From: Bradyrhizobium sp. Ash2021
Lineage (GTDB): Bacteria; Pseudomonadota; Alphaproteobacteria; Rhizobiales; Xanthobacteraceae
Length of the DNA: 64,000 nucleotides
Direction: 5' to 3'
Assembly (NCBI RefSeq): GCF_031202265.1
Contig: NZ_CP100604.1
Location: forward strand, 1,780,501 to 1,844,500
Part shown: positions 1 through 64,000 of the stretch, piece after piece
Layout of the letters: every line of letters begins with the position of its first letter
How positions within the stretch are numbered: position 1 is the stretch's first letter
Program-made: the position numbers and the translations under genes
Notes under the pieces: model-generated
What the model was told of the DNA's origin: nothing
What the model saw: only the letters and a program-made list of their open reading frames with translations
Databases searched by the model: none

Positions 1-183
1 GTCCTGACGATCGTTTCTGGCTTGGCTCGTCAGGTTCCCTCTCTCTGAAGCTACGCACGGTCGTGCGTGCACTGCCCAACACGATTAACAACGTTTTAGA
101 ACGTTTAACTCGCTTTCTCGCGCCGACCGCTCCACCTTGCGCCTTGCAATCTTTCGAGATTACCTATCTCAGGAGAAACGCGC

Positions 184-477
184 ATGCACAACGCGAGCGA
201 CCATATCGAGACGGAAGAACGTAACGCGAGTTTTCGGACGTCCGCTGGTGTGCCTTTATCGTGGAGTCTGACGGCCACTGTCAGGCACCAGAGTGGCGCG
301 AATATTAAGGCGGTTCTGCCAGCCATAGCAGGTCACGACCTTCACCAGCCACTCCAAGTCATTCACGGCGCGCACGAACATCCTGGACTTGGCATCCGAA
401 TGAGTTCCGAGTTGCAACACTTGCAGAACTCGAATTGGGCTTCCAAGCCACAAGGAAATTCAATCCGGACCCTATGA
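184..477 (+). pseudogene. Histidine kinase HisKA-domain fragment
   Basis: A 97-codon open frame. Its middle part (residues about 45-85) reads AIAGHDLHQPLQVIHGAHEH, close to the H-box of HisKA sensor kinases (A-x-HDLRQPLQ), where the histidine is the phosphorylation site. No sensor domain precedes it and no ATP-binding (HATPase) domain follows, so it can only be a fragment of a two-component kinase. The first 40 residues resemble nothing I recognise and may not be translated. The flanking DNA (1-183 and 478-711) shows no convincing gene. Alternative: a chance open frame with a coincidental motif. Confidence 0.4.
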
Positions 478-711
478 CGTCCCCGTCGCGAAGGCTCATC
501 GAACTGCCTCGAGGAAAACAGCCGACGCGCGCGGTGGACGAAATTCCGATCCACCTTGACAGTGCGTCGCTCTGAAGACCAGAGCAAAAAACGCATATCA
601 AGTCGCGTCACACCGGTCGATAGTTCTTTCGAGGTTCGCTGCATTTGGCGAACGCTTCCGGCCGGTACACCACTACAACGGAGTTGGTTCGAACCATACT
701 GGAGAACTCAA

Positions 712-1497
712 ATGTCACGCTTCGAAGATTACCGCAACTCTTTCCCGAACGCGCGCCTCACGCGTTCGCGCACCGGCGTACTGGAGGTCGTACTGCATAC
801 GAACGGGGACAAGCTCGTCTTCAACGGTTTCACGCACGAACAGTTTGTCGGCCTGTTCCATACGATCGGAGAGGACAGAGAAAACCGGGTCGTGATCCTG
901 ACGGGAACTGGCGGCGCGTTCATGGATTCAATTACGCAAGACGGCTTCGATTTCTTCACCCCCATCGGCTACGACAAGATCTATCGCGAGGGCAAAAAGG
1001 TCCTCATGAATATACTGGACATCGAGGTCCCAATGATCACAGCCATCAACGGGCCAGTCCTGCTTCACAGTGAATATGCCCTGCTCACCGACATCGTAAT
1101 TGCGACACCTGAAACCGTATTTCAGGACTTTCCTCATCCGGAGTTCGGCATCACCCCGGGTGACGGCTTGCACCTTCTCTGGCCAGAAGTGATTGGCTCG
1201 ATCCGGGGCCGCTACTTCCTTCTGACTGGACAGAAGCTCGACGCCAAGACCGCGAAAGAGTGGGGCGTGGTCAACGAGATCGTGCCGGCAACCGGCTTGC
1301 TTGCTCGCGCGCGCGAGATAGCCGAAGGTATTGCGAAGATGCCGCCGCTCACAAGCAGCTATACTCGCATCGCTCTCACACAGAGGCTCCGACGGCTTAT
1401 CGACGAAGGGACCGGCTACGGACTGATGCTTGAAGGGATAACCGCCGCCGATGTAGCGCGCAGGCAGGCTGCAAAGCCCTCCGGCGCAGGTGGATGA
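712..1497 (+). CDS. Crotonase-fold C-C hydrolase, 6-oxocamphor hydrolase-like
   Basis: A 261-residue crotonase (enoyl-CoA hydratase/isomerase) superfamily protein. The start at 712 has GGAG about 8 bases upstream; the frame is open further 5' but that part does not look like the family. The closest family I recall is 6-oxocamphor hydrolase, which cleaves cyclic beta-diketones by a retro-Claisen reaction without CoA. The positions reported as catalytic there (His45, His122, His145, Asp154, Glu244) are matched here by His42, His119, His142, Asp151 and Glu241, all at a constant offset of 3. The motifs are NGPVLLHSE, FQDFPHPEFG, GITPGDGLH and RGRYFLLTGQ. That favours a cytoplasmic diketone hydrolase over a CoA hydratase; the substrate is unknown. 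An isochorismatase-like hydrolase and an amidohydrolase follow on the same strand, suggesting a small catabolic cluster. Confidence 0.8.
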   Translation: MSRFEDYRNSFPNARLTRSRTGVLEVVLHTNGDKLVFNGFTHEQFVGLFHTIGEDRENRVVILTGTGGAFMDSITQDGFDFFTPIGYDKIYREGKKVLMNILDIEVPMITAINGPVLLHSEYALLTDIVIATPETVFQDFPHPEFGITPGDGLHLLWPEVIGSIRGRYFLLTGQKLDAKTAKEWGVVNEIVPATGLLARAREIAEGIAKMPPLTSSYTRIALTQRLRRLIDEGTGYGLMLEGITAADVARRQAAKPSGAGG

Positions 1498-1550
1498 AAT
1501 TCTCGCCGAAAGTTCAATTCATTGGCTTCAAGATCCCGAAGGAGAACACG

Positions 1551-2309
1551 ATGTCGAAATATCTCGAACTTCTGACCCCCAAAAACTGTCAGGTCATTTT
1601 CATCGACCAACAGCCGCAGATGGCATTTGGCGTGCAATCCATCGATCGACAGACGCTGAAGAACAATGTCGTCGGTCTGGCTAAGGCTGCGAAAGTCTTT
1701 GCGGTCCCTACGACCATTACGACGGTCGAATCCGACGCCTTCTCCGGCAACACCTATCCCGAATTGCTTGCGGTGTTTCCCGAGAACCAGATCCTCGAAC
1801 GAAGTTCTATGAATTCCTGGGACGATCAAAACGTCCGCGATGCGTTGGACAAGCATGCAGCGGAGGGCCGCAAGAAGATCGTCGTCGCGGGCCTCTGGAC
1901 GGAGGTCTGCGTTGACACCTTTGCCCTTAGTTGCCTGCATGACACTGATTACGAAATGTACATAGTCGCGGACGCGTCAGGCGCCACGTCGGCAGACGCG
2001 CAAAAGTTCGCGATGGATCGGATGGTTCAAGCCGGCATGGTACCGATGACGTGGCAGCAGGTACTTCTCGAGTGGCAGCGCGATTGGGCGCGCCGAGAGA
2101 CCTACGATGCGGTGATGGGCATCGTGAGGGAGCATTCAGGAGCATACGGCATGGGCGTGGACTATGCCTATACGCACGTGCACAAGGCGCCAGAGCGCGT
2201 CAAGCATGGCCAGCGTATCGGACCAAACCCGGCGAATGAAAGCTTCGATTCATCGGCCGATCCGCAGCTCCGCTCTCGTTCCATGGCGGCACCGAAGCGC
2301 ATGTCATGA
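1551..2309 (+). CDS. Isochorismatase-family hydrolase (YcaC-like)
   Basis: A 252-residue cysteine hydrolase of the isochorismatase/nicotinamidase superfamily, nearest in style to YcaC. An AAGGAG about 8 bases upstream fixes the start at 1551 although the frame opens at 1494. The active-site Asp lies in VIFIDQQ and the nucleophilic Cys in VVAGLWTEVCVDTFAL, the typical YcaC context. The C-terminal 60 residues (from about 185) extend past the core fold and contain an HVHKAPERVKHGQR segment typical of longer members of this group. It probably hydrolyses a small amide or imide in the cytoplasm; the natural substrate of YcaC-type enzymes is unsettled. It lies about 50 bp after the crotonase-fold hydrolase and is probably cotranscribed. 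Two broken relatives occur near 10.6 and 17.8 kb. Confidence 0.85.
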   Translation: MSKYLELLTPKNCQVIFIDQQPQMAFGVQSIDRQTLKNNVVGLAKAAKVFAVPTTITTVESDAFSGNTYPELLAVFPENQILERSSMNSWDDQNVRDALDKHAAEGRKKIVVAGLWTEVCVDTFALSCLHDTDYEMYIVADASGATSADAQKFAMDRMVQAGMVPMTWQQVLLEWQRDWARRETYDAVMGIVREHSGAYGMGVDYAYTHVHKAPERVKHGQRIGPNPANESFDSSADPQLRSRSMAAPKRMS

Positions 2310-2472
2310 AAAGTGTTCTGGTCGGAATCATCTGTAGCCTTTTGCGGTCCGCTCACCGGCTCCGCCGGTGGTCGCTCTAGTCGGATTGTTGGGCATCTTG
2401 GCGGGCGAGCCGGTGATTCCGATCGGACGGCAGCTGCTTTCGGGAAGGTGGTCTCGCAGCGCCGCGCAGTAA
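2306..2472 (+). pseudogene. XapX-family small membrane protein, frameshifted
   Basis: XapX (DUF1427) proteins are about 55-residue membrane proteins ending in a V/RSPAPP-VVALVGLLGILxGE motif. Here an N-terminal MKSVLVGIICSLL is read from 2306 and the C-terminal half AVRSPAPPVVALVGLLGILA followed by GEPVIPIGRQLLSG is read in another frame. The glycine-rich middle is missing, so the gene has an internal deletion and a frameshift. It overlaps the last codons of the isochorismatase-like gene. XapX genes often sit beside isochorismatase-like and amidohydrolase genes in proteobacteria, which fits this place. A sequencing error could explain a single shift but not the lost segment. Confidence 0.6.
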
Positions 2473-2563
2473 TCCAGACCATCAATCACCTCTTCGGCGT
2501 ACTTTCGGGGCGGTACGGGGCAAGGCGCGTTACCGTCGCCGACGCGAACGAAAGGAAGCTCTC

Positions 2564-4450
2564 ATGACTGCCGAGCCGTCAGACCTGGTGTTACATAACG
2601 GACTTATCGAAACGCTGAACCGTTCTAATCCCTCGGCCAGCGCGGTGGCGATCAAGGACGGCAAGTTCGTCGCTGTCGGCTCCGACCGCGAAGTCTTCGC
2701 TTTTGCCGGCACCGGCGCCAGGGTCATCGACCTTAAAGGCCGCCGGGTTCTGCCGGGCCTGATCGACAACCATCTGCACATCATCCGCGGCGGCCTGAAT
2801 TTCAATATGGAGCTGCGGTGGGACGGAGTGTGGTCGTTGGCCGACGCGATGGCTATGCTGAAGAAGCAGGTAGCGATCACCCCACCTCCGCAGTGGGTCC
2901 GAGTGGTCGGTGGGTTCACCGAACATCAGTTCGTCGAGAAACGTCTGCCCACAATCGAAGAATTGAACGCAGCCGCGCCCGACACGCCGGTCTTCATCCT
3001 GCATCTTTACGATCGTGCCATGTTGAACGGCGCCGCTCTTCGCGCAGTCGGGTACACAAAGGATACGCCGGAGCCGCCAGGCGGGGAGATAGCGCGCGAC
3101 GCGAACGGCAATCCGACCGGTCTTTTGCTGGCCAAGCCCAACGCAAATATCCTCTATACCGCGCTCGCCAAGGGACCGAAGCTCCCCTTCGAGTATCAGA
3201 TCAATTCGACCCGACATTTCATGCGCGAATTGAACCGGCTCGGCGTAACGGGGGCGATCGACGCTGGTGGCGGCTCCCAAATCTATCCCGAGGACTACGC
3301 GGTCATCCAGAAGCTCAGCGACGAAGGTCAGTTGACGATCCGCCTCGCCTACAATTTATTCACCCAAAAGCCGAAGGGCGAGAAGACCGACTTCCTGAAT
3401 TGGACCAGCACATCGCGCTATAAGCAGGGCACCGACTACTTTCGCCATAACGGAGCCGGCGAGATGCTGGTGTTCTCGGCAGCCGACTTTGAGGATTTTC
3501 GCGTGGCGCGCCCTGACATGCCTGCGGAGATGGAGCGTGAACTCGAGGAAGTCGTCCGCATCCTCGTCCAGAATCAATGGCCTTGGCGGCTGCACGCGAC
3601 GTACGACGAGACGATCTCGCGAGCGCTCGACGTCTTCGAGAAGGTCAATCAGGATACACCGCTGAGCGGGCTACACTGGTTTTTCGACCACGCAGAGACG
3701 ATCTCGGACCAATCCATAGATCGAATCGCGGCGCTTGGCGGTGGTATCGCCGTTCAACACCGCATGGCGTATCAGGGCGAATATTTCGTCGAGCGTTATG
3801 GCTTCGGAGCCGCGGAGGCGACTCCACCAATCAAGAAGATCATCGACAGGGGCGTGAAGATCTCGGCCGGCACCGACGCCACGCGCGTGGCTTCCTACAA
3901 TCCTTGGGTCTGTCTGGCTTGGCTCGTCACCGGTAGAACCGTCGGCGGCCTCGGGATCTATCCGCGGCGCAATTGTCTGGACCGCGACACGGCTTTGCGG
4001 ATGTGGACGGAGAACGTCACTTGGTTTTCCAAAGAAGAAGGAAAGAAGGGACGTATCGAAGTCGGACAGTTCGCCGATCTGATCATTCCGGATCGGGATT
4101 TCTTCTCGTGCGCGGAGAGCGCGATCGCCGACACGACGAGCGAACTGACGATCGTCGGCGGGCGGATAGTCTATGGAGCTGGAATCTTCAAATCGCTCGA
4201 TACATCGGCGCCGCCGCCAGCCATGCCAGATTGGTCGCCTGTGCGCAACTTTGGCGGCTACGGAAACTGGGTCGGAGCCGATGATGGTAAGGCGCAAGCC
4301 GTAAGCGCACGTACCATGCAGGCATGCGGGTGCGGAAACCTCTGCGATATTCACGGTCACGATCACGCGCGAGCATGGTCTAAACGTCTGCCGATCTCCG
4401 ACCTGAAGAGCTTCTGGGGCGCGCTGGGCTGCGCCTGCTGGGCCGTATGA
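2564..4450 (+). CDS. Amidohydrolase, YtcJ-like
   Basis: A 628-residue metal-dependent amidohydrolase of the YtcJ/amidohydrolase-3 group. It starts with the usual small beta domain (DLVLHNGLIETLNR, AIKDGKFVAVG) and has the metal-ligand motif GLIDNHLH near residue 65, a long TIM barrel, and a late GTDATRVASYNPW carrying the conserved Asp. The C-terminus is Cys-rich (MQACGCGNLCDIHGHDHA, then FWGALGCACWAV); I recall such a tail in a subset of this family, where it may bind metal. GGAAG about 7 bases upstream supports the start. Cytoplasmic hydrolysis of an amide, lactam or ester is likely, but the substrate cannot be read from sequence. It is probably in one transcription unit with the two upstream hydrolases, across the broken xapX. 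Confidence 0.85.
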   Translation: MTAEPSDLVLHNGLIETLNRSNPSASAVAIKDGKFVAVGSDREVFAFAGTGARVIDLKGRRVLPGLIDNHLHIIRGGLNFNMELRWDGVWSLADAMAMLKKQVAITPPPQWVRVVGGFTEHQFVEKRLPTIEELNAAAPDTPVFILHLYDRAMLNGAALRAVGYTKDTPEPPGGEIARDANGNPTGLLLAKPNANILYTALAKGPKLPFEYQINSTRHFMRELNRLGVTGAIDAGGGSQIYPEDYAVIQKLSDEGQLTIRLAYNLFTQKPKGEKTDFLNWTSTSRYKQGTDYFRHNGAGEMLVFSAADFEDFRVARPDMPAEMERELEEVVRILVQNQWPWRLHATYDETISRALDVFEKVNQDTPLSGLHWFFDHAETISDQSIDRIAALGGGIAVQHRMAYQGEYFVERYGFGAAEATPPIKKIIDRGVKISAGTDATRVASYNPWVCLAWLVTGRTVGGLGIYPRRNCLDRDTALRMWTENVTWFSKEEGKKGRIEVGQFADLIIPDRDFFSCAESAIADTTSELTIVGGRIVYGAGIFKSLDTSAPPPAMPDWSPVRNFGGYGNWVGADDGKAQAVSARTMQACGCGNLCDIHGHDHARAWSKRLPISDLKSFWGALGCACWAV

Positions 4451-4513
4451 CAGCGTTGGTAGACCTTGGAGCTTGCCGACGAGCGCTTCGCTGAGGAGCA
4501 ACGGAAGGAAACG

Positions 4514-4687
4514 ATGGGTTACACGGGTTTGATCAAGAATTGTGTCGTCGCTCTCGCGGGCGTCGGGTTCTTCTTCGGGATCATCGGCGTATTCGGCCTG
4601 TCCGTGTCCCTAGCCTCGTTGGCGGCATTCATCGCTGTGGCTATTTGGATTTTCAACTCGAAGCAACTTCCGGATGCAGGACGATGA
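4514..4687 (+). CDS. Small two-helix membrane protein upstream of cioA
   Basis: A 57-residue protein starting at 4514 after a purine-rich GGAAGGAAAC. Its middle is two hydrophobic stretches (CVVALAGVGFFFGIIGVFGL and VSLASLAAFIAVAIWIF). The stop overlaps the cioA start (ATGA), so the two are translationally coupled. I do not recognise the family. The coupling suggests an accessory or assembly role for the quinol oxidase, but that is inference from position only. Confidence 0.65.
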   Translation: MGYTGLIKNCVVALAGVGFFFGIIGVFGLSVSLASLAAFIAVAIWIFNSKQLPDAGR

Positions 4688-6078
4688 CGATCGATTCCGA
4701 ACTTTTGGCGCGTGTTCAATTCGCGTTCACCGTGAGCTTCCACATCATTTTTCCGACGATGTCGATCGGGCTTGCGGCATTCCTGGCTATTGTCGAGGGG
4801 CTATGGCTCAAGACCAAAGATCCGCTCTATCTGCAGATCTACCGGTTCTGGCTCGGCATTTTTGCCATGAGCTTTGGCGTCGGCGTCGTGACGGGGATCG
4901 TGTTGTCGTTCGAATTCGGTCTGGGCTTTGCCAAATTCGGCCAGATGGCGGGTCCAGCCATCGGCCCCATGATAGCCTTGGAAGTTCTAACTTCGTTTTT
5001 TCTCGAGGCCGGTTTTTTGGGCATCATGCTATTCGGCCTCAACCGCGTCGGCCCGAGGCTGCACTTCTTCGCGACATGCATGGTCGCCCTGGGCACCTTG
5101 CTGTCGGCATCATGGATCTTGTCGGCGAATAGCTGGATACAGTCACCCGATGGGGTCAGCGTCGAGAACGGAAGGGTGGTGGTTACCGATTGGCTCCGCG
5201 TTATCGTCAACCCTTCGTGGCTGTACCGTCTGCCGCATATGCTGGCGGCGGCCTATATCACCGGATCGTTCCTGGTTGCGGGTATAGGCGCCTGGTATCT
5301 CCTCCGCGGCGAACATCTTGATTTTGGGCGACGCACTGTTTCCTTGGGAACCGCCTTCGCGACTGTTTTGATCGCCTGTCAGGTCTTTCTCGGCGACATT
5401 CTTTACGGGAAAATGCTGGAGCTGCAGCCTTCGAAGATGCAGGCAGCTGAAGGATTTTGGGAGAAAAAGTCGGAGTCTCCCGCTCCGTATTATTGGATTA
5501 TCGTTCCAGACCAGGAGAAGCAGCGCAACCGATTTGCGCTGGGCATACCGTACCTGGGAAGTATCTGGCTTACTCATAGCCTGAACGGGGAGGTCGACGG
5601 TCTCTCCAACACGCCGGTCGAGCGGCAGCCCTCCATGGGTCTGGTTTTCTATGGCTTCCGAGTCATGTATGGGACGGCCATTCTCATGTTCGGGATCGCC
5701 GTTGCCTCTCTGTGGCTGCGCTATTTGGGACGGCTCTACACCACCCGATGGTTCCTGGGGGCGCTGGTAGCGATGACGCCATCAGGCATCTTCGCAACCT
5801 TGGGCGGCTGGTACGTTGCCGAAACCGGTCGGCAACCCTGGGTCATCTGGGGTATTCTGAGAACGGCAGACGCGGTCTCGCCGGTGCCTGCGAACGTCCT
5901 GCTTTCGACATTGATTGCATTTGTCTGCATCTACACGCTGTTCATGGCCGCATTTCTCGTTTTCACGGTGCGGTTCATCCGACGCGGTCCGAAGCATGCA
6001 CCTGAATATGCAGAACCGACCGGCTCGCTGAAGCCGGCACTGAGTCCCGCGGTTATTAACATCGTGCCGGCGGAGTAG
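4684..6078 (+). CDS. cioA: Cyanide-insensitive bd-type quinol oxidase subunit I
   Basis: A 464-residue integral membrane protein of the CydA/CioA family, the haem-bearing and quinol-oxidising subunit of a cytochrome bd-type terminal oxidase. Visible ligands are His20 in VSFHIIFPTMSIG (haem b595/d region), the His of YRLPHMLAA and the Met of FYGFRVMYGT (the b558 pair). GWYVAETGRQPWVIWGILRTADAVSP is the signature near the end. At 464 residues the quinol loop is short, which with the overall pattern fits the CioA branch (cyanide-insensitive, often lacking spectral haem d) rather than long-loop E. coli CydA. It reduces O2 to water at the inner membrane without proton pumping. It overlaps the small upstream gene by four bases and is followed 5 bp later by cioB. 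Confidence 0.93.
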   Translation: MTIDSELLARVQFAFTVSFHIIFPTMSIGLAAFLAIVEGLWLKTKDPLYLQIYRFWLGIFAMSFGVGVVTGIVLSFEFGLGFAKFGQMAGPAIGPMIALEVLTSFFLEAGFLGIMLFGLNRVGPRLHFFATCMVALGTLLSASWILSANSWIQSPDGVSVENGRVVVTDWLRVIVNPSWLYRLPHMLAAAYITGSFLVAGIGAWYLLRGEHLDFGRRTVSLGTAFATVLIACQVFLGDILYGKMLELQPSKMQAAEGFWEKKSESPAPYYWIIVPDQEKQRNRFALGIPYLGSIWLTHSLNGEVDGLSNTPVERQPSMGLVFYGFRVMYGTAILMFGIAVASLWLRYLGRLYTTRWFLGALVAMTPSGIFATLGGWYVAETGRQPWVIWGILRTADAVSPVPANVLLSTLIAFVCIYTLFMAAFLVFTVRFIRRGPKHAPEYAEPTGSLKPALSPAVINIVPAE

Positions 6079-6083
6079 CTGCT

Positions 6084-7076
6084 ATGGACTTACCTCTCCT
6101 TTCAGCGCTTTTCATTGCCTTCGCCATGACGCTGTACGTGCTACTAGACGGATTCGATCTCGGTGTCGGTGCGTTGCTACTCTTCCAACCCGACGAGGCA
6201 CTGCGTGATCGCATGGTCGATTCGATCACGCCGACCTGGGACGGCAACGAAACCTGGTTGATTATGGCGGGTGTCGGCCTTCTGGCGGGTTTCCCGATCG
6301 CTTACGGCATCTTGCTGCCCGCCTTCTATATTCCCCTCATCGCGATGTTGTTGAGTTTGGGACTTCGCGGCGTGTCATTCGAGTTCCGCTATCAGGTCGA
6401 CCGTGGGCGCCGGATCTGGGATGTCGCGTTCGGCATCGGCTCTATATTGGCCGCGCTCTTCCAGGGCTTGATCGTCGGCGCGTTGATACAAGGTGTCGCC
6501 GTCACCGGCGAACATTTCTCGGGAAGCGTCTTCGATGTGTTCCGCCCGTTTTGTGCGCTCACCGCCGTCGCGGTGCTTTCAGGTTACGTGGTGTTGGGAG
6601 CGGGTTGGCTTCATTTAAAAGCAAGCGCCAAATTGCAGCACTTTGCTGAAAGCAGCCTGTCGGTCGGTACGCCGATATTTGCCGGGCTTGCCGTCGTCAC
6701 CTGTATCGCCGGGATCCTGGTGCAGCCCCGGGTTCAAGCAGCTTGGGCCGCGTATCCAGTTGTTCTTGGGATGATCACCAGTGTGTTTTTCGTGGTGGTG
6801 GCGGTCCTCCTTCGCTCGGTCGGACGAGAGCCCGCAATTCGCCCGTTCCTGCAGGGCTTGATCCTGTTCGCTTGCGGCGTCGCGGGACTCGCAATTGTGA
6901 TTTTCCCATACATCGTGCCCTTCCAGCTATCGCTGTGGGAGGCCGCTTCGGCGACGCTGAGTCACGTATTCATGCTGGCGGGAGCGGTCGTCGTCACGCC
7001 AATCGTACTGGCGTATTCGGCATTCGCATATCACGTGTTCCGCGGGAAGACTCCCGAGGAGGGCTGGGAATCATGA
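6084..7076 (+). CDS. cioB: bd-type quinol oxidase subunit II
   Basis: A 330-residue polytopic membrane protein of the CydB/CioB family. The N-terminus MDLPLLSALFIAFAMTLYVL followed by LDGFDLGVGALL, and the TWDGNETWLIMAGVGLLAGFP segment, are diagnostic for subunit II. It pairs with CioA to form the quinol oxidase; this subunit binds no quinol itself in known enzymes. The stop overlaps the start of a 38-residue single-helix protein, so the operon reads small protein-cioA-cioB-small protein. Confidence 0.93.
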   Translation: MDLPLLSALFIAFAMTLYVLLDGFDLGVGALLLFQPDEALRDRMVDSITPTWDGNETWLIMAGVGLLAGFPIAYGILLPAFYIPLIAMLLSLGLRGVSFEFRYQVDRGRRIWDVAFGIGSILAALFQGLIVGALIQGVAVTGEHFSGSVFDVFRPFCALTAVAVLSGYVVLGAGWLHLKASAKLQHFAESSLSVGTPIFAGLAVVTCIAGILVQPRVQAAWAAYPVVLGMITSVFFVVVAVLLRSVGREPAIRPFLQGLILFACGVAGLAIVIFPYIVPFQLSLWEAASATLSHVFMLAGAVVVTPIVLAYSAFAYHVFRGKTPEEGWES

Positions 7077-7189
7077 GCGGGTGGCGAAAAGATTTGTTTT
7101 GGTTCGTGGGTCTCTATCTGGCATCGATCGCTATCTTTTCGGGTGTATCCATATCAATTCGATCAATTCTTCAAATCGCTTCACGGTGA
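7073..7189 (+). CDS. DUF2474-like small subunit of the Cio oxidase
   Basis: A 38-residue single-span protein (MSGWRKDLFWFVGLYLASIA then IFSGVSISIRSIL). It starts inside the last codons of cioB (ATGA overlap). Small one-helix proteins after cydB/cioB (CydX, CydS, DUF2474) bind subunit I and stabilise the oxidase; the W-x-GLY/W-x-S pattern is like DUF2474. The role is inferred from size, helix and position. The 160 bp that follow, up to DoxX, hold no gene I can support. Confidence 0.7.
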   Translation: MSGWRKDLFWFVGLYLASIAIFSGVSISIRSILQIASR

Positions 7190-7353
7190 AACACCGCCAC
7201 CGCCTGACCAATTGGGCGCGGCGTCAAACGGAAGGTACGAAATGACGCTCATCGTTCTGATCGGCTGATTGACGAAGGGCATGACTCGAAAGTCGATCTG
7301 CTGCTGCAATAGGAGATCATTTTTGCTCGCGAATAGCCTTTAGCGAGGTTGGG

Positions 7354-7782
7354 ATGAGCTGGCTCTATACGCTCAACGCAGCGATCGTCGCCAAGCTGGC
7401 GCCCTTGTTCTGCACGCCTGCGCTGCACTGGATAGCCTTGCTCTGCCTGTGTAGCGCCTATCTGCAAGGTGGTTTCACCAAGGGCCTCGACTTCCGCGCT
7501 GCGCTCGACGAAATGAAGCAATTCGGCTTGAGGCCGCTGACCCCGCTTGCCATCATGGTGATCGCGATGGAGATTGGAGCATCGCTGCTGGTGCTGAGCG
7601 GCCTCTTCCGTTGGGCAGGCGCGCTGATGCTCGGAGCCTTCACCTTGGCCGCGACGCTTGTGGCGAACCGCTTCTGGGATGCGCCACTGCCGAAACGATA
7701 TGCGACCGAGAATTCGTTCTTCGAGCATCTTGGCCTTGTTGGCGCATTCATTTTAGTGGCCTGGTACGATTTGCAGGGATGA
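7354..7782 (+). CDS. DoxX-family membrane protein
   Basis: A 142-residue inner-membrane protein with about four helices. It has the DoxX-family pattern LCSAYLQGGFTKGLDF (the conserved substrate/cofactor loop in helix 2) and a late FFEHLGLVGAFILVAWYD helix. DoxX/DoxD proteins are linked to quinone or thiol redox chemistry, but most are uncharacterised. The MFS efflux gene starts 9 bp downstream, so the three-gene unit DoxX-EmrB-like-EmrA-like is probably one operon. It is one of three DoxX genes in the first 20 kb, all beside redox-stress genes. Confidence 0.8.
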   Translation: MSWLYTLNAAIVAKLAPLFCTPALHWIALLCLCSAYLQGGFTKGLDFRAALDEMKQFGLRPLTPLAIMVIAMEIGASLLVLSGLFRWAGALMLGAFTLAATLVANRFWDAPLPKRYATENSFFEHLGLVGAFILVAWYDLQG

Positions 7783-7791
7783 CGTTGTGCG

Positions 7792-9399
7792 ATGACCGAG
7801 CTGACCCCATCAACAGCAATTGAGGCCTCGCCCCAAACCCCGGCGATGCCGGCCTTTTCCCCGCGGCACCTCAACATGCTTTTGCTGGGGCTGGGCTTTA
7901 CGACCGGCATGGAATTCTACACTGCCGACAGCATCAACCTTTGTCTGACCGATATCACCGGCAGCTTCGGCGTCTCGGGCGACGAAGCGAGCTGGAGTCT
8001 CACCGTCTACAGCTCAGCGCTGTTCCTGGGCGTGCCGGTCTGCGTCTGGCTCGCCGGCTACATTGGCCACAAGAGCTATTTGATCGGCTCAGTCGTGCTG
8101 TTTGCCGCGTCTTCGGTCGTCAGTGCGACGGCAGACAGCTTCGAGACCATGCTGGTTGCGCGTGCCTTCCAGGGGTTGGCGGGGGCGGGCCTGGTTGTCT
8201 GGTGGCGTGGCACCGTCTACATGCTTTTGCCGAAGCCGATGCGCAGCGAATCGCTGATGCGCGTCTCCACCATGCTTTATCTGTCCAGTGCCTTCGGGAT
8301 GCTGTTCAGCGGCTATATCACCGATCATGTGAGCTGGCGGCTAATCTGTGTTCCAAACCTAGCCTACGCGGCCGTCGCCATTTGGCTGCTGCTGCGCTAT
8401 TTTCCAGATCTGCCCGTGACAAGCTCGGAACGGCCGACCGACTGGCTGGGCATCATCCTGATCGTCGTGACGCTGGTCTCGCTGCAAATCATCCTCAGCC
8501 GCGGCCAGATCGACGACTGGTTTGGATCGCCGCGGATCCGCATGCTCGCCTGGTTAGGCGCGACCGCCTTGATCCTGTTTGCGATCTGGCAGACCAGCCC
8601 GCGCAACCCCGCGCCACTGCTTGGCCTTGAGCTCCTGTTCGATCGCTATGTGCTGTCGTCCGCCCTGATCGGCATTTTCACCGGCATGATCCTCTCCGGC
8701 AGCCTCTATATGCTTCCCGAGTTCCTGCGCAACGTCGCCTCGCACCCGCTGAGCGCGACGGAAACCGGCCAGGTCATGGCAGTCTATGCTTTGACGGCAG
8801 CAGCGGTCCGTCCTTTGGTCGTCGGCGTCGTGGCGCGCTACGGTCAGCGCAAGACGATTTGCGGCGCGCTGGTTTGCTTGATCGCGTCGATGCTGCTGAT
8901 CAATCGATTCCTGACCACGGACACGCCGGCCAATTATTTCTATCTGCCGCTGGTTCTCTATGCCTTGTGCCTTTCATCGCTGCTGCCGTCCGTCGGCAGC
9001 GGGACCGTTGCCCGGATTGAACAGCAAAAGCTTCTCGACGGTGTTTCGCTCTATATGACGTTCCGCCAATTCGGCGCCGCCCTTGGCGTCGCCGTGATCA
9101 CGATTCTGGTCGAACGGCGCGAAACCCTGCATTCCGCGCGCCTGTTCGATCATTTGCGAGCATCGAGCCAGGTCGTGCAGCACTGGATGACGACGGCGTC
9201 GAACATGGTCGCCGCGCGCGGCGGCTATTCGGCTCTGAAGAGCCATGATGTCGCGACCAAATTGCTTGCCGAGGTCGGTGGCCGCGAGGCCGCGACATTG
9301 GCCTATGCGGACGCCTTTCTGTTCATGGCCCTGATCGGCTTCATCACGCTCTGTTTGGTGCCGATCATACCGCCGACGCCTGGGGCGACGAAGAAATGA
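7792..9399 (+). CDS. DHA2-family MFS drug efflux transporter (EmrB-like)
   Basis: A 535-residue major facilitator with the length and pattern of 14-helix DHA2 exporters. The first half has TGMEFYTADSINLCLTDITG and DEASWSLTVYSSALFLGVPV, and an ARAFQGLAGAGLV motif-C-like stretch. Such proteins work with a periplasmic adaptor to expel toxic organic compounds across both membranes, driven by protons. The adaptor gene follows 32 bp later and DoxX lies just upstream. The substrate is not deducible; the neighbourhood (quinone and electrophile genes) suggests a phenolic or quinone-type toxicant. Confidence 0.88.
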   Translation: MTELTPSTAIEASPQTPAMPAFSPRHLNMLLLGLGFTTGMEFYTADSINLCLTDITGSFGVSGDEASWSLTVYSSALFLGVPVCVWLAGYIGHKSYLIGSVVLFAASSVVSATADSFETMLVARAFQGLAGAGLVVWWRGTVYMLLPKPMRSESLMRVSTMLYLSSAFGMLFSGYITDHVSWRLICVPNLAYAAVAIWLLLRYFPDLPVTSSERPTDWLGIILIVVTLVSLQIILSRGQIDDWFGSPRIRMLAWLGATALILFAIWQTSPRNPAPLLGLELLFDRYVLSSALIGIFTGMILSGSLYMLPEFLRNVASHPLSATETGQVMAVYALTAAAVRPLVVGVVARYGQRKTICGALVCLIASMLLINRFLTTDTPANYFYLPLVLYALCLSSLLPSVGSGTVARIEQQKLLDGVSLYMTFRQFGAALGVAVITILVERRETLHSARLFDHLRASSQVVQHWMTTASNMVAARGGYSALKSHDVATKLLAEVGGREAATLAYADAFLFMALIGFITLCLVPIIPPTPGATKK

Positions 9400-9431
9400 G
9401 ACTCTCAATTCAAGAGTAGAGATAAACCGCT

Positions 9432-10562
9432 ATGAGCGATCAGACCGTCCTCAGGGAAACATCCAGCCCACCAGTACCGCCCGCAACAGCCGGCAAAGCG
9501 CCGTCATCGCATGGCATCCGGCCGAGCCGGAGATCACTCGTGACCGGTGCCATTCTCTTCCTGGTCGCCGCTGTCGGACTTTACTTCTATGTGCCAGGCT
9601 TCTGGCAGGTCAGCACTAACGACGCGTACGTGAACGCGCATGTGGTTTCGATCGTGCCCAAGGTTGCCGCCTATGTTTCCAGATTGCACGTCAACGACAA
9701 TTCGAAAGTCGCCCACGATGATTTGCTTATCGAACTAGATCAAAGGGACTTCGCGGTTGCCGTGGATATGGCCAATGCGGACTTGAAGAGCGCCGAGGCA
9801 AATGCGTCGAATATCGAAGCACAGATCAAGGAGCAGCAAGCCATCGTCGCGGAAAGCCAATCGGCTGTCGACGGTGACCAGGCCGTGCTCGATTTCGCGC
9901 AGCAGCAGCTGGACCGCTACAAGTCGCTCGCGACGACGGGCTCCGGAACGGTCGAACGCCTGCAGCAGGCGGAATCGGACGTAGGCCAACGCCGGGCCAC
10001 CTGGCAACACGACCTCGCGGCGCTCGATGCCGCACGCGCCCATCAGGCTGTGCTTCAGACCCAGCTGGTTCAGGCAAAGGCCACAATCGAACGCCAGCAG
10101 GCAGCTTTGGCGCAGGCTCGGCTCAGCCTGTCCTACACCCAAATCCGTGCCACGGAGGGTGGCAGTGTTGCGAACAAGACGGTGGAAGCGGGCAACTACG
10201 TGCAGCCTGGGCAGACGTTGTTCTCAATCGTTCCGGATACGCTCTATATCACCGCGAATTTCAAGGAAACGCAGCTGGCCGACGTTCGTCCGGGCCAGCG
10301 CGCAACGATCCGGGTTGACGCCTTCCCCGGCCTTCGACTCGAGGGACGCGTCGACAGCCTTCAGCGCGGCACGGGATCGCAGTTTGCACTGCTCCCACCC
10401 GAGAACGCGACCGGGAATTTCGTCAAGGTCGTTCAGCGCGTACCGGTTAAAATCACCTTTGACGATCCGGGGGAAGCGCTCCGCTGGATATCTCCCGGCA
10501 TGTCGGTGGAGGCGAAGATTTACACGGCTGAGCCGCCCCGCTGGGCGAGAGTTCTTGACTAA
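9432..10562 (+). CDS. HlyD/EmrA-family membrane fusion protein
   Basis: A 376-residue periplasmic adaptor. A cytoplasmic N-terminus of about 40 residues is followed by one membrane anchor (LVTGAILFLVAAVGLYFYV). The biotinyl-lipoyl half STNDAYVNAHVVSIVPKVAA comes next, then a Gln/Ala-rich coiled coil (about residues 105-225), the second lipoyl half (IRATEGGSVANKTVEAGNYV) and a beta-barrel (ITANFKETQLADVRPGQ). This is the standard EmrA layout. It bridges the DHA2 transporter encoded just upstream to an outer-membrane TolC-type channel, which is not encoded in the window. Confidence 0.9.
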   Translation: MSDQTVLRETSSPPVPPATAGKAPSSHGIRPSRRSLVTGAILFLVAAVGLYFYVPGFWQVSTNDAYVNAHVVSIVPKVAAYVSRLHVNDNSKVAHDDLLIELDQRDFAVAVDMANADLKSAEANASNIEAQIKEQQAIVAESQSAVDGDQAVLDFAQQQLDRYKSLATTGSGTVERLQQAESDVGQRRATWQHDLAALDAARAHQAVLQTQLVQAKATIERQQAALAQARLSLSYTQIRATEGGSVANKTVEAGNYVQPGQTLFSIVPDTLYITANFKETQLADVRPGQRATIRVDAFPGLRLEGRVDSLQRGTGSQFALLPPENATGNFVKVVQRVPVKITFDDPGEALRWISPGMSVEAKIYTAEPPRWARVLD

Positions 10563-10639
10563 CAGAGTGCTATTTCACAGTGCTACCATGAGTAGACAGG
10601 ACTACATGAACATACGGCCGACTCACTGCAAGCGAAGCG

Positions 10640-10830
10640 ATGGTGCTCTTCGTTGATCACCAGGCCGGAGTCGCGAATGGTGTGCAGACCCAGAGCCCGG
10701 CGGAGTTCATCAACAACGTGAAGGCGCTCGGCATATCGCGCAAATCGACAAACTCCATCGATCATCACGAAAAGTGCGGCTCCACGAACCCACAGACCAG
10801 TTGAGACCATACGGCCACGCGGCGTTCCGC
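10640..10830 (+). pseudogene. Isochorismatase-family remnant, frameshifted
   Basis: An open stretch from ATG at 10640 begins MVLFVDHQAGVANGVQTQSP and continues AEFINNVKALG, the N-terminal active-site Asp region of isochorismatase-like hydrolases. The match continues in another frame as TPSIITKSAAPRTHRPVETI, matching the usual TTSAPxGPNGP strand, and then stops. The catalytic Cys half is absent. A second stub with the same VL(F/L)VDHQ start lies at about 17772. Confidence 0.6.
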
Positions 10831-11031
10831 CCAGGTGAATTGACTACCTATACCTAGCCACAGCATTTTAGACCAAATCGCCGGCTACGCTGTCCTGGCC
10901 CCACGGCGGGCGCGTTGGTCAAGAATATCCCGACCGGCGCTGGTGATGCGGCGAACATCACGGCCGTCTGCACCAATGGTGCAAGCCGGTCGAGTTTTTC
11001 GACAACGCAAATGAGCCGCATTGGTCCCCCA

Positions 11032-11277
11032 TCAGGACAAGGAGTTTGCCGAGTCTTTCGACCGCTTCGCGCTGTTGCGGAGATGTTTGTCGTCAAGCCG
11101 AGGATACCGACCTGAGCGATCGAACAGGGTGACTCCGAGCTGCGTCTCCAGTCCGCTCACCGTTTCGCTAATGACAGATTGAGCCCGCCGCAGCCGCCGC
11201 CCCGCGGCAGAAAAGCTGCGTTCATCGGTGGCCGCAATGAAGATTCGTAGTTGATCGAGCGATACCCCATCGAGCAT
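11032..11277 (-). pseudogene. LysR-family regulator, N-terminal HTH fragment
   Basis: Reads MLDGVSLDQLRIFIAATDER then SFSAAGRRLRRAQSVISETV and LFDRSGRYPRL, the winged HTH of a LysR regulator, then leaves the family at about residue 60 and stops; the effector domain is missing. It closely resembles the intact LysR at 19746 (same MLDxVSLDQLRxFIAA start and FDRSGRYP motif), so it is a decayed paralogue. It lies divergent to azoR, the usual arrangement for a LysR controlling its neighbour. The DNA between 10830 and 11031 holds nothing I can assign. Confidence 0.75.
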
Positions 11278-11291
11278 AGAAGCCACCTTCC

Positions 11292-11306
11292 ATCGGTCAC
11301 GGCGAT
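11292..11306. promoter_or_regulatory. Near-palindromic LysR-type site upstream of azoR
   Basis: ATCGG-TCACG-GCGAT differs by one base from the ATCGG-N5-CCGAT palindrome found upstream of the DoxX-pirin operon and of the LysR gene at 19746. It fits the LysR T-N11-A rule and lies between the LysR stub and azoR. An ATCGG-N16-CCGAT pair follows at 11314-11339. No binding evidence. Confidence 0.4.
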
Positions 11307-11418
11307 GGATTGCATCGGAATATACCCAGTTTTACCGATTAGGCAATCGTGTCAGTTAGCCAGGCATGCCTGCGCCTCAAAGGGCTTTCACACGCCGCAC
11401 AACTTGGAGAATTTTCTC

Positions 11419-12030
11419 ATGTCGACAATCCTTCACATAGATTCCAGCATTCTCGGCGGTTATTCGGTCAGCCGCGCTCTCACTGCCGCCATCGTGGCGA
11501 AGCAACAGGCGCTTCACCCTGACGCACGCATTATCCGTCGCGACCTGGTAGTCGACGCGAGCCTGCACCTCTCGGATGCGCATCTGGCAGTGTTTCAAGG
11601 TGGTGAGGTCAGCAATCCGGCCCTCGGCCAGGACTTGGCAGTTGGAGGCGCGTACGTCGACGATCTTTTCGCCGCCGATATCATCGTGATCGGCTCTCCC
11701 ATGTACAACTTTTCCGTCCCCTCCCAACTGAAAGGCTGGATCGACCGAGTGTGCGTCGCCGGCCGCACGTTTCAGTACGGCGCAAACGGGCCCGAGGGCC
11801 TGCTAAAGGGAAAGAAGGTCTTCGTCGCGTCCACGCGGGGCGGCATCTATACCGGCGAAAGCCCGGCCGCCGTTCTCGAGCATCAGGAGAGCTACTTGCT
11901 CGGCGTTCTCGGCTTTATCGGCCTTACGGACGTCACGATCATTCGCGCTGAGGGCCTCAATCTAGGCGAAGAAGCGAAAGCCGCCTCGGTCGCGCAGGCA
12001 AAAGCGCAGATCGAAACGCTCGCTGCATAA
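11419..12030 (+). CDS. azoR: FMN-dependent NADH-azoreductase
   Basis: A 203-residue flavodoxin-fold quinone/azo reductase. It has the N-terminal ILHIDSSILGGYSVSR phosphate-binding loop, the GSPMYNFSVPSQLKGWIDRV FMN motif and the STRGGIY loop. AzoR enzymes perform two-electron reduction of quinones and azo dyes with NADH, in the cytoplasm as homodimers. The start at 11419 follows GGAGA about 8 bases upstream. DoxX and an LLM flavin oxidoreductase follow closely in the same direction, giving a quinone/electrophile-stress operon. A second azoR paralogue is at 31444. Confidence 0.92.
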   Translation: MSTILHIDSSILGGYSVSRALTAAIVAKQQALHPDARIIRRDLVVDASLHLSDAHLAVFQGGEVSNPALGQDLAVGGAYVDDLFAADIIVIGSPMYNFSVPSQLKGWIDRVCVAGRTFQYGANGPEGLLKGKKVFVASTRGGIYTGESPAAVLEHQESYLLGVLGFIGLTDVTIIRAEGLNLGEEAKAASVAQAKAQIETLAA

Positions 12031-12072
12031 GACATCAATGAAATATCGCTGGAGCAACGGAGACCTACAGAC

Positions 12073-12465
12073 GTGACCCAAACGACAGCCTTTTCCGCCA
12101 TCGGCCGGTTGCTGATCGCAGCCGTATTTATTCTCAGTGGGCTAAGCAAGATCGCGGCCCCTACCGTGACACAGGGCTATATCGCGTCCGTGGGTCTTCC
12201 CGCACCATTGCTCGGCTGCGTGATCGCGATTGTTGTCGAAGTGGGCGGCGGTGTCCTGCTGCTCGTCGGCTATCAAGCCCGCATCGTCAGCTTGGCAGTC
12301 GCGGCGTTTACCCTGGCCACGGCATTGTTCTTCCACAACAACTTCGCGGATCAGAACCAAATGATCCATTTCCTCAAGAACATCGCGATGATCGGCGGCT
12401 TGTTGCAGATCACGGCGTTCGGCGGGGGATCTTTCAGCATCGACGCCCGACACGCGAAAGGCTGA
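12073..12465 (+). CDS. DoxX-family membrane protein
   Basis: A 130-residue DoxX protein with about four helices. The N-terminal AIGRLLIAAVFILSGLSKIA helix and the IHFLKNIAMIGGLLQI helix with its conserved HFLKN are typical. The GTG start at 12073 is the best in-frame choice. It lies between azoR and the LLM oxidoreductase with short gaps (42 and 9 bp), so it is probably cotranscribed. Association of DoxX with flavin quinone reductases is common, but the biochemical function of this subgroup is not established. Confidence 0.8.
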   Translation: MTQTTAFSAIGRLLIAAVFILSGLSKIAAPTVTQGYIASVGLPAPLLGCVIAIVVEVGGGVLLLVGYQARIVSLAVAAFTLATALFFHNNFADQNQMIHFLKNIAMIGGLLQITAFGGGSFSIDARHAKG

Positions 12466-12474
12466 CGCAGCGCG

Positions 12475-13524
12475 ATGGAAATCGGCATCGACAGCTTTGT
12501 CGCAACCATAGCTGACCCGCTGACCGGCAGAACAATGCCGCCCGAGCGGCGGATGGAAGATCTGCTGGCCGAGATCGAGACGGCGGATCAGGTCGGACTC
12601 GATGTATTCGGTATCGGCGAACATCACCGAAAGGAATTCCTCGATTCGGCGCCGGCGGTAATCCTAGCTGCCGCGGCCGCTCGCACAAAGCGCATCCGCT
12701 TGACGAGTGCCGTTACAGTATTAAGCGCGGACGATCCGGTACGCGTGTTCCAGGACTTTGCGACCCTCGACCTTATCTCCAAAGGGCGTGCCGAAATCGT
12801 CGTTGGGCGAGGATCGTCCGTCGAAGCTTATCCGCTCTTCGGTTTCTCGATGAACGATTATGACGCGCTGTTTGCGGAGAAGCTCGACCTGCTGCTTAGG
12901 TTGCGCGAGGAGACTCATGTGACATGGCGCGGCCGTTTCCGCGCACCGCTCAGCGGCCAGGGCGTTTTTCCTCGACCGCAGCAAGAGAAATTGCCGATCT
13001 GGCTTGGTGTCGGCGGTACGCCGCAATCGTTCATGCGGGCGGGCGCGCTCGGTCTGCCCCTGATGATCGCCATCATCGGGGGAAGCTTCGAGCGTTTCCG
13101 TCCCCTCGTCGACCTCTACAGACAAGCCGGCCACAAAGCCGGCCACTCGTCCGATGCGCTCAAAGTTGGCGTACATGCCGTCGGGTTTGTCGGAGGCACC
13201 GTGCGAGCGGCGAAGGACGCCTTCTTTCCAGGTTGGGCGCATTGGTTCACCGAGCTTGGGCGGGAGCGCGGTTGGCCACCCGCGACCCGTGGTCAGTTCG
13301 AAGCCATGTGCTCGCCTGAAGGCGCGTTCCTGATCGGCGACCCGGAGACCGTCGCCGAAAAGATTCTCGCGGCAAGCAAGGCGCTAGGCGATGTTTCCCG
13401 CGTCACGTTCCAAATGAGTTCGGCAATGCTGGAGACCGACGCGATGCAGCGTTCCATCGAACTGATCGGGACCGGGGTGGCTCCGCTGGTCAATACCGAG
13501 CGCAGGAGTGAATCCCATGGGTGA
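12475..13524 (+). CDS. LLM-class flavin-dependent oxidoreductase
   Basis: A 349-residue bacterial luciferase-like TIM-barrel protein. It has FGIGEHHRKEFLDSAPAVIL near residue 45, RIRLTSAVTVLSADDPVRVF, and GRAEIVVGRGSSVEAYPLFG for flavin binding; the C-terminal half has the GDPETVAEKI motif. These enzymes use FMNH2 or F420 supplied by a reductase. The AzoR two genes upstream could serve as a flavin partner, but this is inference. The last codons overlap the start of the truncated GST-like gene. Confidence 0.88.
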   Translation: MEIGIDSFVATIADPLTGRTMPPERRMEDLLAEIETADQVGLDVFGIGEHHRKEFLDSAPAVILAAAAARTKRIRLTSAVTVLSADDPVRVFQDFATLDLISKGRAEIVVGRGSSVEAYPLFGFSMNDYDALFAEKLDLLLRLREETHVTWRGRFRAPLSGQGVFPRPQQEKLPIWLGVGGTPQSFMRAGALGLPLMIAIIGGSFERFRPLVDLYRQAGHKAGHSSDALKVGVHAVGFVGGTVRAAKDAFFPGWAHWFTELGRERGWPPATRGQFEAMCSPEGAFLIGDPETVAEKILAASKALGDVSRVTFQMSSAMLETDAMQRSIELIGTGVAPLVNTERRSESHG

Positions 13525-13598
13525 GCTCATCGACGGCGTCTGGCATCGCAGCGGTATCGAAGTGGTGATCCGGGATGGCGCGCTGCAGCGCCCGGCGG
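13517..13598 (+). pseudogene. Glutathionyl-hydroquinone reductase-like gene, 5' end only
   Basis: Begins MGELIDGVWHRSGIEVVIRD with AGGAG 9 bases upstream. The MGxLVDGVW start is characteristic of the YqjG/ECM4 glutathionyl-hydroquinone reductase family (normally over 300 residues). After 27 codons the frame runs into the terminal repeat of the insertion sequence at 13599, so only the first 8 percent remains. It would have completed the azoR operon functionally. The identification rests on a short motif. Confidence 0.5.
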
Positions 13599-14687
13599 TG
13601 TGTACCGAAACCTTATCTGAGTTGATGAGGTGACGGAATCGCGTAGGCTGGCGAGATGCTCGGGCTTCTACATTTCGTAATGGCCATTTTGGTCTTGCCG
13701 TTCAAGTCGAAGGGCCGGCTTGAGGCGGAGAATGCGGTACTTCGACATCAGTTGATTGTTTTGAGGCGTAAACTGGGGGGCCGGGTCCGGCTGACGAGCA
13801 GCGATCGCTGGTTCTTGATCCGGATGTATTGCTGGTTTCCTTCGATCCTGCAGGTTCTCACGATCATCCGTCCCGAGACGCTCTTGCGTTGGCATCGGGC
13901 GGGCTTTCGCCACTACTGGCGGTGGAAGTCGCGCTCGCTGGGAGGGCGGCCTCAAATCGAGGCAAAGTTGCGGATGCTGATCCGGTCGATGAGCATTGAG
14001 AACCCGCTTTGGGGCGCTCCGCGCATCCATGGCGAACTGCTGAAGCTGGGATTTGAGGTCGCGCAGTCGAGCGTCGCCAAGTACATGGTCAAGCGGCGCG
14101 GGCCACCAAGCCAGGGATGGTCCACCTTTCTGCGTAATCACGCGCCCGACATCGCCGCGATGGATCTGTTCGTTGTCCCGACCATGGGCTTCAGACTGCT
14201 CTATGGCTTCGTCATCGTTCGGCTGGAGCGCAGAGACCTTGTCTGGATCAACACCACAACAAATCCAACAGCGGAATGGGTTGCGCGTCAGATCACGGAA
14301 GCATTCCCGTGGAATGAGGCTCCGCGCTACATGATCCGCGATCGGGACCACATTTACGGTGCTGTTGTCACACGCCGTCTACGGGCCATGGGCATCCGGG
14401 ACAGACCCACTGCGCCAGCCTCACCCTGGCAGAATGGCTATGCCGAGCGGCTGATCGGATCGATCCGCCGCGAGTGTCTCGATCATATCATCGTCTGGGG
14501 CGAGTCGCATTTGCGTCGAATTTTGCGATCTTACGCAAGCTACCATAACGACGTCAGAACGCATCGGTCGCTCAACAAGGATGCGCCAATCTCACGTCCT
14601 GTTCAGCGAACCGGAATCATCGCGGCACGTCCGATCCTCGGTGGACTTCACCACCACTACGTCCGCGTTTAAGCTTTTCGGTACACA
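13599..14687 (+). mobile_element. Insertion sequence, DDE (rve) type, intact copy
   Basis: About 1.09 kb. The left end TGTGTACCGAAA is mirrored exactly by TTTCGGTACACA at the right end (12-bp perfect inverted repeats). One transposase fills the element. No clear target-site duplication is visible. It interrupts the glutathionyl-hydroquinone reductase-like gene. A second, diverged copy in the same orientation lies at 16678-17769, enclosing an MFS gene. Confidence 0.85.
13656..14672 (+). CDS. Transposase, integrase-core (rve) family
   Basis: A 338-residue single-frame transposase. An N-terminal helix-turn-helix region (AENAVLRHQLIVLRRKLGG) is followed by the integrase-like core. Acidic residues in IAAMDLFVV, IRDRDHIYG and NGYAERLIGSIRRE are the likely DDE triad, and THRSLNKDAP is the typical post-catalytic motif. 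The overall pattern resembles IS3 OrfB/IS481-type enzymes, but I cannot name the IS. The reading frame is intact. Confidence 0.88.
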   Translation: MLGLLHFVMAILVLPFKSKGRLEAENAVLRHQLIVLRRKLGGRVRLTSSDRWFLIRMYCWFPSILQVLTIIRPETLLRWHRAGFRHYWRWKSRSLGGRPQIEAKLRMLIRSMSIENPLWGAPRIHGELLKLGFEVAQSSVAKYMVKRRGPPSQGWSTFLRNHAPDIAAMDLFVVPTMGFRLLYGFVIVRLERRDLVWINTTTNPTAEWVARQITEAFPWNEAPRYMIRDRDHIYGAVVTRRLRAMGIRDRPTAPASPWQNGYAERLIGSIRRECLDHIIVWGESHLRRILRSYASYHNDVRTHRSLNKDAPISRPVQRTGIIAARPILGGLHHHYVRV

Positions 14688-14736
14688 CAACCGAAGTATC
14701 GCCACTAATATTTCGCACGACCTTCGGAAAGTCGCC

Positions 14737-16416
14737 ATGTCTGATGCCCAGCATGAGAAGCAAATTGAAACCTCGTCCGCGCCGTCGAATCGAGGGTCTT
14801 TGCTGAGTCCGTTCCGATATGCGGCGTTCTCCGTCCTTTGGACCTCGACCGTCGCCTCCAATATCGGGACATGGATGCAGAATGCAGCCGCGGGCTGGCT
14901 GATGACCAGCCTCGATCCGAATCCGGCAGTGGTGGCCCTGGTCCAGGTTGCCTCATCGCTCCCGATGATGATTTTCGCGCTCCCGGCCGGGACGTTGGCC
15001 GATATTGTCGATCGCCGCAAGTTGCTGCTCGTCGTACAGATGTTGGCGACGGCCTTGATTGCGATTCTGGGATACATGATCTGGCTCGAATGGGTTACCC
15101 CGGCGATCTTGCTCGGATTTACCTTCCTTGTCAGTACTACGGCGATTCTTGCGACGCCTGCTTGGCAATCGATCGTTCCGCAATTGGTGCCACTGCGAGA
15201 ATTAGCGCAAGCGGTCGCGCTTAACAGCATTGGGTTCAATATCAGTCGCGCGATCGGTCCCGCTCTTGCGGGGCTTGCGATCGCCGCGTGGGGGCTGGTC
15301 GCGCCCTTTTGGCTGAACGCAGTTAGCAACATCGGCGTCATTGCAGCCCTGCTCTGGTGGCGGTCCAGCGACAAGGCGCGTGATCTACCGCCCGAACGCT
15401 TCGGCGGAGCGATGCGGGCCGGCCTTCGTCATGCGCGTTACAACCCACACCTGCGCGCGACCATAGTCCGCTCCGTTGGCTTCTTTCCCTTTGCATCTGC
15501 CTATTGGGCGCTCCTGCCGCTTGTCGCGCGCGACCAACTCGCTGGAGGACCACAGCTTTACGGCATTTTGCTTGGTGCAATCGGCGTCGGGGCGGTCGGC
15601 GGCGCCTTCGTTCTGCCTCTGCTGAAGACTTGGCTCGGCGCGGATCTTCTAGCAGTGGGGGGAGCGATCGGCACCACCGTTGCGCTAGTCCTGTTTGGGG
15701 TCGCTCGGCAGCCGGCAATAGCGCTGACCGCGTGCCTCATTGCAGGCCTGTCGTGGATCGCGGTTCTCGCGATGATCAACGTGTCCGCCCAGATTTCGTT
15801 GCCGGAGTGGGTGCGTGGTCGGGGCCTTGCGATATTCGTCACGTTCCAGTTCGGCGGTTTTACTCTCGGTAGCATCATTTGGGGCTGGTTGGCCCATATC
15901 GCTGGTCTGCCCATGACCCATTTCATTGCCGCTACTGCCGGCATTCTCGCGATTCCGCTGTTGTGGCGCTGGAAGCTTCAGACAGCCGCGGGCGTCGACC
16001 TTACGCCATCCATGCACTGGCCGACCCCCGTATTGTCGCAATCCATAGAGCCCGATCGCGGACCTGTGATGGTGACCGTGGAATACGACGTTATGCCGAT
16101 TGATCGCGAAGCTTTCCTGCGTGCCATCGCAAAGTTGGAGCGTGAGCGGCGTAGAGACGGCGCATTCGAATGGGGCGTGTTCGAAGACGCGGCGGTAGAG
16201 GGACGTTTCGTCGAGACGTTTTTGGTGGACTCCTGGACGGAGCATATGCGGCAGCATGAGCGAGTTACCAACGCTGACCGCGTATTACAGGACGAGGTCC
16301 ATCGCTTTCATAGGGATTACGTACCGAAGGTGACTCATTTGATCGCTGTCGAGCACGGATCGGTCACACCCTCTCCATTACCAGAACGTCAACCCGGTTT
16401 TAGGAGCGAACAATGA
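14737..16416 (+). CDS. MFS transporter (EntS/MFS_3-like) with C-terminal monooxygenase-like domain
   Basis: A 559-residue protein. Residues about 30-430 form a 12-helix MFS of the EntS/transmembrane-secretion-effector type: FRYAAFSVLWTSTVASNIGT, MQNAAAGWLMTSL and ATPAWQSIVPQLV are family signatures. From about residue 445 a soluble domain follows (VMVTVEYDVMPIDREAFLRA, ERRRDGAFEWGVFED, FVETFLVDSWTEHMRQHERV) that resembles the ABM/DUF3291-like dimeric alpha-beta barrel attached to this MFS class. The start is the MSDAQHEK methionine; the longer open frame overlaps the IS. It probably exports a small organic compound. It lies between two IS copies and its stop overlaps an old-yellow-enzyme remnant. 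Confidence 0.82.
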   Translation: MSDAQHEKQIETSSAPSNRGSLLSPFRYAAFSVLWTSTVASNIGTWMQNAAAGWLMTSLDPNPAVVALVQVASSLPMMIFALPAGTLADIVDRRKLLLVVQMLATALIAILGYMIWLEWVTPAILLGFTFLVSTTAILATPAWQSIVPQLVPLRELAQAVALNSIGFNISRAIGPALAGLAIAAWGLVAPFWLNAVSNIGVIAALLWWRSSDKARDLPPERFGGAMRAGLRHARYNPHLRATIVRSVGFFPFASAYWALLPLVARDQLAGGPQLYGILLGAIGVGAVGGAFVLPLLKTWLGADLLAVGGAIGTTVALVLFGVARQPAIALTACLIAGLSWIAVLAMINVSAQISLPEWVRGRGLAIFVTFQFGGFTLGSIIWGWLAHIAGLPMTHFIAATAGILAIPLLWRWKLQTAAGVDLTPSMHWPTPVLSQSIEPDRGPVMVTVEYDVMPIDREAFLRAIAKLERERRRDGAFEWGVFEDAAVEGRFVETFLVDSWTEHMRQHERVTNADRVLQDEVHRFHRDYVPKVTHLIAVEHGSVTPSPLPERQPGFRSEQ

Positions 16417-16677
16417 GCCGTTTATTCGAGCCGCTATCCATCGGAAATCTAACCCTGGAAAATCGAATCGCCAGGGCAGGGTCTCGCCCGGCGATCTCGG
16501 GCTTTATTCGGACCGTAACGAAACGGCGCTCGGCCGCGTCATCGAAGTCGCGAGGAAATATTCCAGCATGCCGATCGTTGTCCAAATGAGCCATGCCGGC
16601 CGCAAGGCTGTAAATCGGCGCGCCATTTGACCCCCAATCGGCTTCCAGCGCCCGGGCGCCGACGCCACAAACGCCTG
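16413..16677 (+). pseudogene. Old yellow enzyme (NADH:flavin oxidoreductase) remnant
   Basis: Starts MSRLFEPLSIGNLTLENRIA, the canonical N-terminus of OYE-family oxidoreductases, with an ATGA overlap to the MFS stop. After about 27 codons the match jumps, in another frame, to SPGDLGLYSDRNETALGRVI and MPIVVQMSHAGRKA, which belongs about 30-80 residues further on. So it has an internal deletion and a shift. It ends where the second insertion sequence begins. The intact family reduces activated alkenes with FMN. Confidence 0.75.
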
Positions 16678-17769
16678 TGTGTACCGAAAACCTTATCCGA
16701 GTTGATGACGTGACGGAATCACCTAAGCTGGTGGAATGATCGGGCTTCTGTGCTTCGTCCTGGCCATCTTGGCGACTCCATTCAAGTCAAAAGGTACGGC
16801 TTGAGGCTGAGAACGCGGTGCTTCGGCATCAGTTGATCGTTTTGCGGCGCAGGCTCCATGGTCGCGTCCGGCTTACGAACAATGATCGCTGGTTCTTTGT
16901 CCTGCTTTACCGCTGGTTTCCGTCGATCCTTCAGGTTCTAACCATCATCCGCCCCGAGACGCTCGTTCGGTGGCATAGGGCCGGCTTTCACTGCTATTGG
17001 CGTTGGAAGTCGTGCCCACGGGGAGGACGACCGCGGATCGATACTGAATTGCGCGCACTGATCCGGCAAATGAGCATCGATAATTCGCTTTGGGGAGCGC
17101 CACGCATCCACGGCGAACTGCTCAAGCTCGGGTTCGAGGTCGGGCAATCGAGCGTTGCCAAGTACATGGTCAAGCGGCGAGGACCGCCCAGCCAGGGATG
17201 GCGGACCTTCCTGCATAACCACGCGCCAGACATCGCCGCCATGGACCTGTTCGTCGTTCCAACAATCGGTTTCGACCTGCTCTATGCCTTCGTCATCGTT
17301 CGGCTGGACCGCAGAAAGCTCGTCTGGATCAACGTCACAGCAACGCCAACGGCAGAATGGATTGCACGTCAAATAACGGAAGCATTTCCTTGGGAGGAGA
17401 CTCCGCGCTACCTGATCCGCGATCGGGATCGGATCTATGGCCGCATCGTCACACGCCGACTGCGTGCCATGGGCATCCGGGACAAGCCCACCGCACCAGG
17501 CTCCCCTTGGCAGAACGGCTTTGTCGAACGGCTGATCGGATCGATCCGGCGTGAATGTGCGGACCACATCATTGTCCTGGGCGAGATGCAGTTGCGCCGG
17601 ATCGTAAAATCCTACGCCAACTATTACAATAGCGTCCGAACGCATCGATCCTTGAACAAGGATCCGCCGATTTCTCGCCCGGTTCAGCGAACCGGCATCA
17701 TCAGTTCACGCCCCGTCCTCGGCGGACTTCATCACCACTACACCCGTGTTTGAGTTCTCGGTACGCACA
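16678..17769 (+). mobile_element. Insertion sequence, diverged copy of the element at 13599
   Basis: The left end TGTGTACCGAAA is retained, while the right end TCTCGGTACGCACA carries substitutions, so the inverted repeats are now imperfect. It has the same orientation as the copy at 13599. It is diverged throughout, hence not a recent duplicate. It cuts the OYE remnant on its left and an isochorismatase stub on its right. Confidence 0.8.
16736..17753 (+). pseudogene. Transposase (rve family), N-terminal frameshift
   Basis: The frame beginning MIGLLCFVLAILATPFKSKG hits a stop because one base is inserted near 16795 relative to the intact copy (28 versus 27 bases between matching codons). The remaining 311 codons (from a GTG at 16818) are open and keep the DDE motifs (IAAMDLFVV, IRDRDRIYG, NGFVERLIGSIRRE). 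Internal initiation could give a shortened protein lacking the first 21 residues, but the copy is probably inactive given the damaged right end. Confidence 0.75.
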
Positions 17770-17935
17770 GCGGTGCTCTTAGTTGATCACCAGATATGCG
17801 TATACGAGCCAAGGTGAAGTCCCGTTCTCGATGCCGCGCGCGCTCGCACTGGAGGAGATTCCGGGGATTGCCGCCATCGCCATCCCGCAGGAATTTACCG
17901 ACGCCGGACATCGATCGCGCGCGACCCGGCGATAT
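17770..17935 (+). pseudogene. Isochorismatase stub and unassigned gene debris
   Basis: Immediately after the IS, a GTG-started run VLLVDHQ matches the start of the isochorismatase remnant at 10640, then diverges after about 8 codons. The rest (an open MPRALALEEIPGIAAIAIPQ run) is unassigned debris. There is no complete gene between the IS and the DoxX gene at 18041. Confidence 0.4.
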
Positions 17936-17950
17936 ATCGGATAAACCGAT
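17936..17950. promoter_or_regulatory. Palindromic LysR-type operator candidate
   Basis: ATCGG-ATAAA-CCGAT, a perfect inverted repeat fitting T-N11-A, lies about 90 bp upstream of DoxX in an AT-rich stretch that probably holds the promoter. The same half sites with the same spacing occur 12 bp upstream of the LysR gene at 19746. Confidence 0.5.
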
Positions 17951-18040
17951 GGATATTATCTAAATAAATCGAGTGTTGCCAGGACAGTCCGCCTCTTAGG
18001 TTCTCCTCACCTTTCAACCTCACACCCAATGGAGACCAAT

Positions 18041-18439
18041 ATGAGCGCAGTTTCTATCCAATCAGCCCGTCCTTCCCGTCGTATCGGCACCTGGACGTTG
18101 CAGGGCATCATCGCGGTGGCTTTCCTTGCGGCCGGCGTTGCCAAACTGGCCGGCGTTCCCTTCATGGTCGACTTGTTCGCGCAAATCGGACTCGGTCAGT
18201 GGTTTCGTGTCGTGACCGGCGTCGTGGAAGTGGTCGGCGCCGTCGCGCTGCTAATTCCCGGCCTGGCTTCGCTCGGCGCCCTATGGCTCGGCGGCACCAT
18301 GATCGGCGCCGTGGCAACCCACGTGCTCGTCCTGCACACCAGTCCGGTCCCGGCGATCGTCCTGGGAGTCCTCAACGCGCTGGTTGTCTATCTGCGCCGC
18401 GACGAACTCGTTGCCTTGCTTCACCGGGTCAAGGGTTGA
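18041..18439 (+). CDS. DoxX-family membrane protein
   Basis: A 132-residue DoxX protein (LQGIIAVAFLAAGVAKLAGV, then MVDLFAQIGLGQWFRVVTGV and HRVKG at the end). A start at 18041 gives GGAG 6 bases upstream; the earlier ATG at 18029 lacks one. Four helices are visible. It is followed by the pirin gene after a gap of about 40 bp. The upstream palindrome suggests control by the LysR encoded at 19746. Confidence 0.82.
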   Translation: MSAVSIQSARPSRRIGTWTLQGIIAVAFLAAGVAKLAGVPFMVDLFAQIGLGQWFRVVTGVVEVVGAVALLIPGLASLGALWLGGTMIGAVATHVLVLHTSPVPAIVLGVLNALVVYLRRDELVALLHRVKG

Positions 18440-18481
18440 GCTTTGAAGCCTAGAGACAACCAAATCTTCTGGAGAATGAAA

Positions 18482-19366
18482 ATGAAGACCGATGCAGTGT
18501 TCACGCGTCAGAATCGCGCTGAGAAGACGTCCCGGCAGATTGCTCTGCGTACGCGTGGACACTCGCATGGGCGCGTTACCCGGCTGGTCAGTCCGGGCGA
18601 CGTTGGTGAGCTGATCAAGCCGTTCGTGTTTCTTGACTACTTCGACGCCGATCCGGCGACCGCACCTAAATTCGGCTTTCATCCCCATTCGGGAATTGCG
18701 ACGCTGACCGTCATTCTGGCCGGACAGGCCTCCTACAAGGAGACCACCGGCCGCGAAGGCGTCATCGAGACCGGCGGTGTTGAATGGATGCGCGCCAGCA
18801 GTGGCGTTTGGCATAGCGGCGAAATGTTCGGCACCGAGCGGATCAAGGGCTTTCAGCTCTGGGTCGCGATGCCGCCCGAGCTCGAACTTGCCGAACCGCA
18901 AAGCCAATACCTTGGCGTTTTCGACTTCCATTTTGTCGGTCCCGCCAGGGTTATCGCAGGCGAATATGACGGTGTGAAAAGCATTGTCGCCTCGCCTCAA
19001 GGCATCACGTATCTCGACGTACGCCTCAAGGCCGGAGAACGCTGGACCTTCCAGCCGCCCAAGGGGCACGACGTCGCCTGGATCGCATCGCATCAGGGGA
19101 TCGTGGCGACGCCGGAGCAGGTATCGGCGGGCGAAGTCGCCGTGTTTGAGGAAAGCGATCAAGCGATCACGTTTGAAGCGCGCTCCGATGCCGGCTTCAT
19201 CCTCGGCGCCGCGGTCAAGCACCCCTACGATCTCGTGGCCGGATACTACTCCGTGCATACCAACGCAGAAGCCTTGCGCGTCGGCGAGAGCAATATCGCC
19301 GCTATCGGCCGCCGGCTGCATAACCAGGGTGTCTTGCAGGATGCTCCGGTACGCGCCAGGCGTTGA
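18482..19366 (+). CDS. Pirin-family bicupin
   Basis: A 294-residue pirin. The N-terminal cupin holds the metal ligands in FGFHPHSGIATLTVILAGQA, the following VEWMRASSGVWHSGEM, and a Glu downstream; pirins bind Fe or another divalent metal and some act as quercetin dioxygenases or redox-sensitive regulators. RLVSPGDVGELIKPFVFLDY is the family start motif. The start at 18482 gives GGAG at a spacing of 7; ATG 18476 is too close to it. It lies in a probable operon with DoxX and an 81-residue protein. Confidence 0.9.
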   Translation: MKTDAVFTRQNRAEKTSRQIALRTRGHSHGRVTRLVSPGDVGELIKPFVFLDYFDADPATAPKFGFHPHSGIATLTVILAGQASYKETTGREGVIETGGVEWMRASSGVWHSGEMFGTERIKGFQLWVAMPPELELAEPQSQYLGVFDFHFVGPARVIAGEYDGVKSIVASPQGITYLDVRLKAGERWTFQPPKGHDVAWIASHQGIVATPEQVSAGEVAVFEESDQAITFEARSDAGFILGAAVKHPYDLVAGYYSVHTNAEALRVGESNIAAIGRRLHNQGVLQDAPVRARR

Positions 19367-19412
19367 GCGGTGGAGAGATAATCTGGTTGATCACTTAAGA
19401 TGGAGAAAGCCA

Positions 19413-19658
19413 ATGTTCGGATCGTGTGAAGTTCGGTTATTTCGACATATCACCGTGGCGCCGCAGTCCCGGGTCGGGTCCGACAAAAGCTCGCCGCTCC
19501 GACCGGAACACTTCCCGCTTGAGGCAAGGGGCCGCGAGATCGTCACCGCGCACGGCATCGTGATCGCGACCGCAACCGATGCCGTGATGAGCGAAGAGAT
19601 CGCCCGGCGCCTGAATGGCGGCGATCTGAGCGACCAGGAAGATCAGTGGGCGCTTTGA
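19413..19658 (+). CDS. Small protein of unknown function
   Basis: 81 residues, with GGAG 8 bases before the ATG. Residues 38-70 (GREIVTAHGIVIATATDAVM, then EEIARRLNGG) read like a short alpha-beta domain. I do not recognise the family. It follows pirin by 46 bp and precedes the LysR gene on the same strand, so it may belong to the DoxX-pirin operon. Confidence 0.55.
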   Translation: MFGSCEVRLFRHITVAPQSRVGSDKSSPLRPEHFPLEARGREIVTAHGIVIATATDAVMSEEIARRLNGGDLSDQEDQWAL

Positions 19659-19719
19659 GCAGAGCAGGACCTCCATGATTGATATGACTGCCGTCAGGCG
19701 GTATATCATGCGGCCAAGT

Positions 19720-19734
19720 ATCGGTTTGGCCGAT
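19720..19734. promoter_or_regulatory. Palindromic LysR-type operator candidate (autoregulation)
   Basis: ATCGG-TTTGG-CCGAT, extended to a 17-bp palindrome by flanking T and A, ends 12 bp before the LysR start codon. It shares both half sites and spacing with the site at 17936. Confidence 0.5.
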
Positions 19735-19745
19735 AGGGTGGTCCC

Positions 19746-20705
19746 ATGCTCGACGCTGTCTCTCTCGACCAATTGCGAACGTTCATCGCCGCGGTCGACG
19801 AAGGAAGCTTTTCTGCTGCCTCCCGCAAGTTGTTGCGCGCACAGTCTGTTGTGAGCGAGACGATCGGCAAGCTCGAGGAACAGATCGGCGTGCAGTTGTT
19901 CGACCGCTCCGGCCGTTATCCCAAACTCACCCCGGCCGGACTGGCCATGCTGGGCGATGCGCGCAGCATCATCACAGGGGTCGATCTGCTGAAGGCCCGG
20001 GCCAAGGGCATGTCCGCGGGTCTTGAGCCGGAATTGTCCGTGGTGATCGACGTCTTCTATCCGATCGACGCGATTACCCAAGTGGCCAAGGAGTTTCGGC
20101 AGAAATACCCGGCGGTGCCGCTGCGCATCTATGTCGAGGCCCTCGGCGGTGCCATCACGCCCGTGCTTGATGGCCGTTGCAGCATCGGCGTGATCGGATC
20201 ACTCCCGGCGATCCCGGATACGCTGACCTATGAGCGGCTGCCGGGCATCGCGTTTCTGATGGTGGCGGCCCGCGATCATGCACTGGCTTCCCATCGCGGC
20301 AAAATTTCCAAGGAAGCTCTCGGAAAACATACTCAGATCGTGCTCACCGATAGGTCGGAACTGTCTCTGGGGCGCGAATTCGGCGTGATGTCGTCCTCGA
20401 CCTGGCGGCTTGCCGACCTCTTCGCCAAGCATCATTTCTTGCTCAACGGTCTCGGCTGGGGCGGCATGCCCTTGCATGTCGTGCGCAAGGATCTGGAAGA
20501 GGGGCGCCTTTCCGTGCTGCCCATCGAGGACGTGCCGCCGGATGGTTTGATTCTCACGATGTCGGTGGTGTGGCAGACCAAGTCGCCGCCAGGTCCCGCC
20601 GGCCGATGGTTTGTCGATCGGCTGAAGCAAATTCCGGTCGACACGGGCAAAGTGCCGAAACCGCAGGCCAGCACCAGGAAGGTGAGACGGTCTGGGAGAA
20701 CCTAA
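19746..20705 (+). CDS. LysR-family transcriptional regulator
   Basis: A 319-residue LTTR. The winged HTH spans residues 1-60 (LDQLRTFIAAVDEGSFSAAS, LLRAQSVVSETIGKLEEQIG, LFDRSGRYPKLTPAG), and the effector-binding domain runs from about residue 90 (ELSVVIDVFYPIDAITQVAK) to 300. It probably controls the adjacent DoxX-pirin operon and itself, given the shared palindromes. The ligand is unknown; the target genes suggest a quinone or electrophile. A truncated paralogue lies at 11032-11277. Confidence 0.9.
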   Translation: MLDAVSLDQLRTFIAAVDEGSFSAASRKLLRAQSVVSETIGKLEEQIGVQLFDRSGRYPKLTPAGLAMLGDARSIITGVDLLKARAKGMSAGLEPELSVVIDVFYPIDAITQVAKEFRQKYPAVPLRIYVEALGGAITPVLDGRCSIGVIGSLPAIPDTLTYERLPGIAFLMVAARDHALASHRGKISKEALGKHTQIVLTDRSELSLGREFGVMSSSTWRLADLFAKHHFLLNGLGWGGMPLHVVRKDLEEGRLSVLPIEDVPPDGLILTMSVVWQTKSPPGPAGRWFVDRLKQIPVDTGKVPKPQASTRKVRRSGRT

Positions 20706-21276
20706 CTGGACTTCAGCTTTGAACGACCCGCCGCCTCGTAATGACCGAAATCGAGCGCCCGCTTCTGGCGCGAACGACGTTGGGGAAGCGTTTACCATTC
20801 GCGCGAATTCGCTTGAACTGAGCTGCCGGCCCCGGTACATACTGGCGGTACACACAACCCGCCGCGGTTGTCCGGAAACGCTGTTTTTCCTGCACTTTTC
20901 GAGGTCCTTGGGACCCTGGCAGAGAATCCCTCCCTCTCCGCCACCGATTTTCGGCAGCGAAAAAGTCCTTCAAAATCAGGCGTTTCCCGAACCGCCGGAT
21001 TTTGGCGGTGGAGCACCACGGTGGAGCACCGCGGCAAGCCCATCATGCCATCTCTCCGTTAGACTTGCGAGCCAAAAAGGTTCGCTCGCGGCCCCATTGT
21101 CTCAGAGATTTCCGCCAGCGAGGGCGATGGGGCAAGAGTGCGCGACTCCCAAAGTGCTGACGAGAGATGGACGCGCGACGTTCCCCGAGTTTCCACCGTT
21201 TTAGCAGCGGTCGGGATTGTGGTTCTTCAGAACACGAGCGACGGTCCCGGAAGTTCAGTCGACGGGAACACGGGCG
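20706..21276. other. Non-coding boundary region
   Basis: 571 bp without a gene I can support. It contains the tRNA-Ser-like 3' end described separately and a 12-bp unit GGTGGAGCACCA that is nearly repeated in tandem near 21005-21030. Open frames here have atypical composition and no recognisable motif. It separates the redox-stress region from the unassigned gene block. Confidence 0.5.
20924..20943 (+). repeat. tRNA-Ser 3'-end-like segment, putative attachment-site remnant
   Basis: GAATCCCTCCCTCTCCGCCA matches the T-arm/acceptor/CCA end of proteobacterial tRNA-Ser. No cloverleaf can be formed upstream, so it is not a tRNA gene. Such 3' copies mark the site where an integrative element has recombined into a tRNA gene. 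An island of unassigned genes begins 330 bp downstream. No integrase is present in between. Confidence 0.5.
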
Positions 21277-22230
21277 ATGGCGGAAAACAGGCTTATCATC
21301 GAGTTGACCTATTCCAATCGGGGCGATGGGGATTGGTCGCATCAAATCGATATTTTCCGGCAGATCGAAATCGAGCGCCTCGCGGCAGAGGAAGAAATTC
21401 TACCTTCCGGGGAGCGGCTGGATGCGGACGAGATCGAGTCTCTCCTGGATGATGCGACAGGCGGTTACGGCGAGGCCTACAAACTGATGGCGGCTGACTA
21501 CGTGTCGTTTTTCGATGATCTCGTGAGCTCGATGCTGAAATTGCCGCTCGGTCTTGCTCTGCATGAATATGCGGGGTCGGAAGACTACTTCGTGGACTGC
21601 GACCTAATATACGCAACGATATCTCAACGGACCGCCCGTGAGCTTCTGAAGAAGAGCTCGCAAGAACGTCATCGCGGCCTTCAGTCCGAACTTTCTATCA
21701 CGAAGGAACAGTTGCGCGCACTTGTTCGAAAACCAGTCTCGCAATGGTCTGCCCACGAGCTTGGGGCGCTGCTTGCCTCGTTGATCGAGGACGTTGACCG
21801 TGTCGAAGACGAGGTCTTCTGCGCTATGGCCGAGGGGAGCGACTGTTTCTTCGCTGATTCCGTTATCGACTGGGAGAAGTACAAGGCCGCCGCCGAAGAA
21901 CTGCGGAGGTCCAAAAGGGACGATTCGGAAGAAGGCGGCAGCACCGCTTTCTTGCGGTCGATCCCGCGCGCAATTCGCCTCGGTCTCCGGTCTTGCTTTG
22001 TGAAACACCCGTGCGCGGGATTGTCGACTGCCGAAATCGAAGCGTTCGACACGCTCGCTTCCGGGGGCGAGCCGCTTGATTCCGGAAATGCGATCTCCGG
22101 GCTGGTTCGACTCCGTTATCTCGAGGCGACAGGCTGGACGTTAGATCGTGCAGAGCTTCAGCGGCGATGGAAGGAACGGTTCGGTGGCAAGAACGACGAG
22201 TGGGTTCCGATCTCCGATCTTGCTGGCTAG
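21277..22230 (+). CDS. Unassigned protein, first gene of an unrecognised block
   Basis: A 317-residue soluble, acidic protein with no signal peptide or membrane span. I do not recognise the family. Visible features are a mixed N-terminus (MAENRLIIELTYSNRGDGDW), an acidic helical stretch (RLAAEEEILPSGERLDADEI), a central LSTxExR-like helical region and a C-terminal segment (GLVRLRYLEATGWTLDRAEL, QRRWKERFGG) that could be a small winged-helix or DNA-contact element. The start at 21277 is the first methionine that gives a protein-like N-terminus. Two or three further unassigned genes follow on the same strand. Confidence 0.7.
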   Translation: MAENRLIIELTYSNRGDGDWSHQIDIFRQIEIERLAAEEEILPSGERLDADEIESLLDDATGGYGEAYKLMAADYVSFFDDLVSSMLKLPLGLALHEYAGSEDYFVDCDLIYATISQRTARELLKKSSQERHRGLQSELSITKEQLRALVRKPVSQWSAHELGALLASLIEDVDRVEDEVFCAMAEGSDCFFADSVIDWEKYKAAAEELRRSKRDDSEEGGSTAFLRSIPRAIRLGLRSCFVKHPCAGLSTAEIEAFDTLASGGEPLDSGNAISGLVRLRYLEATGWTLDRAELQRRWKERFGGKNDEWVPISDLAG

Positions 22231-22306
22231 TCGCAATCGTTCAAACGGGAAACGCTCTTGCCAAAGCGGCAGCAGAGCCGGACCCCGACTTCGGGGCGAC
22301 TCATTG

Positions 22307-22855
22307 GTGCGAATTGCAAGATGGTTGTATTTTGATGCTTGCATTCATCGTAGCGAAAGACGTTTCGATCCAGCGGAGAGCGTCAGTGGGAGCCGGACCG
22401 TTCTTCTCGGATCGGCGACTTTGCACGACGACAGAGTCGCCCTTCTTCCTGAAGGCAGCGGCAACTCTCGTAAATTTTTGTTTTCGGCAGAAGCCGCATC
22501 CAGCAGGAAAGGGCGGACGGAATGGGGCGCTCACATCGGTCATAACAACGCGGTCTCAGATCTGGGGCTGACAAGCGAGTGGTTCTTGTCCTGCATTCTC
22601 CCAGATGAAATCTTCGGAGAGCTTAATGAGCATTTTATGACTGGACGTGCGAAATTTATTCTGGGAGCGGTTGAAAGTGACATGAGAGTAAAACCGCAGG
22701 ACGCTCGGGCGCCATTTAACAAGCGTATCACGTGGTATTTGCAACCACGGGCGAACCTTTCTGCACAGACCAGATCAGGTCGGCTGACATTGTTCCGCTG
22801 GTCTCTTGTTCCTGGCGTGGGTGGATTGGAGAATCCTTATCGAAAAGGAACATAG
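22307..22855 (+). CDS. Unassigned protein, second gene of the block
   Basis: About 182 residues if the GTG at 22307 is used; the frame is open back to 22148, but that part overlaps the preceding gene and looks non-coding. The C-terminal two thirds look genuinely coded (LGLTSEWFLSCILPDEIFGE, NKRITWYLQPRANLSAQTRS). No membrane segment and no family recognised. The start is uncertain. Confidence 0.5.
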   Translation: MRIARWLYFDACIHRSERRFDPAESVSGSRTVLLGSATLHDDRVALLPEGSGNSRKFLFSAEAASSRKGRTEWGAHIGHNNAVSDLGLTSEWFLSCILPDEIFGELNEHFMTGRAKFILGAVESDMRVKPQDARAPFNKRITWYLQPRANLSAQTRSGRLTLFRWSLVPGVGGLENPYRKGT

Positions 22856-22939
22856 AATTGGGGCGCGCAGCTCCGAAAGCATAGGCGGTCGAATGCTAAT
22901 CGGCGCGCATCCCAAGCAAAGAAAGAGGTCGCATCTTCG

Positions 22940-23122
22940 ATGCGAACTGTTCAAAGCGGTTCGGCCTACTCAATGATCTATAGCTGCGTTGCACGCAACT
23001 GCCCGTACCTCCGCCGTGTGGGAAAAGCGGACGTAGACGTTGCGCTTGGCCAGAAAAAATATGTTGGAATACTCGCTGAAGTTGATGCTAATGAATTCGG
23101 TGGCTTGGGGGAAACGGGATGA
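22940..23122 (+). CDS. Possible small ORF coupled to the large gene
   Basis: 60 codons whose stop overlaps the start of the following large gene (ATGA), a pattern typical of coupled translation. The second half (VGKADVDVALGQKKYVGILA, EVDANEFGGLG) reads like protein; the first half does not. It may be the tail of a larger gene damaged upstream. Function unknown. Confidence 0.35.
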   Translation: MRTVQSGSAYSMIYSCVARNCPYLRRVGKADVDVALGQKKYVGILAEVDANEFGGLGETG

Positions 23123-25625
23123 ATGACAAGCTCGTTGAAGAAGCCAATCGATCCGCTTGCCTCCCCAATACTCAACCTCCAGTCATGGCCCCAGCGTCGC
23201 AAACGATGCCAAAGCTGTTCGCAGAGACTTTACTGAAGAGCTCAAACTCCGATCCGGATGTGGACCCGGTGGATGCCCTGCTGGCGAAGCTAAGAAGCCC
23301 ATCGGCTCCGCTTCCGGATTGGGTGGATGAAGCGTTTCTCGCAAGCGTGATGCACTTCGTGAACGCGGACGTGCGCAGGATGCACGAAGACAGGGTCTGG
23401 ATAAGGTCCGTCACCGGATTTCCCTGGCCGGAGGAGAAGCCCGCTGCGGAAGACCTGCCGGCGCTCTACACCGAGGCCCTCAAGTATCCGTCGTTCGCCA
23501 TCGTCGTGCAGCGCCAGTTCTTCCCGGAAGACACATTCCGAGGACTGCCCAAGAACCAGGTGCGGCGGCAGTACGGCGACCTGGTCAAGCGGGTCCGTAA
23601 AGAAAAGCCCCTTCCAAGGCACGAGAAGCACCTGCACGTCCTCGAGGCGCTGCAAGTCCGGGAGATTGGTGGCGATCTGACGGTCGTGGTCGGCGAATTG
23701 CTCGGTGCACCCGGCCACTTGGCATGGCACGCGAAATGTTCGCAAGCTGCGGACGGTCTGATTAGACTGGAAAAGAATGAAGATCTGGCGCCAGTCGCCA
23801 GATACCTGCAGGCCGTTCTCGGCCCGTTCAAGGAATTCGAAGACGTCACGATCGGCGAGCTTTTCGAGTCGACCGTCATTCCCCAATCCCTCCGGCGACC
23901 GGTCGTCCTCGAACCGCAGCCGAGCGCAGAGACCCTCGACGTATCGCCGCCCGAGGCGTCGTCATCAAGCGAAGATGCTGCAGCGGACGAGGCGCCCGAC
24001 GGCCACGGCCTTGAAAGCGACGATTCGATCTCGCCGCCGGGCGACACGCTGGAAGGGTCCGAGGACCGATGGCGGACGATCTGGTCGGAAATCGCGGCGC
24101 TATCTGCCGATGCGGGTAGCCGCGGTCCGAGGGATGATTTGCTGATCTCGCTGCGCCACCAACTGATCCGACTGGAAGACGTGCATACCACATTCATCCG
24201 TCTCAAGCCCACGCTGCTATCGACGGAAGAGGTTCGCGCGGCGCTGAGAAGTTTGGTTTCAAGTGCGTCCGATGAGCTCAACGAACTCCATGGTGAAGGC
24301 CTGAACGCTCCAGCGCTCCTATCAGCGCTTTTCGGTGTAGCCGAGCTTGTCGATGGACCACTCCTCGAGCAGGTGGCATCGCTGTGCGAAGAAGCAAACG
24401 CGCGTCTGGCGGAAGCGACGTCGCTGGCCGCCGAAATCGCTAATCTCATGGCCACGCTTCCCACCAAGAAGGCTCGCGATCAAACAGACCCTTTGATTGA
24501 CCGGCGCGACGCTCTCTTGCGTCAGACGTTGGGTTTGGCGGAGTCGGCAATCAATCTGCTCCCACGAACTTCTACTGAAAGCATCTCGGCCGTTTCGCCA
24601 GTCATTGCCGAAATCGACGTAGTCGTCGCCGATCCACCGGCAGAGCCGATCGACCGTTCCGTCGAGGCCGACGGCCCGCTCGAAAGCGTCATCGACGTGC
24701 CGATCGGCGAAATTTCCGAGCCCTACGATCCCGAAACGACTTTCTCGCCGCCACCGTCCCCGGCCGAACCGGCCAAGCCGGCGGTGTCTCCGGTCGCGGA
24801 TCCGCTGCGTGACGACGTCATGAGACGGCTGGATGAACTCTTCGCCCTGGGAGAGCATGGACTCGCGTTCCACCTACACATGGCGGCTTCTGAAGTCCTC
24901 AAATCGTCCGACCTCCATTACGCTGCGGCCGAGTTTCGTCTTGCGTCGGCCGCCGGGCGAACGATTTCGTTGACCGGCCAGGATGTTTTCTCCTTGGCGG
25001 AGCAGCGCGGTGAAGCAATATCCATCGCCCAATCGCTCTCCGAGCAAGACGACGATCGATCGCTGGCGCGGCGCAATCTTCTGCTCGCCGGCGCGCTGCC
25101 TGCCGCCCTTTTCAGAGCAGAGGATGTCGCGGCCGTGAGCCTGGTCGAGAGCATCGGCGGCAGAGGTCCTTTCGCAAGTTACTTCAAGCTGGTCCAGGTC
25201 GTCGAAGAGAACAGAAAGCGGGGCTTTCCCCTGACGCCGGCCAACGTCCTGGCGATCGAAGCGCACTCCCGCGACGACTCGTTCGTCTCGGATGCCATTT
25301 CCAAGATCAAGGAGACCATCGAGGCCTTCAGGCAATCGCGCTTCCGCTTCACGCTCGGCGAAAAGATCAAGCACTCGCTGACCCAGCCGTCCGGATTGCT
25401 GGGTCGATTGAACTCCGAGCTTACCGCTTCGGATACCACGATCGCCCGATTCGTGGCCGAAATCCTGAACGGCCGCGACAAGATCGTCAATTTCGTTGAT
25501 CGCATAGCCTCCGATATCGGCACGGGTCAAGATATCGACGGAGCGGCACGAGAGCGCCTGTTGAGCGTGCTGTCCGATATCAGCCTGCTTTGCAGCGAGC
25601 TGGTTCAGACCACAGACGGCTTCGA
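23119..25625 (+). pseudogene. Large unassigned protein, 3' end cut off by an ISL3 element
   Basis: About 835 native codons remain. I do not recognise the family. An N-terminal domain (about 55-270) contains VDEAFLASVMHFVNADVRRM, FPEDTFRGLPKNQVRRQYGD and LPRHEKHLHVLEALQVREIG. A Ser/Asp/Glu/Pro-rich linker (about 275-325), a helical middle with coiled-coil character (about 330-490), a second Pro-rich acidic linker (about 505-570) and a helical C-terminal region follow. No Walker motif, nuclease motif or membrane span is evident. The open frame runs on for 44 codons into IS sequence, so a fusion could be made, but the native end is lost. The multidomain, linker-rich build suggests a scaffold or regulatory protein. 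Confidence 0.65.
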
Positions 25626-26840
25626 TACGCGTTGTAGACTTTTATCATCAGCTGCTTCGGCGCGTCGACGACGTGTCGCCCATTCTGCAACAACCCGTAA
25701 TGAGCCCCTAAATCCCCGCGCCTTGAGGCAACGCCACAAGTCGGCACCGTTACGATGACTCGCAGCCCACTGCGCGTCGAGCCAAGGCAGATGGGATTCA
25801 AGCGAACTCTCGCGGACCCTGAACACATCGGATCGCTGACCGCGGAGCACCCGGCGTACGAGGCCCCGGCTACGTCCTGTGAGCCGTACGATCTCCTTGA
25901 TGGAGACGCCAGTCTCGGCTTGCTTGAGGATTGCCGAGTTGGTGTCCTCACGCCGTAGATAGCCGTCATATTGGATACGCTCGGCAGCGGTAAGCAGGTC
26001 GGGGTTTATCGTGGCGGAGCCGACCGCGGCGCGGACTTGACGCATGGATTTGCGGACCGCATCGAGGAAAGCGTGACTGGCATTCTCCATGAGATGCCAC
26101 CGATCAGCTACCTGTGTGGTATGCGGGAGTGCCTTGGTCGCGGCAAGGGCGTACCCGCCACCGCGGTCGCGCGCGATCACAGCAATTTGCGGCTGCTCTG
26201 CCAGCCAGGCCTGCGCAGTAGCGGGCTCTCTGTCGGGTAGAAGTGTGATCGGTCGTCGCCGCTCAAGGTCACAGATGATTGTTCCGTAGCGTTGATTGCG
26301 CCGCCATGCCCAGTCGTCGATGCCGATAACGTTCGGCGCGGCAAAGGGCGGACATCCGTGCCTTCGAACGACGCGAAGCAAGGTATCGTTGCTCACAGGC
26401 ATCATCAGCCGGCGTGCAAAACTTGCCGCTGGCCGACCACCCAAAGCAAGACCAAGGTGGTGAAAGACAAAATCGAGCCGTGTCGTTCGCCGCGCCCACG
26501 GCGCCAGAATGCCATCATCGAAGCGCTCGGTGAAAATACGTCGGGCGCACAGAGTAGTATCGCATCGGAAGCGGCGCGCCACGACCATGAGCCGAACCGG
26601 TCGCCCAGCCAGCGGCAGATCGGTGAGACGTCGCTGATATCGGCTGTGGATGCGCCCAGAAATTGCTTTGCATCCGGGACAGAGACCCGCGTCACCTGTC
26701 GGACGCACGGTGATCACCGTTGTCATTCCGTCCCAGACCGCGCTTTCCACGACAAACCCAGGAGGGACCAGGGCCGACGGACGTAGGGCTCGCTGCATCA
26801 TGTTGATTCCCTTGTGAAACCAACGCGAGCCCGCACTCAA
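25626..26840 (-). pseudogene. ISL3-family transposase, C-terminally truncated
   Basis: The first about 405 of 532 residues of the transposase found intact at 32230. It includes the zinc-finger-like CPGCKAISGRIHSRYQR, the FRCDTTLCARRIF segment, and the core IGIDDWAWRRNQRYGTIICD and DRGGGYALAA motifs. The C-terminal part, including the last catalytic acidic residue region, is missing, so it should be inactive. Confidence 0.85.
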
Positions 26841-26888
26841 ACTTCATCAAATGTGAGTCAGAGCCCTTATTCCATGCCGAAACACAAA
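25626..26888 (-). mobile_element. ISL3-family element, truncated copy
   Basis: Matches 32614-33876 at a constant offset of 6,988 bp with no difference that I found up to the terminal GTCAGAGCCC. It lacks the transposase 3' part and the distal inverted repeat (about 430 bp), lost together with the end of the unassigned large gene. This looks like an IS-adjacent deletion. The retained end abuts an AraC gene fragment. Confidence 0.85.
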
Positions 26889-27109
26889 AGGCCACCGGAC
26901 GGACCCCGGGTAGATACATGCAGGAGATGAAAATCGAATTCGCGAAACGGCTGCTGGAGGCGGGGCAAATGAGTGTCGACAAGATATGCTTGCGCGTCGG
27001 CTACGAAGATGTGAGTTCCTTTCGGCATTTGTTTCGCAGGGAGACAGGCGTCTCCCCTTCGCAATATCAAGCCTTGGTGGTCTCCCGATCCGTGTCGAGA
27101 AAGATTTAA
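26889..27109 (+). pseudogene. AraC-family regulator, C-terminal HTH only
   Basis: Reads KATGRTPGRYMQEMKIEFAK, then RLLEAGQMSVDKICLRVGYE and DVSSFRHLFRRETGVSPSQY, the second helix-turn-helix and signature of GlxA-type AraC regulators. The sensor domain and first HTH are missing, replaced by the ISL3 end. About 70 codons remain to the native stop. Confidence 0.8.
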
Positions 27110-27250
27110 CGGAAGCGACGCAAAGCCCAGCACGCGCTCGCACTTGGTTCTCATCCGCGCAGCCGAATCATCTTGGTCTTGATCCAGGTCTCGTCGATGA
27201 AGACCGGACGCCGAGGATCGCCGCTTGAGACCGGCATGCTCGGCTCAACC
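27110..27250 (-). pseudogene. IS630-family transposase fragment
   Basis: On the minus strand RPVFIDETWIKTKMIRLRG matches the first catalytic block of IS630 transposases (VFIDETWxKTNM). A frameshifted continuation resembles the following block. Only about 40 codons survive. It replaced the C-terminal part of the LysR gene upstream on the same strand. Confidence 0.6.
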
Positions 27251-27289
27251 GAGCAGCGCGAGAGCAGGTTTCGCCCTGATATCGCGATG

Positions 27290-27557
27290 AGGCGAGCCAC
27301 TCGACCGATACACTGGCCTCGATCTCGTCGACCTCGGCCAAAACGTACCGGCAGCGATCCGGGTAATCGGCGCCGGCCTCGGTTAGCACCTGGCGGCGCG
27401 TTGAGCGATGTAGCAATTGCACGCCCAGCCGGTGTTTGAGCGCGTCAACATGCTTGGTGACCATGCTGGGCGACATCGCGAGCCGGCGCGCAGCCTCACT
27501 GAAGCCGCCAGCATGGGCGGTGGTGACGAAGGCCTTCATGCTGGCAAGCCGGTCCAT
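27290..27557 (-). pseudogene. LysR-family regulator, N-terminal fragment
   Basis: MDRLASMKAFVTTAHAGGFS, then EAARRLAMSPSMVTKHVDAL and LLHRSTRRQVLTEAGADY: the winged HTH and linker helix of a LysR regulator, about 90 percent identical over 90 residues to the intact paralogue at 30352. After VDEIEASVS it runs into IS630 debris. It may still bind DNA as a stub but cannot sense a ligand. Confidence 0.8.
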
Positions 27558-27573
27558 TCATCTCGTGCCTCTG

Positions 27574-27592
27574 GTGTGAGCTGATCGCACAC
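27574..27592. promoter_or_regulatory. Palindromic site between LysR stub and Tat-exported protein gene
   Basis: GTGTG-AGCTGATCG-CACAC, perfect 5-bp arms. A near copy (GTGTG-AACTAGTCG-CACAG) is at the same place upstream of the intact paralogous LysR at 31317. Conservation between two diverged promoters suggests that it is the LysR operator. Confidence 0.5.
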
Positions 27593-27610
27593 TTCGAACG
27601 ATTATCCTGA

Positions 27611-27646
27611 ACATGGGAAGGAGCTATAACATGGGAAGGAGTTATT
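27611..27646 (+). repeat. Two tandem 18-bp repeats in the promoter region
   Basis: ACATGGGAAGGAGCTATA followed directly by ACATGGGAAGGAGTTATT, with two mismatches. The corresponding azoR promoter at about 31350 has only one related GATGGGAAGG. It lies between the LysR palindrome and the gene at 27707; each unit contains a GGAAGGAG-like purine tract. Confidence 0.6.
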
Positions 27647-27706
27647 TTACTCCGCAACGGGCCCGGCAGCGCATGCAGATCGAGGCCAACTGATGGGGGA
27701 ACGACC

Positions 27707-28861
27707 ATGATGAAAATTGGAAGGCGGACATTTTTGCAATCGGCGGCTGCAATGGGGGTGCCCACCGCGATACTGGTAGCGAGTGGCGCTGGATCTCCCG
27801 CAATGGCTGCCGCAGGGATTCAGGCAGAATTAGACAACGGAATTCAGGCTGAGGTACAACGCGAGAAGGCTTGGGCGTTTTTCAGATCGTTCTACCAGGC
27901 GAAAGACCTCGGTGATGCGGCAGGCTTCGCATCGCATTTCTTGAATTCGGATCAGACAGTCTATCAAGATGCTATAGTGGGTTTCAACGTTGTCGGTTAT
28001 TCGGCGATCAACAGCGCCAGCTTTGCGACGGGGATCATCAACAAAGTGGCGGCCCAACTGGGTGCTGGGCGATTTTCGAGAGTATTTCACGTCACCGGTG
28101 ACATGCGTTACGGCGCCATAGCGGAATACGTCAATCTCAAAGACACTCTTTGGGGAACAAACGGATTCACTATTCTGACGATGTTCGACATCGACGGCGG
28201 GCTTATCGCGCGCGATACCGATTACTGGGATTCGAGAGAGTTCGGTGAGAGTGATATCGTCGGTCCGGCTGTTACCACTGGCGTCGCGTTTCCGCTCGGA
28301 GCCATCCATCCGGGCGGCCAACCCCGGCACAGCCCGCCGCCGGCACCTCCTGGCGCAGTTGCTCTAGCTACTGGTGTAACGGGGCGCCCTTCGGCTTCGC
28401 CTGAGATGCTACAATTTGCGACCAAATTTCACGACGCCCTAGCGCACGGCTCCGCTGACGACATCTCCGCGTTCTTTACCCACGATGCGACTTACGTGAA
28501 TCCTCTTATCCATCAAGGTCCGGTGCTTTATCCGAATTTCAACCAAACCCTTCAGTTGAGGGGGCGGGACCTGATAGCGAGATTGCTGAAGGAGACGCTG
28601 CAATGGCTTCCTGATTGCCGCGGATCGACAATTATTCACGTGGTGGGCGGTGCATCCGGCGGCGGCTTTGAATGGAAAGCTGGCGGTATTCACAGCTACA
28701 CCGGTCTCGACCGCACCGGATTACACGGCTGCACGGCGTTGGACCTCTTTGAGAATAAGATACAGCGGATGTCGGTGAAGTTCGATACTTTCCAGATGAG
28801 CGGAAGCTACTACGAACAAATCAGAACCTCGCTTCGTTACGCGGGATTGGTTGATCAATAG
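27707..28861 (+). CDS. Tat-exported protein with two NTF2/SnoaL-like domains
   Basis: 384 residues. The N-terminus MMKIGRRTFLQSAAAMGVPT ILVASGAGSPAMA has a twin-arginine motif (GRRTFLQ), a hydrophobic stretch and an AMA cleavage site, so export of a folded protein is predicted. Two NTF2-like domains follow: about 50-190 (KAWAFFRSFYQAKDLGDAAG, DQTVYQDAIVG) and about 230-380 (FHDALAHGSADDISAFFTHD, ATYVNPLI), joined by a Pro-rich linker (HSPPPAPPG). NTF2/SnoaL domains are either enzymes (isomerases, cyclases, dehydratases) or binding modules; a two-domain Tat-exported form is unusual. The function is unknown. It occupies the place that azoR occupies next to the intact LysR paralogue. Confidence 0.75.
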   Translation: MMKIGRRTFLQSAAAMGVPTAILVASGAGSPAMAAAGIQAELDNGIQAEVQREKAWAFFRSFYQAKDLGDAAGFASHFLNSDQTVYQDAIVGFNVVGYSAINSASFATGIINKVAAQLGAGRFSRVFHVTGDMRYGAIAEYVNLKDTLWGTNGFTILTMFDIDGGLIARDTDYWDSREFGESDIVGPAVTTGVAFPLGAIHPGGQPRHSPPPAPPGAVALATGVTGRPSASPEMLQFATKFHDALAHGSADDISAFFTHDATYVNPLIHQGPVLYPNFNQTLQLRGRDLIARLLKETLQWLPDCRGSTIIHVVGGASGGGFEWKAGGIHSYTGLDRTGLHGCTALDLFENKIQRMSVKFDTFQMSGSYYEQIRTSLRYAGLVDQ

Positions 28862-29139
28862 GTGATGCACTCTGGGGGACACAGATTTGTTGAGCGGGGG
28901 CGGGGATGTGCAAAGGCCGGTCGCCTTGGTCGATCCGCCAAACACCGAAGCGATCTTCGTTGGGTGCACGTGCTTGATTGCAAGGTCCGGGTGCCGGGTG
29001 GGCGGCGCCCTGAAGCCAGGACAAGGGGCTTACAGTCACCGATGGACACAACATGCATCCTGAACGATAGGTCGAATGATTTGCTCAGCGTTAGGTAATC
29101 AGGGTCGGTCCCAAACGGCTGGACGCTGCCTTTTCGCGA
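28862..29139. other. Non-coding stretch
   Basis: 278 bp between the NTF2-like gene and the truncated MFS gene. No gene, hairpin or repeat that I can support. Confidence 0.5.
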
Positions 29140-30238
29140 TCGCCGTGACGCTCTTTTCTTTGCCATAGCGACGATTGCGTCGGCTTTCGCCACGTCGATC
29201 GAAATGCTGATTGGAGCGCGCTTCCTCACGGGAATAGGTCTTGGTGGCGCGATGCCGATTGCGGTCGCGTTGACCGCCGAGTTTTCCCCTGAATGCCGTC
29301 GGTCCTCACTCGTTACGCTCATGTTCTGTGGCTTCGTGGTAGGATCCGCGACGGCTGGCTTGGTCGCATTTCTGATGGTCGATGCTTACGGTTGGCAGCC
29401 CTTCTTGATTTTGACTGGCTCGATGCCCCTGGTGCTGGCTGCGGCGCTATGGGCTTGGCTTCCGGAGTCCGTCCGTTTCCTCACCTTGAAGAACGTTGCA
29501 CCCGACGAGATAGCATCCAAGCTGCGGCGCATTTCGCCGGAGACGAACTTCGCCGGCGCGCGCTTCGCGGCTGTGCTGCGGCCGAAAGGTTCTCCCGTTG
29601 CCCAGCTCTTCACAAGGGACCTGGCGATCGGAACGGTGATGATCTGGGTCGCCTACTTCATCGGCCTTCTGGTATTCTACCTACTGTCGAGTTGGCTCCC
29701 GATCCTGATCACTTCCGCCGGCTTTTCGTCGAAGAACGCTTCCCTCATGTCGACGACTCTCGCCGTTGGAGGAACGATAGGCGCCATCGTCATCGGCCGG
29801 TTGATGGACAGGTTCAATCCGCATTGGGTTCTGGCCGGCTTCTATGGTCTGGCGGCGGTCTTCACTGCCCTTCTCGGAGTATCTACGGCTTACCCGCCGC
29901 TTCTCGTCGCCGCGGTATTCGGCGCGGCGGGAGCTCTGATAGGAATGAACGCCCTGGCCGCGGGGTATTATCAAACGGCTAATCGAGCTACCGGCGTGAG
30001 CTGGGCCCACGGAGTCGGACGGTTTGGCTCTGTTCTGGGTTCGATGGCGGGCGGTATACTGCTCTCCTTTGGATGGGAGCTTGGGACGGTCTTCACCGTG
30101 GCCGCCATCCCGGCCTTGGTCGCGGGGATGGCAATGCTGATTAAGAGTTTCTTCGTCTCAGCCGCTCCCTCGCTCGACCCCGTCGGGCAACGCGCCAACA
30201 TTGAACCGTCGCTATCGCCGCTGATTCGTGTCCCCTGA
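29140..30238 (+). pseudogene. Aromatic-acid:H+ symporter-type MFS, N-terminally truncated
   Basis: About 360 codons matching the AAHS/metabolite symporter family: MLIGARFLTGIGLGGAMPIA, VALTAEFSPECRRSSLVTLM, a central loop, and YQTANRATGVSWAHGVGRFG near the end. Codons in the same frame upstream (DALFFAIATIASAFATSIE) are also native, but helices 1-3, with the usual DGYD and GxLADRxGRR motifs, are missing. An intact member is about 450 residues and imports aromatic or other organic acids. A truncated product from ATG 29204 is unlikely to transport. Confidence 0.78.
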
Positions 30239-30351
30239 TGCCGGCTTTGGACGGCTTGGCGCCTGACGTGAATTGGGCGCCGAGATCTTAGCGATTCGAA
30301 CCGAGCGGGTGCACTGGTGTCGTTCATCGAGTGCGGTTGCAAGAAGGCCTA

Positions 30352-31299
30352 TCAGGACGATGCGTCATCTTGGCCGATCAATCGTGGCAGCTCTCGGTCC
30401 CAGGGCGGTACTGGTCGCATGTGCTCAGCAAGGAGATCCACAAAACTGCGCACCTTGGACGAGAGTCGGCGTCCGGGACTCCAGAGGGCATGAATCGGTA
30501 TGCTCAGCGGTGTCTGATCCAGGACGATTTCGACCAGCCGACCCTTGGCGAGATCCTCGCCGACCAGGAAGGTTGGTTCGAATAGGATGCCCTGGCCGGC
30601 CAATGCCGCTGTGTGTAGCACGGTCGGGTCACTGACGAGCAGGTTGCCGCAGACATGCTGTGCGACGGATCCATAGGGGCCCTGAAATTGCCAGGGCAGG
30701 GCCGTGGCGATGCCGGCGGGGGCGTGACGCAGGCAATTGTGCTGCGCCAGATCGGCGACCGTACGGGGACTGCCATGTGCGGCTAGATATTCCGGTGCGG
30801 CGCAGACTACCATGCGTGAGACGCCGAGCCGGCGCGCAATCAGTGCGGAACTCGCCGGGGACCCGAAGCGTACGGCGATATCCCAGCCTTCCTCAACCAG
30901 ATCAACAAGCCGGTTGTTCAACCCGAGTTCGACGGTGATGGCTGGATAGAGCCGGGCGTAGTTGGGCAGCAGTGGTGCGATATGCCGTACGCCAAAGGAC
31001 ACCGGTACATTGATCCGTAACAGGCCGCGCGGCTCCAGCCGATCGGCCGATGCACTGGCCTCGATCTCGTCGACCTCGGCCAAAACGTTCCGGCAGCGAT
31101 CCCGGTATTCGGCGCCCGCCTCGGTTAGCACCAGGCGGCGCGTTGAGCGATGCAGCAGTTGCACGCCCAGCCGGTGTTCGAGCGCTTCAACATGCTTGGT
31201 GACCATGCTGGGCGACATTGCGAGCCGGCGCGCAGCTTCACTGAAGCTGCCAGCATCGGCGGTGGTGACGAAGGCCTTCATGCTGGTAAGCCGGTCCAT
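30352..31299 (-). CDS. LysR-family regulator divergent to azoR
   Basis: 315 residues. The HTH (MDRLTSMKAFVTTADAGSFS, EAARRLAMSPSMVTKHVEAL) and a CrgA/AaeR-type effector domain (LLRINVPVSFGVRHIAPLLP, WDIAVRFGSPASSALIARRL) are complete. Members of this subgroup often sit divergent to quinone or flavin reductases that they control. azoR starts 145 bp away on the opposite strand with a palindrome (31317-31335) in between. An N-terminal paralogue stub is at 27290. Confidence 0.9.
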   Translation of the reverse strand: MDRLTSMKAFVTTADAGSFSEAARRLAMSPSMVTKHVEALEHRLGVQLLHRSTRRLVLTEAGAEYRDRCRNVLAEVDEIEASASADRLEPRGLLRINVPVSFGVRHIAPLLPNYARLYPAITVELGLNNRLVDLVEEGWDIAVRFGSPASSALIARRLGVSRMVVCAAPEYLAAHGSPRTVADLAQHNCLRHAPAGIATALPWQFQGPYGSVAQHVCGNLLVSDPTVLHTAALAGQGILFEPTFLVGEDLAKGRLVEIVLDQTPLSIPIHALWSPGRRLSSKVRSFVDLLAEHMRPVPPWDRELPRLIGQDDASS

Positions 31300-31316
31300 T
31301 GAATCTCGTACCCGCG

Positions 31317-31335
31317 GTGTGAACTAGTCGCACAG
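31317..31335. promoter_or_regulatory. LysR-type palindrome in the lysR-azoR intergenic region
   Basis: GTGTG-AACTAGTCG-CACAG, 17 bp upstream of the LysR start. It is the counterpart of the site at 27574, with arms conserved and the centre partly changed. Confidence 0.5.
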
Positions 31336-31443
31336 TTTGCGCAATTCCCATCAGGATGGGAAGGGGCCATTTTGCTCCGTGAAGGGGCAGGGCAACCCAC
31401 CCGTCAATCCAATCGTCCTCTTCCACGAGAGAGCAGGTACACC

Positions 31444-32115
31444 ATGCAGATCCTTCGCATCGATTCCAGTCCGCAGAGGCCGTCGGTGTCACATCAACTG
31501 AGCGGCGAACTGGTTGCCGAGCTGAAGCGGCTCGATCCGTCCTGCCAAGTGGTGCATCGTGATCTCGGCAGCGAACCGCTGGCGCACCTTTCGCACGACG
31601 CCGTAGTTCCGATCCGCACGCCGGAGGCATCCACGCCAGCACAGAAAGCGGCAAAAGCGCTATCGGATGCCCTGATCGAGGAGCTTGAAGCAGCCGAACT
31701 AATCGTGATCGGCTCGCCGATGTACAACTTCGGCATCACCAGCCAACTCAAGGCGTGGTTCGATTATGTGGTGCGTGCCGGGCGCACATTTCGCTACACG
31801 CCGGAAGGGCCAATCGGGCTGTTGCGCGACAAGCGCGCGGTGTTGATCCTGACGCGCGGCGGCGTTCACAGTACCGGTCCGGCGCGCGCGCGCGATTATC
31901 AAGAGCCGCATTTACGCACGCTGCTGGGATTCGTTGGGATCACCGAAGTTTCGACAGTTCTGGCGGAGGGCCTCGGCATCGGCGCCGAAAGCCGGGAACG
32001 TGGCCTTGCCGCGGCGCGAACCGCAATCGCTGGCGGGGTTGCGGGCTTCGCTGTCAGCAATCGCGAGAGCGAGCAGCAAATCGGCGAAGTGTATCTTCAT
32101 AGGAAGCAAGTGTAG
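31444..32115 (+). CDS. azoR: FMN-dependent NADH-azoreductase paralogue
   Basis: 223 residues with the AzoR motifs ILRIDSSPQRPSVSHQLSGE, GSPMYNFGITSQLKAWFDYV and LTRGGVHSTGP. The C-terminus is about 20 residues longer than in the copy at 11419 (AGFAVSNRESEQQIGEVYLH). The start at 31444 follows a GAGAGAGCAGG purine tract. It reduces quinones or azo compounds with NADH via FMN. Regulation by the divergent LysR is likely. It is followed 11 bp later by a start codon whose gene is destroyed by an IS. Confidence 0.92.
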   Translation: MQILRIDSSPQRPSVSHQLSGELVAELKRLDPSCQVVHRDLGSEPLAHLSHDAVVPIRTPEASTPAQKAAKALSDALIEELEAAELIVIGSPMYNFGITSQLKAWFDYVVRAGRTFRYTPEGPIGLLRDKRAVLILTRGGVHSTGPARARDYQEPHLRTLLGFVGITEVSTVLAEGLGIGAESRERGLAAARTAIAGGVAGFAVSNRESEQQIGEVYLHRKQV

Positions 32116-32126
32116 GGAGAGCCAGA

Positions 32127-32177
32127 ATGGCGGCAGTAAAGCAAACTACGAATGAGGCTAAGTTCATCGATGTCAGC
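32127..32177 (+). pseudogene. Gene start downstream of azoR, cut by the ISL3 element
   Basis: ATG at 32127 after a GGAGAGCC tract opens MAAVKQTTNEAKFIDVS and then runs into the IS end. It is probably the second gene of the azoR operon; its identity cannot be told from 17 codons. Confidence 0.35.
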
Positions 32178-33874
32178 GTGTCAATCGGCATTGGAATGGG
32201 GCTCTGACGCAATTTTGGTGCGGTCGTGGTCACGTAGCGCCGATGAGACGGGCCTGAAGCAGATCAAGCTTGGCGCGTCCGTACATTTGACGCTTAACGA
32301 GCTTGAGCTTGGTGATTTGGCCCTCTGTCTGGCCGTTAGACCATGACGTCGTGATCGCGGCGTTGACGGCGGCCTTGTCCTTGGTGAGGCCGTTGGCAAA
32401 AGACGCCACGAGGCTTACGCATGCTCGTTCCAGCCAGGGGTCAAGGTCTGCGTGAGACTTCTTGCGGATCATCGTATGGAAGGCGGTAATGACCTCTCGA
32501 GCCTCCACGAGCAGAGGAACACCATGCTCGATCGCCGCAATGGTGACGGTCTCCGACTTTGACAGGGTATCGCGGCCCGTAGTCATCAGCCGGGCGATGG
32601 TTCTGGCGGACGGTACGCGTTGTAGACTTTTATCATCAGCTGCTTCGGCGCGTCGACGACGTGTCGCCCATTCTGCAACAACCCGTAATGAGCCCCTAAA
32701 TCCCCGCGCCTTGAGGCAACGCCACAAGTCGGCACCGTTACGATGACTCGCAGCCCACTGCGCGTCGAGCCAAGGCAGATGGGATTCAAGCGAACTCTCG
32801 CGGACCCTGAACACATCGGATCGCTGACCGCGGAGCACCCGGCGTACGAGGCCCCGGCTACGTCCTGTGAGCCGTACGATCTCCTTGATGGAGACGCCAG
32901 TCTCGGCTTGCTTGAGGATTGCCGAGTTGGTGTCCTCACGCCGTAGATAGCCGTCATATTGGATACGCTCGGCAGCGGTAAGCAGGTCGGGGTTTATCGT
33001 GGCGGAGCCGACCGCGGCGCGGACTTGACGCATGGATTTGCGGACCGCATCGAGGAAAGCGTGACTGGCATTCTCCATGAGATGCCACCGATCAGCTACC
33101 TGTGTGGTATGCGGGAGTGCCTTGGTCGCGGCAAGGGCGTACCCGCCACCGCGGTCGCGCGCGATCACAGCAATTTGCGGCTGCTCTGCCAGCCAGGCCT
33201 GCGCAGTAGCGGGCTCTCTGTCGGGTAGAAGTGTGATCGGTCGTCGCCGCTCAAGGTCACAGATGATTGTTCCGTAGCGTTGATTGCGCCGCCATGCCCA
33301 GTCGTCGATGCCGATAACGTTCGGCGCGGCAAAGGGCGGACATCCGTGCCTTCGAACGACGCGAAGCAAGGTATCGTTGCTCACAGGCATCATCAGCCGG
33401 CGTGCAAAACTTGCCGCTGGCCGACCACCCAAAGCAAGACCAAGGTGGTGAAAGACAAAATCGAGCCGTGTCGTTCGCCGCGCCCACGGCGCCAGAATGC
33501 CATCATCGAAGCGCTCGGTGAAAATACGTCGGGCGCACAGAGTAGTATCGCATCGGAAGCGGCGCGCCACGACCATGAGCCGAACCGGTCGCCCAGCCAG
33601 CGGCAGATCGGTGAGACGTCGCTGATATCGGCTGTGGATGCGCCCAGAAATTGCTTTGCATCCGGGACAGAGACCCGCGTCACCTGTCGGACGCACGGTG
33701 ATCACCGTTGTCATTCCGTCCCAGACCGCGCTTTCCACGACAAACCCAGGAGGGACCAGGGCCGACGGACGTAGGGCTCGCTGCATCATGTTGATTCCCT
33801 TGTGAAACCAACGCGAGCCCGCACTCAAACTTCATCAAATGTGAGTCAGAGCCCCAATCCAACGCCGATTGACA
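32178..33874 (-). mobile_element. ISL3-family insertion sequence, complete copy
   Basis: The transposase fills the element. The inner terminal repeats share GGGCTCTGAC (32199 onward) with its mirror ending at 33853. The similarity continues outward: 19 of the next 21 bases match in inverted orientation (GTGTCAATCGGC, then A/G, TTGGA, A/T, TG), so the true ends may be near 32178 and 33874. No 8-bp target duplication is evident. The left side destroyed the gene after azoR; the right side abuts a group II intron remnant. Confidence 0.85.
32230..33828 (-). CDS. ISL3-family transposase
   Basis: A 532-residue ISL3 (IS1001/IS1167-like) transposase. The N-terminal zinc-binding region (LCPGCKAISGRIHSRYQRRL) and the FRCDTTLCARRIFTERF motif are followed by the DDE core (VIGIDDWAWRRNQRYGTIIC, VIARDRGGGYA, ADRWHLMENASHAF). 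A DNA-binding insertion (ILKQAETGVSIKEIVRLTGR) and a C-terminal WSNGQTEGQITKLKLVKRQM block with the last catalytic Glu complete it. All motifs are present, so it may be active. A truncated copy is at 25626. Confidence 0.92.
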   Translation of the reverse strand: MSAGSRWFHKGINMMQRALRPSALVPPGFVVESAVWDGMTTVITVRPTGDAGLCPGCKAISGRIHSRYQRRLTDLPLAGRPVRLMVVARRFRCDTTLCARRIFTERFDDGILAPWARRTTRLDFVFHHLGLALGGRPAASFARRLMMPVSNDTLLRVVRRHGCPPFAAPNVIGIDDWAWRRNQRYGTIICDLERRRPITLLPDREPATAQAWLAEQPQIAVIARDRGGGYALAATKALPHTTQVADRWHLMENASHAFLDAVRKSMRQVRAAVGSATINPDLLTAAERIQYDGYLRREDTNSAILKQAETGVSIKEIVRLTGRSRGLVRRVLRGQRSDVFRVRESSLESHLPWLDAQWAASHRNGADLWRCLKARGFRGSLRVVAEWATRRRRAEAADDKSLQRVPSARTIARLMTTGRDTLSKSETVTIAAIEHGVPLLVEAREVITAFHTMIRKKSHADLDPWLERACVSLVASFANGLTKDKAAVNAAITTSWSNGQTEGQITKLKLVKRQMYGRAKLDLLQARLIGAT

Positions 33875-34230
33875 CCTACGTATTGGCCATGCGGTGTCCG
33901 GTGTTGAGGAGGCGTGACTCTCATTCGGGCTTTGAGAACCTGGACGGCGATGGCAAGGGAAAAGGCACAAGCGGCCAAAACCGCGAGGCCGAAAGTACCG
34001 ATGCGCCGACCAGGGGCGGACTGCTTGGTAGTAGTGATGAAACGGGGTAATGCCCGCGGAGCGAAGCGAGCAGGTCATCGCCGTTGAGATTGGGTCAACC
34101 GGCAACGGGAGGAGCCCGATATTCAACGGAAGGCGGCAGCCTTCAAGCGGTGGCACGAGCCGGATGATGCGAGAGTATCAAGTCCGGAATCTGTGAGGGA
34201 CTCGGGGTGAAAATCCCCGGGTCCACTCGG
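33875..34230 (+). mobile_element. Group II intron remnant (ORF-less, 3' domains V and VI)
   Basis: From 34157 the sequence GAGCCGGATGATGCGAGAGT and what follows looks like a domain V hairpin (GAGCC start, GAGA tetraloop, TCCGG return arm), with one extra base in the closing arm. It is followed by a domain VI-like hairpin whose 10-bp stem pairs 34198-34207 with 34215-34224, then an unpaired A at 34225. The region before it (GTAGTGATGAAACGGGGTAA, TGCCCGCGGAGCGAAG) resembles the 5' part of bacterial introns that carry a reverse transcriptase, but no such ORF is present. The 5' end is cut by the ISL3 element. Confidence 0.5.
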
Positions 34231-34350
34231 CCTCCGCGCGCACTGGATTTCCAACCGGCGAAAACCGCCGTTCATGGCCTGGTCGATAGTGGGGGACGGA
34301 TCGATAGGCTCGCCGTCGCTCCACATCCGCTCGTTCCAGCTTGTGAAAAC
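34231..34350 (-). pseudogene. Conserved hypothetical protein fragment
   Basis: On the minus strand WNERMWSDGEPIDPSPTIDQ followed by AMNGGFRRLEIQCARR reads like a small Cys-containing conserved protein of rhizobia (continuing in intact members with a second Cys pair). The match ends exactly where the intron remnant begins, so the intron or its recombination truncated it. The about 75 bp before pabA hold nothing further. Confidence 0.45.
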
Positions 34351-34423
34351 TGCACGGCGCTGAGCCCTGGACGCACAATTAACCTCATTTTGCGCGCAGA
34401 ACTGTGTCTTCGACCCACGTGCA

Positions 34424-34999
34424 TTACGTCCCTGCGAGTCGCAGGAAGTTTCTAAGCAGCATGTGCCCATATTGGGTAAGTATCGATTCCGGGTGAAACT
34501 GTACACCATAGGTCGGCTGTTGGCGATGTGCGAGAGCCATGATCTCGCCTTCGTCCGAACGCGCCGTCACTATGAGAGGCGAAGGGGACAACTCGTCGAG
34601 CTCGACTATGAGAGAGTGGTAGCGCCCAACGCAAAGTGGGGATGGGAGCTCCTCGAACAGTGCTCGGCCGTCATGAGTTACATGCGAGGCTTGTCCGTGC
34701 ATGGGACGACGTGCGCGTACGATGCGTCCACCGAAAACGCTCCCAATACACTGGTGTCCGAGGCAGATGCCGAGAATCGGGACGCGGCCAGAGAGCTCAC
34801 GGACGACGGCTGTGGAGATCCCGGCTTCGGTTGGAGTGCAGGGGCCCGGCGAGATGACCACTGCGCGTGGCCTGAGCCGAACAAGATCGCTGACGCTGAT
34901 CACGTCGTTTCGTATCACCTCTGTTGCTTCCCCGAGCTCGCGGAAATAGCGGGCTATGTTGAAGACGAAGGAATCGTAGTTGTCGATGATCGCAATCAT
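34424..34999 (-). CDS. pabA: Aminodeoxychorismate/anthranilate synthase glutamine amidotransferase
   Basis: A 191-residue class I glutamine amidotransferase. NYDSFVFNIARYFRELG opens it, ISPGPCTPTEAG is the oxyanion region, GICLGHQCIGSVFGG holds the nucleophilic Cys, and YGVQFHPESILTQYG the catalytic His-Glu. It supplies ammonia to PabB for aminodeoxychorismate (4-aminobenzoate, folate). TrpG and PabA cannot be told apart reliably by sequence, but the 4-bp overlap with a PabB-type gene favours PabA or a shared role. Confidence 0.88.
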   Translation of the reverse strand: MIAIIDNYDSFVFNIARYFRELGEATEVIRNDVISVSDLVRLRPRAVVISPGPCTPTEAGISTAVVRELSGRVPILGICLGHQCIGSVFGGRIVRARRPMHGQASHVTHDGRALFEELPSPLCVGRYHSLIVELDELSPSPLIVTARSDEGEIMALAHRQQPTYGVQFHPESILTQYGHMLLRNFLRLAGT

Positions 35000-36390
35000 G
35001 ACGCACCGGAATTCCCGGCGCGAAATGCGTCAAAGATGCGCTGCGCCTTGGCGAGCGTCTCCTCGTATTCGGCCTCTGGCTCCGACATCGCCGTGATCCC
35101 GCCGCCCGCGTGAAAGACAGCCAAGCCACCGTCGATCGTTACGGTTCGGATCGCAACGTTTGTGTCCATGCACCCGTTAAATCCGATGAAGCCGATCGCC
35201 CCGCAATAAGCCTCTCGTGCTATGCGTTCGATTTCGGCGATGATTTCCATCGATCGTACCTTCGGCGCCCCGGTGATGGAGCCGCCGGGAAAGCAAGCTC
35301 TTAGCAAGGTAACGGCGTCGTGGTCTCCTGCGAGTTTCCCTGTAATGACCGACACGAGGTGATGCACCGAGGCATAAGATTCGAGGTCACACAGCGCGGG
35401 GACCTCGACAGAATGCGCAGTGCAAACGCGTGACAGATCATTACGGAGAAGGTCGACGATCATAATGTTCTCGGCACGGTCCTTTTCGGACGCAAACAGG
35501 AATTCAGCGCGGCGCTGGTCTTCCTTCGGGTCGGCGGAACGCGCGATTGTGCCCTTGACAGGTCGGGTTTCAACCTGCCGCCCGTCGAGCTTGAGGAACC
35601 TTTCTGGAGAGCTGGATGCGATAGTCAGCTTGCCATAGCGCAGCAAGGCTGCAAAGGGCGCAGGGTTCAATGATCGCAGCTGGCAGTAGAAGGCGAGCGG
35701 GTCGAACGAGGTCGGCAGCTTGGCGCTGAAGCGCTGCGCGATGTTGGTTTGGAAGACGTCTCCCGCCAGAATTAAGTCGATGACGCGCTGCACGGCCGCG
35801 ACGTAGCGCTCGCGGCTGAAGTTCGAACGCCATTCGCTTGCTGTGTTGCAAGAATCATTCTGCGGCGACCTTGGGTTGGCAAGTAGCGCCGCAAACTCAT
35901 CGGCTCGACGGCGTGCGCGCTCGCTGCGACGTGCGGGATCCTGCTCCGGCCATCCGGTAGAGATGATCCAGCATTTGTCGTCACGATGGTCGTAAGCGAT
36001 CACTACATCATAGAAATGAAGAATCGCTTGCGGGATTCCCTGTCCGGAAATTGCTGGGGGCGGCAATCGCTCCAGTGTCCTGTTCAGATCGTAGGCAAAG
36101 AAGCCGGCCGCACCTCCCTGGAACGGAGGGAGGTTTGGGCGATGCTCTTGCGGGTATGTGGCGAGAAGGTTGCGAAGGGCCTCCCATGGATCGCCCTCGA
36201 GCACCGCTCCGTTGCAACTCGGCTGTCCGTCGGCGATCACGTAGGTGCCGAACGGGTCGCAGGCCAGATATGAATAGCGCCCAAGCAACTCGTGTCTAGC
36301 AGCGCTGTCGAGAAACGTGAGGTGCGGCCGATGTGCGAGACATCGCATCGCAGTGATAGGCTCGATCCAATGCAGTTCGCGGGCGTGCAT
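34996..36390 (-). CDS. pabB: Aminodeoxychorismate synthase component I
   Basis: 464 residues from the methionine of MHARELHW; the frame is open further upstream but without family similarity. The N-terminal domain (FLDSAARHELLGRYSYLACD, PFQGGAAGFFAYDLNRTLER) and the chorismate-binding domain (DVFQTNIAQRFSA, RPVKGTIARS with the PabB-type Lys, AENIMIVDLLRNDLSRVC, CFPGGSITGAPK, YCGAIGFIGFNG) are complete. It converts chorismate and ammonia to 4-amino-4-deoxychorismate; the lyase PabC is not in the window. It is translationally coupled to pabA. Confidence 0.9.
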   Translation of the reverse strand: MHARELHWIEPITAMRCLAHRPHLTFLDSAARHELLGRYSYLACDPFGTYVIADGQPSCNGAVLEGDPWEALRNLLATYPQEHRPNLPPFQGGAAGFFAYDLNRTLERLPPPAISGQGIPQAILHFYDVVIAYDHRDDKCWIISTGWPEQDPARRSERARRRADEFAALLANPRSPQNDSCNTASEWRSNFSRERYVAAVQRVIDLILAGDVFQTNIAQRFSAKLPTSFDPLAFYCQLRSLNPAPFAALLRYGKLTIASSSPERFLKLDGRQVETRPVKGTIARSADPKEDQRRAEFLFASEKDRAENIMIVDLLRNDLSRVCTAHSVEVPALCDLESYASVHHLVSVITGKLAGDHDAVTLLRACFPGGSITGAPKVRSMEIIAEIERIAREAYCGAIGFIGFNGCMDTNVAIRTVTIDGGLAVFHAGGGITAMSEPEAEYEETLAKAQRIFDAFRAGNSGAS

Positions 36391-36548
36391 CAGACCACCG
36401 TCACCATAAGCGAGGGGCGTGCGGGGAGATATTTTCCGACTTGTGCTCCCCATCCCAACGAGGGCAGCCCTCTTTTGGGGCCTGCGCACTTTTGAGCTCG
36501 ATCGTCAGATTAACCCCCTGCCAATTGAGTGCGCTGCGCTGGGGTAAC

Positions 36549-36872
36549 TTAGCTCGTCTTCACCGTTGGGCCGAAACGCGCATCTGCCGTGATGTCGTAG
36601 TCGGCCGCGAACCGTAATTCCCGGAGTGGTCGCACCCGCTTGATCGATTCCTGGTATAGATCATGCGCTTTGTAAGCCGCGAGTTCCGTCTCATTGTCGA
36701 ATTCACCATAAACGACGACGTCGATGTCGTTGCCGAGTTGATCCGCCTTTCGGTTGCGAGCGACCTCAAGCCGGCGCGCATGTGGGATCGTGGTGAGAAC
36801 CGATAGACCGTCGAGCATTTGGTCGATGTCGGCCTTGTTCTTAGCGGTGAACAGGACAATGTGGCGGATCAT
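36549..36872 (-). CDS. Dabb (stress-responsive alpha-beta barrel) protein
   Basis: 107 residues from MIRHIVLFTAKNKADIDQML. This MIRHIVLF start, the middle DIDVVVYGEFDNETELAAYK and the AHDLYQESIKRVRPL segment are hallmarks of the Dabb/ferredoxin-like dimeric barrel (PF07876). Members include polyketide cyclases and proteins of unknown role. It is monocistronic between pabB and bioR, on the same strand as both. The 200 bp between it and bioR show no gene. Confidence 0.82.
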   Translation of the reverse strand: MIRHIVLFTAKNKADIDQMLDGLSVLTTIPHARRLEVARNRKADQLGNDIDVVVYGEFDNETELAAYKAHDLYQESIKRVRPLRELRFAADYDITADARFGPTVKTS

Positions 36873-37072
36873 GGCTTGCCATAGGGTGAGGTGCAATGCG
36901 GCCGCATGAGTATCTTGCCATCGAGCCTGAAGCAACGCCAATTTCACTGGTACTTTCCAGGATTGACGAGGCTCAATCGCTCGGGACTCCTCGGATTTCG
37001 GCGTCGAAGATGAACATGCCGAAAAGACTCATCGCGCCGCAACGCGGACACGCCAGACCGATCGTTCCCGCG

Positions 37073-37690
37073 TTACGACGCGGCAATGGTGAGACGTTCG
37101 ATGGTTTGAATGTGACGTGCGAGCAGGCTGCAGGCCTGCTCGACATTGCGCTTTCGCAGTGCTTCCAGAATCAAACGGTGATCCTGATTGGAGCGCGGCT
37201 GCCAGCCGGCGCTGCGCGCCGTCGCGAACACCAGCCGGGAATTTGCAAGCTGCAAGCCGTCGAGGCTGGCGAGAAGTCGCGGCATGGCGCAGGACACCAC
37301 CAGCGCATGGTGAAAGGCGCGGTTGGCGGCCTCAAAATCCTGAATCGTTTCGGCGTTGTCGCCCTCGATCAAGGCCAATTCGATGCGTGCCAAATGGGCC
37401 GGCGTCAGCTTCGGCGCGGCATGCCGCAGCGCGACCACTTCCAGCGCCGCGCGCATCTCGGCGATTTCTTTAACCGAGTTCGGATCAAGCGGCGCGACCC
37501 GCACACCCCGACGAGGCACGCTGACGGCAAGATGTTGAGCCTCCAGTTGCCGGAATGATTCACGCACCGGCACGTGGCTTGAGTTGAATTCCCGCGCGAT
37601 ATGGTCCTGCCGCAGCGGAGCGTCCGGCTGCAGGGTGCCATTGACAATGCGTTCGCCAATCGCTCGCGCGATACGATCCGCTGTCGTCAT
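37073..37690 (-). CDS. bioR: GntR-family biotin operon repressor
   Basis: 205 residues from the methionine at 37690, which has GGGGAG 5 bases upstream. The N-terminal GntR winged HTH (IARAIGERIVNGTLQPDAPL, REFNSSHVPVRESFRQLEAQ) and a FadR-type FCD effector domain (EMRAALEVVALRHAAPKLTP, NRAFHHALVVSCAMP) are complete. BioR represses bioBFDA in alphaproteobacteria by binding TTATCTATAA-like palindromes. Three such boxes lie in the 130 bp between this gene and the divergent bioB, which supports the assignment. Confidence 0.88.
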   Translation of the reverse strand: MTTADRIARAIGERIVNGTLQPDAPLRQDHIAREFNSSHVPVRESFRQLEAQHLAVSVPRRGVRVAPLDPNSVKEIAEMRAALEVVALRHAAPKLTPAHLARIELALIEGDNAETIQDFEAANRAFHHALVVSCAMPRLLASLDGLQLANSRLVFATARSAGWQPRSNQDHRLILEALRKRNVEQACSLLARHIQTIERLTIAAS

Positions 37691-37712
37691 GTTCTCCCCG
37701 TCGACCATCATA

Positions 37713-37727
37713 GATTATCTATCATAA
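37713..37727. promoter_or_regulatory. BioR box upstream of bioR
   Basis: GATTATCTATCATAA, centred on TTATCTAT, 23 bp before the bioR start, placed for autoregulation. Confidence 0.65.
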
Positions 37728-37776
37728 AAACACGTGCACTTCGCTTCTCTCCTGATAAGCTGAGATTATGGCAAAA

Positions 37777-37807
37777 ATCATAGATAATTACTTCAATTAT
37801 CTATGAT
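37777..37807. promoter_or_regulatory. Paired BioR boxes forming a 12-bp-arm inverted repeat upstream of bioB
   Basis: ATCATAGATAAT and ATTATCTATGAT are exact reverse complements separated by 7 bp. Each holds the TTATCTAT core of BioR sites. They end 16 bp before the chosen bioB start, so binding would block the promoter or the ribosome site. Confidence 0.75.
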
Positions 37808-37823
37808 CATCGAGGCATATCTC

Positions 37824-38858
37824 ATGACCCCTGTCCACAGAGCCGACCAGACCGAAGGCAACCCGAAAGAGCACGTCCGCCACGACTGGACCCGTTCCGA
37901 AGCTGAAGCATTTTATGAATTACCGTTTGCCGACCTGACCTTTCAGGCCCAGAGCATCCATCGCCGCAACTTCGATCCCAACCACGTCGAGACAGCGAGT
38001 CTGCTCAGCATCAAGACCGGCGGCTGCCCCGAGGATTGCGGCTACTGTTCGCAGAGCGCGCATTATGACACTGGTCTGAAAGCTACGCGGCTATTGGATC
38101 AGGCAGATGTGGTCGCCACCGCGCAGCGCGCCAGGGACGCCGGCGCCACTCGCTTCTGTATGGCGGCGGCATGGCGCAATCCGAAAAACCGCGATCTCGA
38201 CCAGGTCTGCGAGATGGTCAGCGCGGTCAAAGCTCTCGGCATGGAAACCTGCGTCACGCTCGGCATGCTGACGCCGGCGCAGGCAGCGCGATTGGGTGAC
38301 GCCGGACTCGATTTCTACAACCACAATGTCGACACGTCCCCTGAATTCTACGACAAGATCATCTCTACGCGCACGCTGCAGGATCGCATCGAGACGCTTG
38401 CGCAGGTGCGTGACGCCGGCATCAAAGTCTGCTGCGGCGGGATTGTCGGTATGGGCGAGCGCGTCGAGGACCGGCTCGGCATGCTTGTGTTGCTCGCCAA
38501 TCTCCCGAGCCATCCGGAGAGCGTGCCGATCAACCTCTGGAACGAGGTCAAGGGCGTGCTGGTCAACGACACGGCGGAACGTCCCGACCCGATCGCGCTG
38601 GCGCGGTTGATTGCGGTCGCCCGCATCATGATGCCGCAGAGCGTCGTACGGTTGTCTGCCGGGCGGCAATACATGACCGATGAACTGCAGGCGCTGTGTT
38701 TCCTGGCCGGCGCGAACTCGATCTTCATTGGCGATGTGCTGCTGACCACAAAAAACCCGCAGCGTGAACGCGATGCGGGTCTGCTGGATCGACTCGGAAT
38801 CAAATCCCGTCTTAACCAAAGCAAGTCAACGCGCAGCCAGCGCCAAGCTCGAGTGTAG
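37824..38858 (+). CDS. bioB: Biotin synthase
   Basis: 344 residues. The radical-SAM cluster motif is [18 protein letters not shown] with Cys68, Cys72 and Cys75. Also typical are [42 protein letters not shown] and SAGRQYM; the Arg and Cys ligands of the second [2Fe-2S] cluster are in place. It inserts sulfur into dethiobiotin. I chose ATG 37824 (GAGG 10 bases upstream) over 37803, because the earlier codon lies within the BioR box. It is the first gene of the operon. Confidence 0.95.
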
Positions 38859-38865
38859 GTAACAA

Positions 38866-39219
38866 ATGCAAATTACTTTGATGAAAGGCAAAATTCATCG
38901 CGCCTCGGTGACCCAAGCCGATCTGCATTATGAGGGCTCGATATCGATTGATCGTGCGCTTTTGGACGCTGCGGGATTTTTGATCAATGAACGTGTCGAA
39001 ATCTACAACATCGAAACTGGCGCGCGCTTTGCCACCTATGTGATAGAGGCGCCCCAAGGATCGGGCATGATAGGGTTGAATGGTGCGGCCGCGAGACTTG
39101 CGATGATTGGAGATAAGGTCATCATTGTTGCATACGCCTCCTTTGAGGAGGCCGAAGCAAAAGCGTTCAAACCGCGCGTTGTGTTGGTCGACAAAGAAAA
39201 TCACATATTGCCAGGTTGA
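38866..39219 (+). CDS. panD: Aspartate 1-decarboxylase precursor
   Basis: 117 residues, a typical PanD length. The self-cleavage site is Gly24-Ser25 in [10 protein letters not shown], generating the pyruvoyl group; [20 protein letters not shown] is the conserved C-terminal half. It makes beta-alanine for pantothenate and CoA. It lies 7 bp after bioB and upstream of bioF, i.e. inside the biotin operon. Confidence 0.94.
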
Positions 39220-39303
39220 AAGCCGCGAGGCCGGTGCGGGAGCTTTCGTTTTTATTGGTCGTCAAAGGCTTAGCGCGAGCGATGACTTTCCTGGAAGTGA
39301 ACA

Positions 39304-40458
39304 ATGATCCCAATCCATGCGGACAAGGTTGCCAGCTATGTCACAGCCTTGCATGCCTTGAAAGACGATGACCGGCTGCGCGGCCTCAAGCCCCGCGCTG
39401 GCATCGATTTTGCCTCGAACGATTATCTCGCGCTGGCGAGCGCGCCGCGTATGAAAAAAGCAGTCTGGGCGGCTCTTGAGGCCGGCACGCCGATCGGGGC
39501 CGGCGGATCGCGGCTTCTGCGCGGAAACTGCGAGGAGCACGAAAGCCTCGAAGCAGAAGCCGCCCGGGTTTTCGGAGCGGAGGCAGCGCTGTTTTTCGGC
39601 GGTGGGTATGTCGCAAATTTTGCTGTCCTGACAACGCTGCCGCAGCGGGGCGATCTGCTCGTTCTCGATTCTCTCGTGCACGCCAGTATTCACGAAGGCG
39701 CACGGGCCGGCCGCGCCGATTTTCGCGTGAGCACCCATAACGACTCGCAGTCGGTCGAAGACACGATCCGCGACTGGCGAAGGGAAGGCGGAGTGGGCCG
39801 CGTCTGGATCGTGGTCGAAAGTCTCTACAGCATGGATGGCAATTTCGCGCCGCTCGCAGAGCTTGTCGAGATCGCGGACAAGCACGATGCGTTCCTCCTG
39901 GTGGACGAGGCCCATGCCACCGGCGTCTACGGCGAGCAGGGACGAGGACTGACCGCGCCCTATGAGGGGCGCGAAAATCTGGTGGTCGTACATACTTGCG
40001 GCAAGGCGCTGGGCGCGGCCGGTGCGCTCGTCACCGCGCCACGCGTGCTGCGCGACTTCATGGTCAACCGCTGCCGTCCGTTTATTTTCGCCACCGCGCC
40101 GTCCCCTTTGACGGCCGTGGCAGTGCGGGAGGCGCTATCGATTCTGCAGGACGAACCGGAACGGCAGCAACGTCTGACCAACTTGATCGCGTTCACACAT
40201 CGCGAAATCGGCGCACGGAGCGGTTGGCGTCTCTCGGGCTCGCAGATCCTGCCGTACATCGTTGGCGACAACGCGCGTGCGATGACGCTGGCATCCGCCC
40301 TTCAGGCTCGCGGGTTCGATATTCGTGGAATACGGCCACCAACCGTGCCGGCGGGCACGGCACGGTTACGAATTTCCCTGACGCTTAACATCGTAGAGAA
40401 TGACGTGCGTGCGATGCTCGATGCCCTGACCGAGGAGACGGGGGGCGAGGCACGATGA
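39304..40458 (+). CDS. bioF: 8-Amino-7-oxononanoate synthase
   Basis: 384 residues, PLP alpha-oxoamine synthase. [55 protein letters not shown] and [15 protein letters not shown] (the PLP Lys in GKALG) are all present. It condenses pimeloyl thioester with alanine. It follows panD by 84 bp and overlaps bioD by four bases. Confidence 0.94.
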
Positions 40459-41087
40459 GCCAGCGGATCGTGGTGGCGGGCACGGACACCGAGATCGGCA
40501 AGACGATCTTCTCCGCAGGGCTCGCCGATCTTCTCGGCGCGAATTATTGGAAGCCGATTCAGGCCGGGCTCGAAGGAGAGACCGATTCCCGGCTCGTCGC
40601 GCGGCTGGGTCGACTCTCTGACGATCGCATCGTGCCGGAGCGTTACCGCCTTGAAACGCCCGCTTCGCCTCATCTTGCCGCGGAAATTGACGGAGTTCGC
40701 ATCGACGCGGAGTCGCTCGACGTGCCGGATACCGGGGTGCGCCCGCTGGTGATCGAGGGCGCGGGTGGGCTGATGGTGCCGCTCAATCGCGACACACTTT
40801 ACATCGACGTCTTAGCGCGATGGCGCCTGCCGGTCGTGCTGTGCGCACGCACTGTGTTGGGCACCATCAATCACTCGCTGTTGTCGGTCGAAGCGCTGCG
40901 AAATCGCAAGATCGAAATTCTCGGAATCGCATTCATTGGCGAAAGAAATTCCGACAGTGAGAGCGCTATTTGTGAGATCGGACGGGTACGGAGGCTCGGC
41001 CAGTTGCCCAGCCTTTCTCCTCTCACGGCAGACACACTGCAGGCCGCGTTCAAAGCCTCATTCCGCCGCGCTGATTTCAAGCTATGA
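40455..41087 (+). CDS. bioD: Dethiobiotin synthetase
   Basis: 210 residues with the P-loop [30 protein letters not shown], and [23 protein letters not shown]-dependent carboxylation of diaminopelargonate closes the ureido ring. It is coupled to bioF upstream and bioA downstream by ATGA overlaps. The last 25 residues ([14 protein letters not shown]) are a normal tail. Confidence 0.93.
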
Positions 41088-42346
41088 CTGTCAAGAAGTC
41101 GCCTATCTGGCATCCGTTCACGCAACACGCACTTCAGCACGAGATGACAAAGGTTGTGCGCGGGCAGGGCGCTTATCTCTACACGGAGGACGGGCGACGC
41201 ATCATCGATGCAATCGCATCCTGGTGGGTGGTGACGCACGGCCATTGCCATCCAAGCATCGTCAGCGCCATTCAGAAGCAGGCAGAAAAGCTCAACCAGA
41301 TTATCTTCGCCGGCCACACCCACGAACCGGCCGAAGAGGTTGCTGCGCTGCTTTTGAAACTTGTCCCCCGCAGCCTCGACTACGTCTTCTTTTCCGACAG
41401 CGGATCGACCAGCGTGGAAGTGGCGCTGAAAATGGCGCTCGGCTACTGGCATAACATTGGCGAGCCGCGCTCACGCATTGTTGTGATGCAGCACTCGTAT
41501 CACGGCGACACGGTGGGGACGATGTCGGTCGGTGCCCGAGGCGTCTTCAACGCGGCGTACGGACCGCTTCTGTTCGACGTCACCTCGGTCCCGTTCCCGG
41601 CTTTGGGCCATGAACAGGCGACGCTTGATGCGCTCGAAGCTGCGTGCCGGGATGAAAATCCAGCTGCTTTTATCGTAGAGCCTTTGATGCTGGGCGCGGG
41701 CGGGATGCTGATGTATCCGGCCTGGGTGCTGCGGGAAATGAAGCGGATCTGTGAGGTAGCAAAGGTTCTCTTCATTGCTGACGAGGTCATGACCGGTTGG
41801 GGTCGCACGGGCACATTGTTTGCTTGCGAGCAGGCGGACGTGTCGCCGGATATTGCCTGCTATTCAAAGGGTCTGTCGGGTGGATCGCTTCCGCTCGCGG
41901 TGACGCTCTGCCGCGCAGACATTTTCGACGCGCACTATTCGAAAGATCGGACACGAACGTTCTTTCACTCGAGCTCTTATACGGCGAATCCGGTGGCGTG
42001 CGCCGCCGCAAAAGCAAACCTGGATCTTTGGCAAAATCGGGAATCCCGCGAACGCGTCGGTTCCGTAGCTGCGATGCAGGAAAAAGGAATTGAACCATTC
42101 CGCGCTGACGCGCGCTTCGGAAACGTCCGTAGGACCGGTACCGTCACGGCGCTCGATCTGATAGGGTGCGACAAAGGTTATCTTGCCAGCAGCGGCCCGA
42201 GGCTTCAGGCCTTTTTCAACAGCCGCAATCTGCTACTGCGCCCGCTTGGCGACACCATCTATGTCATGCCGCCTTATTGCGTCACGGCGGCGGACCTCAA
42301 TGAAATCTACGCCGCAATCAAAGACGCGGCCGATGCGCTGGTTTGA
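41084..42346 (+). CDS. bioA: Adenosylmethionine-8-amino-7-oxononanoate aminotransferase
   Basis: 420 residues, class III aminotransferase. [14 protein letters not shown] and [18 protein letters not shown] are BioA-specific, [20 protein letters not shown] holds the PLP Asp, and [20 protein letters not shown] holds the PLP Lys. It uses SAM as amino donor to make 7,8-diaminopelargonate. It ends the intact part of the operon. No bioZ, bioC, bioH or other pimeloyl-forming gene is visible nearby. Confidence 0.94.
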
Positions 42347-42555
42347 ATGAGACGCGCTCAGAGCGCGCGGCACGTGCTTGTGCTGGTGGACACGCTGTTC
42401 GGCTCCTACGAGGCGTCGAAGGAGCAGGCGTTTGATTCCGCGGCGCGGATCCTCAAGGAGACTCACTGCGGTGCGGTGAAGCTCGAGGCGGGTCGCGGAG
42501 ACCATCGCGTTTCTGTCGGAGCGCGGTGTGCCAGTGATGGGCCATAGAGAAGGTG
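42347..42555 (+). pseudogene. panB: Ketopantoate hydroxymethyltransferase (panB) remnant
   Basis: [20 protein letters not shown] followed by [20 protein letters not shown] matches the PanB region VVADLPFGSYQASxEQAxxS through AVKLEGG. The match then continues in another frame as [18 protein letters not shown], also PanB-like. The N-terminal about 80 residues and the C-terminal half are gone. It begins with ATGA directly at the bioA stop, so an intact panB may once have been the last gene of the operon, alongside panD. Confidence 0.7.
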
Positions 42556-42982
42556 ATGATGGAGCGATTGACGTCCAGCTCGGGCACAAGTTCGCGAATA
42601 TAAATCGGACGCTTGCGAAGGAATGCGAGTCGGGCGCGCACCCCTGGCTTCCGCTTCCGACCTGGCGCGGTGGAGCTACCTGAGCGGCATTAAGCCTATT
42701 TAGGTCGTTGTGTCCGCGGAAGCGGGATCGCCATCGAAAGCGCAGTCGAGCGGCAAACGCTCCTCACGCAACGTGGATCCGCTTCGTGCCGCGACACAGC
42801 CCCTATACCTACGCGGATTTTTCGGGCTAGCGGCGCCTTTAGGTCGCTATATTGCCTATAAAAGATCGATTATATTACAATAATGTAGGAATGAACGATT
42901 TTGTGTGGACTCAAGTGCGATCCGATGATACGGTGGCTTATTGACAGAGACAGGCCCAACAGAGGTTCAGGAGAAAGTGCAG
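42556..42982. other. Non-coding region with AT-rich promoter-like stretch
   Basis: About 430 bp without a supportable gene. From about 42850 to 42905 it turns AT-rich (GATCGATTATATTACAATAA, TGTAGGAATG) and holds an imperfect ATTATATTACAATAATGTA palindrome. This is probably the promoter of the NTF2-like gene downstream. Confidence 0.4.
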
Positions 42983-43492
42983 ATGTTCGAGGGTGTTAAG
43001 GACAAGGATCTCACTCGGGAGCAGGTGATCGAGCGGAACCTGAATGTGGTGGAAGCGCACTTTCACAATGAAACCCCGGAAAGTGTCGACAAGGCCATTG
43101 CTCTCTATGCCGACGACATCATCTGGGAAGCCCCGCTGCGCGGCATCATCATGACCGATCCGGTCGAGATCAAGAAAAACTACATTGGGATCTTCAAGAC
43201 AGTGAAATACAACAAGACCACGGCACTCCGACGGTTCGCTACCGAGGAGTACGTGTTCGACGATCAGATCGCAGACGTCCAGATCGTGGGAGACCAGATG
43301 CCGAACCTGCTATTCCCCATCGGAAGTAGATGCAGCTGTCGGATCACTCACGTTTTCTTCATGCGGGATGGAAAGATTCGACGCGAGATCGCCTACGAGG
43401 GATTCCGTCCATGGGGCGGTCCGGCCGACCTGGATTCAATTCCGGAGGGCTCTGAAGTGGTGGTCTACGACAGCGAAGTCGTAGGTACCTAA
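42983..43492 (+). CDS. NTF2/SnoaL-like protein
   Basis: 169 residues from ATG 42983, with AGGAG 9 bases upstream; the frame is also open from a TTG at 42941. A SnoaL-like fold is indicated by NLNVVEAHFHNETPESVDKA, LYADDIIWEAPLRG and a late VFFMRDGKIRREIAYEGF. Such domains can be isomerases, dehydratases or ketosteroid-isomerase-like enzymes. It lies upstream of the broken CocE-type hydrolase on the same strand, so both may come from one catabolic cluster. Confidence 0.75.
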   Translation: MFEGVKDKDLTREQVIERNLNVVEAHFHNETPESVDKAIALYADDIIWEAPLRGIIMTDPVEIKKNYIGIFKTVKYNKTTALRRFATEEYVFDDQIADVQIVGDQMPNLLFPIGSRCSCRITHVFFMRDGKIRREIAYEGFRPWGGPADLDSIPEGSEVVVYDSEVVGT

Positions 43493-43637
43493 AGCCGCGT
43501 CCAGCTCGTCGGATTCACGCGAGCAATCATCAGAGATGCCCAGTTGCCGAGGCCGCGATTGTCGAGTACGGCCTTCGGCCCCTTTGTGGCTACACCGGAT
43601 CAAAGCATGCGCGAAGTGCGACGAGGAGAATGGGAGC

Positions 43638-44269
43638 ATGAGCAAGGGCTCGAACACGACGCGCCTCATCGAGGGGCGAGACAACATGGTCGCGATGCGC
43701 GATGGCGTCAAACTGGCCATCGACGTCTATCGCCCCGACGCTCCGGGAAAATTCCCCGTGCTCTACGCCTGCGCACTCCATAACGAGGACATGCAGGGGC
43801 CTGATATGTCGGACGCGCTTCCTCCCCAGCCGGCATACTCTCCGTTATGGTTCGGTCCGATTGAAGCGGCGATACGCGGCGGTTCGTCGCGGAAGGGTAC
43901 GTCCACGTCATTGCGCAGTCACGCGGTGCTGCGAAATCGGAAGGGCGCCTTCAAGACGAACAATGGGATCACTACGATGTCATCGAGTGGATCACCAAAC
44001 AACCCTGGTGCGATGGCAAAGTCGGGATGGTCGGTATCTCCGCATATGCCGGCGAGCAATGGCGCGCGGCTGCCCAGCAGCATCCGGCCTTGAAGGCAAT
44101 ATTCCCTTACGACGCCTGCGGCGCGTATGGAGGCCTTTTCGGATTCCGGGATTTCTATCCGGGCGGCGTCATCCATACGTTTCCGTATCTGCTCGACGTA
44201 TTCACTACGATCCATGAGCCGCGCGGGGTGCCGGGCTCGCTTTCCCCGGAGCAAGAGGAGCTCTGGAAA
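43638..44269 (+). pseudogene. CocE/NonD-family hydrolase, frameshifted and truncated
   Basis: RDNMVAMRDGVKLAIDVYRP through SPLWFGPIEA is the N-terminus of an X-Pro dipeptidyl-peptidase/CocE-type esterase. Near 43865 the reading frame shifts, and the match continues as RRFVAEGYVHVIAQSRGAAK, then VGMVGISAYAGEQWRAAAQQ with the nucleophilic Ser, and FYPGGVIHTFPYLLDVF. At 44269/44270 it breaks off into an ABC binding-protein gene. About 210 of the usual 550-600 codons remain. The family hydrolyses esters or amides. Confidence 0.8.
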
Positions 44270-44436
44270 CGGGCAATGAGAAGCTGTGCGAGGCGCTGCG
44301 GGGCCCCTATTCAGGCGTCATGAGCGCGTATGATTTTTCGGCGGCTGATCTCAACGGCATCAAGCTGTCCGATTTCATCTTTTCAAAGCTGGTGGCGGGT
44401 CAATTCACACGTCTTCCGTTCAAGGCGAAAGAGTAG
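44270..44436 (+). pseudogene. 3' tail of an ABC substrate-binding protein gene
   Basis: The last 55 codons (NEKLCEALRGPYSGVMSAYD, LSDFIFSKLVAGQFTRLPFK) of the binding-protein gene found complete at 58504-59643, with no base difference that I found. The rest of that gene is replaced by the hydrolase remnant. It marks the left edge of the large duplication. Confidence 0.9.
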
Positions 44437-44486
44437 GCGTAGTTTCGCAAGGACATGTTGGCTTCGGCGCAATCCGGGGAAATGAA

Positions 44487-45374
44487 ATGAATGTTGGCCT
44501 CGTTGCGCAATCGCTATTAGCAGGCATCACCAATGGCCTGGTCTACGCCTTGATCGGGATAGGAATTGCTGCCATCTTCAAAGGCAGTCGCGTGGCAAAC
44601 GCGATGCAGGGTGAATTCAGCGTCGTCGGCGCAATCGTCGTTGTGCTGTTGATGACAGGACATCAATGGCCCTACTGGCTGGCTATCGTTGCCGGATGCT
44701 TAAGCGGCGTTGTGATTGGCGCCCTGATTGAGATCACGTTTATCCGACACCTGATGCGCAACAATGCGCCGGAAGACAGCTATCTGCAATTGACAATCGG
44801 CATCAGCCTGACGATCGCCGCCTCGGTTCTGTTCTTTTTCGGTCGAGAGAGCCATCTTCTGCCGGGTTTTGGCAGCGGCAAGGTTTACATCGTCATGGAT
44901 GCCGTCGTGCAGGAACACGCGATCTGGCTGATTGTGATCAGCGCGTTGCTGACATTGGGCCTGAGACAGTTTTACAGCCGCACCTCGATTGGCCTCAAGA
45001 TGATGGCGGCGTCGATCGATGCGGATGGTGCCGCGAGCATCGGCATCAACGTCGCGCTGATGCGCACACTCACTTTCATGCTTGGTGGACTGCTGGGCGC
45101 TATCGCCGGCATCCTGATCACGCCGATCATCCCGGTCGACTACATGGTCGGCCTGCAATTGACGCTCAAGGGATTTGCGGCTGCGATCCTGGGCGGTCTC
45201 ACTAACCCGCTCGGAGCGGCACTTGGTGGTCTCATGCTGGGGGTTGTCGAAGCCCTGGTAATCATGGGCGTTTCGTCCAGCTATAAAGACGTGATCACTT
45301 TCAGCCTGCTCATCCTCATCATGATCGTAATGCCGAACGGGCTTTTGGGCCGTGCCGGAAGGGCAGGGGGGTGA
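44487..45374 (+). CDS. Branched-chain-type ABC permease (LivH-like), copy 1
   Basis: 295 residues, polytopic, LivH family: LLAGITNGLVYALIGIGIAA at the start, AASIDADGAASIGINV (cytoplasmic coupling region) and FAAAILGGLTNPLGAALGG near the end. With the LivM-like partner it forms the membrane channel of a HAAT importer. The family name refers to branched-chain amino acids, but many members import aromatic or other carboxylates; the neighbouring catabolic genes favour the latter. Confidence 0.9.
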   Translation: MNVGLVAQSLLAGITNGLVYALIGIGIAAIFKGSRVANAMQGEFSVVGAIVVVLLMTGHQWPYWLAIVAGCLSGVVIGALIEITFIRHLMRNNAPEDSYLQLTIGISLTIAASVLFFFGRESHLLPGFGSGKVYIVMDAVVQEHAIWLIVISALLTLGLRQFYSRTSIGLKMMAASIDADGAASIGINVALMRTLTFMLGGLLGAIAGILITPIIPVDYMVGLQLTLKGFAAAILGGLTNPLGAALGGLMLGVVEALVIMGVSSSYKDVITFSLLILIMIVMPNGLLGRAGRAGG

Positions 45375-45380
45375 CCAGTC

Positions 45381-46325
45381 ATGTCGCGCGCGCTTCTTCT
45401 TACGGCGGTTATTGCACTGAGCCTGGCATTGCCCCCATTCTTACCTCGCCATCTTGTCGACCTGCTGGTTTTCACCGGCATTTACTCCATCGCCGGACTG
45501 GGCGTCGGGCTCCTGCTCGGCCAATGCGGGATCGTTAACCTGGGGCAGACCGTTTTCTATGGCATTGGCGCCTATTCGACTGCGTACGTCACGGTACAGG
45601 TTGGTGGCTCGCCTCTCGGCGGCTGCGCAATCGCCATCGTGCTATCGGCTCTGCTGGCGCTGGCGGTCGGATGGCCGATCTTGCGCCTGACCGGTTACTT
45701 CCTCGCGTTGGCGACCTTGGCTCTCGGTATCATTGCAAATGCGCTGTTTTACGAATGGAGCTGGTTGACAGGGGGGACGCTCGGTATCGGGGGCGTCCCG
45801 AAGTTGCAACTCTTCAGCTTCGTTCTCGATACGCCGCTGCGCTTCTACTATCTCGTGGTGACGGTGATGTCGCTCTGCCTGCTTCTCGCGCATAATCTGA
45901 CCCGCAGCAGGAATGGCTTGATGCTGCGGGCGATGCGGGACGCACCCGAAGCCGCCACCAGCCTGGCGATCGACCTGCAATGGTTGCGCACACGGATATT
46001 CATCCTGAGCGCAGTGATGGGGAGCGTCGCAGGTAGCCTGTTCGCCCATTATGGTGGGTACGTCAGCGTACAGAGCTTCGGTATCGATACGTCGATCAGC
46101 TTTCTCTTGATCCCGGTTCTCGGCGGAGCCACCTCGTTGCCAGGAGTGGTGGTTGGAGCTTTGTTCATCACGTTGCTGCCGGAACTGCTCAGCCGCTTCG
46201 GGAATGTACATCAAATCCTGTTCGGGCTCGCTTTGGTCGGCGTGGTCGTACTGATGCCAACCGGCTTGATGGGCGCTCTGGCTTGGCTTTGGCAACGTGT
46301 CAGCCAACGCGCGGCCAAACCATGA
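45381..46325 (+). CDS. Branched-chain-type ABC permease (LivM-like), copy 1
   Basis: 314 residues. GLGVGLLLGQCGIVNLGQTV is the LivM signature, followed by FYGIGAYSTAYVTV and a late VLGGATSLPGVVVGALFITL. It starts 6 bp after the LivH-like gene, and its stop overlaps the ATPase start. It is the second half of the permease dimer. Confidence 0.9.
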   Translation: MSRALLLTAVIALSLALPPFLPRHLVDLLVFTGIYSIAGLGVGLLLGQCGIVNLGQTVFYGIGAYSTAYVTVQVGGSPLGGCAIAIVLSALLALAVGWPILRLTGYFLALATLALGIIANALFYEWSWLTGGTLGIGGVPKLQLFSFVLDTPLRFYYLVVTVMSLCLLLAHNLTRSRNGLMLRAMRDAPEAATSLAIDLQWLRTRIFILSAVMGSVAGSLFAHYGGYVSVQSFGIDTSISFLLIPVLGGATSLPGVVVGALFITLLPELLSRFGNVHQILFGLALVGVVVLMPTGLMGALAWLWQRVSQRAAKP

Positions 46326-47086
46326 GCGACATGGCGGATCTCCTTGCGCTCGATCGGTTGGGCCACAGCTTCGGTGGCTTCGCGGTCCTCAGGAGCGTCA
46401 CGTTCTCAGTTCCGGTGGGCGATATTGTCGGGCTGATCGGCCCTAACGGATCAGGCAAGACGACACTTTTTAACATCGTCAGCGGATACATCGCTCACCG
46501 CCATGGCAGTGTGCTCTATGGCAAGCGCGACTTGTCGGGAACCTCGATCCAGGAACGCTCTAAAGCCGGCATGGTACGAACCTTCCAGACACCGAAGGTG
46601 TTCGAACAGATGACCGTGATTGAGAACATCATGGTGGGAGCCTGCAAGATCACCCGCAGCGGCATGATCGAAGATTTGCTCCGGCTGCCGCGGTCAAGGA
46701 GCGACCTGCGCCACCTTCGCGAACGGGCTGAGGAGATATGCGTCAAATTCGACCTCGCCGACGTGCGCAATCAATTGTCGCGCACCCTGCCGGCCGGACA
46801 GCGGCGCATTCTCGAAATTGCCAGGGCTGTCATCGGCCAACCTAAGCTCCTCATGCTGGACGAACCCTCGTCCGGGCTGAATGCGGACGAGATCGCCAAT
46901 CTTCGGCGCTGGATTGAGCTACTCAACGCCGAAGGGACCAGCATCCTGCTTGTGTCGCACGATATGGAACTGATGGGGGTCGCGGATCGGGTTCATGTCC
47001 TGTACTTCGGCGAGATCATCGCCAGCGGTGACATGGGGGAAATTCAGCGCAACGCGAAAGTCCGCGAAGTCTATTTGGGAACCTAA
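46322..47086 (+). CDS. ABC transporter ATPase (LivG-like), copy 1
   Basis: 254 residues from the methionine of MSDMADLL (ATGA overlap with the permease). Walker A GPNGSGKTTL, LivG-type Q-loop region MVRTFQTPKVFEQMTVIENI, a modified signature LPAGQRRILEIARAV instead of LSGGQ, Walker B LLMLDEPSSGLN, and the H-loop SHDMELM are visible. The LPAGQ signature is common in LivG proteins. It powers import together with the LivF-like subunit. Confidence 0.9.
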   Translation: MSDMADLLALDRLGHSFGGFAVLRSVTFSVPVGDIVGLIGPNGSGKTTLFNIVSGYIAHRHGSVLYGKRDLSGTSIQERSKAGMVRTFQTPKVFEQMTVIENIMVGACKITRSGMIEDLLRLPRSRSDLRHLRERAEEICVKFDLADVRNQLSRTLPAGQRRILEIARAVIGQPKLLMLDEPSSGLNADEIANLRRWIELLNAEGTSILLVSHDMELMGVADRVHVLYFGEIIASGDMGEIQRNAKVREVYLGT

Positions 47087-47089
47087 GGC

Positions 47090-47806
47090 ATGCTGGTTGT
47101 TGAGGGACTCACCGCAGGATATGGTCCGCTGGTCATACTGCGCGATATCTCCCTCAAGATGCTAAAGGGCGAGGCGGTTGCCATTGTCGGTGCCAATGGT
47201 GCCGGAAAGACCACGCTGGTCCGCGCGCTTTGCGGGCTGAATAGGGCACACGGGGGCCGCATCGTCAAAAATGGCATCGATATCACCGGCTTCCCGGCTC
47301 ACGCCAGACCACGGCACGGGATGGCCGCGTTATTGGAAAACCGTCGCTTATTCGGCGAGTTCACCGTTCGTGACAATCTGCGCTTGGCCGAGGAGGCCGG
47401 ACGGAAGCATCGCGGGCGCGATCTTCGTTTCACGTGGGATGACATATGCGATCTGTTTCCCATGATCGGCGAACGCGAGCGTACCCGCGTCGAATTGCTG
47501 AGCGGCGGTCAACAGCAGATGGTGGCGATCGCCCGCGGCCTCCTGCTCCAGCCGGATTTACTAGTACTTGACGAACCATCGACCGGTTTGGCGCCCAAGG
47601 TGGTGAAGGAGATCTTGCAGGTGCTGCACAATCTGCGTGCGCGGGGCATGGGAATTCTTCTCATCGAACAAAACGTCGGGATCGCGATCGAAATCACAGA
47701 TCGCGCCTATGTCATGTCGTTGGGCCGTATCATCCACGCCGTGGACGGAAATGAATGGCGCGGCTTCATGTCCGATGAGCGGCTCGCAAAGGCTTTCTTA
47801 GGCTAG
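47090..47806 (+). CDS. ABC transporter ATPase (LivF-like), copy 1
   Basis: 238 residues. Walker A GANGAGKTTL, ENRRLFGEFTVRDNLRLAEE, signature LLSGGQQQMVAIARGL, Walker B LLVLDEPSTGLAPK, and LLIEQNVGIAIEITDRAYVM are typical LivF. It follows the LivG-like gene by 3 bp. It ends the transport operon; the AT-rich gap that follows carries putative operators before the hydroxylase. Confidence 0.9.
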   Translation: MLVVEGLTAGYGPLVILRDISLKMLKGEAVAIVGANGAGKTTLVRALCGLNRAHGGRIVKNGIDITGFPAHARPRHGMAALLENRRLFGEFTVRDNLRLAEEAGRKHRGRDLRFTWDDICDLFPMIGERERTRVELLSGGQQQMVAIARGLLLQPDLLVLDEPSTGLAPKVVKEILQVLHNLRARGMGILLIEQNVGIAIEITDRAYVMSLGRIIHAVDGNEWRGFMSDERLAKAFLG

Positions 47807-47850
47807 AAAAATCGATTTAATATCTAGTTCATCCATACAATCGATTATTT
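47807..47850. promoter_or_regulatory. AT-rich intergenic region with repeated AATCGATT core
   Basis: AAAATCGATTTAA and CAATCGATTATTT lie 29 bp apart just upstream of the hydroxylase gene. An AAAAATCGATTTG element also occurs at about 58240 in the promoter region of the binding-protein gene, next to the GntR gene. It may be the operator of that GntR regulator; unproven. Confidence 0.35.
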
Positions 47851-47942
47851 AGTTGACTGATTCGCGCTCGTGTGGTGAATTGGGATCAGAAGTCTATCAG
47901 CGGGAGCCTCCTCCGGCTGCCCAACGCGGAAGCGGCGTTCGC

Positions 47943-50282
47943 ATGGAAAAATACGGTATCGGACAACCAACTCGACGCTTCGAAGATTCGCGCCTGCTGC
48001 GCGGACGCGGCCGGTTCCAGGATGATCGCAATCTACCAGGTCAAGCTTACGCAGTGGTGCTCCGATCGCCGCATGCGCATGCCCGTATCCTTGAGCTCGA
48101 TACCGCCGCGGCCAAAGCGGCGCCGGGTGTGCTCGCGGTCTATGGCGGGGCGGATTACGCGGCGGACGGACTTGGAATGCCAAAGGCGACGATCCCGCGT
48201 AAACGGCCCGATGGCTCGCCGATGTTCGCGCCGCAGCGTCCCGCTCTGGTGGTTGATCGTGTCCGTTATGTCGGCGATCCGGTTGCCCTGATTGTCGCTG
48301 AGACCCTGGCGCAAGCGAAGGATGCTGCAGAGCTCATCGGCGTAGATTATGAACCGCTGCCGGCTGTCACCTCAACGGCAGAGGCCGACCAGCCTGGCGC
48401 CGCGCGGGTCTGGGACAAGTGTCCAGACAACATTTCCAACATCTCCGAGAAAGGCAACAAGGACGCGGCCTCGGCAGCCTTCGCGCGGGCGGCGCATGTA
48501 ATTAAGAGACGCTATGTCATCACGCGGGTGCATGCGCAGTATATGGAAACCCGTGGCGCGCTGGGCGCTTATGATGCGGGGGATGAACGCTACACCCTCT
48601 ATACCGACTGCCAGTATCCGCATCGAGTCCGCAACATGCTGGCGAGTGCAGTCTTCCGTGTGCCGGAAAGCAGGATTCGCGTCGTTAGCGGTGATGTCGG
48701 CGGCGGGTTCGGCAGCAAGGGGTGGCAATATGTCGAACATCGCCTGGTGTTGTGGGCAGCCAAGAAACTTGGCCGGCCCGTCAAATGGACTTGCGATCGC
48801 TCCGAGGCCGTTCTCGCCGATGAACACGGCCGCGACAGCGTGGGTGAAATCGAGCTCGCGCTCGACGAGGCTTATCGCTTCGTGGGCTTGCGGCTGAAGC
48901 TCGTCGGAAATATCGGCGCGTACGTTGCGTCCGACCGCAGTCTGCTGGTGCCCTCGATGATGATCGGGACCGTGACGGGCGTCTACGACATTCCAGCCGC
49001 ATACGTCGCGGTCATCGGCGTTCTGACCAACACAAGCAATACGGCGCCTTACCGCGGTGCCGGCCGGCCGGAGGCGATCTACCTGATTGAGCGCCTGATC
49101 GACGACGCGGCGCGCGAGCTGAAGATCGATCGCCTCGAATTGCGGCGTCTCAATATTATCCCAACGGCCGCTATGCCGTATCAGAACCCGCTGGGGTGCT
49201 ACTACGATTGTGGCGACTTTCCAGGAAACCTCGATCTCGCGCTCGAAGTGGGTGACTACGCCAACTTCGAATGCCGTCGTCGAGTGTCGCTGGAGCGCGG
49301 CCTCTTGCGCGGCATTGGTGTAGCAAACGCGATTGAGCAAGCCGCGACCCCGACCCAATCGGAGTTTGCGGAGATCCGCTTCGACACGAGCGGTAGCGCG
49401 CAATTGCTGATGGGCACCAAGAATCAAGGGCAGGGACACGAGACGACCTTTAAACAGATACTGCATGAGCGTTTGGGGCTGGACCCACGCGACGTCCATT
49501 TTGTCGACGGCGACACCGATCAGGTGGCCTTTGGAATGGGCACCAACGGCTCGCGCTCCACAGTGGTGGGCGGTTCAGCAATACATTTCGCCGCGGAGAA
49601 AATCGTCGAAAAGGGCAAGCGTATCGCCGCACACTTGATGGAGTCCGATGCGAAGGATCTGGAGTTTTCCGACGGTAGATTCTTCGTGACGGGGACCGAT
49701 CGCTCGATGACGTTGAAGGACGTCGCGGTCGCCTCATACTTGCCCCTGAAGCTGCCGCCTGGTTTTGATGGCGGGCTGTATGAATCGGCAACCTATGCGC
49801 CGGCCAAAGATACGTTCCCGAATGGCTGCCATATCAGCGAAGTCGAGATCGATCCGGAAACCGGCGAAGTCAAATTGCTCAACTACGTGATCGTCGACGA
49901 TGTTGGAACTGTGATCAATCCGATGACCCTGAAGGGGCAGATACACGGAGGCATTGCCCAAGGCGTCGGTCAGATTCTCATGGAACGTGTCGTCTACGAT
50001 AAAGAGTCCGGTCAGCTTCTGACCGCGAGCTTCATGGACTACGCGATGCCGCGGGCCGATCTGTTCAGTCACATCACGGTGAAAAGCAATCCCGTTCCGA
50101 CCAGCCTGAACCCCCTTGGTGCAAAGGGCGCCGGCGAGGCCGGCTGCGTCGGCTCACTCCCGGCAGTGATGAACGCCATCATGCATGCGCTTGAAGCCGC
50201 GGGCGTGCTGCGGTTCGACATGCCGGCGACCAGCGATCGCGTGTGGCATGCCATCCGCTCCGCATCGGAGGCAGCGGCATGA
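47943..50282 (+). CDS. Molybdenum hydroxylase large subunit (xanthine dehydrogenase/CoxL family)
   Basis: 779 residues from the methionine of MEKYGIGQPTRRFEDSRLLR; the TTG-started extension at 47853 lacks similarity. GDVGGGFGSKGWQYVEHRLV and NTAPYRGAGRPEAIYLIERL are molybdopterin-binding motifs, TKNQGQGHETTFKQ is another, and the catalytic Glu sits in LGAKGAGEAGCVGSLPA. The active-site loop lacks the AYRCSFR of true CO dehydrogenase, so it is a hydroxylase acting on an aldehyde, purine or N-heterocycle. The usual FAD and [2Fe-2S] subunit genes are not adjacent. Its first third is duplicated at 63150. Confidence 0.88.
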   Translation: MEKYGIGQPTRRFEDSRLLRGRGRFQDDRNLPGQAYAVVLRSPHAHARILELDTAAAKAAPGVLAVYGGADYAADGLGMPKATIPRKRPDGSPMFAPQRPALVVDRVRYVGDPVALIVAETLAQAKDAAELIGVDYEPLPAVTSTAEADQPGAARVWDKCPDNISNISEKGNKDAASAAFARAAHVIKRRYVITRVHAQYMETRGALGAYDAGDERYTLYTDCQYPHRVRNMLASAVFRVPESRIRVVSGDVGGGFGSKGWQYVEHRLVLWAAKKLGRPVKWTCDRSEAVLADEHGRDSVGEIELALDEAYRFVGLRLKLVGNIGAYVASDRSLLVPSMMIGTVTGVYDIPAAYVAVIGVLTNTSNTAPYRGAGRPEAIYLIERLIDDAARELKIDRLELRRLNIIPTAAMPYQNPLGCYYDCGDFPGNLDLALEVGDYANFECRRRVSLERGLLRGIGVANAIEQAATPTQSEFAEIRFDTSGSAQLLMGTKNQGQGHETTFKQILHERLGLDPRDVHFVDGDTDQVAFGMGTNGSRSTVVGGSAIHFAAEKIVEKGKRIAAHLMESDAKDLEFSDGRFFVTGTDRSMTLKDVAVASYLPLKLPPGFDGGLYESATYAPAKDTFPNGCHISEVEIDPETGEVKLLNYVIVDDVGTVINPMTLKGQIHGGIAQGVGQILMERVVYDKESGQLLTASFMDYAMPRADLFSHITVKSNPVPTSLNPLGAKGAGEAGCVGSLPAVMNAIMHALEAAGVLRFDMPATSDRVWHAIRSASEAAA

Positions 50283-51157
50283 ACGTTCTCGAAGGCAACC
50301 GCATCGAACGGCGGCGGGTGCTGCATGGTGGCAGCCCCCAATGGGCCGTTCCGGCTTCGGACGGCTTACGGCTCGACGACGGCCGTGTGGTTGCGCTGAA
50401 CGAGGTGAAGCATCTGCCGCCGTGTCGGCCGACCAAAATCCTGTGCGTGCACACCAACTACATGTCGCGGTATTTCGAGGTGCTCGGCAAGACCGACGGG
50501 CTGCAGGCACCCACCTTCTTTCAGAAGCCGCTTTCGGCGATCAACAATCATGATGGTGAGATCGGCCTTCCCGACGGTTACAAATTCCTCAATTATGAAG
50601 GGGAGCTGGCCGCGATTGTCGGTCGACCGATGCGCAACGTCGCGCCGGAGCAGGTGTGGGACTGCCTTGCCGGTTTCACGGTCGCAAACGACGTCAGCCT
50701 GCACGATATGCGTGATGCCGATATGGGAGGCATGGTCCGCGTCAAGGGCGCCGATGGATTCTGCCCGCTCGGTCCGGGCATTGTCCGGGGTCTGGATGTT
50801 CGCCAGTCCACACTGCGCACCTACCTCAACGGTGGTCTGGTGCAGGAGTCTCCGATCGCCGAGATGATCTTCGGCATCGATTACCTGATTGCCGATTTGG
50901 CGCGGCATATCACACTTGAAGCCGGCGACGTGATTCTGACCGGAACTCCGGCCAACTCGCGTCCAATGACCGCTGGGGACGTCGTCGAGGTGGAGATCAC
51001 CGGAGTCGGCCGGTTGCGCAACACCGTCCAGCCCGTGCCCGCGCCCAGGATGCAAATCGGTCATCAGCCGCAAGACAATCCCGCAATCCGCAGCGTTGCG
51101 CTTGGCAACGACGAGCGTCTGCCAGCACAGCTCCGCCGCGGCGCGCTCACACGGTAG
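50279..51157 (+). CDS. Fumarylacetoacetate-hydrolase-family enzyme
   Basis: 292 residues from the ATG that overlaps the hydroxylase stop. The FAH fold is shown by TKILCVHTNYMSRYFEVLGK, FFQKPLSAINNHDGEI, the metal motif FLNYEGELAAIVGRPMRNV (Glu ligands), VANDVSLHDMRDADMGG (Asp ligand) and GDVILTGTPANSRPMTAGDV. Relatives cleave C-C bonds in acylpyruvates or isomerise/decarboxylate hydroxymuconate-type acids in aromatic ring degradation. Translational coupling to the hydroxylase suggests that hydroxylation of a ring is followed by cleavage of a ring-opened diketo acid. Confidence 0.87.
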   Translation: MNVLEGNRIERRRVLHGGSPQWAVPASDGLRLDDGRVVALNEVKHLPPCRPTKILCVHTNYMSRYFEVLGKTDGLQAPTFFQKPLSAINNHDGEIGLPDGYKFLNYEGELAAIVGRPMRNVAPEQVWDCLAGFTVANDVSLHDMRDADMGGMVRVKGADGFCPLGPGIVRGLDVRQSTLRTYLNGGLVQESPIAEMIFGIDYLIADLARHITLEAGDVILTGTPANSRPMTAGDVVEVEITGVGRLRNTVQPVPAPRMQIGHQPQDNPAIRSVALGNDERLPAQLRRGALTR

Positions 51158-51166
51158 AGAAAAATC

Positions 51167-51388
51167 ATGGACCTCGGACTAAAAGACCAGTCGGCCATCG
51201 TTTGTGCATCCTCCCGGGGTCTTGGCGAAGCCTGCGCCACGGCGTTGTCGCGTGAAGGCGTGCGCGTCTACATCAATGGCCGCAACCAAGCGACGTTGGA
51301 GGAAGCCGCGGCGCGGATCGAAACTGCGAGCGGTCGCCGGCCCCATGCGGTGGTCGCGGACATCTCCACAATCAGCGGTACGATCTAG
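51167..51388 (+). pseudogene. Short-chain dehydrogenase/reductase, 5' part only
   Basis: LKDQSAIVCASSRGLGEACA, then TALSREGVRVYINGRNQATL is the Rossmann N-terminus of an SDR (GxxxGxG variant ASSRGLG, NGR for cofactor choice). It stops after 73 residues at HAVVADISTISGTI, where about 175 more would be expected, including the Tyr-x-x-x-Lys site. It is the third gene of the hydroxylase-FAH operon, now lost by a deletion that brought the porin gene near. Confidence 0.8.
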
Positions 51389-51428
51389 AACTTTCACAAG
51401 GAAGCGGCCAATAGGGGGGTTAACTGCA

Positions 51429-52925
51429 ATGGGTTCAAAGTCGAGATTTGTTAAAAGTATCATACGCGGCACCGGGAAGAGCTTCGCGTGTGCTGTTGCG
51501 TCGGCTGGCTTTGTCGCCAGCGCCAGCGCCGCGGATCTGGATGGGCTGGTTTTGAAGGCGCCGCCAGTAATGCCGGATCTCACTTGGCATGGCATTACGC
51601 TGATCGGCGCTATCGATGTCTCGGGGCAATATGAACAACACGGAGCGCCGTATGCAGGTGGTGCCACTACGTCCTCGTCGCTGATTACCCCGTGGAATAG
51701 AAGCCCCCAATGGCTTTTCGCTCCCAGCCAATCACTTCAATCCTTCTTGGGTGTCAAAGTTGAAGAACCCATAACCTCTGATGTAAAATTTATCGCCAGG
51801 GCGGAAATGGGCTTCAATCCAACCACCGGCGACATTTCAGATGCGCTCAAGAGCACCCAACGAATGAACGGCATTCCGTTGAACCTGCAGTCGATGAATG
51901 GTGACGGCTCTCGTGCTGGGCAAATTCTGAACGGCGAAGCTTGGGCGGGTTTCGACAGCAAGCCGTGGGGCACAATACATATCGGTCGCAACAATGCTGT
52001 TGCGCTCGATATGTTGGGCGCGTACGATCCCCTCGCCTCGTACGGATTCTCGCTCTTCGGTTACGTCGGTCTCTTGGCGGGGCAGGGCAGCGCGGAAACC
52101 CCTCGTATCGATGATTCAATAAAATATCTCAACAGCTGGGGCCCGATCCGTACCGAACTTATGTATGGGCATCCAAACACGAACGCAAAAGACTTCTTTC
52201 AGGGAACTATCGGATTTGTACGTCCGAACTTCTCTATCGACTTAATCGCCGGTCACGTCAGCGATATGCTGTTGGTCAATGCGCTGGCCGGCCCAGCTAA
52301 TTTGGGTTCGCAGTTTCTCGGCGCACGCGTCTTCGACACCAATATGTACGGGTTCCTTGCGAAGTATGTGTTCGATCTCAGTGGAGGCGGCGTGCTGGCT
52401 ACGTCCGAGTCGAAGTTTACGCTGAGTGGTGGATACCAACGTCTCGATTTCTCCAATCCAGCCGACGGAGGTTTCGCGCCGGGACATACAACGATTGGAG
52501 ACTACCAAATTGGCCCGGTTTTCTCAACCAGCGCTTCAATCGCGACTGGGGTCGTAAACTATGGCTTCACCGGCGGAGATCGTTTGGTTGATATTAGCTT
52601 CATCGCGGGTAAATATCAATATGATTCACATCTATCGCTCGCGCTTGCCTATTATCGCTATGATCAAAACAGTTTCGGATTGGGCGTGAACGCTATTCCC
52701 GGTATCGTGGCGCCGTCGTATTCAAGCAAGAGCTGCTCGAGCAGCGCCTTCTTCAACTGTTCTGGCAATGAGCAGGTGGTCTCGTTCCGAGCCGATTATC
52801 AGTGGACAAAGAATCTGATGCTTTACGCCGGCATTGCCTACTCCAAGGTCAACGGTGGTTTTGCATTCTCTTATCTGACCACGTCTACGTTCGACCCGAC
52901 CGTGGGTTTAAGATTCACCTTCTGA
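51429..52925 (+). CDS. Outer-membrane porin
   Basis: 498 residues from the methionine of MGSKSRFVKS. The signal peptide is SFACAVASAGFVASASAA with cleavage before DLDG. A beta-barrel of alternating residues follows (TWHGITLIGAIDVSGQYEQH, GEAWAGFDSKPWGTIHIGRN near 175, resembling the Gram-negative porin Porin_4 pattern). The C-terminal Phe (TVGLRFTF) is the outer-membrane insertion signal. One disulfide is possible in the SKSCSSSAFFNCSG loop. It probably supplies the ABC importer with its substrate. A strong hairpin terminator follows. Confidence 0.85.
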   Translation: MGSKSRFVKSIIRGTGKSFACAVASAGFVASASAADLDGLVLKAPPVMPDLTWHGITLIGAIDVSGQYEQHGAPYAGGATTSSSLITPWNRSPQWLFAPSQSLQSFLGVKVEEPITSDVKFIARAEMGFNPTTGDISDALKSTQRMNGIPLNLQSMNGDGSRAGQILNGEAWAGFDSKPWGTIHIGRNNAVALDMLGAYDPLASYGFSLFGYVGLLAGQGSAETPRIDDSIKYLNSWGPIRTELMYGHPNTNAKDFFQGTIGFVRPNFSIDLIAGHVSDMLLVNALAGPANLGSQFLGARVFDTNMYGFLAKYVFDLSGGGVLATSESKFTLSGGYQRLDFSNPADGGFAPGHTTIGDYQIGPVFSTSASIATGVVNYGFTGGDRLVDISFIAGKYQYDSHLSLALAYYRYDQNSFGLGVNAIPGIVAPSYSSKSCSSSAFFNCSGNEQVVSFRADYQWTKNLMLYAGIAYSKVNGGFAFSYLTTSTFDPTVGLRFTF

Positions 52926-52936
52926 TATATTAAACG

Positions 52937-52968
52937 AATATGGCGGGCGACAGCGCGCCCGCCATATT
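52937..52968 (+). terminator. Rho-independent-type hairpin after the porin gene
   Basis: A perfect 13-bp stem (AATATGGCGGGCG with its complement at 52956-52968) with a 6-base ACAGCG loop, 11 bp after the porin stop. The following tract (GCTTTATCTTCT) is only moderately T-rich. Confidence 0.75.
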
Positions 52969-53159
52969 GCTTTATCTTCTCTGTGGGAGCCGATCCAAGA
53001 ACTCGCTGAGTCGAATCAATCGGGGACGGCTCTATTGCGAGAGGCTCGATTCGAAAGAATTTTCGGTGTTAGAGCCTGAACTTCGGCGATATGCCGGCGC
53101 CGCGCGGCCTTCGTCTCTCAACTGATCTGACGGAGGAATGGGGACTATGCTTTCGCCGA

Positions 53160-53414
53160 TCAGTCCACCAGCTCAACGCTGCCACGCTTGATTGTTGCTT
53201 CGCGGCGCGCCAACTCCGCTGTCACGATGCCGAATTGCCCAATCATGACCCGGCGCGTCCGGCCATGACGTCGGTATTGCACCAGAAAGAATCGCTTACC
53301 GCTCGGCATGACGCGCACATCGAATCCCGGAAGATCGGTATCGAAGGCGATGAAGTCTTTCGGTGCGGCCTTGAGAGCCTCGACTGTCCGTTTGGTGATC
53401 CTAATTTTTGCCAT
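53160..53414 (-). pseudogene. Phage-type tyrosine integrase, N-terminal arm domain only
   Basis: MAKIRITKRTVEALKAAPKD, then FDTDLPGFDVRVMPSGKRFF and LVQYRRHGRTRRVMIGQFGI is the arm-binding DUF4102 domain of P4-type integrases. It ends after 84 residues (ELARREATIKRGSVELVD) without the core-binding and catalytic domains. It lies 220 bp from a tRNA-fMet attachment-like sequence, so it is probably the stub of an older integrated element. The 190 bp between the porin terminator and this stub contain no gene. Confidence 0.82.
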
Positions 53415-53634
53415 GCCTGTACTCGTTCGTGAAACGTTCCGACCTTCAGTTTTCCGATCAGACGATGCTTCGTGGAAGCGTCGTGGAAGCGGTGCGACGA
53501 AAGTCATGGCGTAGCGCTTCGCAAACAAGGTACGAGGGCGCACGAGAATAAATCAAGCCTGCTCAATAAGTTGTGGTAGGATAGCGTAAGGCGTGCGGCG
53601 CGTTCGCAGAGCAGCGAAAACCGTGTGTATGAAA

Positions 53635-53679
53635 CTCATAACCTGAAGGTCATAGGTTCAAATCCTATCCCCGCAACCA
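53635..53679 (+). repeat. 3' 45 bp of initiator tRNA-Met: attachment site
   Basis: The anticodon loop CTCATAA, variable region, T-arm GGTTCAAATCC and acceptor end ATCCCCGCAACCA of tRNA-fMet are present. The 5' half (CGCGGGG and D-arm) is not: upstream DNA is unrelated. This is the pattern of an attR/attL site left by an element integrating into the tRNA 3' end. It overlaps the last codons of the serine recombinase. Confidence 0.8.
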
Positions 53680-55132
53680 TCTCAAATTGCGAAACCTCAG
53701 CCCCAGTGGCTGGGGTTTTCGTTTTCAGAGAAACCGCGAGGATTCCGGCCAAATCGCCCCGGACGTCGATCTTCAGTTCCCCGGCCTCGGGCGTGAGGAC
53801 GATCTCCTTCACGAGGGAACGCAGGACCTCGCCAGCCTTCAGCCGAGTTGCCTCGGTATCAGCCTGCAACGCCTCGTGCAGAGCGCTGACTTGTGCGCGA
53901 TAGAAGGTTGCCATCTCGGGGTGCAGCAGGGGCGGTGGCTCTTCCGCGTCAACCAGCAGCCGTTCGAGTTCGGCCTTCCGGCTCCTAAGCTGAACCATCT
54001 TTGCGTTGAACAGAGCGGGGTCCATCAGGTGATATCGCAGCGCATTCAGCACGCGCGCCTCCAGTTGCTCTCGCTGGATACTCCTCCGGTTATCACAGGT
54101 TCCCTTGTTTCTCGCCGTCGAGCAGCCGATGAGGTCAGCCGAGATCATGGCGTATCCGCCACCGCAGCAAGCGCATTTTATCAACCCCGAGAATATGTAT
54201 TTTGGGCGGCGGCGGTCACGGAAGCTGTTTTGCACCTCGGAGCCATTGTCCTCGCGCTTTGTCTTGACGGCAGCCTGTCGCGCCTTTGCGGCGTTCCAGA
54301 GCCCATCATCGACGATGCGCAACTCTGGTACTTCCTGAATGATCCATTCGGCTGCTGGGTTTGGACGCGCCTGGCGCTTGCCGGTTTCGGGGTCCTTGAT
54401 GAACCGCTGACGATTCCAGACGATACGGCCGATATACATCTCATTGTTGAGGATGCCGTTACCGCGCTTGACGTTGCCATTGATAGTGCTGAAGCCCCAA
54501 TCGCTACGTCCGGGTGCCGCGATGCCAGCCTTATTTAGCTCAACAGCGATCCGCTTCGCCGACTTGCCAACGACATAGTCACGAAAGATCCGGCGTACCA
54601 CGTCGGCTTCTGCCGTATTGATAACGCGGTCGCCGCGTATCGGCTCGCCGTTTGTCTGGAATTGCTTGACGACGTCATAGCCGTAGGAGTTGCCACCACC
54701 CGACTTGCCGAGTTCGACGCGGCCGCGCAGCCCTCGGCGCGTTTTGTCGGCGAGGTCCTTGAGAAAGAGCGCGTTCATCGTGCCCTTGAGGCCAACATGC
54801 AGGTGCGTGACCTCGCCCTCGGATAGCGTAATGATCTTTACGTTGGCGTAAGCCATTCGCTTGAATACGCCGGCGATGTCTTCCTGGTCACGGGAGAGGC
54901 GATCCATCGCCTCGGCCAGCACTACTTGGAACCGCCCGCGCAAAGCGTCGGTAATCAGCGCTTGAACACCGGCACGCAGAAGCGATGCACCCGAAATCGC
55001 GTGGTCGGAATATTCCTCAACGATTTGCCAACCTTGCTTCTCCGCGTAGGCGCGGCAGACGCGAAACTGGTCGGTGATCGAGGCGTCGCGTTGGTTGTCG
55101 CTGGAGTAGCGGGCATAGAGTGCGACCTTCAT
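53636..55132 (-). CDS. Serine recombinase (resolvase/invertase type)
   Basis: 498 residues. The catalytic domain (1-150) starts MKVALYARYSSDNQRDASIT with the nucleophilic Ser in YARYSS and has AEAMDRLSRDQEDIAGVFKR. The recombinase domain (about 160-290; GNSYGYDVVKQF, NNEMYIGRIVWNRQRF), a zinc ribbon (IKCACCGGGYAMISADLIGC through GTCDNR) and a coiled-coil tail follow. The C-terminus VAGIGFEPMTFRL is encoded by the tRNA-fMet fragment read antisense, as expected for a recombinase whose gene runs into its own attachment site. It probably drove integration of the local element. Confidence 0.9.
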   Translation of the reverse strand: MKVALYARYSSDNQRDASITDQFRVCRAYAEKQGWQIVEEYSDHAISGASLLRAGVQALITDALRGRFQVVLAEAMDRLSRDQEDIAGVFKRMAYANVKIITLSEGEVTHLHVGLKGTMNALFLKDLADKTRRGLRGRVELGKSGGGNSYGYDVVKQFQTNGEPIRGDRVINTAEADVVRRIFRDYVVGKSAKRIAVELNKAGIAAPGRSDWGFSTINGNVKRGNGILNNEMYIGRIVWNRQRFIKDPETGKRQARPNPAAEWIIQEVPELRIVDDGLWNAAKARQAAVKTKREDNGSEVQNSFRDRRRPKYIFSGLIKCACCGGGYAMISADLIGCSTARNKGTCDNRRSIQREQLEARVLNALRYHLMDPALFNAKMVQLRSRKAELERLLVDAEEPPPLLHPEMATFYRAQVSALHEALQADTEATRLKAGEVLRSLVKEIVLTPEAGELKIDVRGDLAGILAVSLKTKTPATGAEVSQFEMVAGIGFEPMTFRL

Positions 55133-55151
55133 GAAACGATCTCCTGCAAGG

Positions 55152-55391
55152 TCAGGAGCGTTTCGGGCGGCGCTCCTCGGCGATTTGTTCGTACCATTCC
55201 CGCGCTGCGCGGCGAGCCAGCAGGCGCACGAATTCGATGAGGCGCGGATCGGGGCCGCTGCCGCCCTGTGGCGCGAGCGTCAATTCCGGCTCGCTGTGCC
55301 GGGTGATGCTCTTGCTTTTCTGACGAACAGCTTCTTCCATCGTAATGCCGCTCATGGCCGGGTGCACGATCGCAACTAGCATTAGTGCCAT
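55152..55391 (-). CDS. Small hypothetical protein upstream of the recombinase
   Basis: About 79 residues (ITMEEAVRQKSKSITRHSEP, RLIEFVRLLARRAAREWYEQ), 19 bp before the recombinase start and on the same strand. Basic helical C-terminus. Small ORFs at this position accompany serine recombinases in many alphaproteobacterial elements; no function is known. The start is uncertain (55406, 55391 or 55382). Confidence 0.55.
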   Translation of the reverse strand: MALMLVAIVHPAMSGITMEEAVRQKSKSITRHSEPELTLAPQGGSGPDPRLIEFVRLLARRAAREWYEQIAEERRPKRS

Positions 55392-55531
55392 GCCACGCGC
55401 GAGCAATCGGAATCAGCGGTGAATATTCGGATAGAGCCGATGAGTCCCGGCGAACGATGTCCAAGGCTGGCGTAGCGTATCGCAGACCGGCGTCGCACAT
55501 TAACTTGCGCATTTCGGTACTTGATCCTCGT

Positions 55532-56644
55532 TCAAGCGGGCGCATACCAAACTCCTCTACCTGCCCCGTGACGGGTCAAGTGGCCCTGGTCCGAGAGTGC
55601 CTTGAGATGGTCTTTCACAGTATTGCGGCTGTTTCCGGTCACTTTCACGGCTTCAGCAACCGTCACCCGCCCACGTCCGCGCGCTATTTCTAGAATCTGG
55701 ACTGACAGATCGGGCAGATCGCCAAGAATGAGCCGTTCGCGTTCGATCTTCGTTTCCAGGCGCCGCTTCTGTTGTTGCAAAACGCGCAAAAAGAATTCTA
55801 TCCACGGATCCCAGTTCGGCTCCGGCGTGCGGATTGTACCCTGCGTTCTCCGAAGGGCCAGATAGTAGGCTTCCTTGCTCTGCTCGATTACGCTCTCAAG
55901 CGAGCTGTAGGGCACATAGGCATAACCGGCTCTGAGCAGCATCAATGTCGTCAGGATGCGTGACAGGCGCCCATTGCCATCCTGAAAGGGATGAATCTCG
56001 AGGAAGACGACAATGAAGATGCTGATGATCAGCAGTGGATGTAGCGTCTTGTCGTTCTCCCTATCGTGCACCCACGACACGAGCTCAGCCATCAGCCGCG
56101 GCGTGTCGAAGGGCGATGCTGTCGCGAACACAACGCCCAAACTTTTGCCATCCTGGTCGAAGGCTTCGACGTGATTTGCCAGTGTCTTGTACGCGCCACG
56201 GTGGCGCTCGTCCTTGCTTGAATGAGCCAGCAGATCACGGTGAAGCTGCTTGAAGTGATTTTCGGTCAGCGAAATAGCGTCCCAACGATCGAAGACCGTG
56301 TCCATGACCTCCGCGTAACCTGCGACCTCCTGCTCGTCGCGAGTGGTGAATGAGCCGATTTGGAGGTGGGACAGCAGCCGTTCGACGTCACGATTACTGA
56401 GCTTTGCGCCCTCGATGCGCGTTGATGAGCCGATGCTCTCGATTGTCGCGACCCGACGGAGTCCCGATAGCCGCTCTGGCGCGATGCGGCCGATCGCACG
56501 CCAGGCGCCCTTGAACTCATCGATCTCGGCGGTTCGCGAGAGAGTCTCGGGCGTGATCCGCAATGTATCGAGATTGAAGGCCGCTGCCATTCTGTCATCC
56601 ATTTCCATCCGATTAAATTGGCATGTCTGCCTCCATTTGTCCAT
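55532..56644 (-). CDS. Fic-domain protein with N-terminal inhibitory motif and C-terminal winged helix
   Basis: Up to 370 residues. The Fic motif HPFQDGNGRLSR (His base, phosphate-binding loop) lies near residue 217. An N-terminal inhibitory helix is seen in IGSSTRIEGAKLSNRDV, which matches (S/T)xxxE(G/N), the auto-inhibited class II layout. The C-terminal 60 residues form a winged HTH (VTVAEAVKVTGNSRNTVKDH, LKALSDQGHLTRHGAGRG). Such proteins transfer AMP or another nucleotide to target proteins, and the HTH may allow self-control. Several in-frame ATGs (56644, 56608, 56602, 56590) exist; 56590 gives the most family-like start. Confidence 0.88.
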   Translation of the reverse strand: MDKWRQTCQFNRMEMDDRMAAAFNLDTLRITPETLSRTAEIDEFKGAWRAIGRIAPERLSGLRRVATIESIGSSTRIEGAKLSNRDVERLLSHLQIGSFTTRDEQEVAGYAEVMDTVFDRWDAISLTENHFKQLHRDLLAHSSKDERHRGAYKTLANHVEAFDQDGKSLGVVFATASPFDTPRLMAELVSWVHDRENDKTLHPLLIISIFIVVFLEIHPFQDGNGRLSRILTTLMLLRAGYAYVPYSSLESVIEQSKEAYYLALRRTQGTIRTPEPNWDPWIEFFLRVLQQQKRRLETKIERERLILGDLPDLSVQILEIARGRGRVTVAEAVKVTGNSRNTVKDHLKALSDQGHLTRHGAGRGVWYAPA

Positions 56645-56659
56645 CCATTTTCATCCGAT
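56596..56659 (-). repeat. Direct repeats over the Fic gene start
   Basis: Two 18-bp units, ATCGGATGAAAATGGATG and ATCGGATGGAAATGGATG on the coding strand, 46 bp apart and differing at one base. Both contain in-frame or near-frame ATGs. They could be operator sites for the Fic protein's own HTH, or a duplicated translation-start region. Confidence 0.5.
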
Positions 56660-56968
56660 ATCGGCCGCTGTGTCGCTCAAGAAAGAACGAAGTGGGAACC
56701 TTTGACTCGGAAGCTTAAGCTTCTCCACGGGCGGCTCCTCTGTTTGAGATCTTCGACGACCTCATTCTGGCACAGCTGATGCCGTAGGGGGCCGTCCACC
56801 CCAACACGAGAGCCCGGTGCGGCGTTTGCCGCACGCGCCATTGACGCTCGCAACACCTGCATCTCCAGCTGCTCCAGTTGCCGGACGAAACGCAAGTAGT
56901 GGGGCACGGCCAAATCCCAATCGACGACCTGTTGCGTGTATGTTGGGGCTTATATACCGGGACCCCGC

Positions 56969-57166
56969 TTAACTGCTTTTCCGCTTCAGCGGTCCAGGAA
57001 GGAATGCATCAATCTCGGAATCCGTAAACGTTAGGTCTTCTCTATTCTGGAGAGCATCCTGTGCCTGGCCATAAGCCTTACCATCGGTATGCGGCGCGGA
57101 CCGATAAATTGAGTGCAAGAGATTTTGCAGCTCGTCCCGCCTTTCCCGAAGCTCCGGTATCCCAGC
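56969..57166 (-). pseudogene. Conserved hypothetical protein, 3' part
   Basis: An open frame of 66 codons without a good start: AGIPELRERRDELQNLLHSI, YRSAPHTDGKAYGQAQDALQ, NREDLTFTDSEIDAFLPGPL, KRKSS. It reads as genuine protein and ends properly. I recall similar short proteins on rhizobial mobile elements but cannot name the family. A stop codon directly precedes AGIP, so the 5' end is probably lost. The region 56660-56968 shows only a weak 78-codon minus-strand frame that I do not trust. Confidence 0.45.
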
Positions 57167-57247
57167 TTATCGAAGGCGAGCGAGAACCATCATAGGAGTG
57201 CCATGCGAGGGAGGCAAAACAGCTGAAATGGCACACCCCAGCCATTT

Positions 57248-58030
57248 TCAGGCAGGCTTGGAAACCGATGTCCCGCCAGCTTTTGAAGATCTCGTCCGGA
57301 TCTTTGCGGCTTTGGTCAGCTTTGCTTGTGCAGCGTTGAGTCGTCGAACTTCAATTCGTCCGTACTCAAGTGTTACCGTAAAGTGCTCCTTTAGGAGTCG
57401 CACCGCTACATCTACATTCCGCTGCAGCGTAGCTTCCATGATCAGTCGATGGTCGTCCCGCCGCAGCGGGCTGCCCTGATAATGTTTCCGGGACAAAAAC
57501 CTGTAGCGGTCCGCGGCGTCAAACAGCTGCTCGCAGAAATCGATTAGCCACTTGGAACCGCAAGCGTCTATCAGCGCGGTGTGAAACGCGCGGTGTGCTT
57601 GTTCCCAGGCGGGATCAATCGGGCCGCTGTCGCGCTCGGCTGGACCGGGCAGGCGCGACATACGATGGAACGCGATAAGAACACGCTCTTCCCAGGCCTG
57701 ATCGCCGTTGGCGATCGATGCTCGCAAAGCGGCCTCGTTGCTCCAGCAGCGGGTCTTGTTGATGTCTTCGAGATCCTCTTCCGAGAGCGGTGCGACCGTA
57801 AACCCACGCTGATCATTTTGCTGAACCAGGCCGTCTCGTGAAACGCGGTTCAATGCTTCGCGAACGGGACTAAGGCCGATCTCGTAGCGCGAGCACAATT
57901 CGCGAATGAGCAGCTTCGTGCCCGGTTCGTAAATGCCACTGATGATGTCGAAGCGTAACCGCTCGTAAGCCGATGAGGCCAGCGTTTCGCCACCTTTGCT
58001 TTTTGTTTTGTGTTTTTTGGTCTTCAGCAT
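57248..58030 (-). CDS. GntR-family regulator (FCD type)
   Basis: 260 residues. A Lys-rich N-terminus (MLKTKKHKTKSKGG) precedes the winged HTH (SAYERLRFDIISGIYEPGTK, REALNRVSRDGLVQQND). The FCD effector domain has ligands typical of FadR/VanR-type metal-binding FCD proteins (EEDLEDINKTRCWSNEAALR, HRAFHTALIDACGS, DDHRLIMEATLQRNVDVAVR). It is divergent to the binding-protein gene at 58504, so it is the likely repressor of the importer and hydroxylase genes, relieved by an organic acid substrate. Confidence 0.88.
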   Translation of the reverse strand: MLKTKKHKTKSKGGETLASSAYERLRFDIISGIYEPGTKLLIRELCSRYEIGLSPVREALNRVSRDGLVQQNDQRGFTVAPLSEEDLEDINKTRCWSNEAALRASIANGDQAWEERVLIAFHRMSRLPGPAERDSGPIDPAWEQAHRAFHTALIDACGSKWLIDFCEQLFDAADRYRFLSRKHYQGSPLRRDDHRLIMEATLQRNVDVAVRLLKEHFTVTLEYGRIEVRRLNAAQAKLTKAAKIRTRSSKAGGTSVSKPA

Positions 58031-58503
58031 TGCAGTTGCTGTCCAACGATCCTCGATCGCCGTGATCCAAAATCGAACGAGGCAAATTGTAAGAAGAAAA
58101 TCGACGCGTTCCGGCTACCCCCAAGACCTCGTATCCTGCTTGAACCTTGCCGGTCCGCTCCCAACTACGGCGCTTACTGCCATACCGCATGCGACTTCAT
58201 TTCACCACCCGTTTCTTCATTCTTGGCTGAAAACATGAAAAAATCGATTTGTTCTTTACTTAGTCGAATTTATGTGTTTTTCAGTATATGGGAGCCGCCG
58301 TTGAATAATGCGGTCTCCCATTGGGAGGGCATTGCCGGACGGGTTCGCTGCGTCGCGATGATTGGATGCGAGGTCAACATCCCGCTTGGCAGCCGTTTCA
58401 ATACGCAAACTGCCCCGCCCGTCGCGAAGCGGATTCATCCTTGTATCGGCTTCAATCGGAATGCCGTGCCCGGAGATGGGCAGAGAGGCTTAAGGTCAAC
58501 ACG
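58031..58503. promoter_or_regulatory. Divergent promoter region, gntR versus importer operon
   Basis: 473 bp without a convincing gene. The AT-rich part (about 58230-58300) contains AAAAATCGATTTGTTC and TTTATGTGTTTTTCAG, suitable for promoter and operator. The AATCGATT core also occurs twice at 47807-47850. A long open frame that continues upstream of the binding-protein start is probably not translated. Confidence 0.5.
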
Positions 58504-59643
58504 ATGTCGAAACTCTTTCGAAAATTGATCGCTCTCCCCATTGCGATGTGGTCGGCGCTCATCTTGGACCCGGCAAGCGCGCAAAAAGTCTCCGGCGACC
58601 CGATCAAGATCGGCGTTATCCTGCCCCTTACCGGCGCCGGAGCCTCGTTAGGCATAAATCAACGCAACGGTGCGGTATTGGCCGAGAAGGCCATCAACGG
58701 CTCGGGCGGATTCAAAGGCCGGCCGATCAAGCTGATCGTGGAAGACGACGCCACAAATCCTGATACTGCCAGCAGCAAAGCGAATGGCCTGATCTACGGA
58801 GAAAAGGTCATCGCCATCATAGGACCGGGACAAGCAGCCAATACCCTGGCGGTAGGCGGCGTCACGAGTGCTATCAAGATGCCGCAGGTTGCATTGTCCG
58901 GACTTGGGCCCGCGGCGGAGCTGGAGCGGAAATGCGTGTTCCATGTCTCTCCGCCCCTGTCCCTGAACGCCCGCGCCATGCTGGACTATGCTCGATCGCT
59001 CGGGATCAAACGAGCCGGAGTGCTGTACGACTCCGGCTACGGTAGCGTGGTGTATACCGAACTTCGCAAATATGCCGAGAGCTACGGAATCGAACTCGTG
59101 GCCACCGAGAAATTCGAAATCTCGGCAACCGACACCACGACGCAAGCGGCCAAGATCCGCGCCAGCAGCCCGGCGGGGATCTTCGTCATAGGCATCACCG
59201 GTGTCCCGATCCGCAGCATCCGCCAGCTGCAAGTCAAGCTTCCGATCATTGCCGCTGCCGGCCAGGCAAACTACGAAATCGCGAAGAGCATGGGGGACGC
59301 TGCAGATAATGTTGCGTTCCCCGAATTCCTGGTGGGCGAGGACCCATTGCCGAACCAAAAAGAGTTCGTCGCGCTGTACCAAGCGCAATACAACAAATTG
59401 CCGAAGATCAGCGAGGCGATGGGTTGGGATGCCGTTCACATACTCCTCGCGGCGTTCGACAAGGTCGGGCCAGATGCGGGCAATGAGAAGCTGTGCGAGG
59501 CGCTGCGGGGCCCCTATTCAGGCGTCATGAGCGCGTATGATTTTTCGGCGGCTGATCTCAACGGCATCAAGCTGTCCGATTTCATCTTTTCAAAGCTGGT
59601 GGCGGGTCAATTCACACGTCTTCCGTTCAAGGCGAAAGAGTAG
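58504..59643 (+). CDS. ABC importer periplasmic substrate-binding protein (Peripla_BP_6)
   Basis: 379 residues. Signal peptide LIALPIAMWSALILDPASAQ, then the LivJ-type fold: IKIGVILPLTGAGASLGINQ, GRPIKLIVEDDATNPDTASS, VIAIIGPGQAANTLAVGGVT, and a hinge near GWDAVHILLAAFD. Binding proteins of this class bring branched-chain amino acids, aromatic acids or amides to the LivHMGF-type complex encoded 50 bp downstream. It is the only complete copy in the window; the other importer cluster retains just its last 55 codons. Confidence 0.9.
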   Translation: MSKLFRKLIALPIAMWSALILDPASAQKVSGDPIKIGVILPLTGAGASLGINQRNGAVLAEKAINGSGGFKGRPIKLIVEDDATNPDTASSKANGLIYGEKVIAIIGPGQAANTLAVGGVTSAIKMPQVALSGLGPAAELERKCVFHVSPPLSLNARAMLDYARSLGIKRAGVLYDSGYGSVVYTELRKYAESYGIELVATEKFEISATDTTTQAAKIRASSPAGIFVIGITGVPIRSIRQLQVKLPIIAAAGQANYEIAKSMGDAADNVAFPEFLVGEDPLPNQKEFVALYQAQYNKLPKISEAMGWDAVHILLAAFDKVGPDAGNEKLCEALRGPYSGVMSAYDFSAADLNGIKLSDFIFSKLVAGQFTRLPFKAKE

Positions 59644-59693
59644 GCGTAGTTTCGCAAGGACATGTTGGCTTCGGCGCAATCCGGGGAAATGAA

Positions 59694-60581
59694 ATGAATG
59701 TTGGCCTCGTTGCGCAATCGCTATTAGCAGGCATCACCAATGGCCTGGTCTACGCCTTGATCGGGATAGGAATTGCTGCCATCTTCAAAGGCAGTCGCGT
59801 GGCAAACGCGATGCAGGGTGAATTCAGCGTCGTCGGCGCAATCGTCGTTGTGCTGTTGATGACAGGACATCAATGGCCCTACTGGCTGGCTATCGTTGCC
59901 GGATGCTTAAGCGGCGTTGTGATTGGCGCCCTGATTGAGATCACGTTTATCCGACACCTGATGCGCAACAATGCGCCGGAAGACAGCTATCTGCAATTGA
60001 CAATCGGCATCAGCCTGACGATCGCCGCCTCGGTTCTGTTCTTTTTCGGTCGAGAGAGCCATCTTCTGCCGGGTTTTGGCAGCGGCAAGGTTTACATCGT
60101 CATGGATGCCGTCGTGCAGGAACACGCGATCTGGCTGATTGTGATCAGCGCGTTGCTGACATTGGGCCTGAGACAGTTTTACAGCCGCACCTCGATTGGC
60201 CTCAAGATGATGGCGGCGTCGATCGATGCGGATGGTGCCGCGAGCATCGGCATCAACGTCGCGCTGATGCGCACACTCACTTTCATGCTTGGTGGACTGC
60301 TGGGCGCTATCGCCGGCATCCTGATCACGCCGATCATCCCGGTCGACTACATGGTCGGCCTGCAATTGACGCTCAAGGGATTTGCGGCTGCGATCCTGGG
60401 CGGTCTCACTAACCCGCTCGGAGCGGCACTTGGTGGTCTCATGCTGGGGGTTGTCGAAGCCCTGGTAATCATGGGCGTTTCGTCCAGCTATAAAGACGTG
60501 ATCACTTTCAGCCTGCTCATCCTCATCATGATCGTAATGCCGAACGGGCTTTTGGGCCGTGCCGGAAGGGCAGGGGGGTGA
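59694..60581 (+). CDS. Branched-chain-type ABC permease (LivH-like), copy 2
   Basis: The translation is identical to the permease at 44487 over all 295 residues. Here it follows an intact binding-protein gene by 50 bp, so this cluster can form a complete importer under the divergent GntR regulator. Confidence 0.9.
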   Translation: MNVGLVAQSLLAGITNGLVYALIGIGIAAIFKGSRVANAMQGEFSVVGAIVVVLLMTGHQWPYWLAIVAGCLSGVVIGALIEITFIRHLMRNNAPEDSYLQLTIGISLTIAASVLFFFGRESHLLPGFGSGKVYIVMDAVVQEHAIWLIVISALLTLGLRQFYSRTSIGLKMMAASIDADGAASIGINVALMRTLTFMLGGLLGAIAGILITPIIPVDYMVGLQLTLKGFAAAILGGLTNPLGAALGGLMLGVVEALVIMGVSSSYKDVITFSLLILIMIVMPNGLLGRAGRAGG

Positions 60582-60587
60582 CCAGTC

Positions 60588-61532
60588 ATGTCGCGCGCGC
60601 TTCTTCTTACGGCGGTTATTGCACTGAGCCTGGCATTGCCCCCATTCTTACCTCGCCATCTTGTCGACCTGCTGGTTTTCACCGGCATTTACTCCATCGC
60701 CGGACTGGGCGTCGGGCTCCTGCTCGGCCAATGCGGGATCGTTAACCTGGGGCAGACCGTTTTCTATGGCATTGGCGCCTATTCGACTGCGTACGTCACG
60801 GTACAGGTTGGTGGCTCGCCTCTCGGCGGCTGCGCAATCGCCATCGTGCTATCGGCTCTGCTGGCGCTGGCGGTCGGATGGCCGATCTTGCGCCTGACCG
60901 GTTACTTCCTCGCGTTGGCGACCTTGGCTCTCGGTATCATTGCAAATGCGCTGTTTTACGAATGGAGCTGGTTGACAGGGGGGACGCTCGGTATCGGGGG
61001 CGTCCCGAAGTTGCAACTCTTCAGCTTCGTTCTCGATACGCCGCTGCGCTTCTACTATCTCGTGGTGACGGTGATGTCGCTCTGCCTGCTTCTCGCGCAT
61101 AATCTGACCCGCAGCAGGAATGGCTTGATGCTGCGGGCGATGCGGGACGCACCCGAAGCCGCCACCAGCCTGGCGATCGACCTGCAATGGTTGCGCACAC
61201 GGATATTCATCCTGAGCGCAGTGATGGGGAGCGTCGCAGGTAGCCTGTTCGCCCATTATGGTGGGTACGTCAGCGTACAGAGCTTCGGTATCGATACGTC
61301 GATCAGCTTTCTCTTGATCCCGGTTCTCGGCGGAGCCACCTCGTTGCCAGGAGTGGTGGTTGGAGCTTTGTTCATCACGTTGCTGCCGGAACTGCTCAGC
61401 CGCTTCGGGAATGTACATCAAATCCTGTTCGGGCTCGCTTTGGTCGGCGTGGTCGTACTGATGCCAACCGGCTTGATGGGCGCTCTGGCTTGGCTTTGGC
61501 AACGTGTCAGCCAACGCGCGGCCAAACCATGA
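60588..61532 (+). CDS. Branched-chain-type ABC permease (LivM-like), copy 2
   Basis: The 314-residue translation is identical to the copy at 45381. Same 6-bp spacing from the LivH-like gene and the same overlap with the ATPase gene. Confidence 0.9.
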   Translation: MSRALLLTAVIALSLALPPFLPRHLVDLLVFTGIYSIAGLGVGLLLGQCGIVNLGQTVFYGIGAYSTAYVTVQVGGSPLGGCAIAIVLSALLALAVGWPILRLTGYFLALATLALGIIANALFYEWSWLTGGTLGIGGVPKLQLFSFVLDTPLRFYYLVVTVMSLCLLLAHNLTRSRNGLMLRAMRDAPEAATSLAIDLQWLRTRIFILSAVMGSVAGSLFAHYGGYVSVQSFGIDTSISFLLIPVLGGATSLPGVVVGALFITLLPELLSRFGNVHQILFGLALVGVVVLMPTGLMGALAWLWQRVSQRAAKP

Positions 61533-62293
61533 GCGACATGGCGGATCTCCTTGCGCTCGATCGGTTGGGCCACAGCTTCGGTGGCTTCGCGGTCCTCAGG
61601 AGCGTCACGTTCTCAGTTCCGGTGGGCGATATTGTCGGGCTGATCGGCCCTAACGGATCAGGCAAGACGACACTTTTTAACATCGTCAGCGGATACATCG
61701 CTCACCGCCATGGCAGTGTGCTCTATGGCAAGCGCGACTTGTCGGGAACCTCGATCCAGGAACGCTCTAAAGCCGGCATGGTACGAACCTTCCAGACACC
61801 GAAGGTGTTCGAACAGATGACCGTGATTGAGAACATCATGGTGGGAGCCTGCAAGATCACCCGCAGCGGCATGATCGAAGATTTGCTCCGGCTGCCGCGG
61901 TCAAGGAGCGACCTGCGCCACCTTCGCGAACGGGCTGAGGAGATATGCGTCAAATTCGACCTCGCCGACGTGCGCAATCAATTGTCGCGCACCCTGCCGG
62001 CCGGACAGCGGCGCATTCTCGAAATTGCCAGGGCTGTCATCGGCCAACCTAAGCTCCTCATGCTGGACGAACCCTCGTCCGGGCTGAATGCGGACGAGAT
62101 CGCCAATCTTCGGCGCTGGATTGAGCTACTCAACGCCGAAGGGACCAGCATCCTGCTTGTGTCGCACGATATGGAACTGATGGGGGTCGCGGATCGGGTT
62201 CATGTCCTGTACTTCGGCGAGATCATCGCCAGCGGTGACATGGGGGAAATTCAGCGCAACGCGAAAGTCCGCGAAGTCTATTTGGGAACCTAA
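61529..62293 (+). CDS. ABC transporter ATPase (LivG-like), copy 2
   Basis: 254 residues, identical to the copy at 46322, with Walker A GPNGSGKTTL and the LPAGQ signature variant. ATGA overlap with the permease stop. Confidence 0.9.
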   Translation: MSDMADLLALDRLGHSFGGFAVLRSVTFSVPVGDIVGLIGPNGSGKTTLFNIVSGYIAHRHGSVLYGKRDLSGTSIQERSKAGMVRTFQTPKVFEQMTVIENIMVGACKITRSGMIEDLLRLPRSRSDLRHLRERAEEICVKFDLADVRNQLSRTLPAGQRRILEIARAVIGQPKLLMLDEPSSGLNADEIANLRRWIELLNAEGTSILLVSHDMELMGVADRVHVLYFGEIIASGDMGEIQRNAKVREVYLGT

Positions 62294-62296
62294 GGC

Positions 62297-63013
62297 ATGC
62301 TGGTTGTTGAGGGACTCACCGCAGGATATGGTCCGCTGGTCATACTGCGCGATATCTCCCTCAAGATGCTAAAGGGCGAGGCGGTTGCCATTGTCGGTGC
62401 CAATGGTGCCGGAAAGACCACGCTGGTCCGCGCGCTTTGCGGGCTGAATAGGGCACACGGGGGCCGCATCGTCAAAAATGGCATCGATATCACCGGCTTC
62501 CCGGCTCACGCCAGACCACGGCACGGGATGGCCGCGTTATTGGAAAACCGTCGCTTATTCGGCGAGTTCACCGTTCGTGACAATCTGCGCTTGGCCGAGG
62601 AGGCCGGACGGAAGCATCGCGGGCGCGATCTTCGTTTCACGTGGGATGACATATGCGATCTGTTTCCCATGATCGGCGAACGCGAGCGTACCCGCGTCGA
62701 ATTGCTGAGCGGCGGTCAACAGCAGATGGTGGCGATCGCCCGCGGCCTCCTGCTCCAGCCGGATTTACTAGTACTTGACGAACCATCGACCGGTTTGGCG
62801 CCCAAGGTGGTGAAGGAGATCTTGCAGGTGCTGCACAATCTGCGTGCGCGGGGCATGGGAATTCTTCTCATCGAACAAAACGTCGGGATCGCGATCGAAA
62901 TCACAGATCGCGCCTATGTCATGTCGTTGGGCCGTATCATCCACGCCGTGGACGGAAATGAATGGCGCGGCTTCATGTCCGATGAGCGGCTCGCAAAGGC
63001 TTTCTTAGGCTAG
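62297..63013 (+). CDS. ABC transporter ATPase (LivF-like), copy 2
   Basis: 238 residues, identical to the copy at 47090. Walker A GANGAGKTTL, LSGGQQQ signature. The AT-rich gap with two AATCGATT cores follows at 63014-63057, as in copy 1. Confidence 0.9.
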   Translation: MLVVEGLTAGYGPLVILRDISLKMLKGEAVAIVGANGAGKTTLVRALCGLNRAHGGRIVKNGIDITGFPAHARPRHGMAALLENRRLFGEFTVRDNLRLAEEAGRKHRGRDLRFTWDDICDLFPMIGERERTRVELLSGGQQQMVAIARGLLLQPDLLVLDEPSTGLAPKVVKEILQVLHNLRARGMGILLIEQNVGIAIEITDRAYVMSLGRIIHAVDGNEWRGFMSDERLAKAFLG

Positions 63014-63149
63014 AAAAATCGATTTAATATCTAGTTCATCCATACAATCGATTATTTAGTTGACTGATTCGCGCTCGTGTGGTGAATTGGGATCAGAAGT
63101 CTATCAGCGGGAGCCTCCTCCGGCTGCCCAACGCGGAAGCGGCGTTCGC

Positions 63150-64000
63150 ATGGAAAAATACGGTATCGGACAACCAACTCGACGCTTCGAAGATTCGCGC
63201 CTGCTGCGCGGACGCGGCCGGTTCCAGGATGATCGCAATCTACCAGGTCAAGCTTACGCAGTGGTGCTCCGATCGCCGCATGCGCATGCCCGTATCCTTG
63301 AGCTCGATACCGCCGCGGCCAAAGCGGCGCCGGGTGTGCTCGCGGTCTATGGCGGGGCGGATTACGCGGCGGACGGACTTGGAATGCCAAAGGCGACGAT
63401 CCCGCGTAAACGGCCCGATGGCTCGCCGATGTTCGCGCCGCAGCGTCCCGCTCTGGTGGTTGATCGTGTCCGTTATGTCGGCGATCCGGTTGCCCTGATT
63501 GTCGCTGAGACCCTGGCGCAAGCGAAGGATGCTGCAGAGCTCATCGGCGTAGATTATGAACCGCTGCCGGCTGTCACCTCAACGGCAGAGGCCGACCAGC
63601 CTGGCGCCGCGCGGGTCTGGGACAAGTGTCCAGACAACATTTCCAACATCTCCGAGAAAGGCAACAAGGACGCGGCCTCGGCAGCCTTCGCGCGGGCGGC
63701 GCATGTAATTAAGAGACGCTATGTCATCACGCGGGTGCATGCGCAGTATATGGAAACCCGTGGCGCGCTGGGCGCTTATGATGCGGGGGATGAACGCTAC
63801 ACCCTCTATACCGACTGCCAGTATCCGCATCGAGTCCGCAACATGCTGGCGAGTGCAGTCTTCCGTGTGCCGGAAAGCAGGATTCGCGTCGTTAGCGGTG
63901 ATGTCGGCGGCGGGTTCGGCAGCAAGGGGTGGCAATATGTCGAACATCGCCTGGTGTTGTGGGCAGCCAAGAAACTTGGCCGGCCCGTCAAATGGACTTG
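63150..64000 (+). CDS. Molybdenum hydroxylase large subunit, copy 2 (partial, window end)
   Basis: The first 283 codons of the gene seen complete at 47943, with no difference in the overlap, up to the GRPVKWT segment after GDVGGGFGSKG. It is cut by the window edge; whether the full gene and its FAH partner are also duplicated cannot be seen. Confidence 0.85.
   Translation, partial: MEKYGIGQPTRRFEDSRLLRGRGRFQDDRNLPGQAYAVVLRSPHAHARILELDTAAAKAAPGVLAVYGGADYAADGLGMPKATIPRKRPDGSPMFAPQRPALVVDRVRYVGDPVALIVAETLAQAKDAAELIGVDYEPLPAVTSTAEADQPGAARVWDKCPDNISNISEKGNKDAASAAFARAAHVIKRRYVITRVHAQYMETRGALGAYDAGDERYTLYTDCQYPHRVRNMLASAVFRVPESRIRVVSGDVGGGFGSKGWQYVEHRLVLWAAKKLGRPVKWT

Follow-up and report, generated by a model that had tools for sequence, protein, structure and literature searches.

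The locus described here, in the soil bacterium Bradyrhizobium sp. Ash2021, contains three copies of one uptake and breakdown operon, two of them damaged. Two of the copies match perfectly over 6.9 kb, apparently as a result of recent recombination, a commonplace process that has left exceptionally legible traces here rather than a new kind of element. It is best explained, with a probability of roughly 0.55, by old paralogous units that were homogenised by a crossover and then pruned by deletions. The window, i.e., the whole stretch of DNA analysed, is 64,000 nucleotides long; higher positions continue its numbering past the right end. Copy 1 and its left flank carry the following features.

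42941-43492, + strand: SnoaL-like gene, upstream of CocE; weak match to Pfam SnoaL_2 (23.9 bits, under the curated cut-off of 27)
43638-44278, + strand: CocE/NonD-type hydrolase remnant, a 5' portion with one single-base frameshift, cut by the presumed deletion; start approximate
44270-44278, no strand: CGGGCAATG, microhomology of up to 9 bp at the presumed deletion junction, present also in the copy 2 binding-protein gene and in the intact CocE gene of a relative of the same genus (G139)
44270-44436, + strand: 3' end of the binding-protein gene (final 55 codons), in a reading frame other than that of CocE
44487-47806, + strand: genes for two branched-chain-type permeases and two ABC ATPases, all open and without differences from copy 2
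47853-50282, + strand: Mo-hydroxylase large subunit (CoxL-like), open frame, no difference from copy 2
50243-51157, + strand: FAA-hydrolase family protein, open frame, no difference from copy 2
51167-51369, + strand: truncated SDR gene, with 11 differences from copy 2 in its tail (51205-51369)

Base-level comparison within the contig showed that 44270-51204 (copy 1) and 59477-66411 (copy 2) are identical over 6,935 bp, with 0 mismatches and a constant offset of 15,207. The preliminary description had reported the recurrence of 44270-48793 at 59477-64000, mismatch-free at this offset, and the alignment bore it out through the window end; the repeat, given there as 4.5 kb or longer, is real and longer than stated, comprising 6,935 bp plus a 165-bp diverged tail. 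It contains the four transporter genes already recognised (two permeases and two ATPases), the FAA-hydrolase gene, the 5' part of the SDR gene and the hydroxylase large-subunit gene, which is included entirely and not in part as had been thought, copy 2 being cut solely by the window end. Beyond 51204/66411, 11 mismatches occur in 165 bp, up to 51369/66576, after which homology is absent. The confinement of all 11 differences to the final 165 of 7,100 bp has a probability of ~1e-18 under uniform scatter (Fisher 7.7e-19). The left edge is sharp, with 149 of the 200 preceding bases mismatched. The rest of the window and the continuation of copy 2 were annotated as follows.

51432-52925, + strand: porin gene after copy 1 (Pfam Porin_4); start approximate
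53160-53543, - strand: tyrosine integrase fragment (Arm-DNA-bind_3 only)
53635-53679, + strand: exact copy, over 45 bp, of the tRNA-Met 3' end, between copies 1 and 2; the tRNA-Met gene lies 277 kb upstream
53636-55132, - strand: serine recombinase (domain match)
55532-56644, - strand: Fic-domain protein (domain match)
57248-58030, - strand: GntR/FCD regulator of copy 2
58501-59643, + strand: intact periplasmic binding protein gene of copy 2; start approximate
59477-64000, + strand: copy 2 repeat, continuing past the window, identical to 66411 and diverged to 66576
Beyond 66576: rest of the intact SDR gene of copy 2, 2Fe-2S subunit, FAD subunit, second FAA hydrolase, CoxG

The spacer 51370-57246 is present in full only once in the genome, so the whole repeat unit including the spacer is not present twice. 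A plasmid search with 44270-48793, possibly lacking this genome's own records, returned no matches. Neither tRNA genes nor Rfam families at gathering score were detected within the window.

The right end of the repeat carries the sole surviving sample of the divergence between copies 1 and 2, 6.7% over 165 bp, with seven differences at codon position 3 and four at position 1. The copy 1 SDR gene is chimeric: through 51204 it is of copy 2 type, whereas 51205-51369 is of its own type. The edge of a conversion tract would look no different. Compared with three outgroup genomes (G139, G017, and G136), the copy 1 tail has the majority outgroup base at 6 of the 11 differing sites, matching all three at 51280, 51287, 51298, and 51358 and two of three at 51290 and 51361, and copy 2 has the outgroup base at 3 of 11 (51205, 51208, and 51214). 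Since copy 1 retains these outgroup-like bases, an older diverged unit was probably present at its site beforehand, and the tail points to a trace of that unit. The preliminary description had listed a very recent event among the possible meanings of the identity; for the exchange that made the copies identical this stands, but a very recent duplication is too simple, because the diverged tail indicates a unit already there. The shortness of the tail, just 165 bp, was counted against the best explanation.

At the left junction, the CocE remnant (43668-44268) was 79% identical in DNA to the intact G139 gene. Differences numbered 97, 30, and 19 at codon positions 3, 1, and 2, respectively, with one single-base gap; 214 aligned codons contained 0 stops, and one TGA, at 43862, lies in the shifted frame exactly at the frameshift. 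This pattern, with no stop and a single gap, fits a fairly recent truncation. Fine dating of the remnant is impossible, which was also counted against the best explanation. In G139, an intact CocE gene stands directly upstream of GntR and this operon, so copy 1 would lie in an ancestral-looking left context with an internal loss, judging from this one genome. No CocE match was found at the G017 locus in the stretch fetched; the G136 contig begins inside the operon, in the second ATPase gene. The upstream position of CocE in G139 only was likewise counted against the best explanation. The junction proposed earlier, at which a CocE/NonD fragment meets the final 55 binding-protein codons, is present; its likeliest origin is the loss of an internal stretch (3.5 kb in G139 coordinates) between microhomologies of ≤9 bp. 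An in-frame hybrid protein was considered and rejected, the two reading frames being different.

Alignment placed the CGGGCAATG site in all 23 CocE homologues, 22 of them from the loci compared and one a paralogue within this genome (L160); a strict motif filter retained G139 only. The full 9-bp string occurred in 3 of 23, a scarcity counted against the best explanation, and CGGGCNATG stood at the site in 13 of 23 (counted by eye). CGGGCAATG was presumably also present in the CocE segment that this genome has lost. No sigma-70-like promoter was detected in 43400-44500, where 0.4 were expected by chance. Copy 1 has neither a regulator nor the FeS and FAD subunits, its SDR gene is incomplete, and most of the binding protein is missing; this weakens the earlier suggestion of selection for dosage, and copy 1 by itself is probably not a working unit. 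Among its transporter genes, only the first permease and the second ATPase had Pfam matches. Residues 10-773 of the 779 in the hydroxylase large subunit matched 8uem chain A (CoxL; E 8e-159), and the protein is assigned to the CoxL family by full-length similarity. On the basis of family membership, the importer and the hydroxylase probably take up and oxidise a small organic compound.

A third, partial and more diverged copy is located outside the window at 89809-94498, ~23 kb past the repeat, and is joined at CTGTAC. It is a mosaic: stretches of 398 and 1,398 bp show 0 differences from copies 1 and 2, and the remaining aligned bases show 145 in 897, 47 of them in an intergenic spacer. Copies 2 and 3 share identity tracts with sharp boundaries inside diverged paralogues, probably the result of gene conversion, whereas copies 1 and 2 show a right boundary only.

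The SnoaL-like gene is the only match of its kind in the genome. Its homologues in G139, G017, and G136 come after the FAD subunit gene of this operon; here it stands upstream of CocE and is a possible relic of a further upstream unit. No SnoaL was found in 22 CocE loci (L045-L066, ~1.5 kb flank each), a set without the locus of the window itself and without the seven CocE loci that matched most weakly, and a general pairing of SnoaL with CocE was rejected (0/22). A sensitive search of the interval between bioA and SnoaL against the other operon loci for a FAD-gene match gave no alignment.

The partner of the 45-bp repeat lies in tRNA-Met at G000:C1:1557208-1557252, and a 35-base part of it occurs at only these two places in the genome with ≤3 mismatches allowed. 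A direct repeat of a tRNA 3' end beside a recombinase, as present here, is a feature of tRNA-integrated genomic islands, and judged from its sequence 53635-53679 is a probable att site. In a comparison aimed at an empty site that would show the extent of the island, the sequence after tRNA-Met here was matched in 0 of 17 relative loci (19 loci, 17 with a usable stretch), and serine-recombinase-related sequence directly follows tRNA-Met in 3 of these 17 (G238, G036, and G088). NodA was looked for in the genome as a possible sign of a symbiosis island and gave no match; the control was likewise matchless, so the search was uninformative.

The crossover explanation would begin with old units arranged head to tail, each with CocE, GntR, a branched-chain-type ABC importer, CoxL-like hydroxylase, FAA hydrolase, SDR, FeS, FAD, and SnoaL, copies 1 and 2 being previously diverged units. 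In a recent homologous exchange, one of these two copies, in either direction, would have taken on the sequence of the other through 51204. Unequal crossover between sister chromosomes would be the simplest form, yielding a 15.2-kb tandem repeat that ends in a chimeric SDR. A later deletion at the microhomology of ≤9 bp would have fused CocE of the first unit to a binding-protein gene and removed the surplus, including the second copy of the spacer. The order of steps, the exact bases lost and the choice of crossover over one very long conversion are our reconstruction. The three-unit array intermediate was unseen in the one strain, which was counted against the best explanation.

The same pair of old units could instead have been homogenised by one or several gene conversions, copy 1 being overwritten by copy 2 or copy 2 by copy 1, with the ~3.5 kb CocE-to-binding-protein deletion before or after. 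The conversion-like copy 2/copy 3 tracts, bounded by divergence on both sides at this very locus, speak for conversion, as do the smaller rearrangements needed; a later deletion of ~18.7 kb versus ~3.5 kb for conversion was counted against the crossover route. Yet 6.9 kb far exceeds the bacterial tract lengths in PMC8223754 and PMC5485169, a few hundred nucleotides, and with no diverged left tail the tract must reach the end of homology unless the deletion came later. According to PMC5485169, tuf conversion in mismatch-repair-deficient Salmonella walks ~500 nt each way on average. With these Salmonella values, a simple two-walk formula gives P ~1e-5 for a single conversion of 6,935 bp, 0.8 for 398 bp, and 0.2 for 1,398 bp; at a processivity of 0.999 instead of 0.998, P for 6,935 bp becomes 0.008, and the Salmonella tract lengths may not hold here. 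We consider conversion of copies 1 and 2 somewhat unlikely. A broader and still less likely picture would be a decaying array of four units (a SnoaL-only relic and copies 1-3), in which operon-scale recombination (tract of at least 6.9 kb) rewrote broken copies, perhaps aided by the island recombinase site.

Exact identity would also result if a repeat contig had been placed twice or diverged copies had been collapsed during assembly. Against such an artefact stand the two-contig, 9.70-Mb assembly, the copy-specific tail, the separate junction at either side, and the agreement of the left one with the G139 gene order; copies 6 to 7% apart should not normally collapse, and we regard the artefact as improbable. 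Secondary insertion of copy 1, or its origin as a simple duplicate of copy 2, into the hydrolase gene would account for complete identity over 6.9 kb and for broken genes at both edges. The hydrolase, however, neighbours the operon in G139, and the SDR tail at the right edge diverged independently; the idea of a grafted or secondarily inserted copy 1, raised in the preliminary description, is disfavoured on these points, and we give it very little credence. The other possibility raised there is supported: an array in which a deletion joined the hydrolase and binding-protein genes.

A duplicate without a single mismatch can thus be an old paralogue rewritten by recombination, and identity alone does not date a duplication; here the rewriting came to light only through the 165-bp diverged tail together with the gene arrangement in a relative. 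The locus may offer a natural test of how far bacterial homogenisation tracts extend.

Among CoxL-type hydroxylases, the large subunit is similar near full length to 8uem CoxL and to 1t3q quinoline 2-oxidoreductase. The operon has homologues in G139, G017, and G136 (gene order GntR-BP-P1-P2-ATP-ATP-MoL-FAH-SDR-FeS-FAD-SnoaL in G139 and G017) at 70-73% DNA identity over long pieces; there it is a single unit in the stretches fetched, with SnoaL after FAD and not upstream of CocE. In the classical duplication-amplification model, unequal crossover between tandem repeats is followed by a remodelling deletion at microhomology. The chimeric repeat end, the direct repeat and the presumed deletion joined at ≤9 bp resemble this model; here the array intermediate is unobserved, and the parents would be diverged paralogues, not fresh duplicates. 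Concerted evolution by gene conversion is described for the tuf genes of Salmonella and the nifH genes of Rhizobium in PMC8223754 and PMC5485169. Perfect-identity blocks inside diverged paralogues on the same chromosome are common to those systems and to copies 2 and 3 here, but the tracts given there measure several hundred nucleotides, whereas copies 1 and 2 are identical over a 6.9 kb operon segment.

To cover the whole repeat, neighbouring DNA of the same contig was added to the analysis because the window ends inside copy 2 (numbers above 64000 continue the window numbering). The two copies, beginning at 44270 (copy 1) and 59477 (copy 2), matched base for base with a constant offset of 15,207. 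The identical repeat of the preliminary description was borne out and proved longer: 44270–51204 matched 59477–66411 over 6,935 bp with 0 mismatches, giving a 95% upper bound on divergence of 4.3e-4 per site. The following 165 bp, up to 51369/66576, contained 11 mismatches, and beyond this point the homology of the copies ended. If differences were evenly spread, the chance of all 11 falling in the last 165 of 7,100 bp would be ~1e-18 (Fisher test, 7.7e-19).

Copy 2 is an operon whose GntR/FCD regulator is encoded on the other strand; these genes follow in order:

Importer and hydroxylase: periplasmic binding protein, two permeases, two ATPases, molybdenum-hydroxylase large subunit
Past the large subunit: FAA hydrolase, SDR, 2Fe-2S subunit, FAD subunit, second FAA hydrolase, CoxG

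Pfam was applied to 18 proteins, including the CocE/NonD-type hydrolase (CocE) of the related genome G139; the second permease and first ATPase, outside this set, were named from order and sequence. The nearest solved structures to the large subunit were CoxL of CO dehydrogenase and quinoline 2-oxidoreductase. In copy 1, the permease, ATPase, large-subunit, and FAA-hydrolase genes were open and identical to those of copy 2; at its edges, the binding-protein gene was reduced to its last 55 codons and the SDR gene to 67 codons. Loci L080–L101, from Reyranella and other proteobacterial records, showed the importer part by itself (binding protein, permeases, and ATPases, 48–70% identical), and the Mo-hydroxylase genes had no match in these stretches of 4.5–21 kb.

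The operon query had some match in all 265 genomes of the genus (the window's own included), since the gene families are common; at most two candidates were scored per genome. Long matches, 70–73% identical, were found in G139, G017, and G136, and G039 had a shorter match within the hydroxylase gene. The three genomes with long matches served as outgroups for the SDR tail. The copy 1 base was that of all three at 51280, 51287, 51298, and 51358, of two at 51290 and 51361 (copy 2 having the base of the remaining one at 51361), and of one at 51293. Copy 2 carried the outgroup base at 51205, 51208, and 51214, and neither copy did at 51365. On these bases the tail appears to be the end piece of a unit that was already in place and had diverged independently; the same pattern speaks against a decayed piece of copy 2.

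At the left edge, G139 offers a comparison: it carries CocE intact, as an ORF of 636 codons, directly upstream of the regulator and operon. The stretch fetched from G017 contained no CocE match, and the G136 contig starts inside the operon. The CocE remnant of copy 1 was 79% identical to the G139 gene. The junction string CGGGCAATG is present in the copy 2 binding-protein gene and at the corresponding place in the CocE of G139. Its full nine bases occurred in 3 of 23 CocE homologues and CGGGCNATG in 13 of 23 by a visual count; the microhomology is accordingly put at up to 9 bp, with an inferred lost partner. Given the CocE gene upstream of the operon in G139, the fusion is best read as an internal deletion of ~3.5 kb in G139 coordinates, a reading that rests on gene order and not on junction bases. 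A graft of copy 1 onto a hydrolase remnant, as previously proposed, is disfavoured by this neighbourhood in G139 and by the diverged SDR tail; fusion by deletion, offered earlier together with an amplified array, holds best among those alternatives.

Between the remnant and G139, differences at codon positions 3/1/2 numbered 97/30/19, a pattern resembling the first permease (167/57/21) and large subunit (445/106/75). The 214 codons of the remnant contain no stop, and its alignment shows one single-base gap; this fits a fairly recent truncation, without fine dating. A CocE-type paralogue without internal stops, 78% identical to the G139 protein, lies elsewhere in the genome (G000:C1:3907883–3909607).

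The SnoaL-like gene at 42941–43492 is single-copy in the genome. Here it precedes CocE, whereas in G139, G017, and G136 it comes after the FAD subunit, which suggests a possible relic of another unit upstream. Between copies 1 and 2, 53635–53679 exactly repeats 45 bp at the 3' end of a tRNA-Met gene that lies 277 kb upstream (G000:C1:1557208–1557252); a 35-base part occurred only at these two genome sites with up to 3 mismatches allowed. A serine recombinase adjoins the repeat, and recombinase-related sequence lay directly 3' of tRNA-Met in G238, G036, and G088 (3 of 17 usable loci; 19 relative loci fetched). The repeat is probably a genomic-island att site, and one end of the island probably lies between the copies.

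Other repeats were observed in and near the window:

25623–26880 and 32611–33868: 1,258-bp direct repeat, 99.5% identical, reading frames transposase-like by eye
27295–27627 and 31037–31370: pair alongside it, 88% identical, LysR-like by eye
13587–14689, 16676–17770, and 95549–96653 (extended): IS-like element of ~1.1 kb, 79–86% identical mutually
56716–56806: ~91 bp, with four other genome sites at 82–85% identity

A genome-wide DNA search with 44270–48793 revealed, among 18 matches, one further close relative (92% identical), which extended alignment placed at 89809–94498, ~23 kb past the repeat end. This third copy comprises a regulator, the binding-protein start, the end of the first ATPase gene, the second ATPase, and a truncated large subunit; CTGTAC marks the joint of the binding-protein start to the ATPase end.

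Differences between the third copy and copy 2 (copy 2 coordinates)
Regulator: 71/783
Regulator/binding-protein spacer: 121/466, many gaps
Binding-protein start: 64/511
End of first ATPase: 3/90
62321–62718: 0/398
Rest of second ATPase: 46/295
Intergenic spacer: 47/132
Start of large subunit: 36/294
63444–64841: 0/1,398
End of match: 8/59

The two difference-free tracts are common to all three copies, and the mosaic is the kind of footprint that gene conversion leaves.

Taken together, the two edges of copy 1 suggest an older pair of units. The earlier interpretation thus holds only in part: the diverged SDR tail points to older paralogues, and the recent event would be their homogenisation, not a duplication. 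We favour unequal crossover followed by deletion, as a single crossover step would account for both the long identity and the chimeric end. The main rival is that conversion made copies 1 and 2 identical. It is spared the later deletion of ~18.7 kb, larger than any it needs, that the crossover route would require. However, one conversion tract spanning 6.9 kb or more is improbable at a processivity of 0.998, where our two-walk formula gives P of ~1e-5; P is 0.008 at 0.999 and 3e-14 at 0.995.

The value of 0.998 was fitted for tuf in mismatch-repair-deficient Salmonella strains (PMC5485169). The same formula at 0.998 gives P of 0.8 for the 398-bp and 0.2 for the 1,398-bp third-copy tract (0.007 for the latter at 0.995), and both are compatible with conversion. 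Tracts in bacterial concerted evolution are described as several hundred nucleotides long (PMC8223754). The processes at this locus are all of known kinds.
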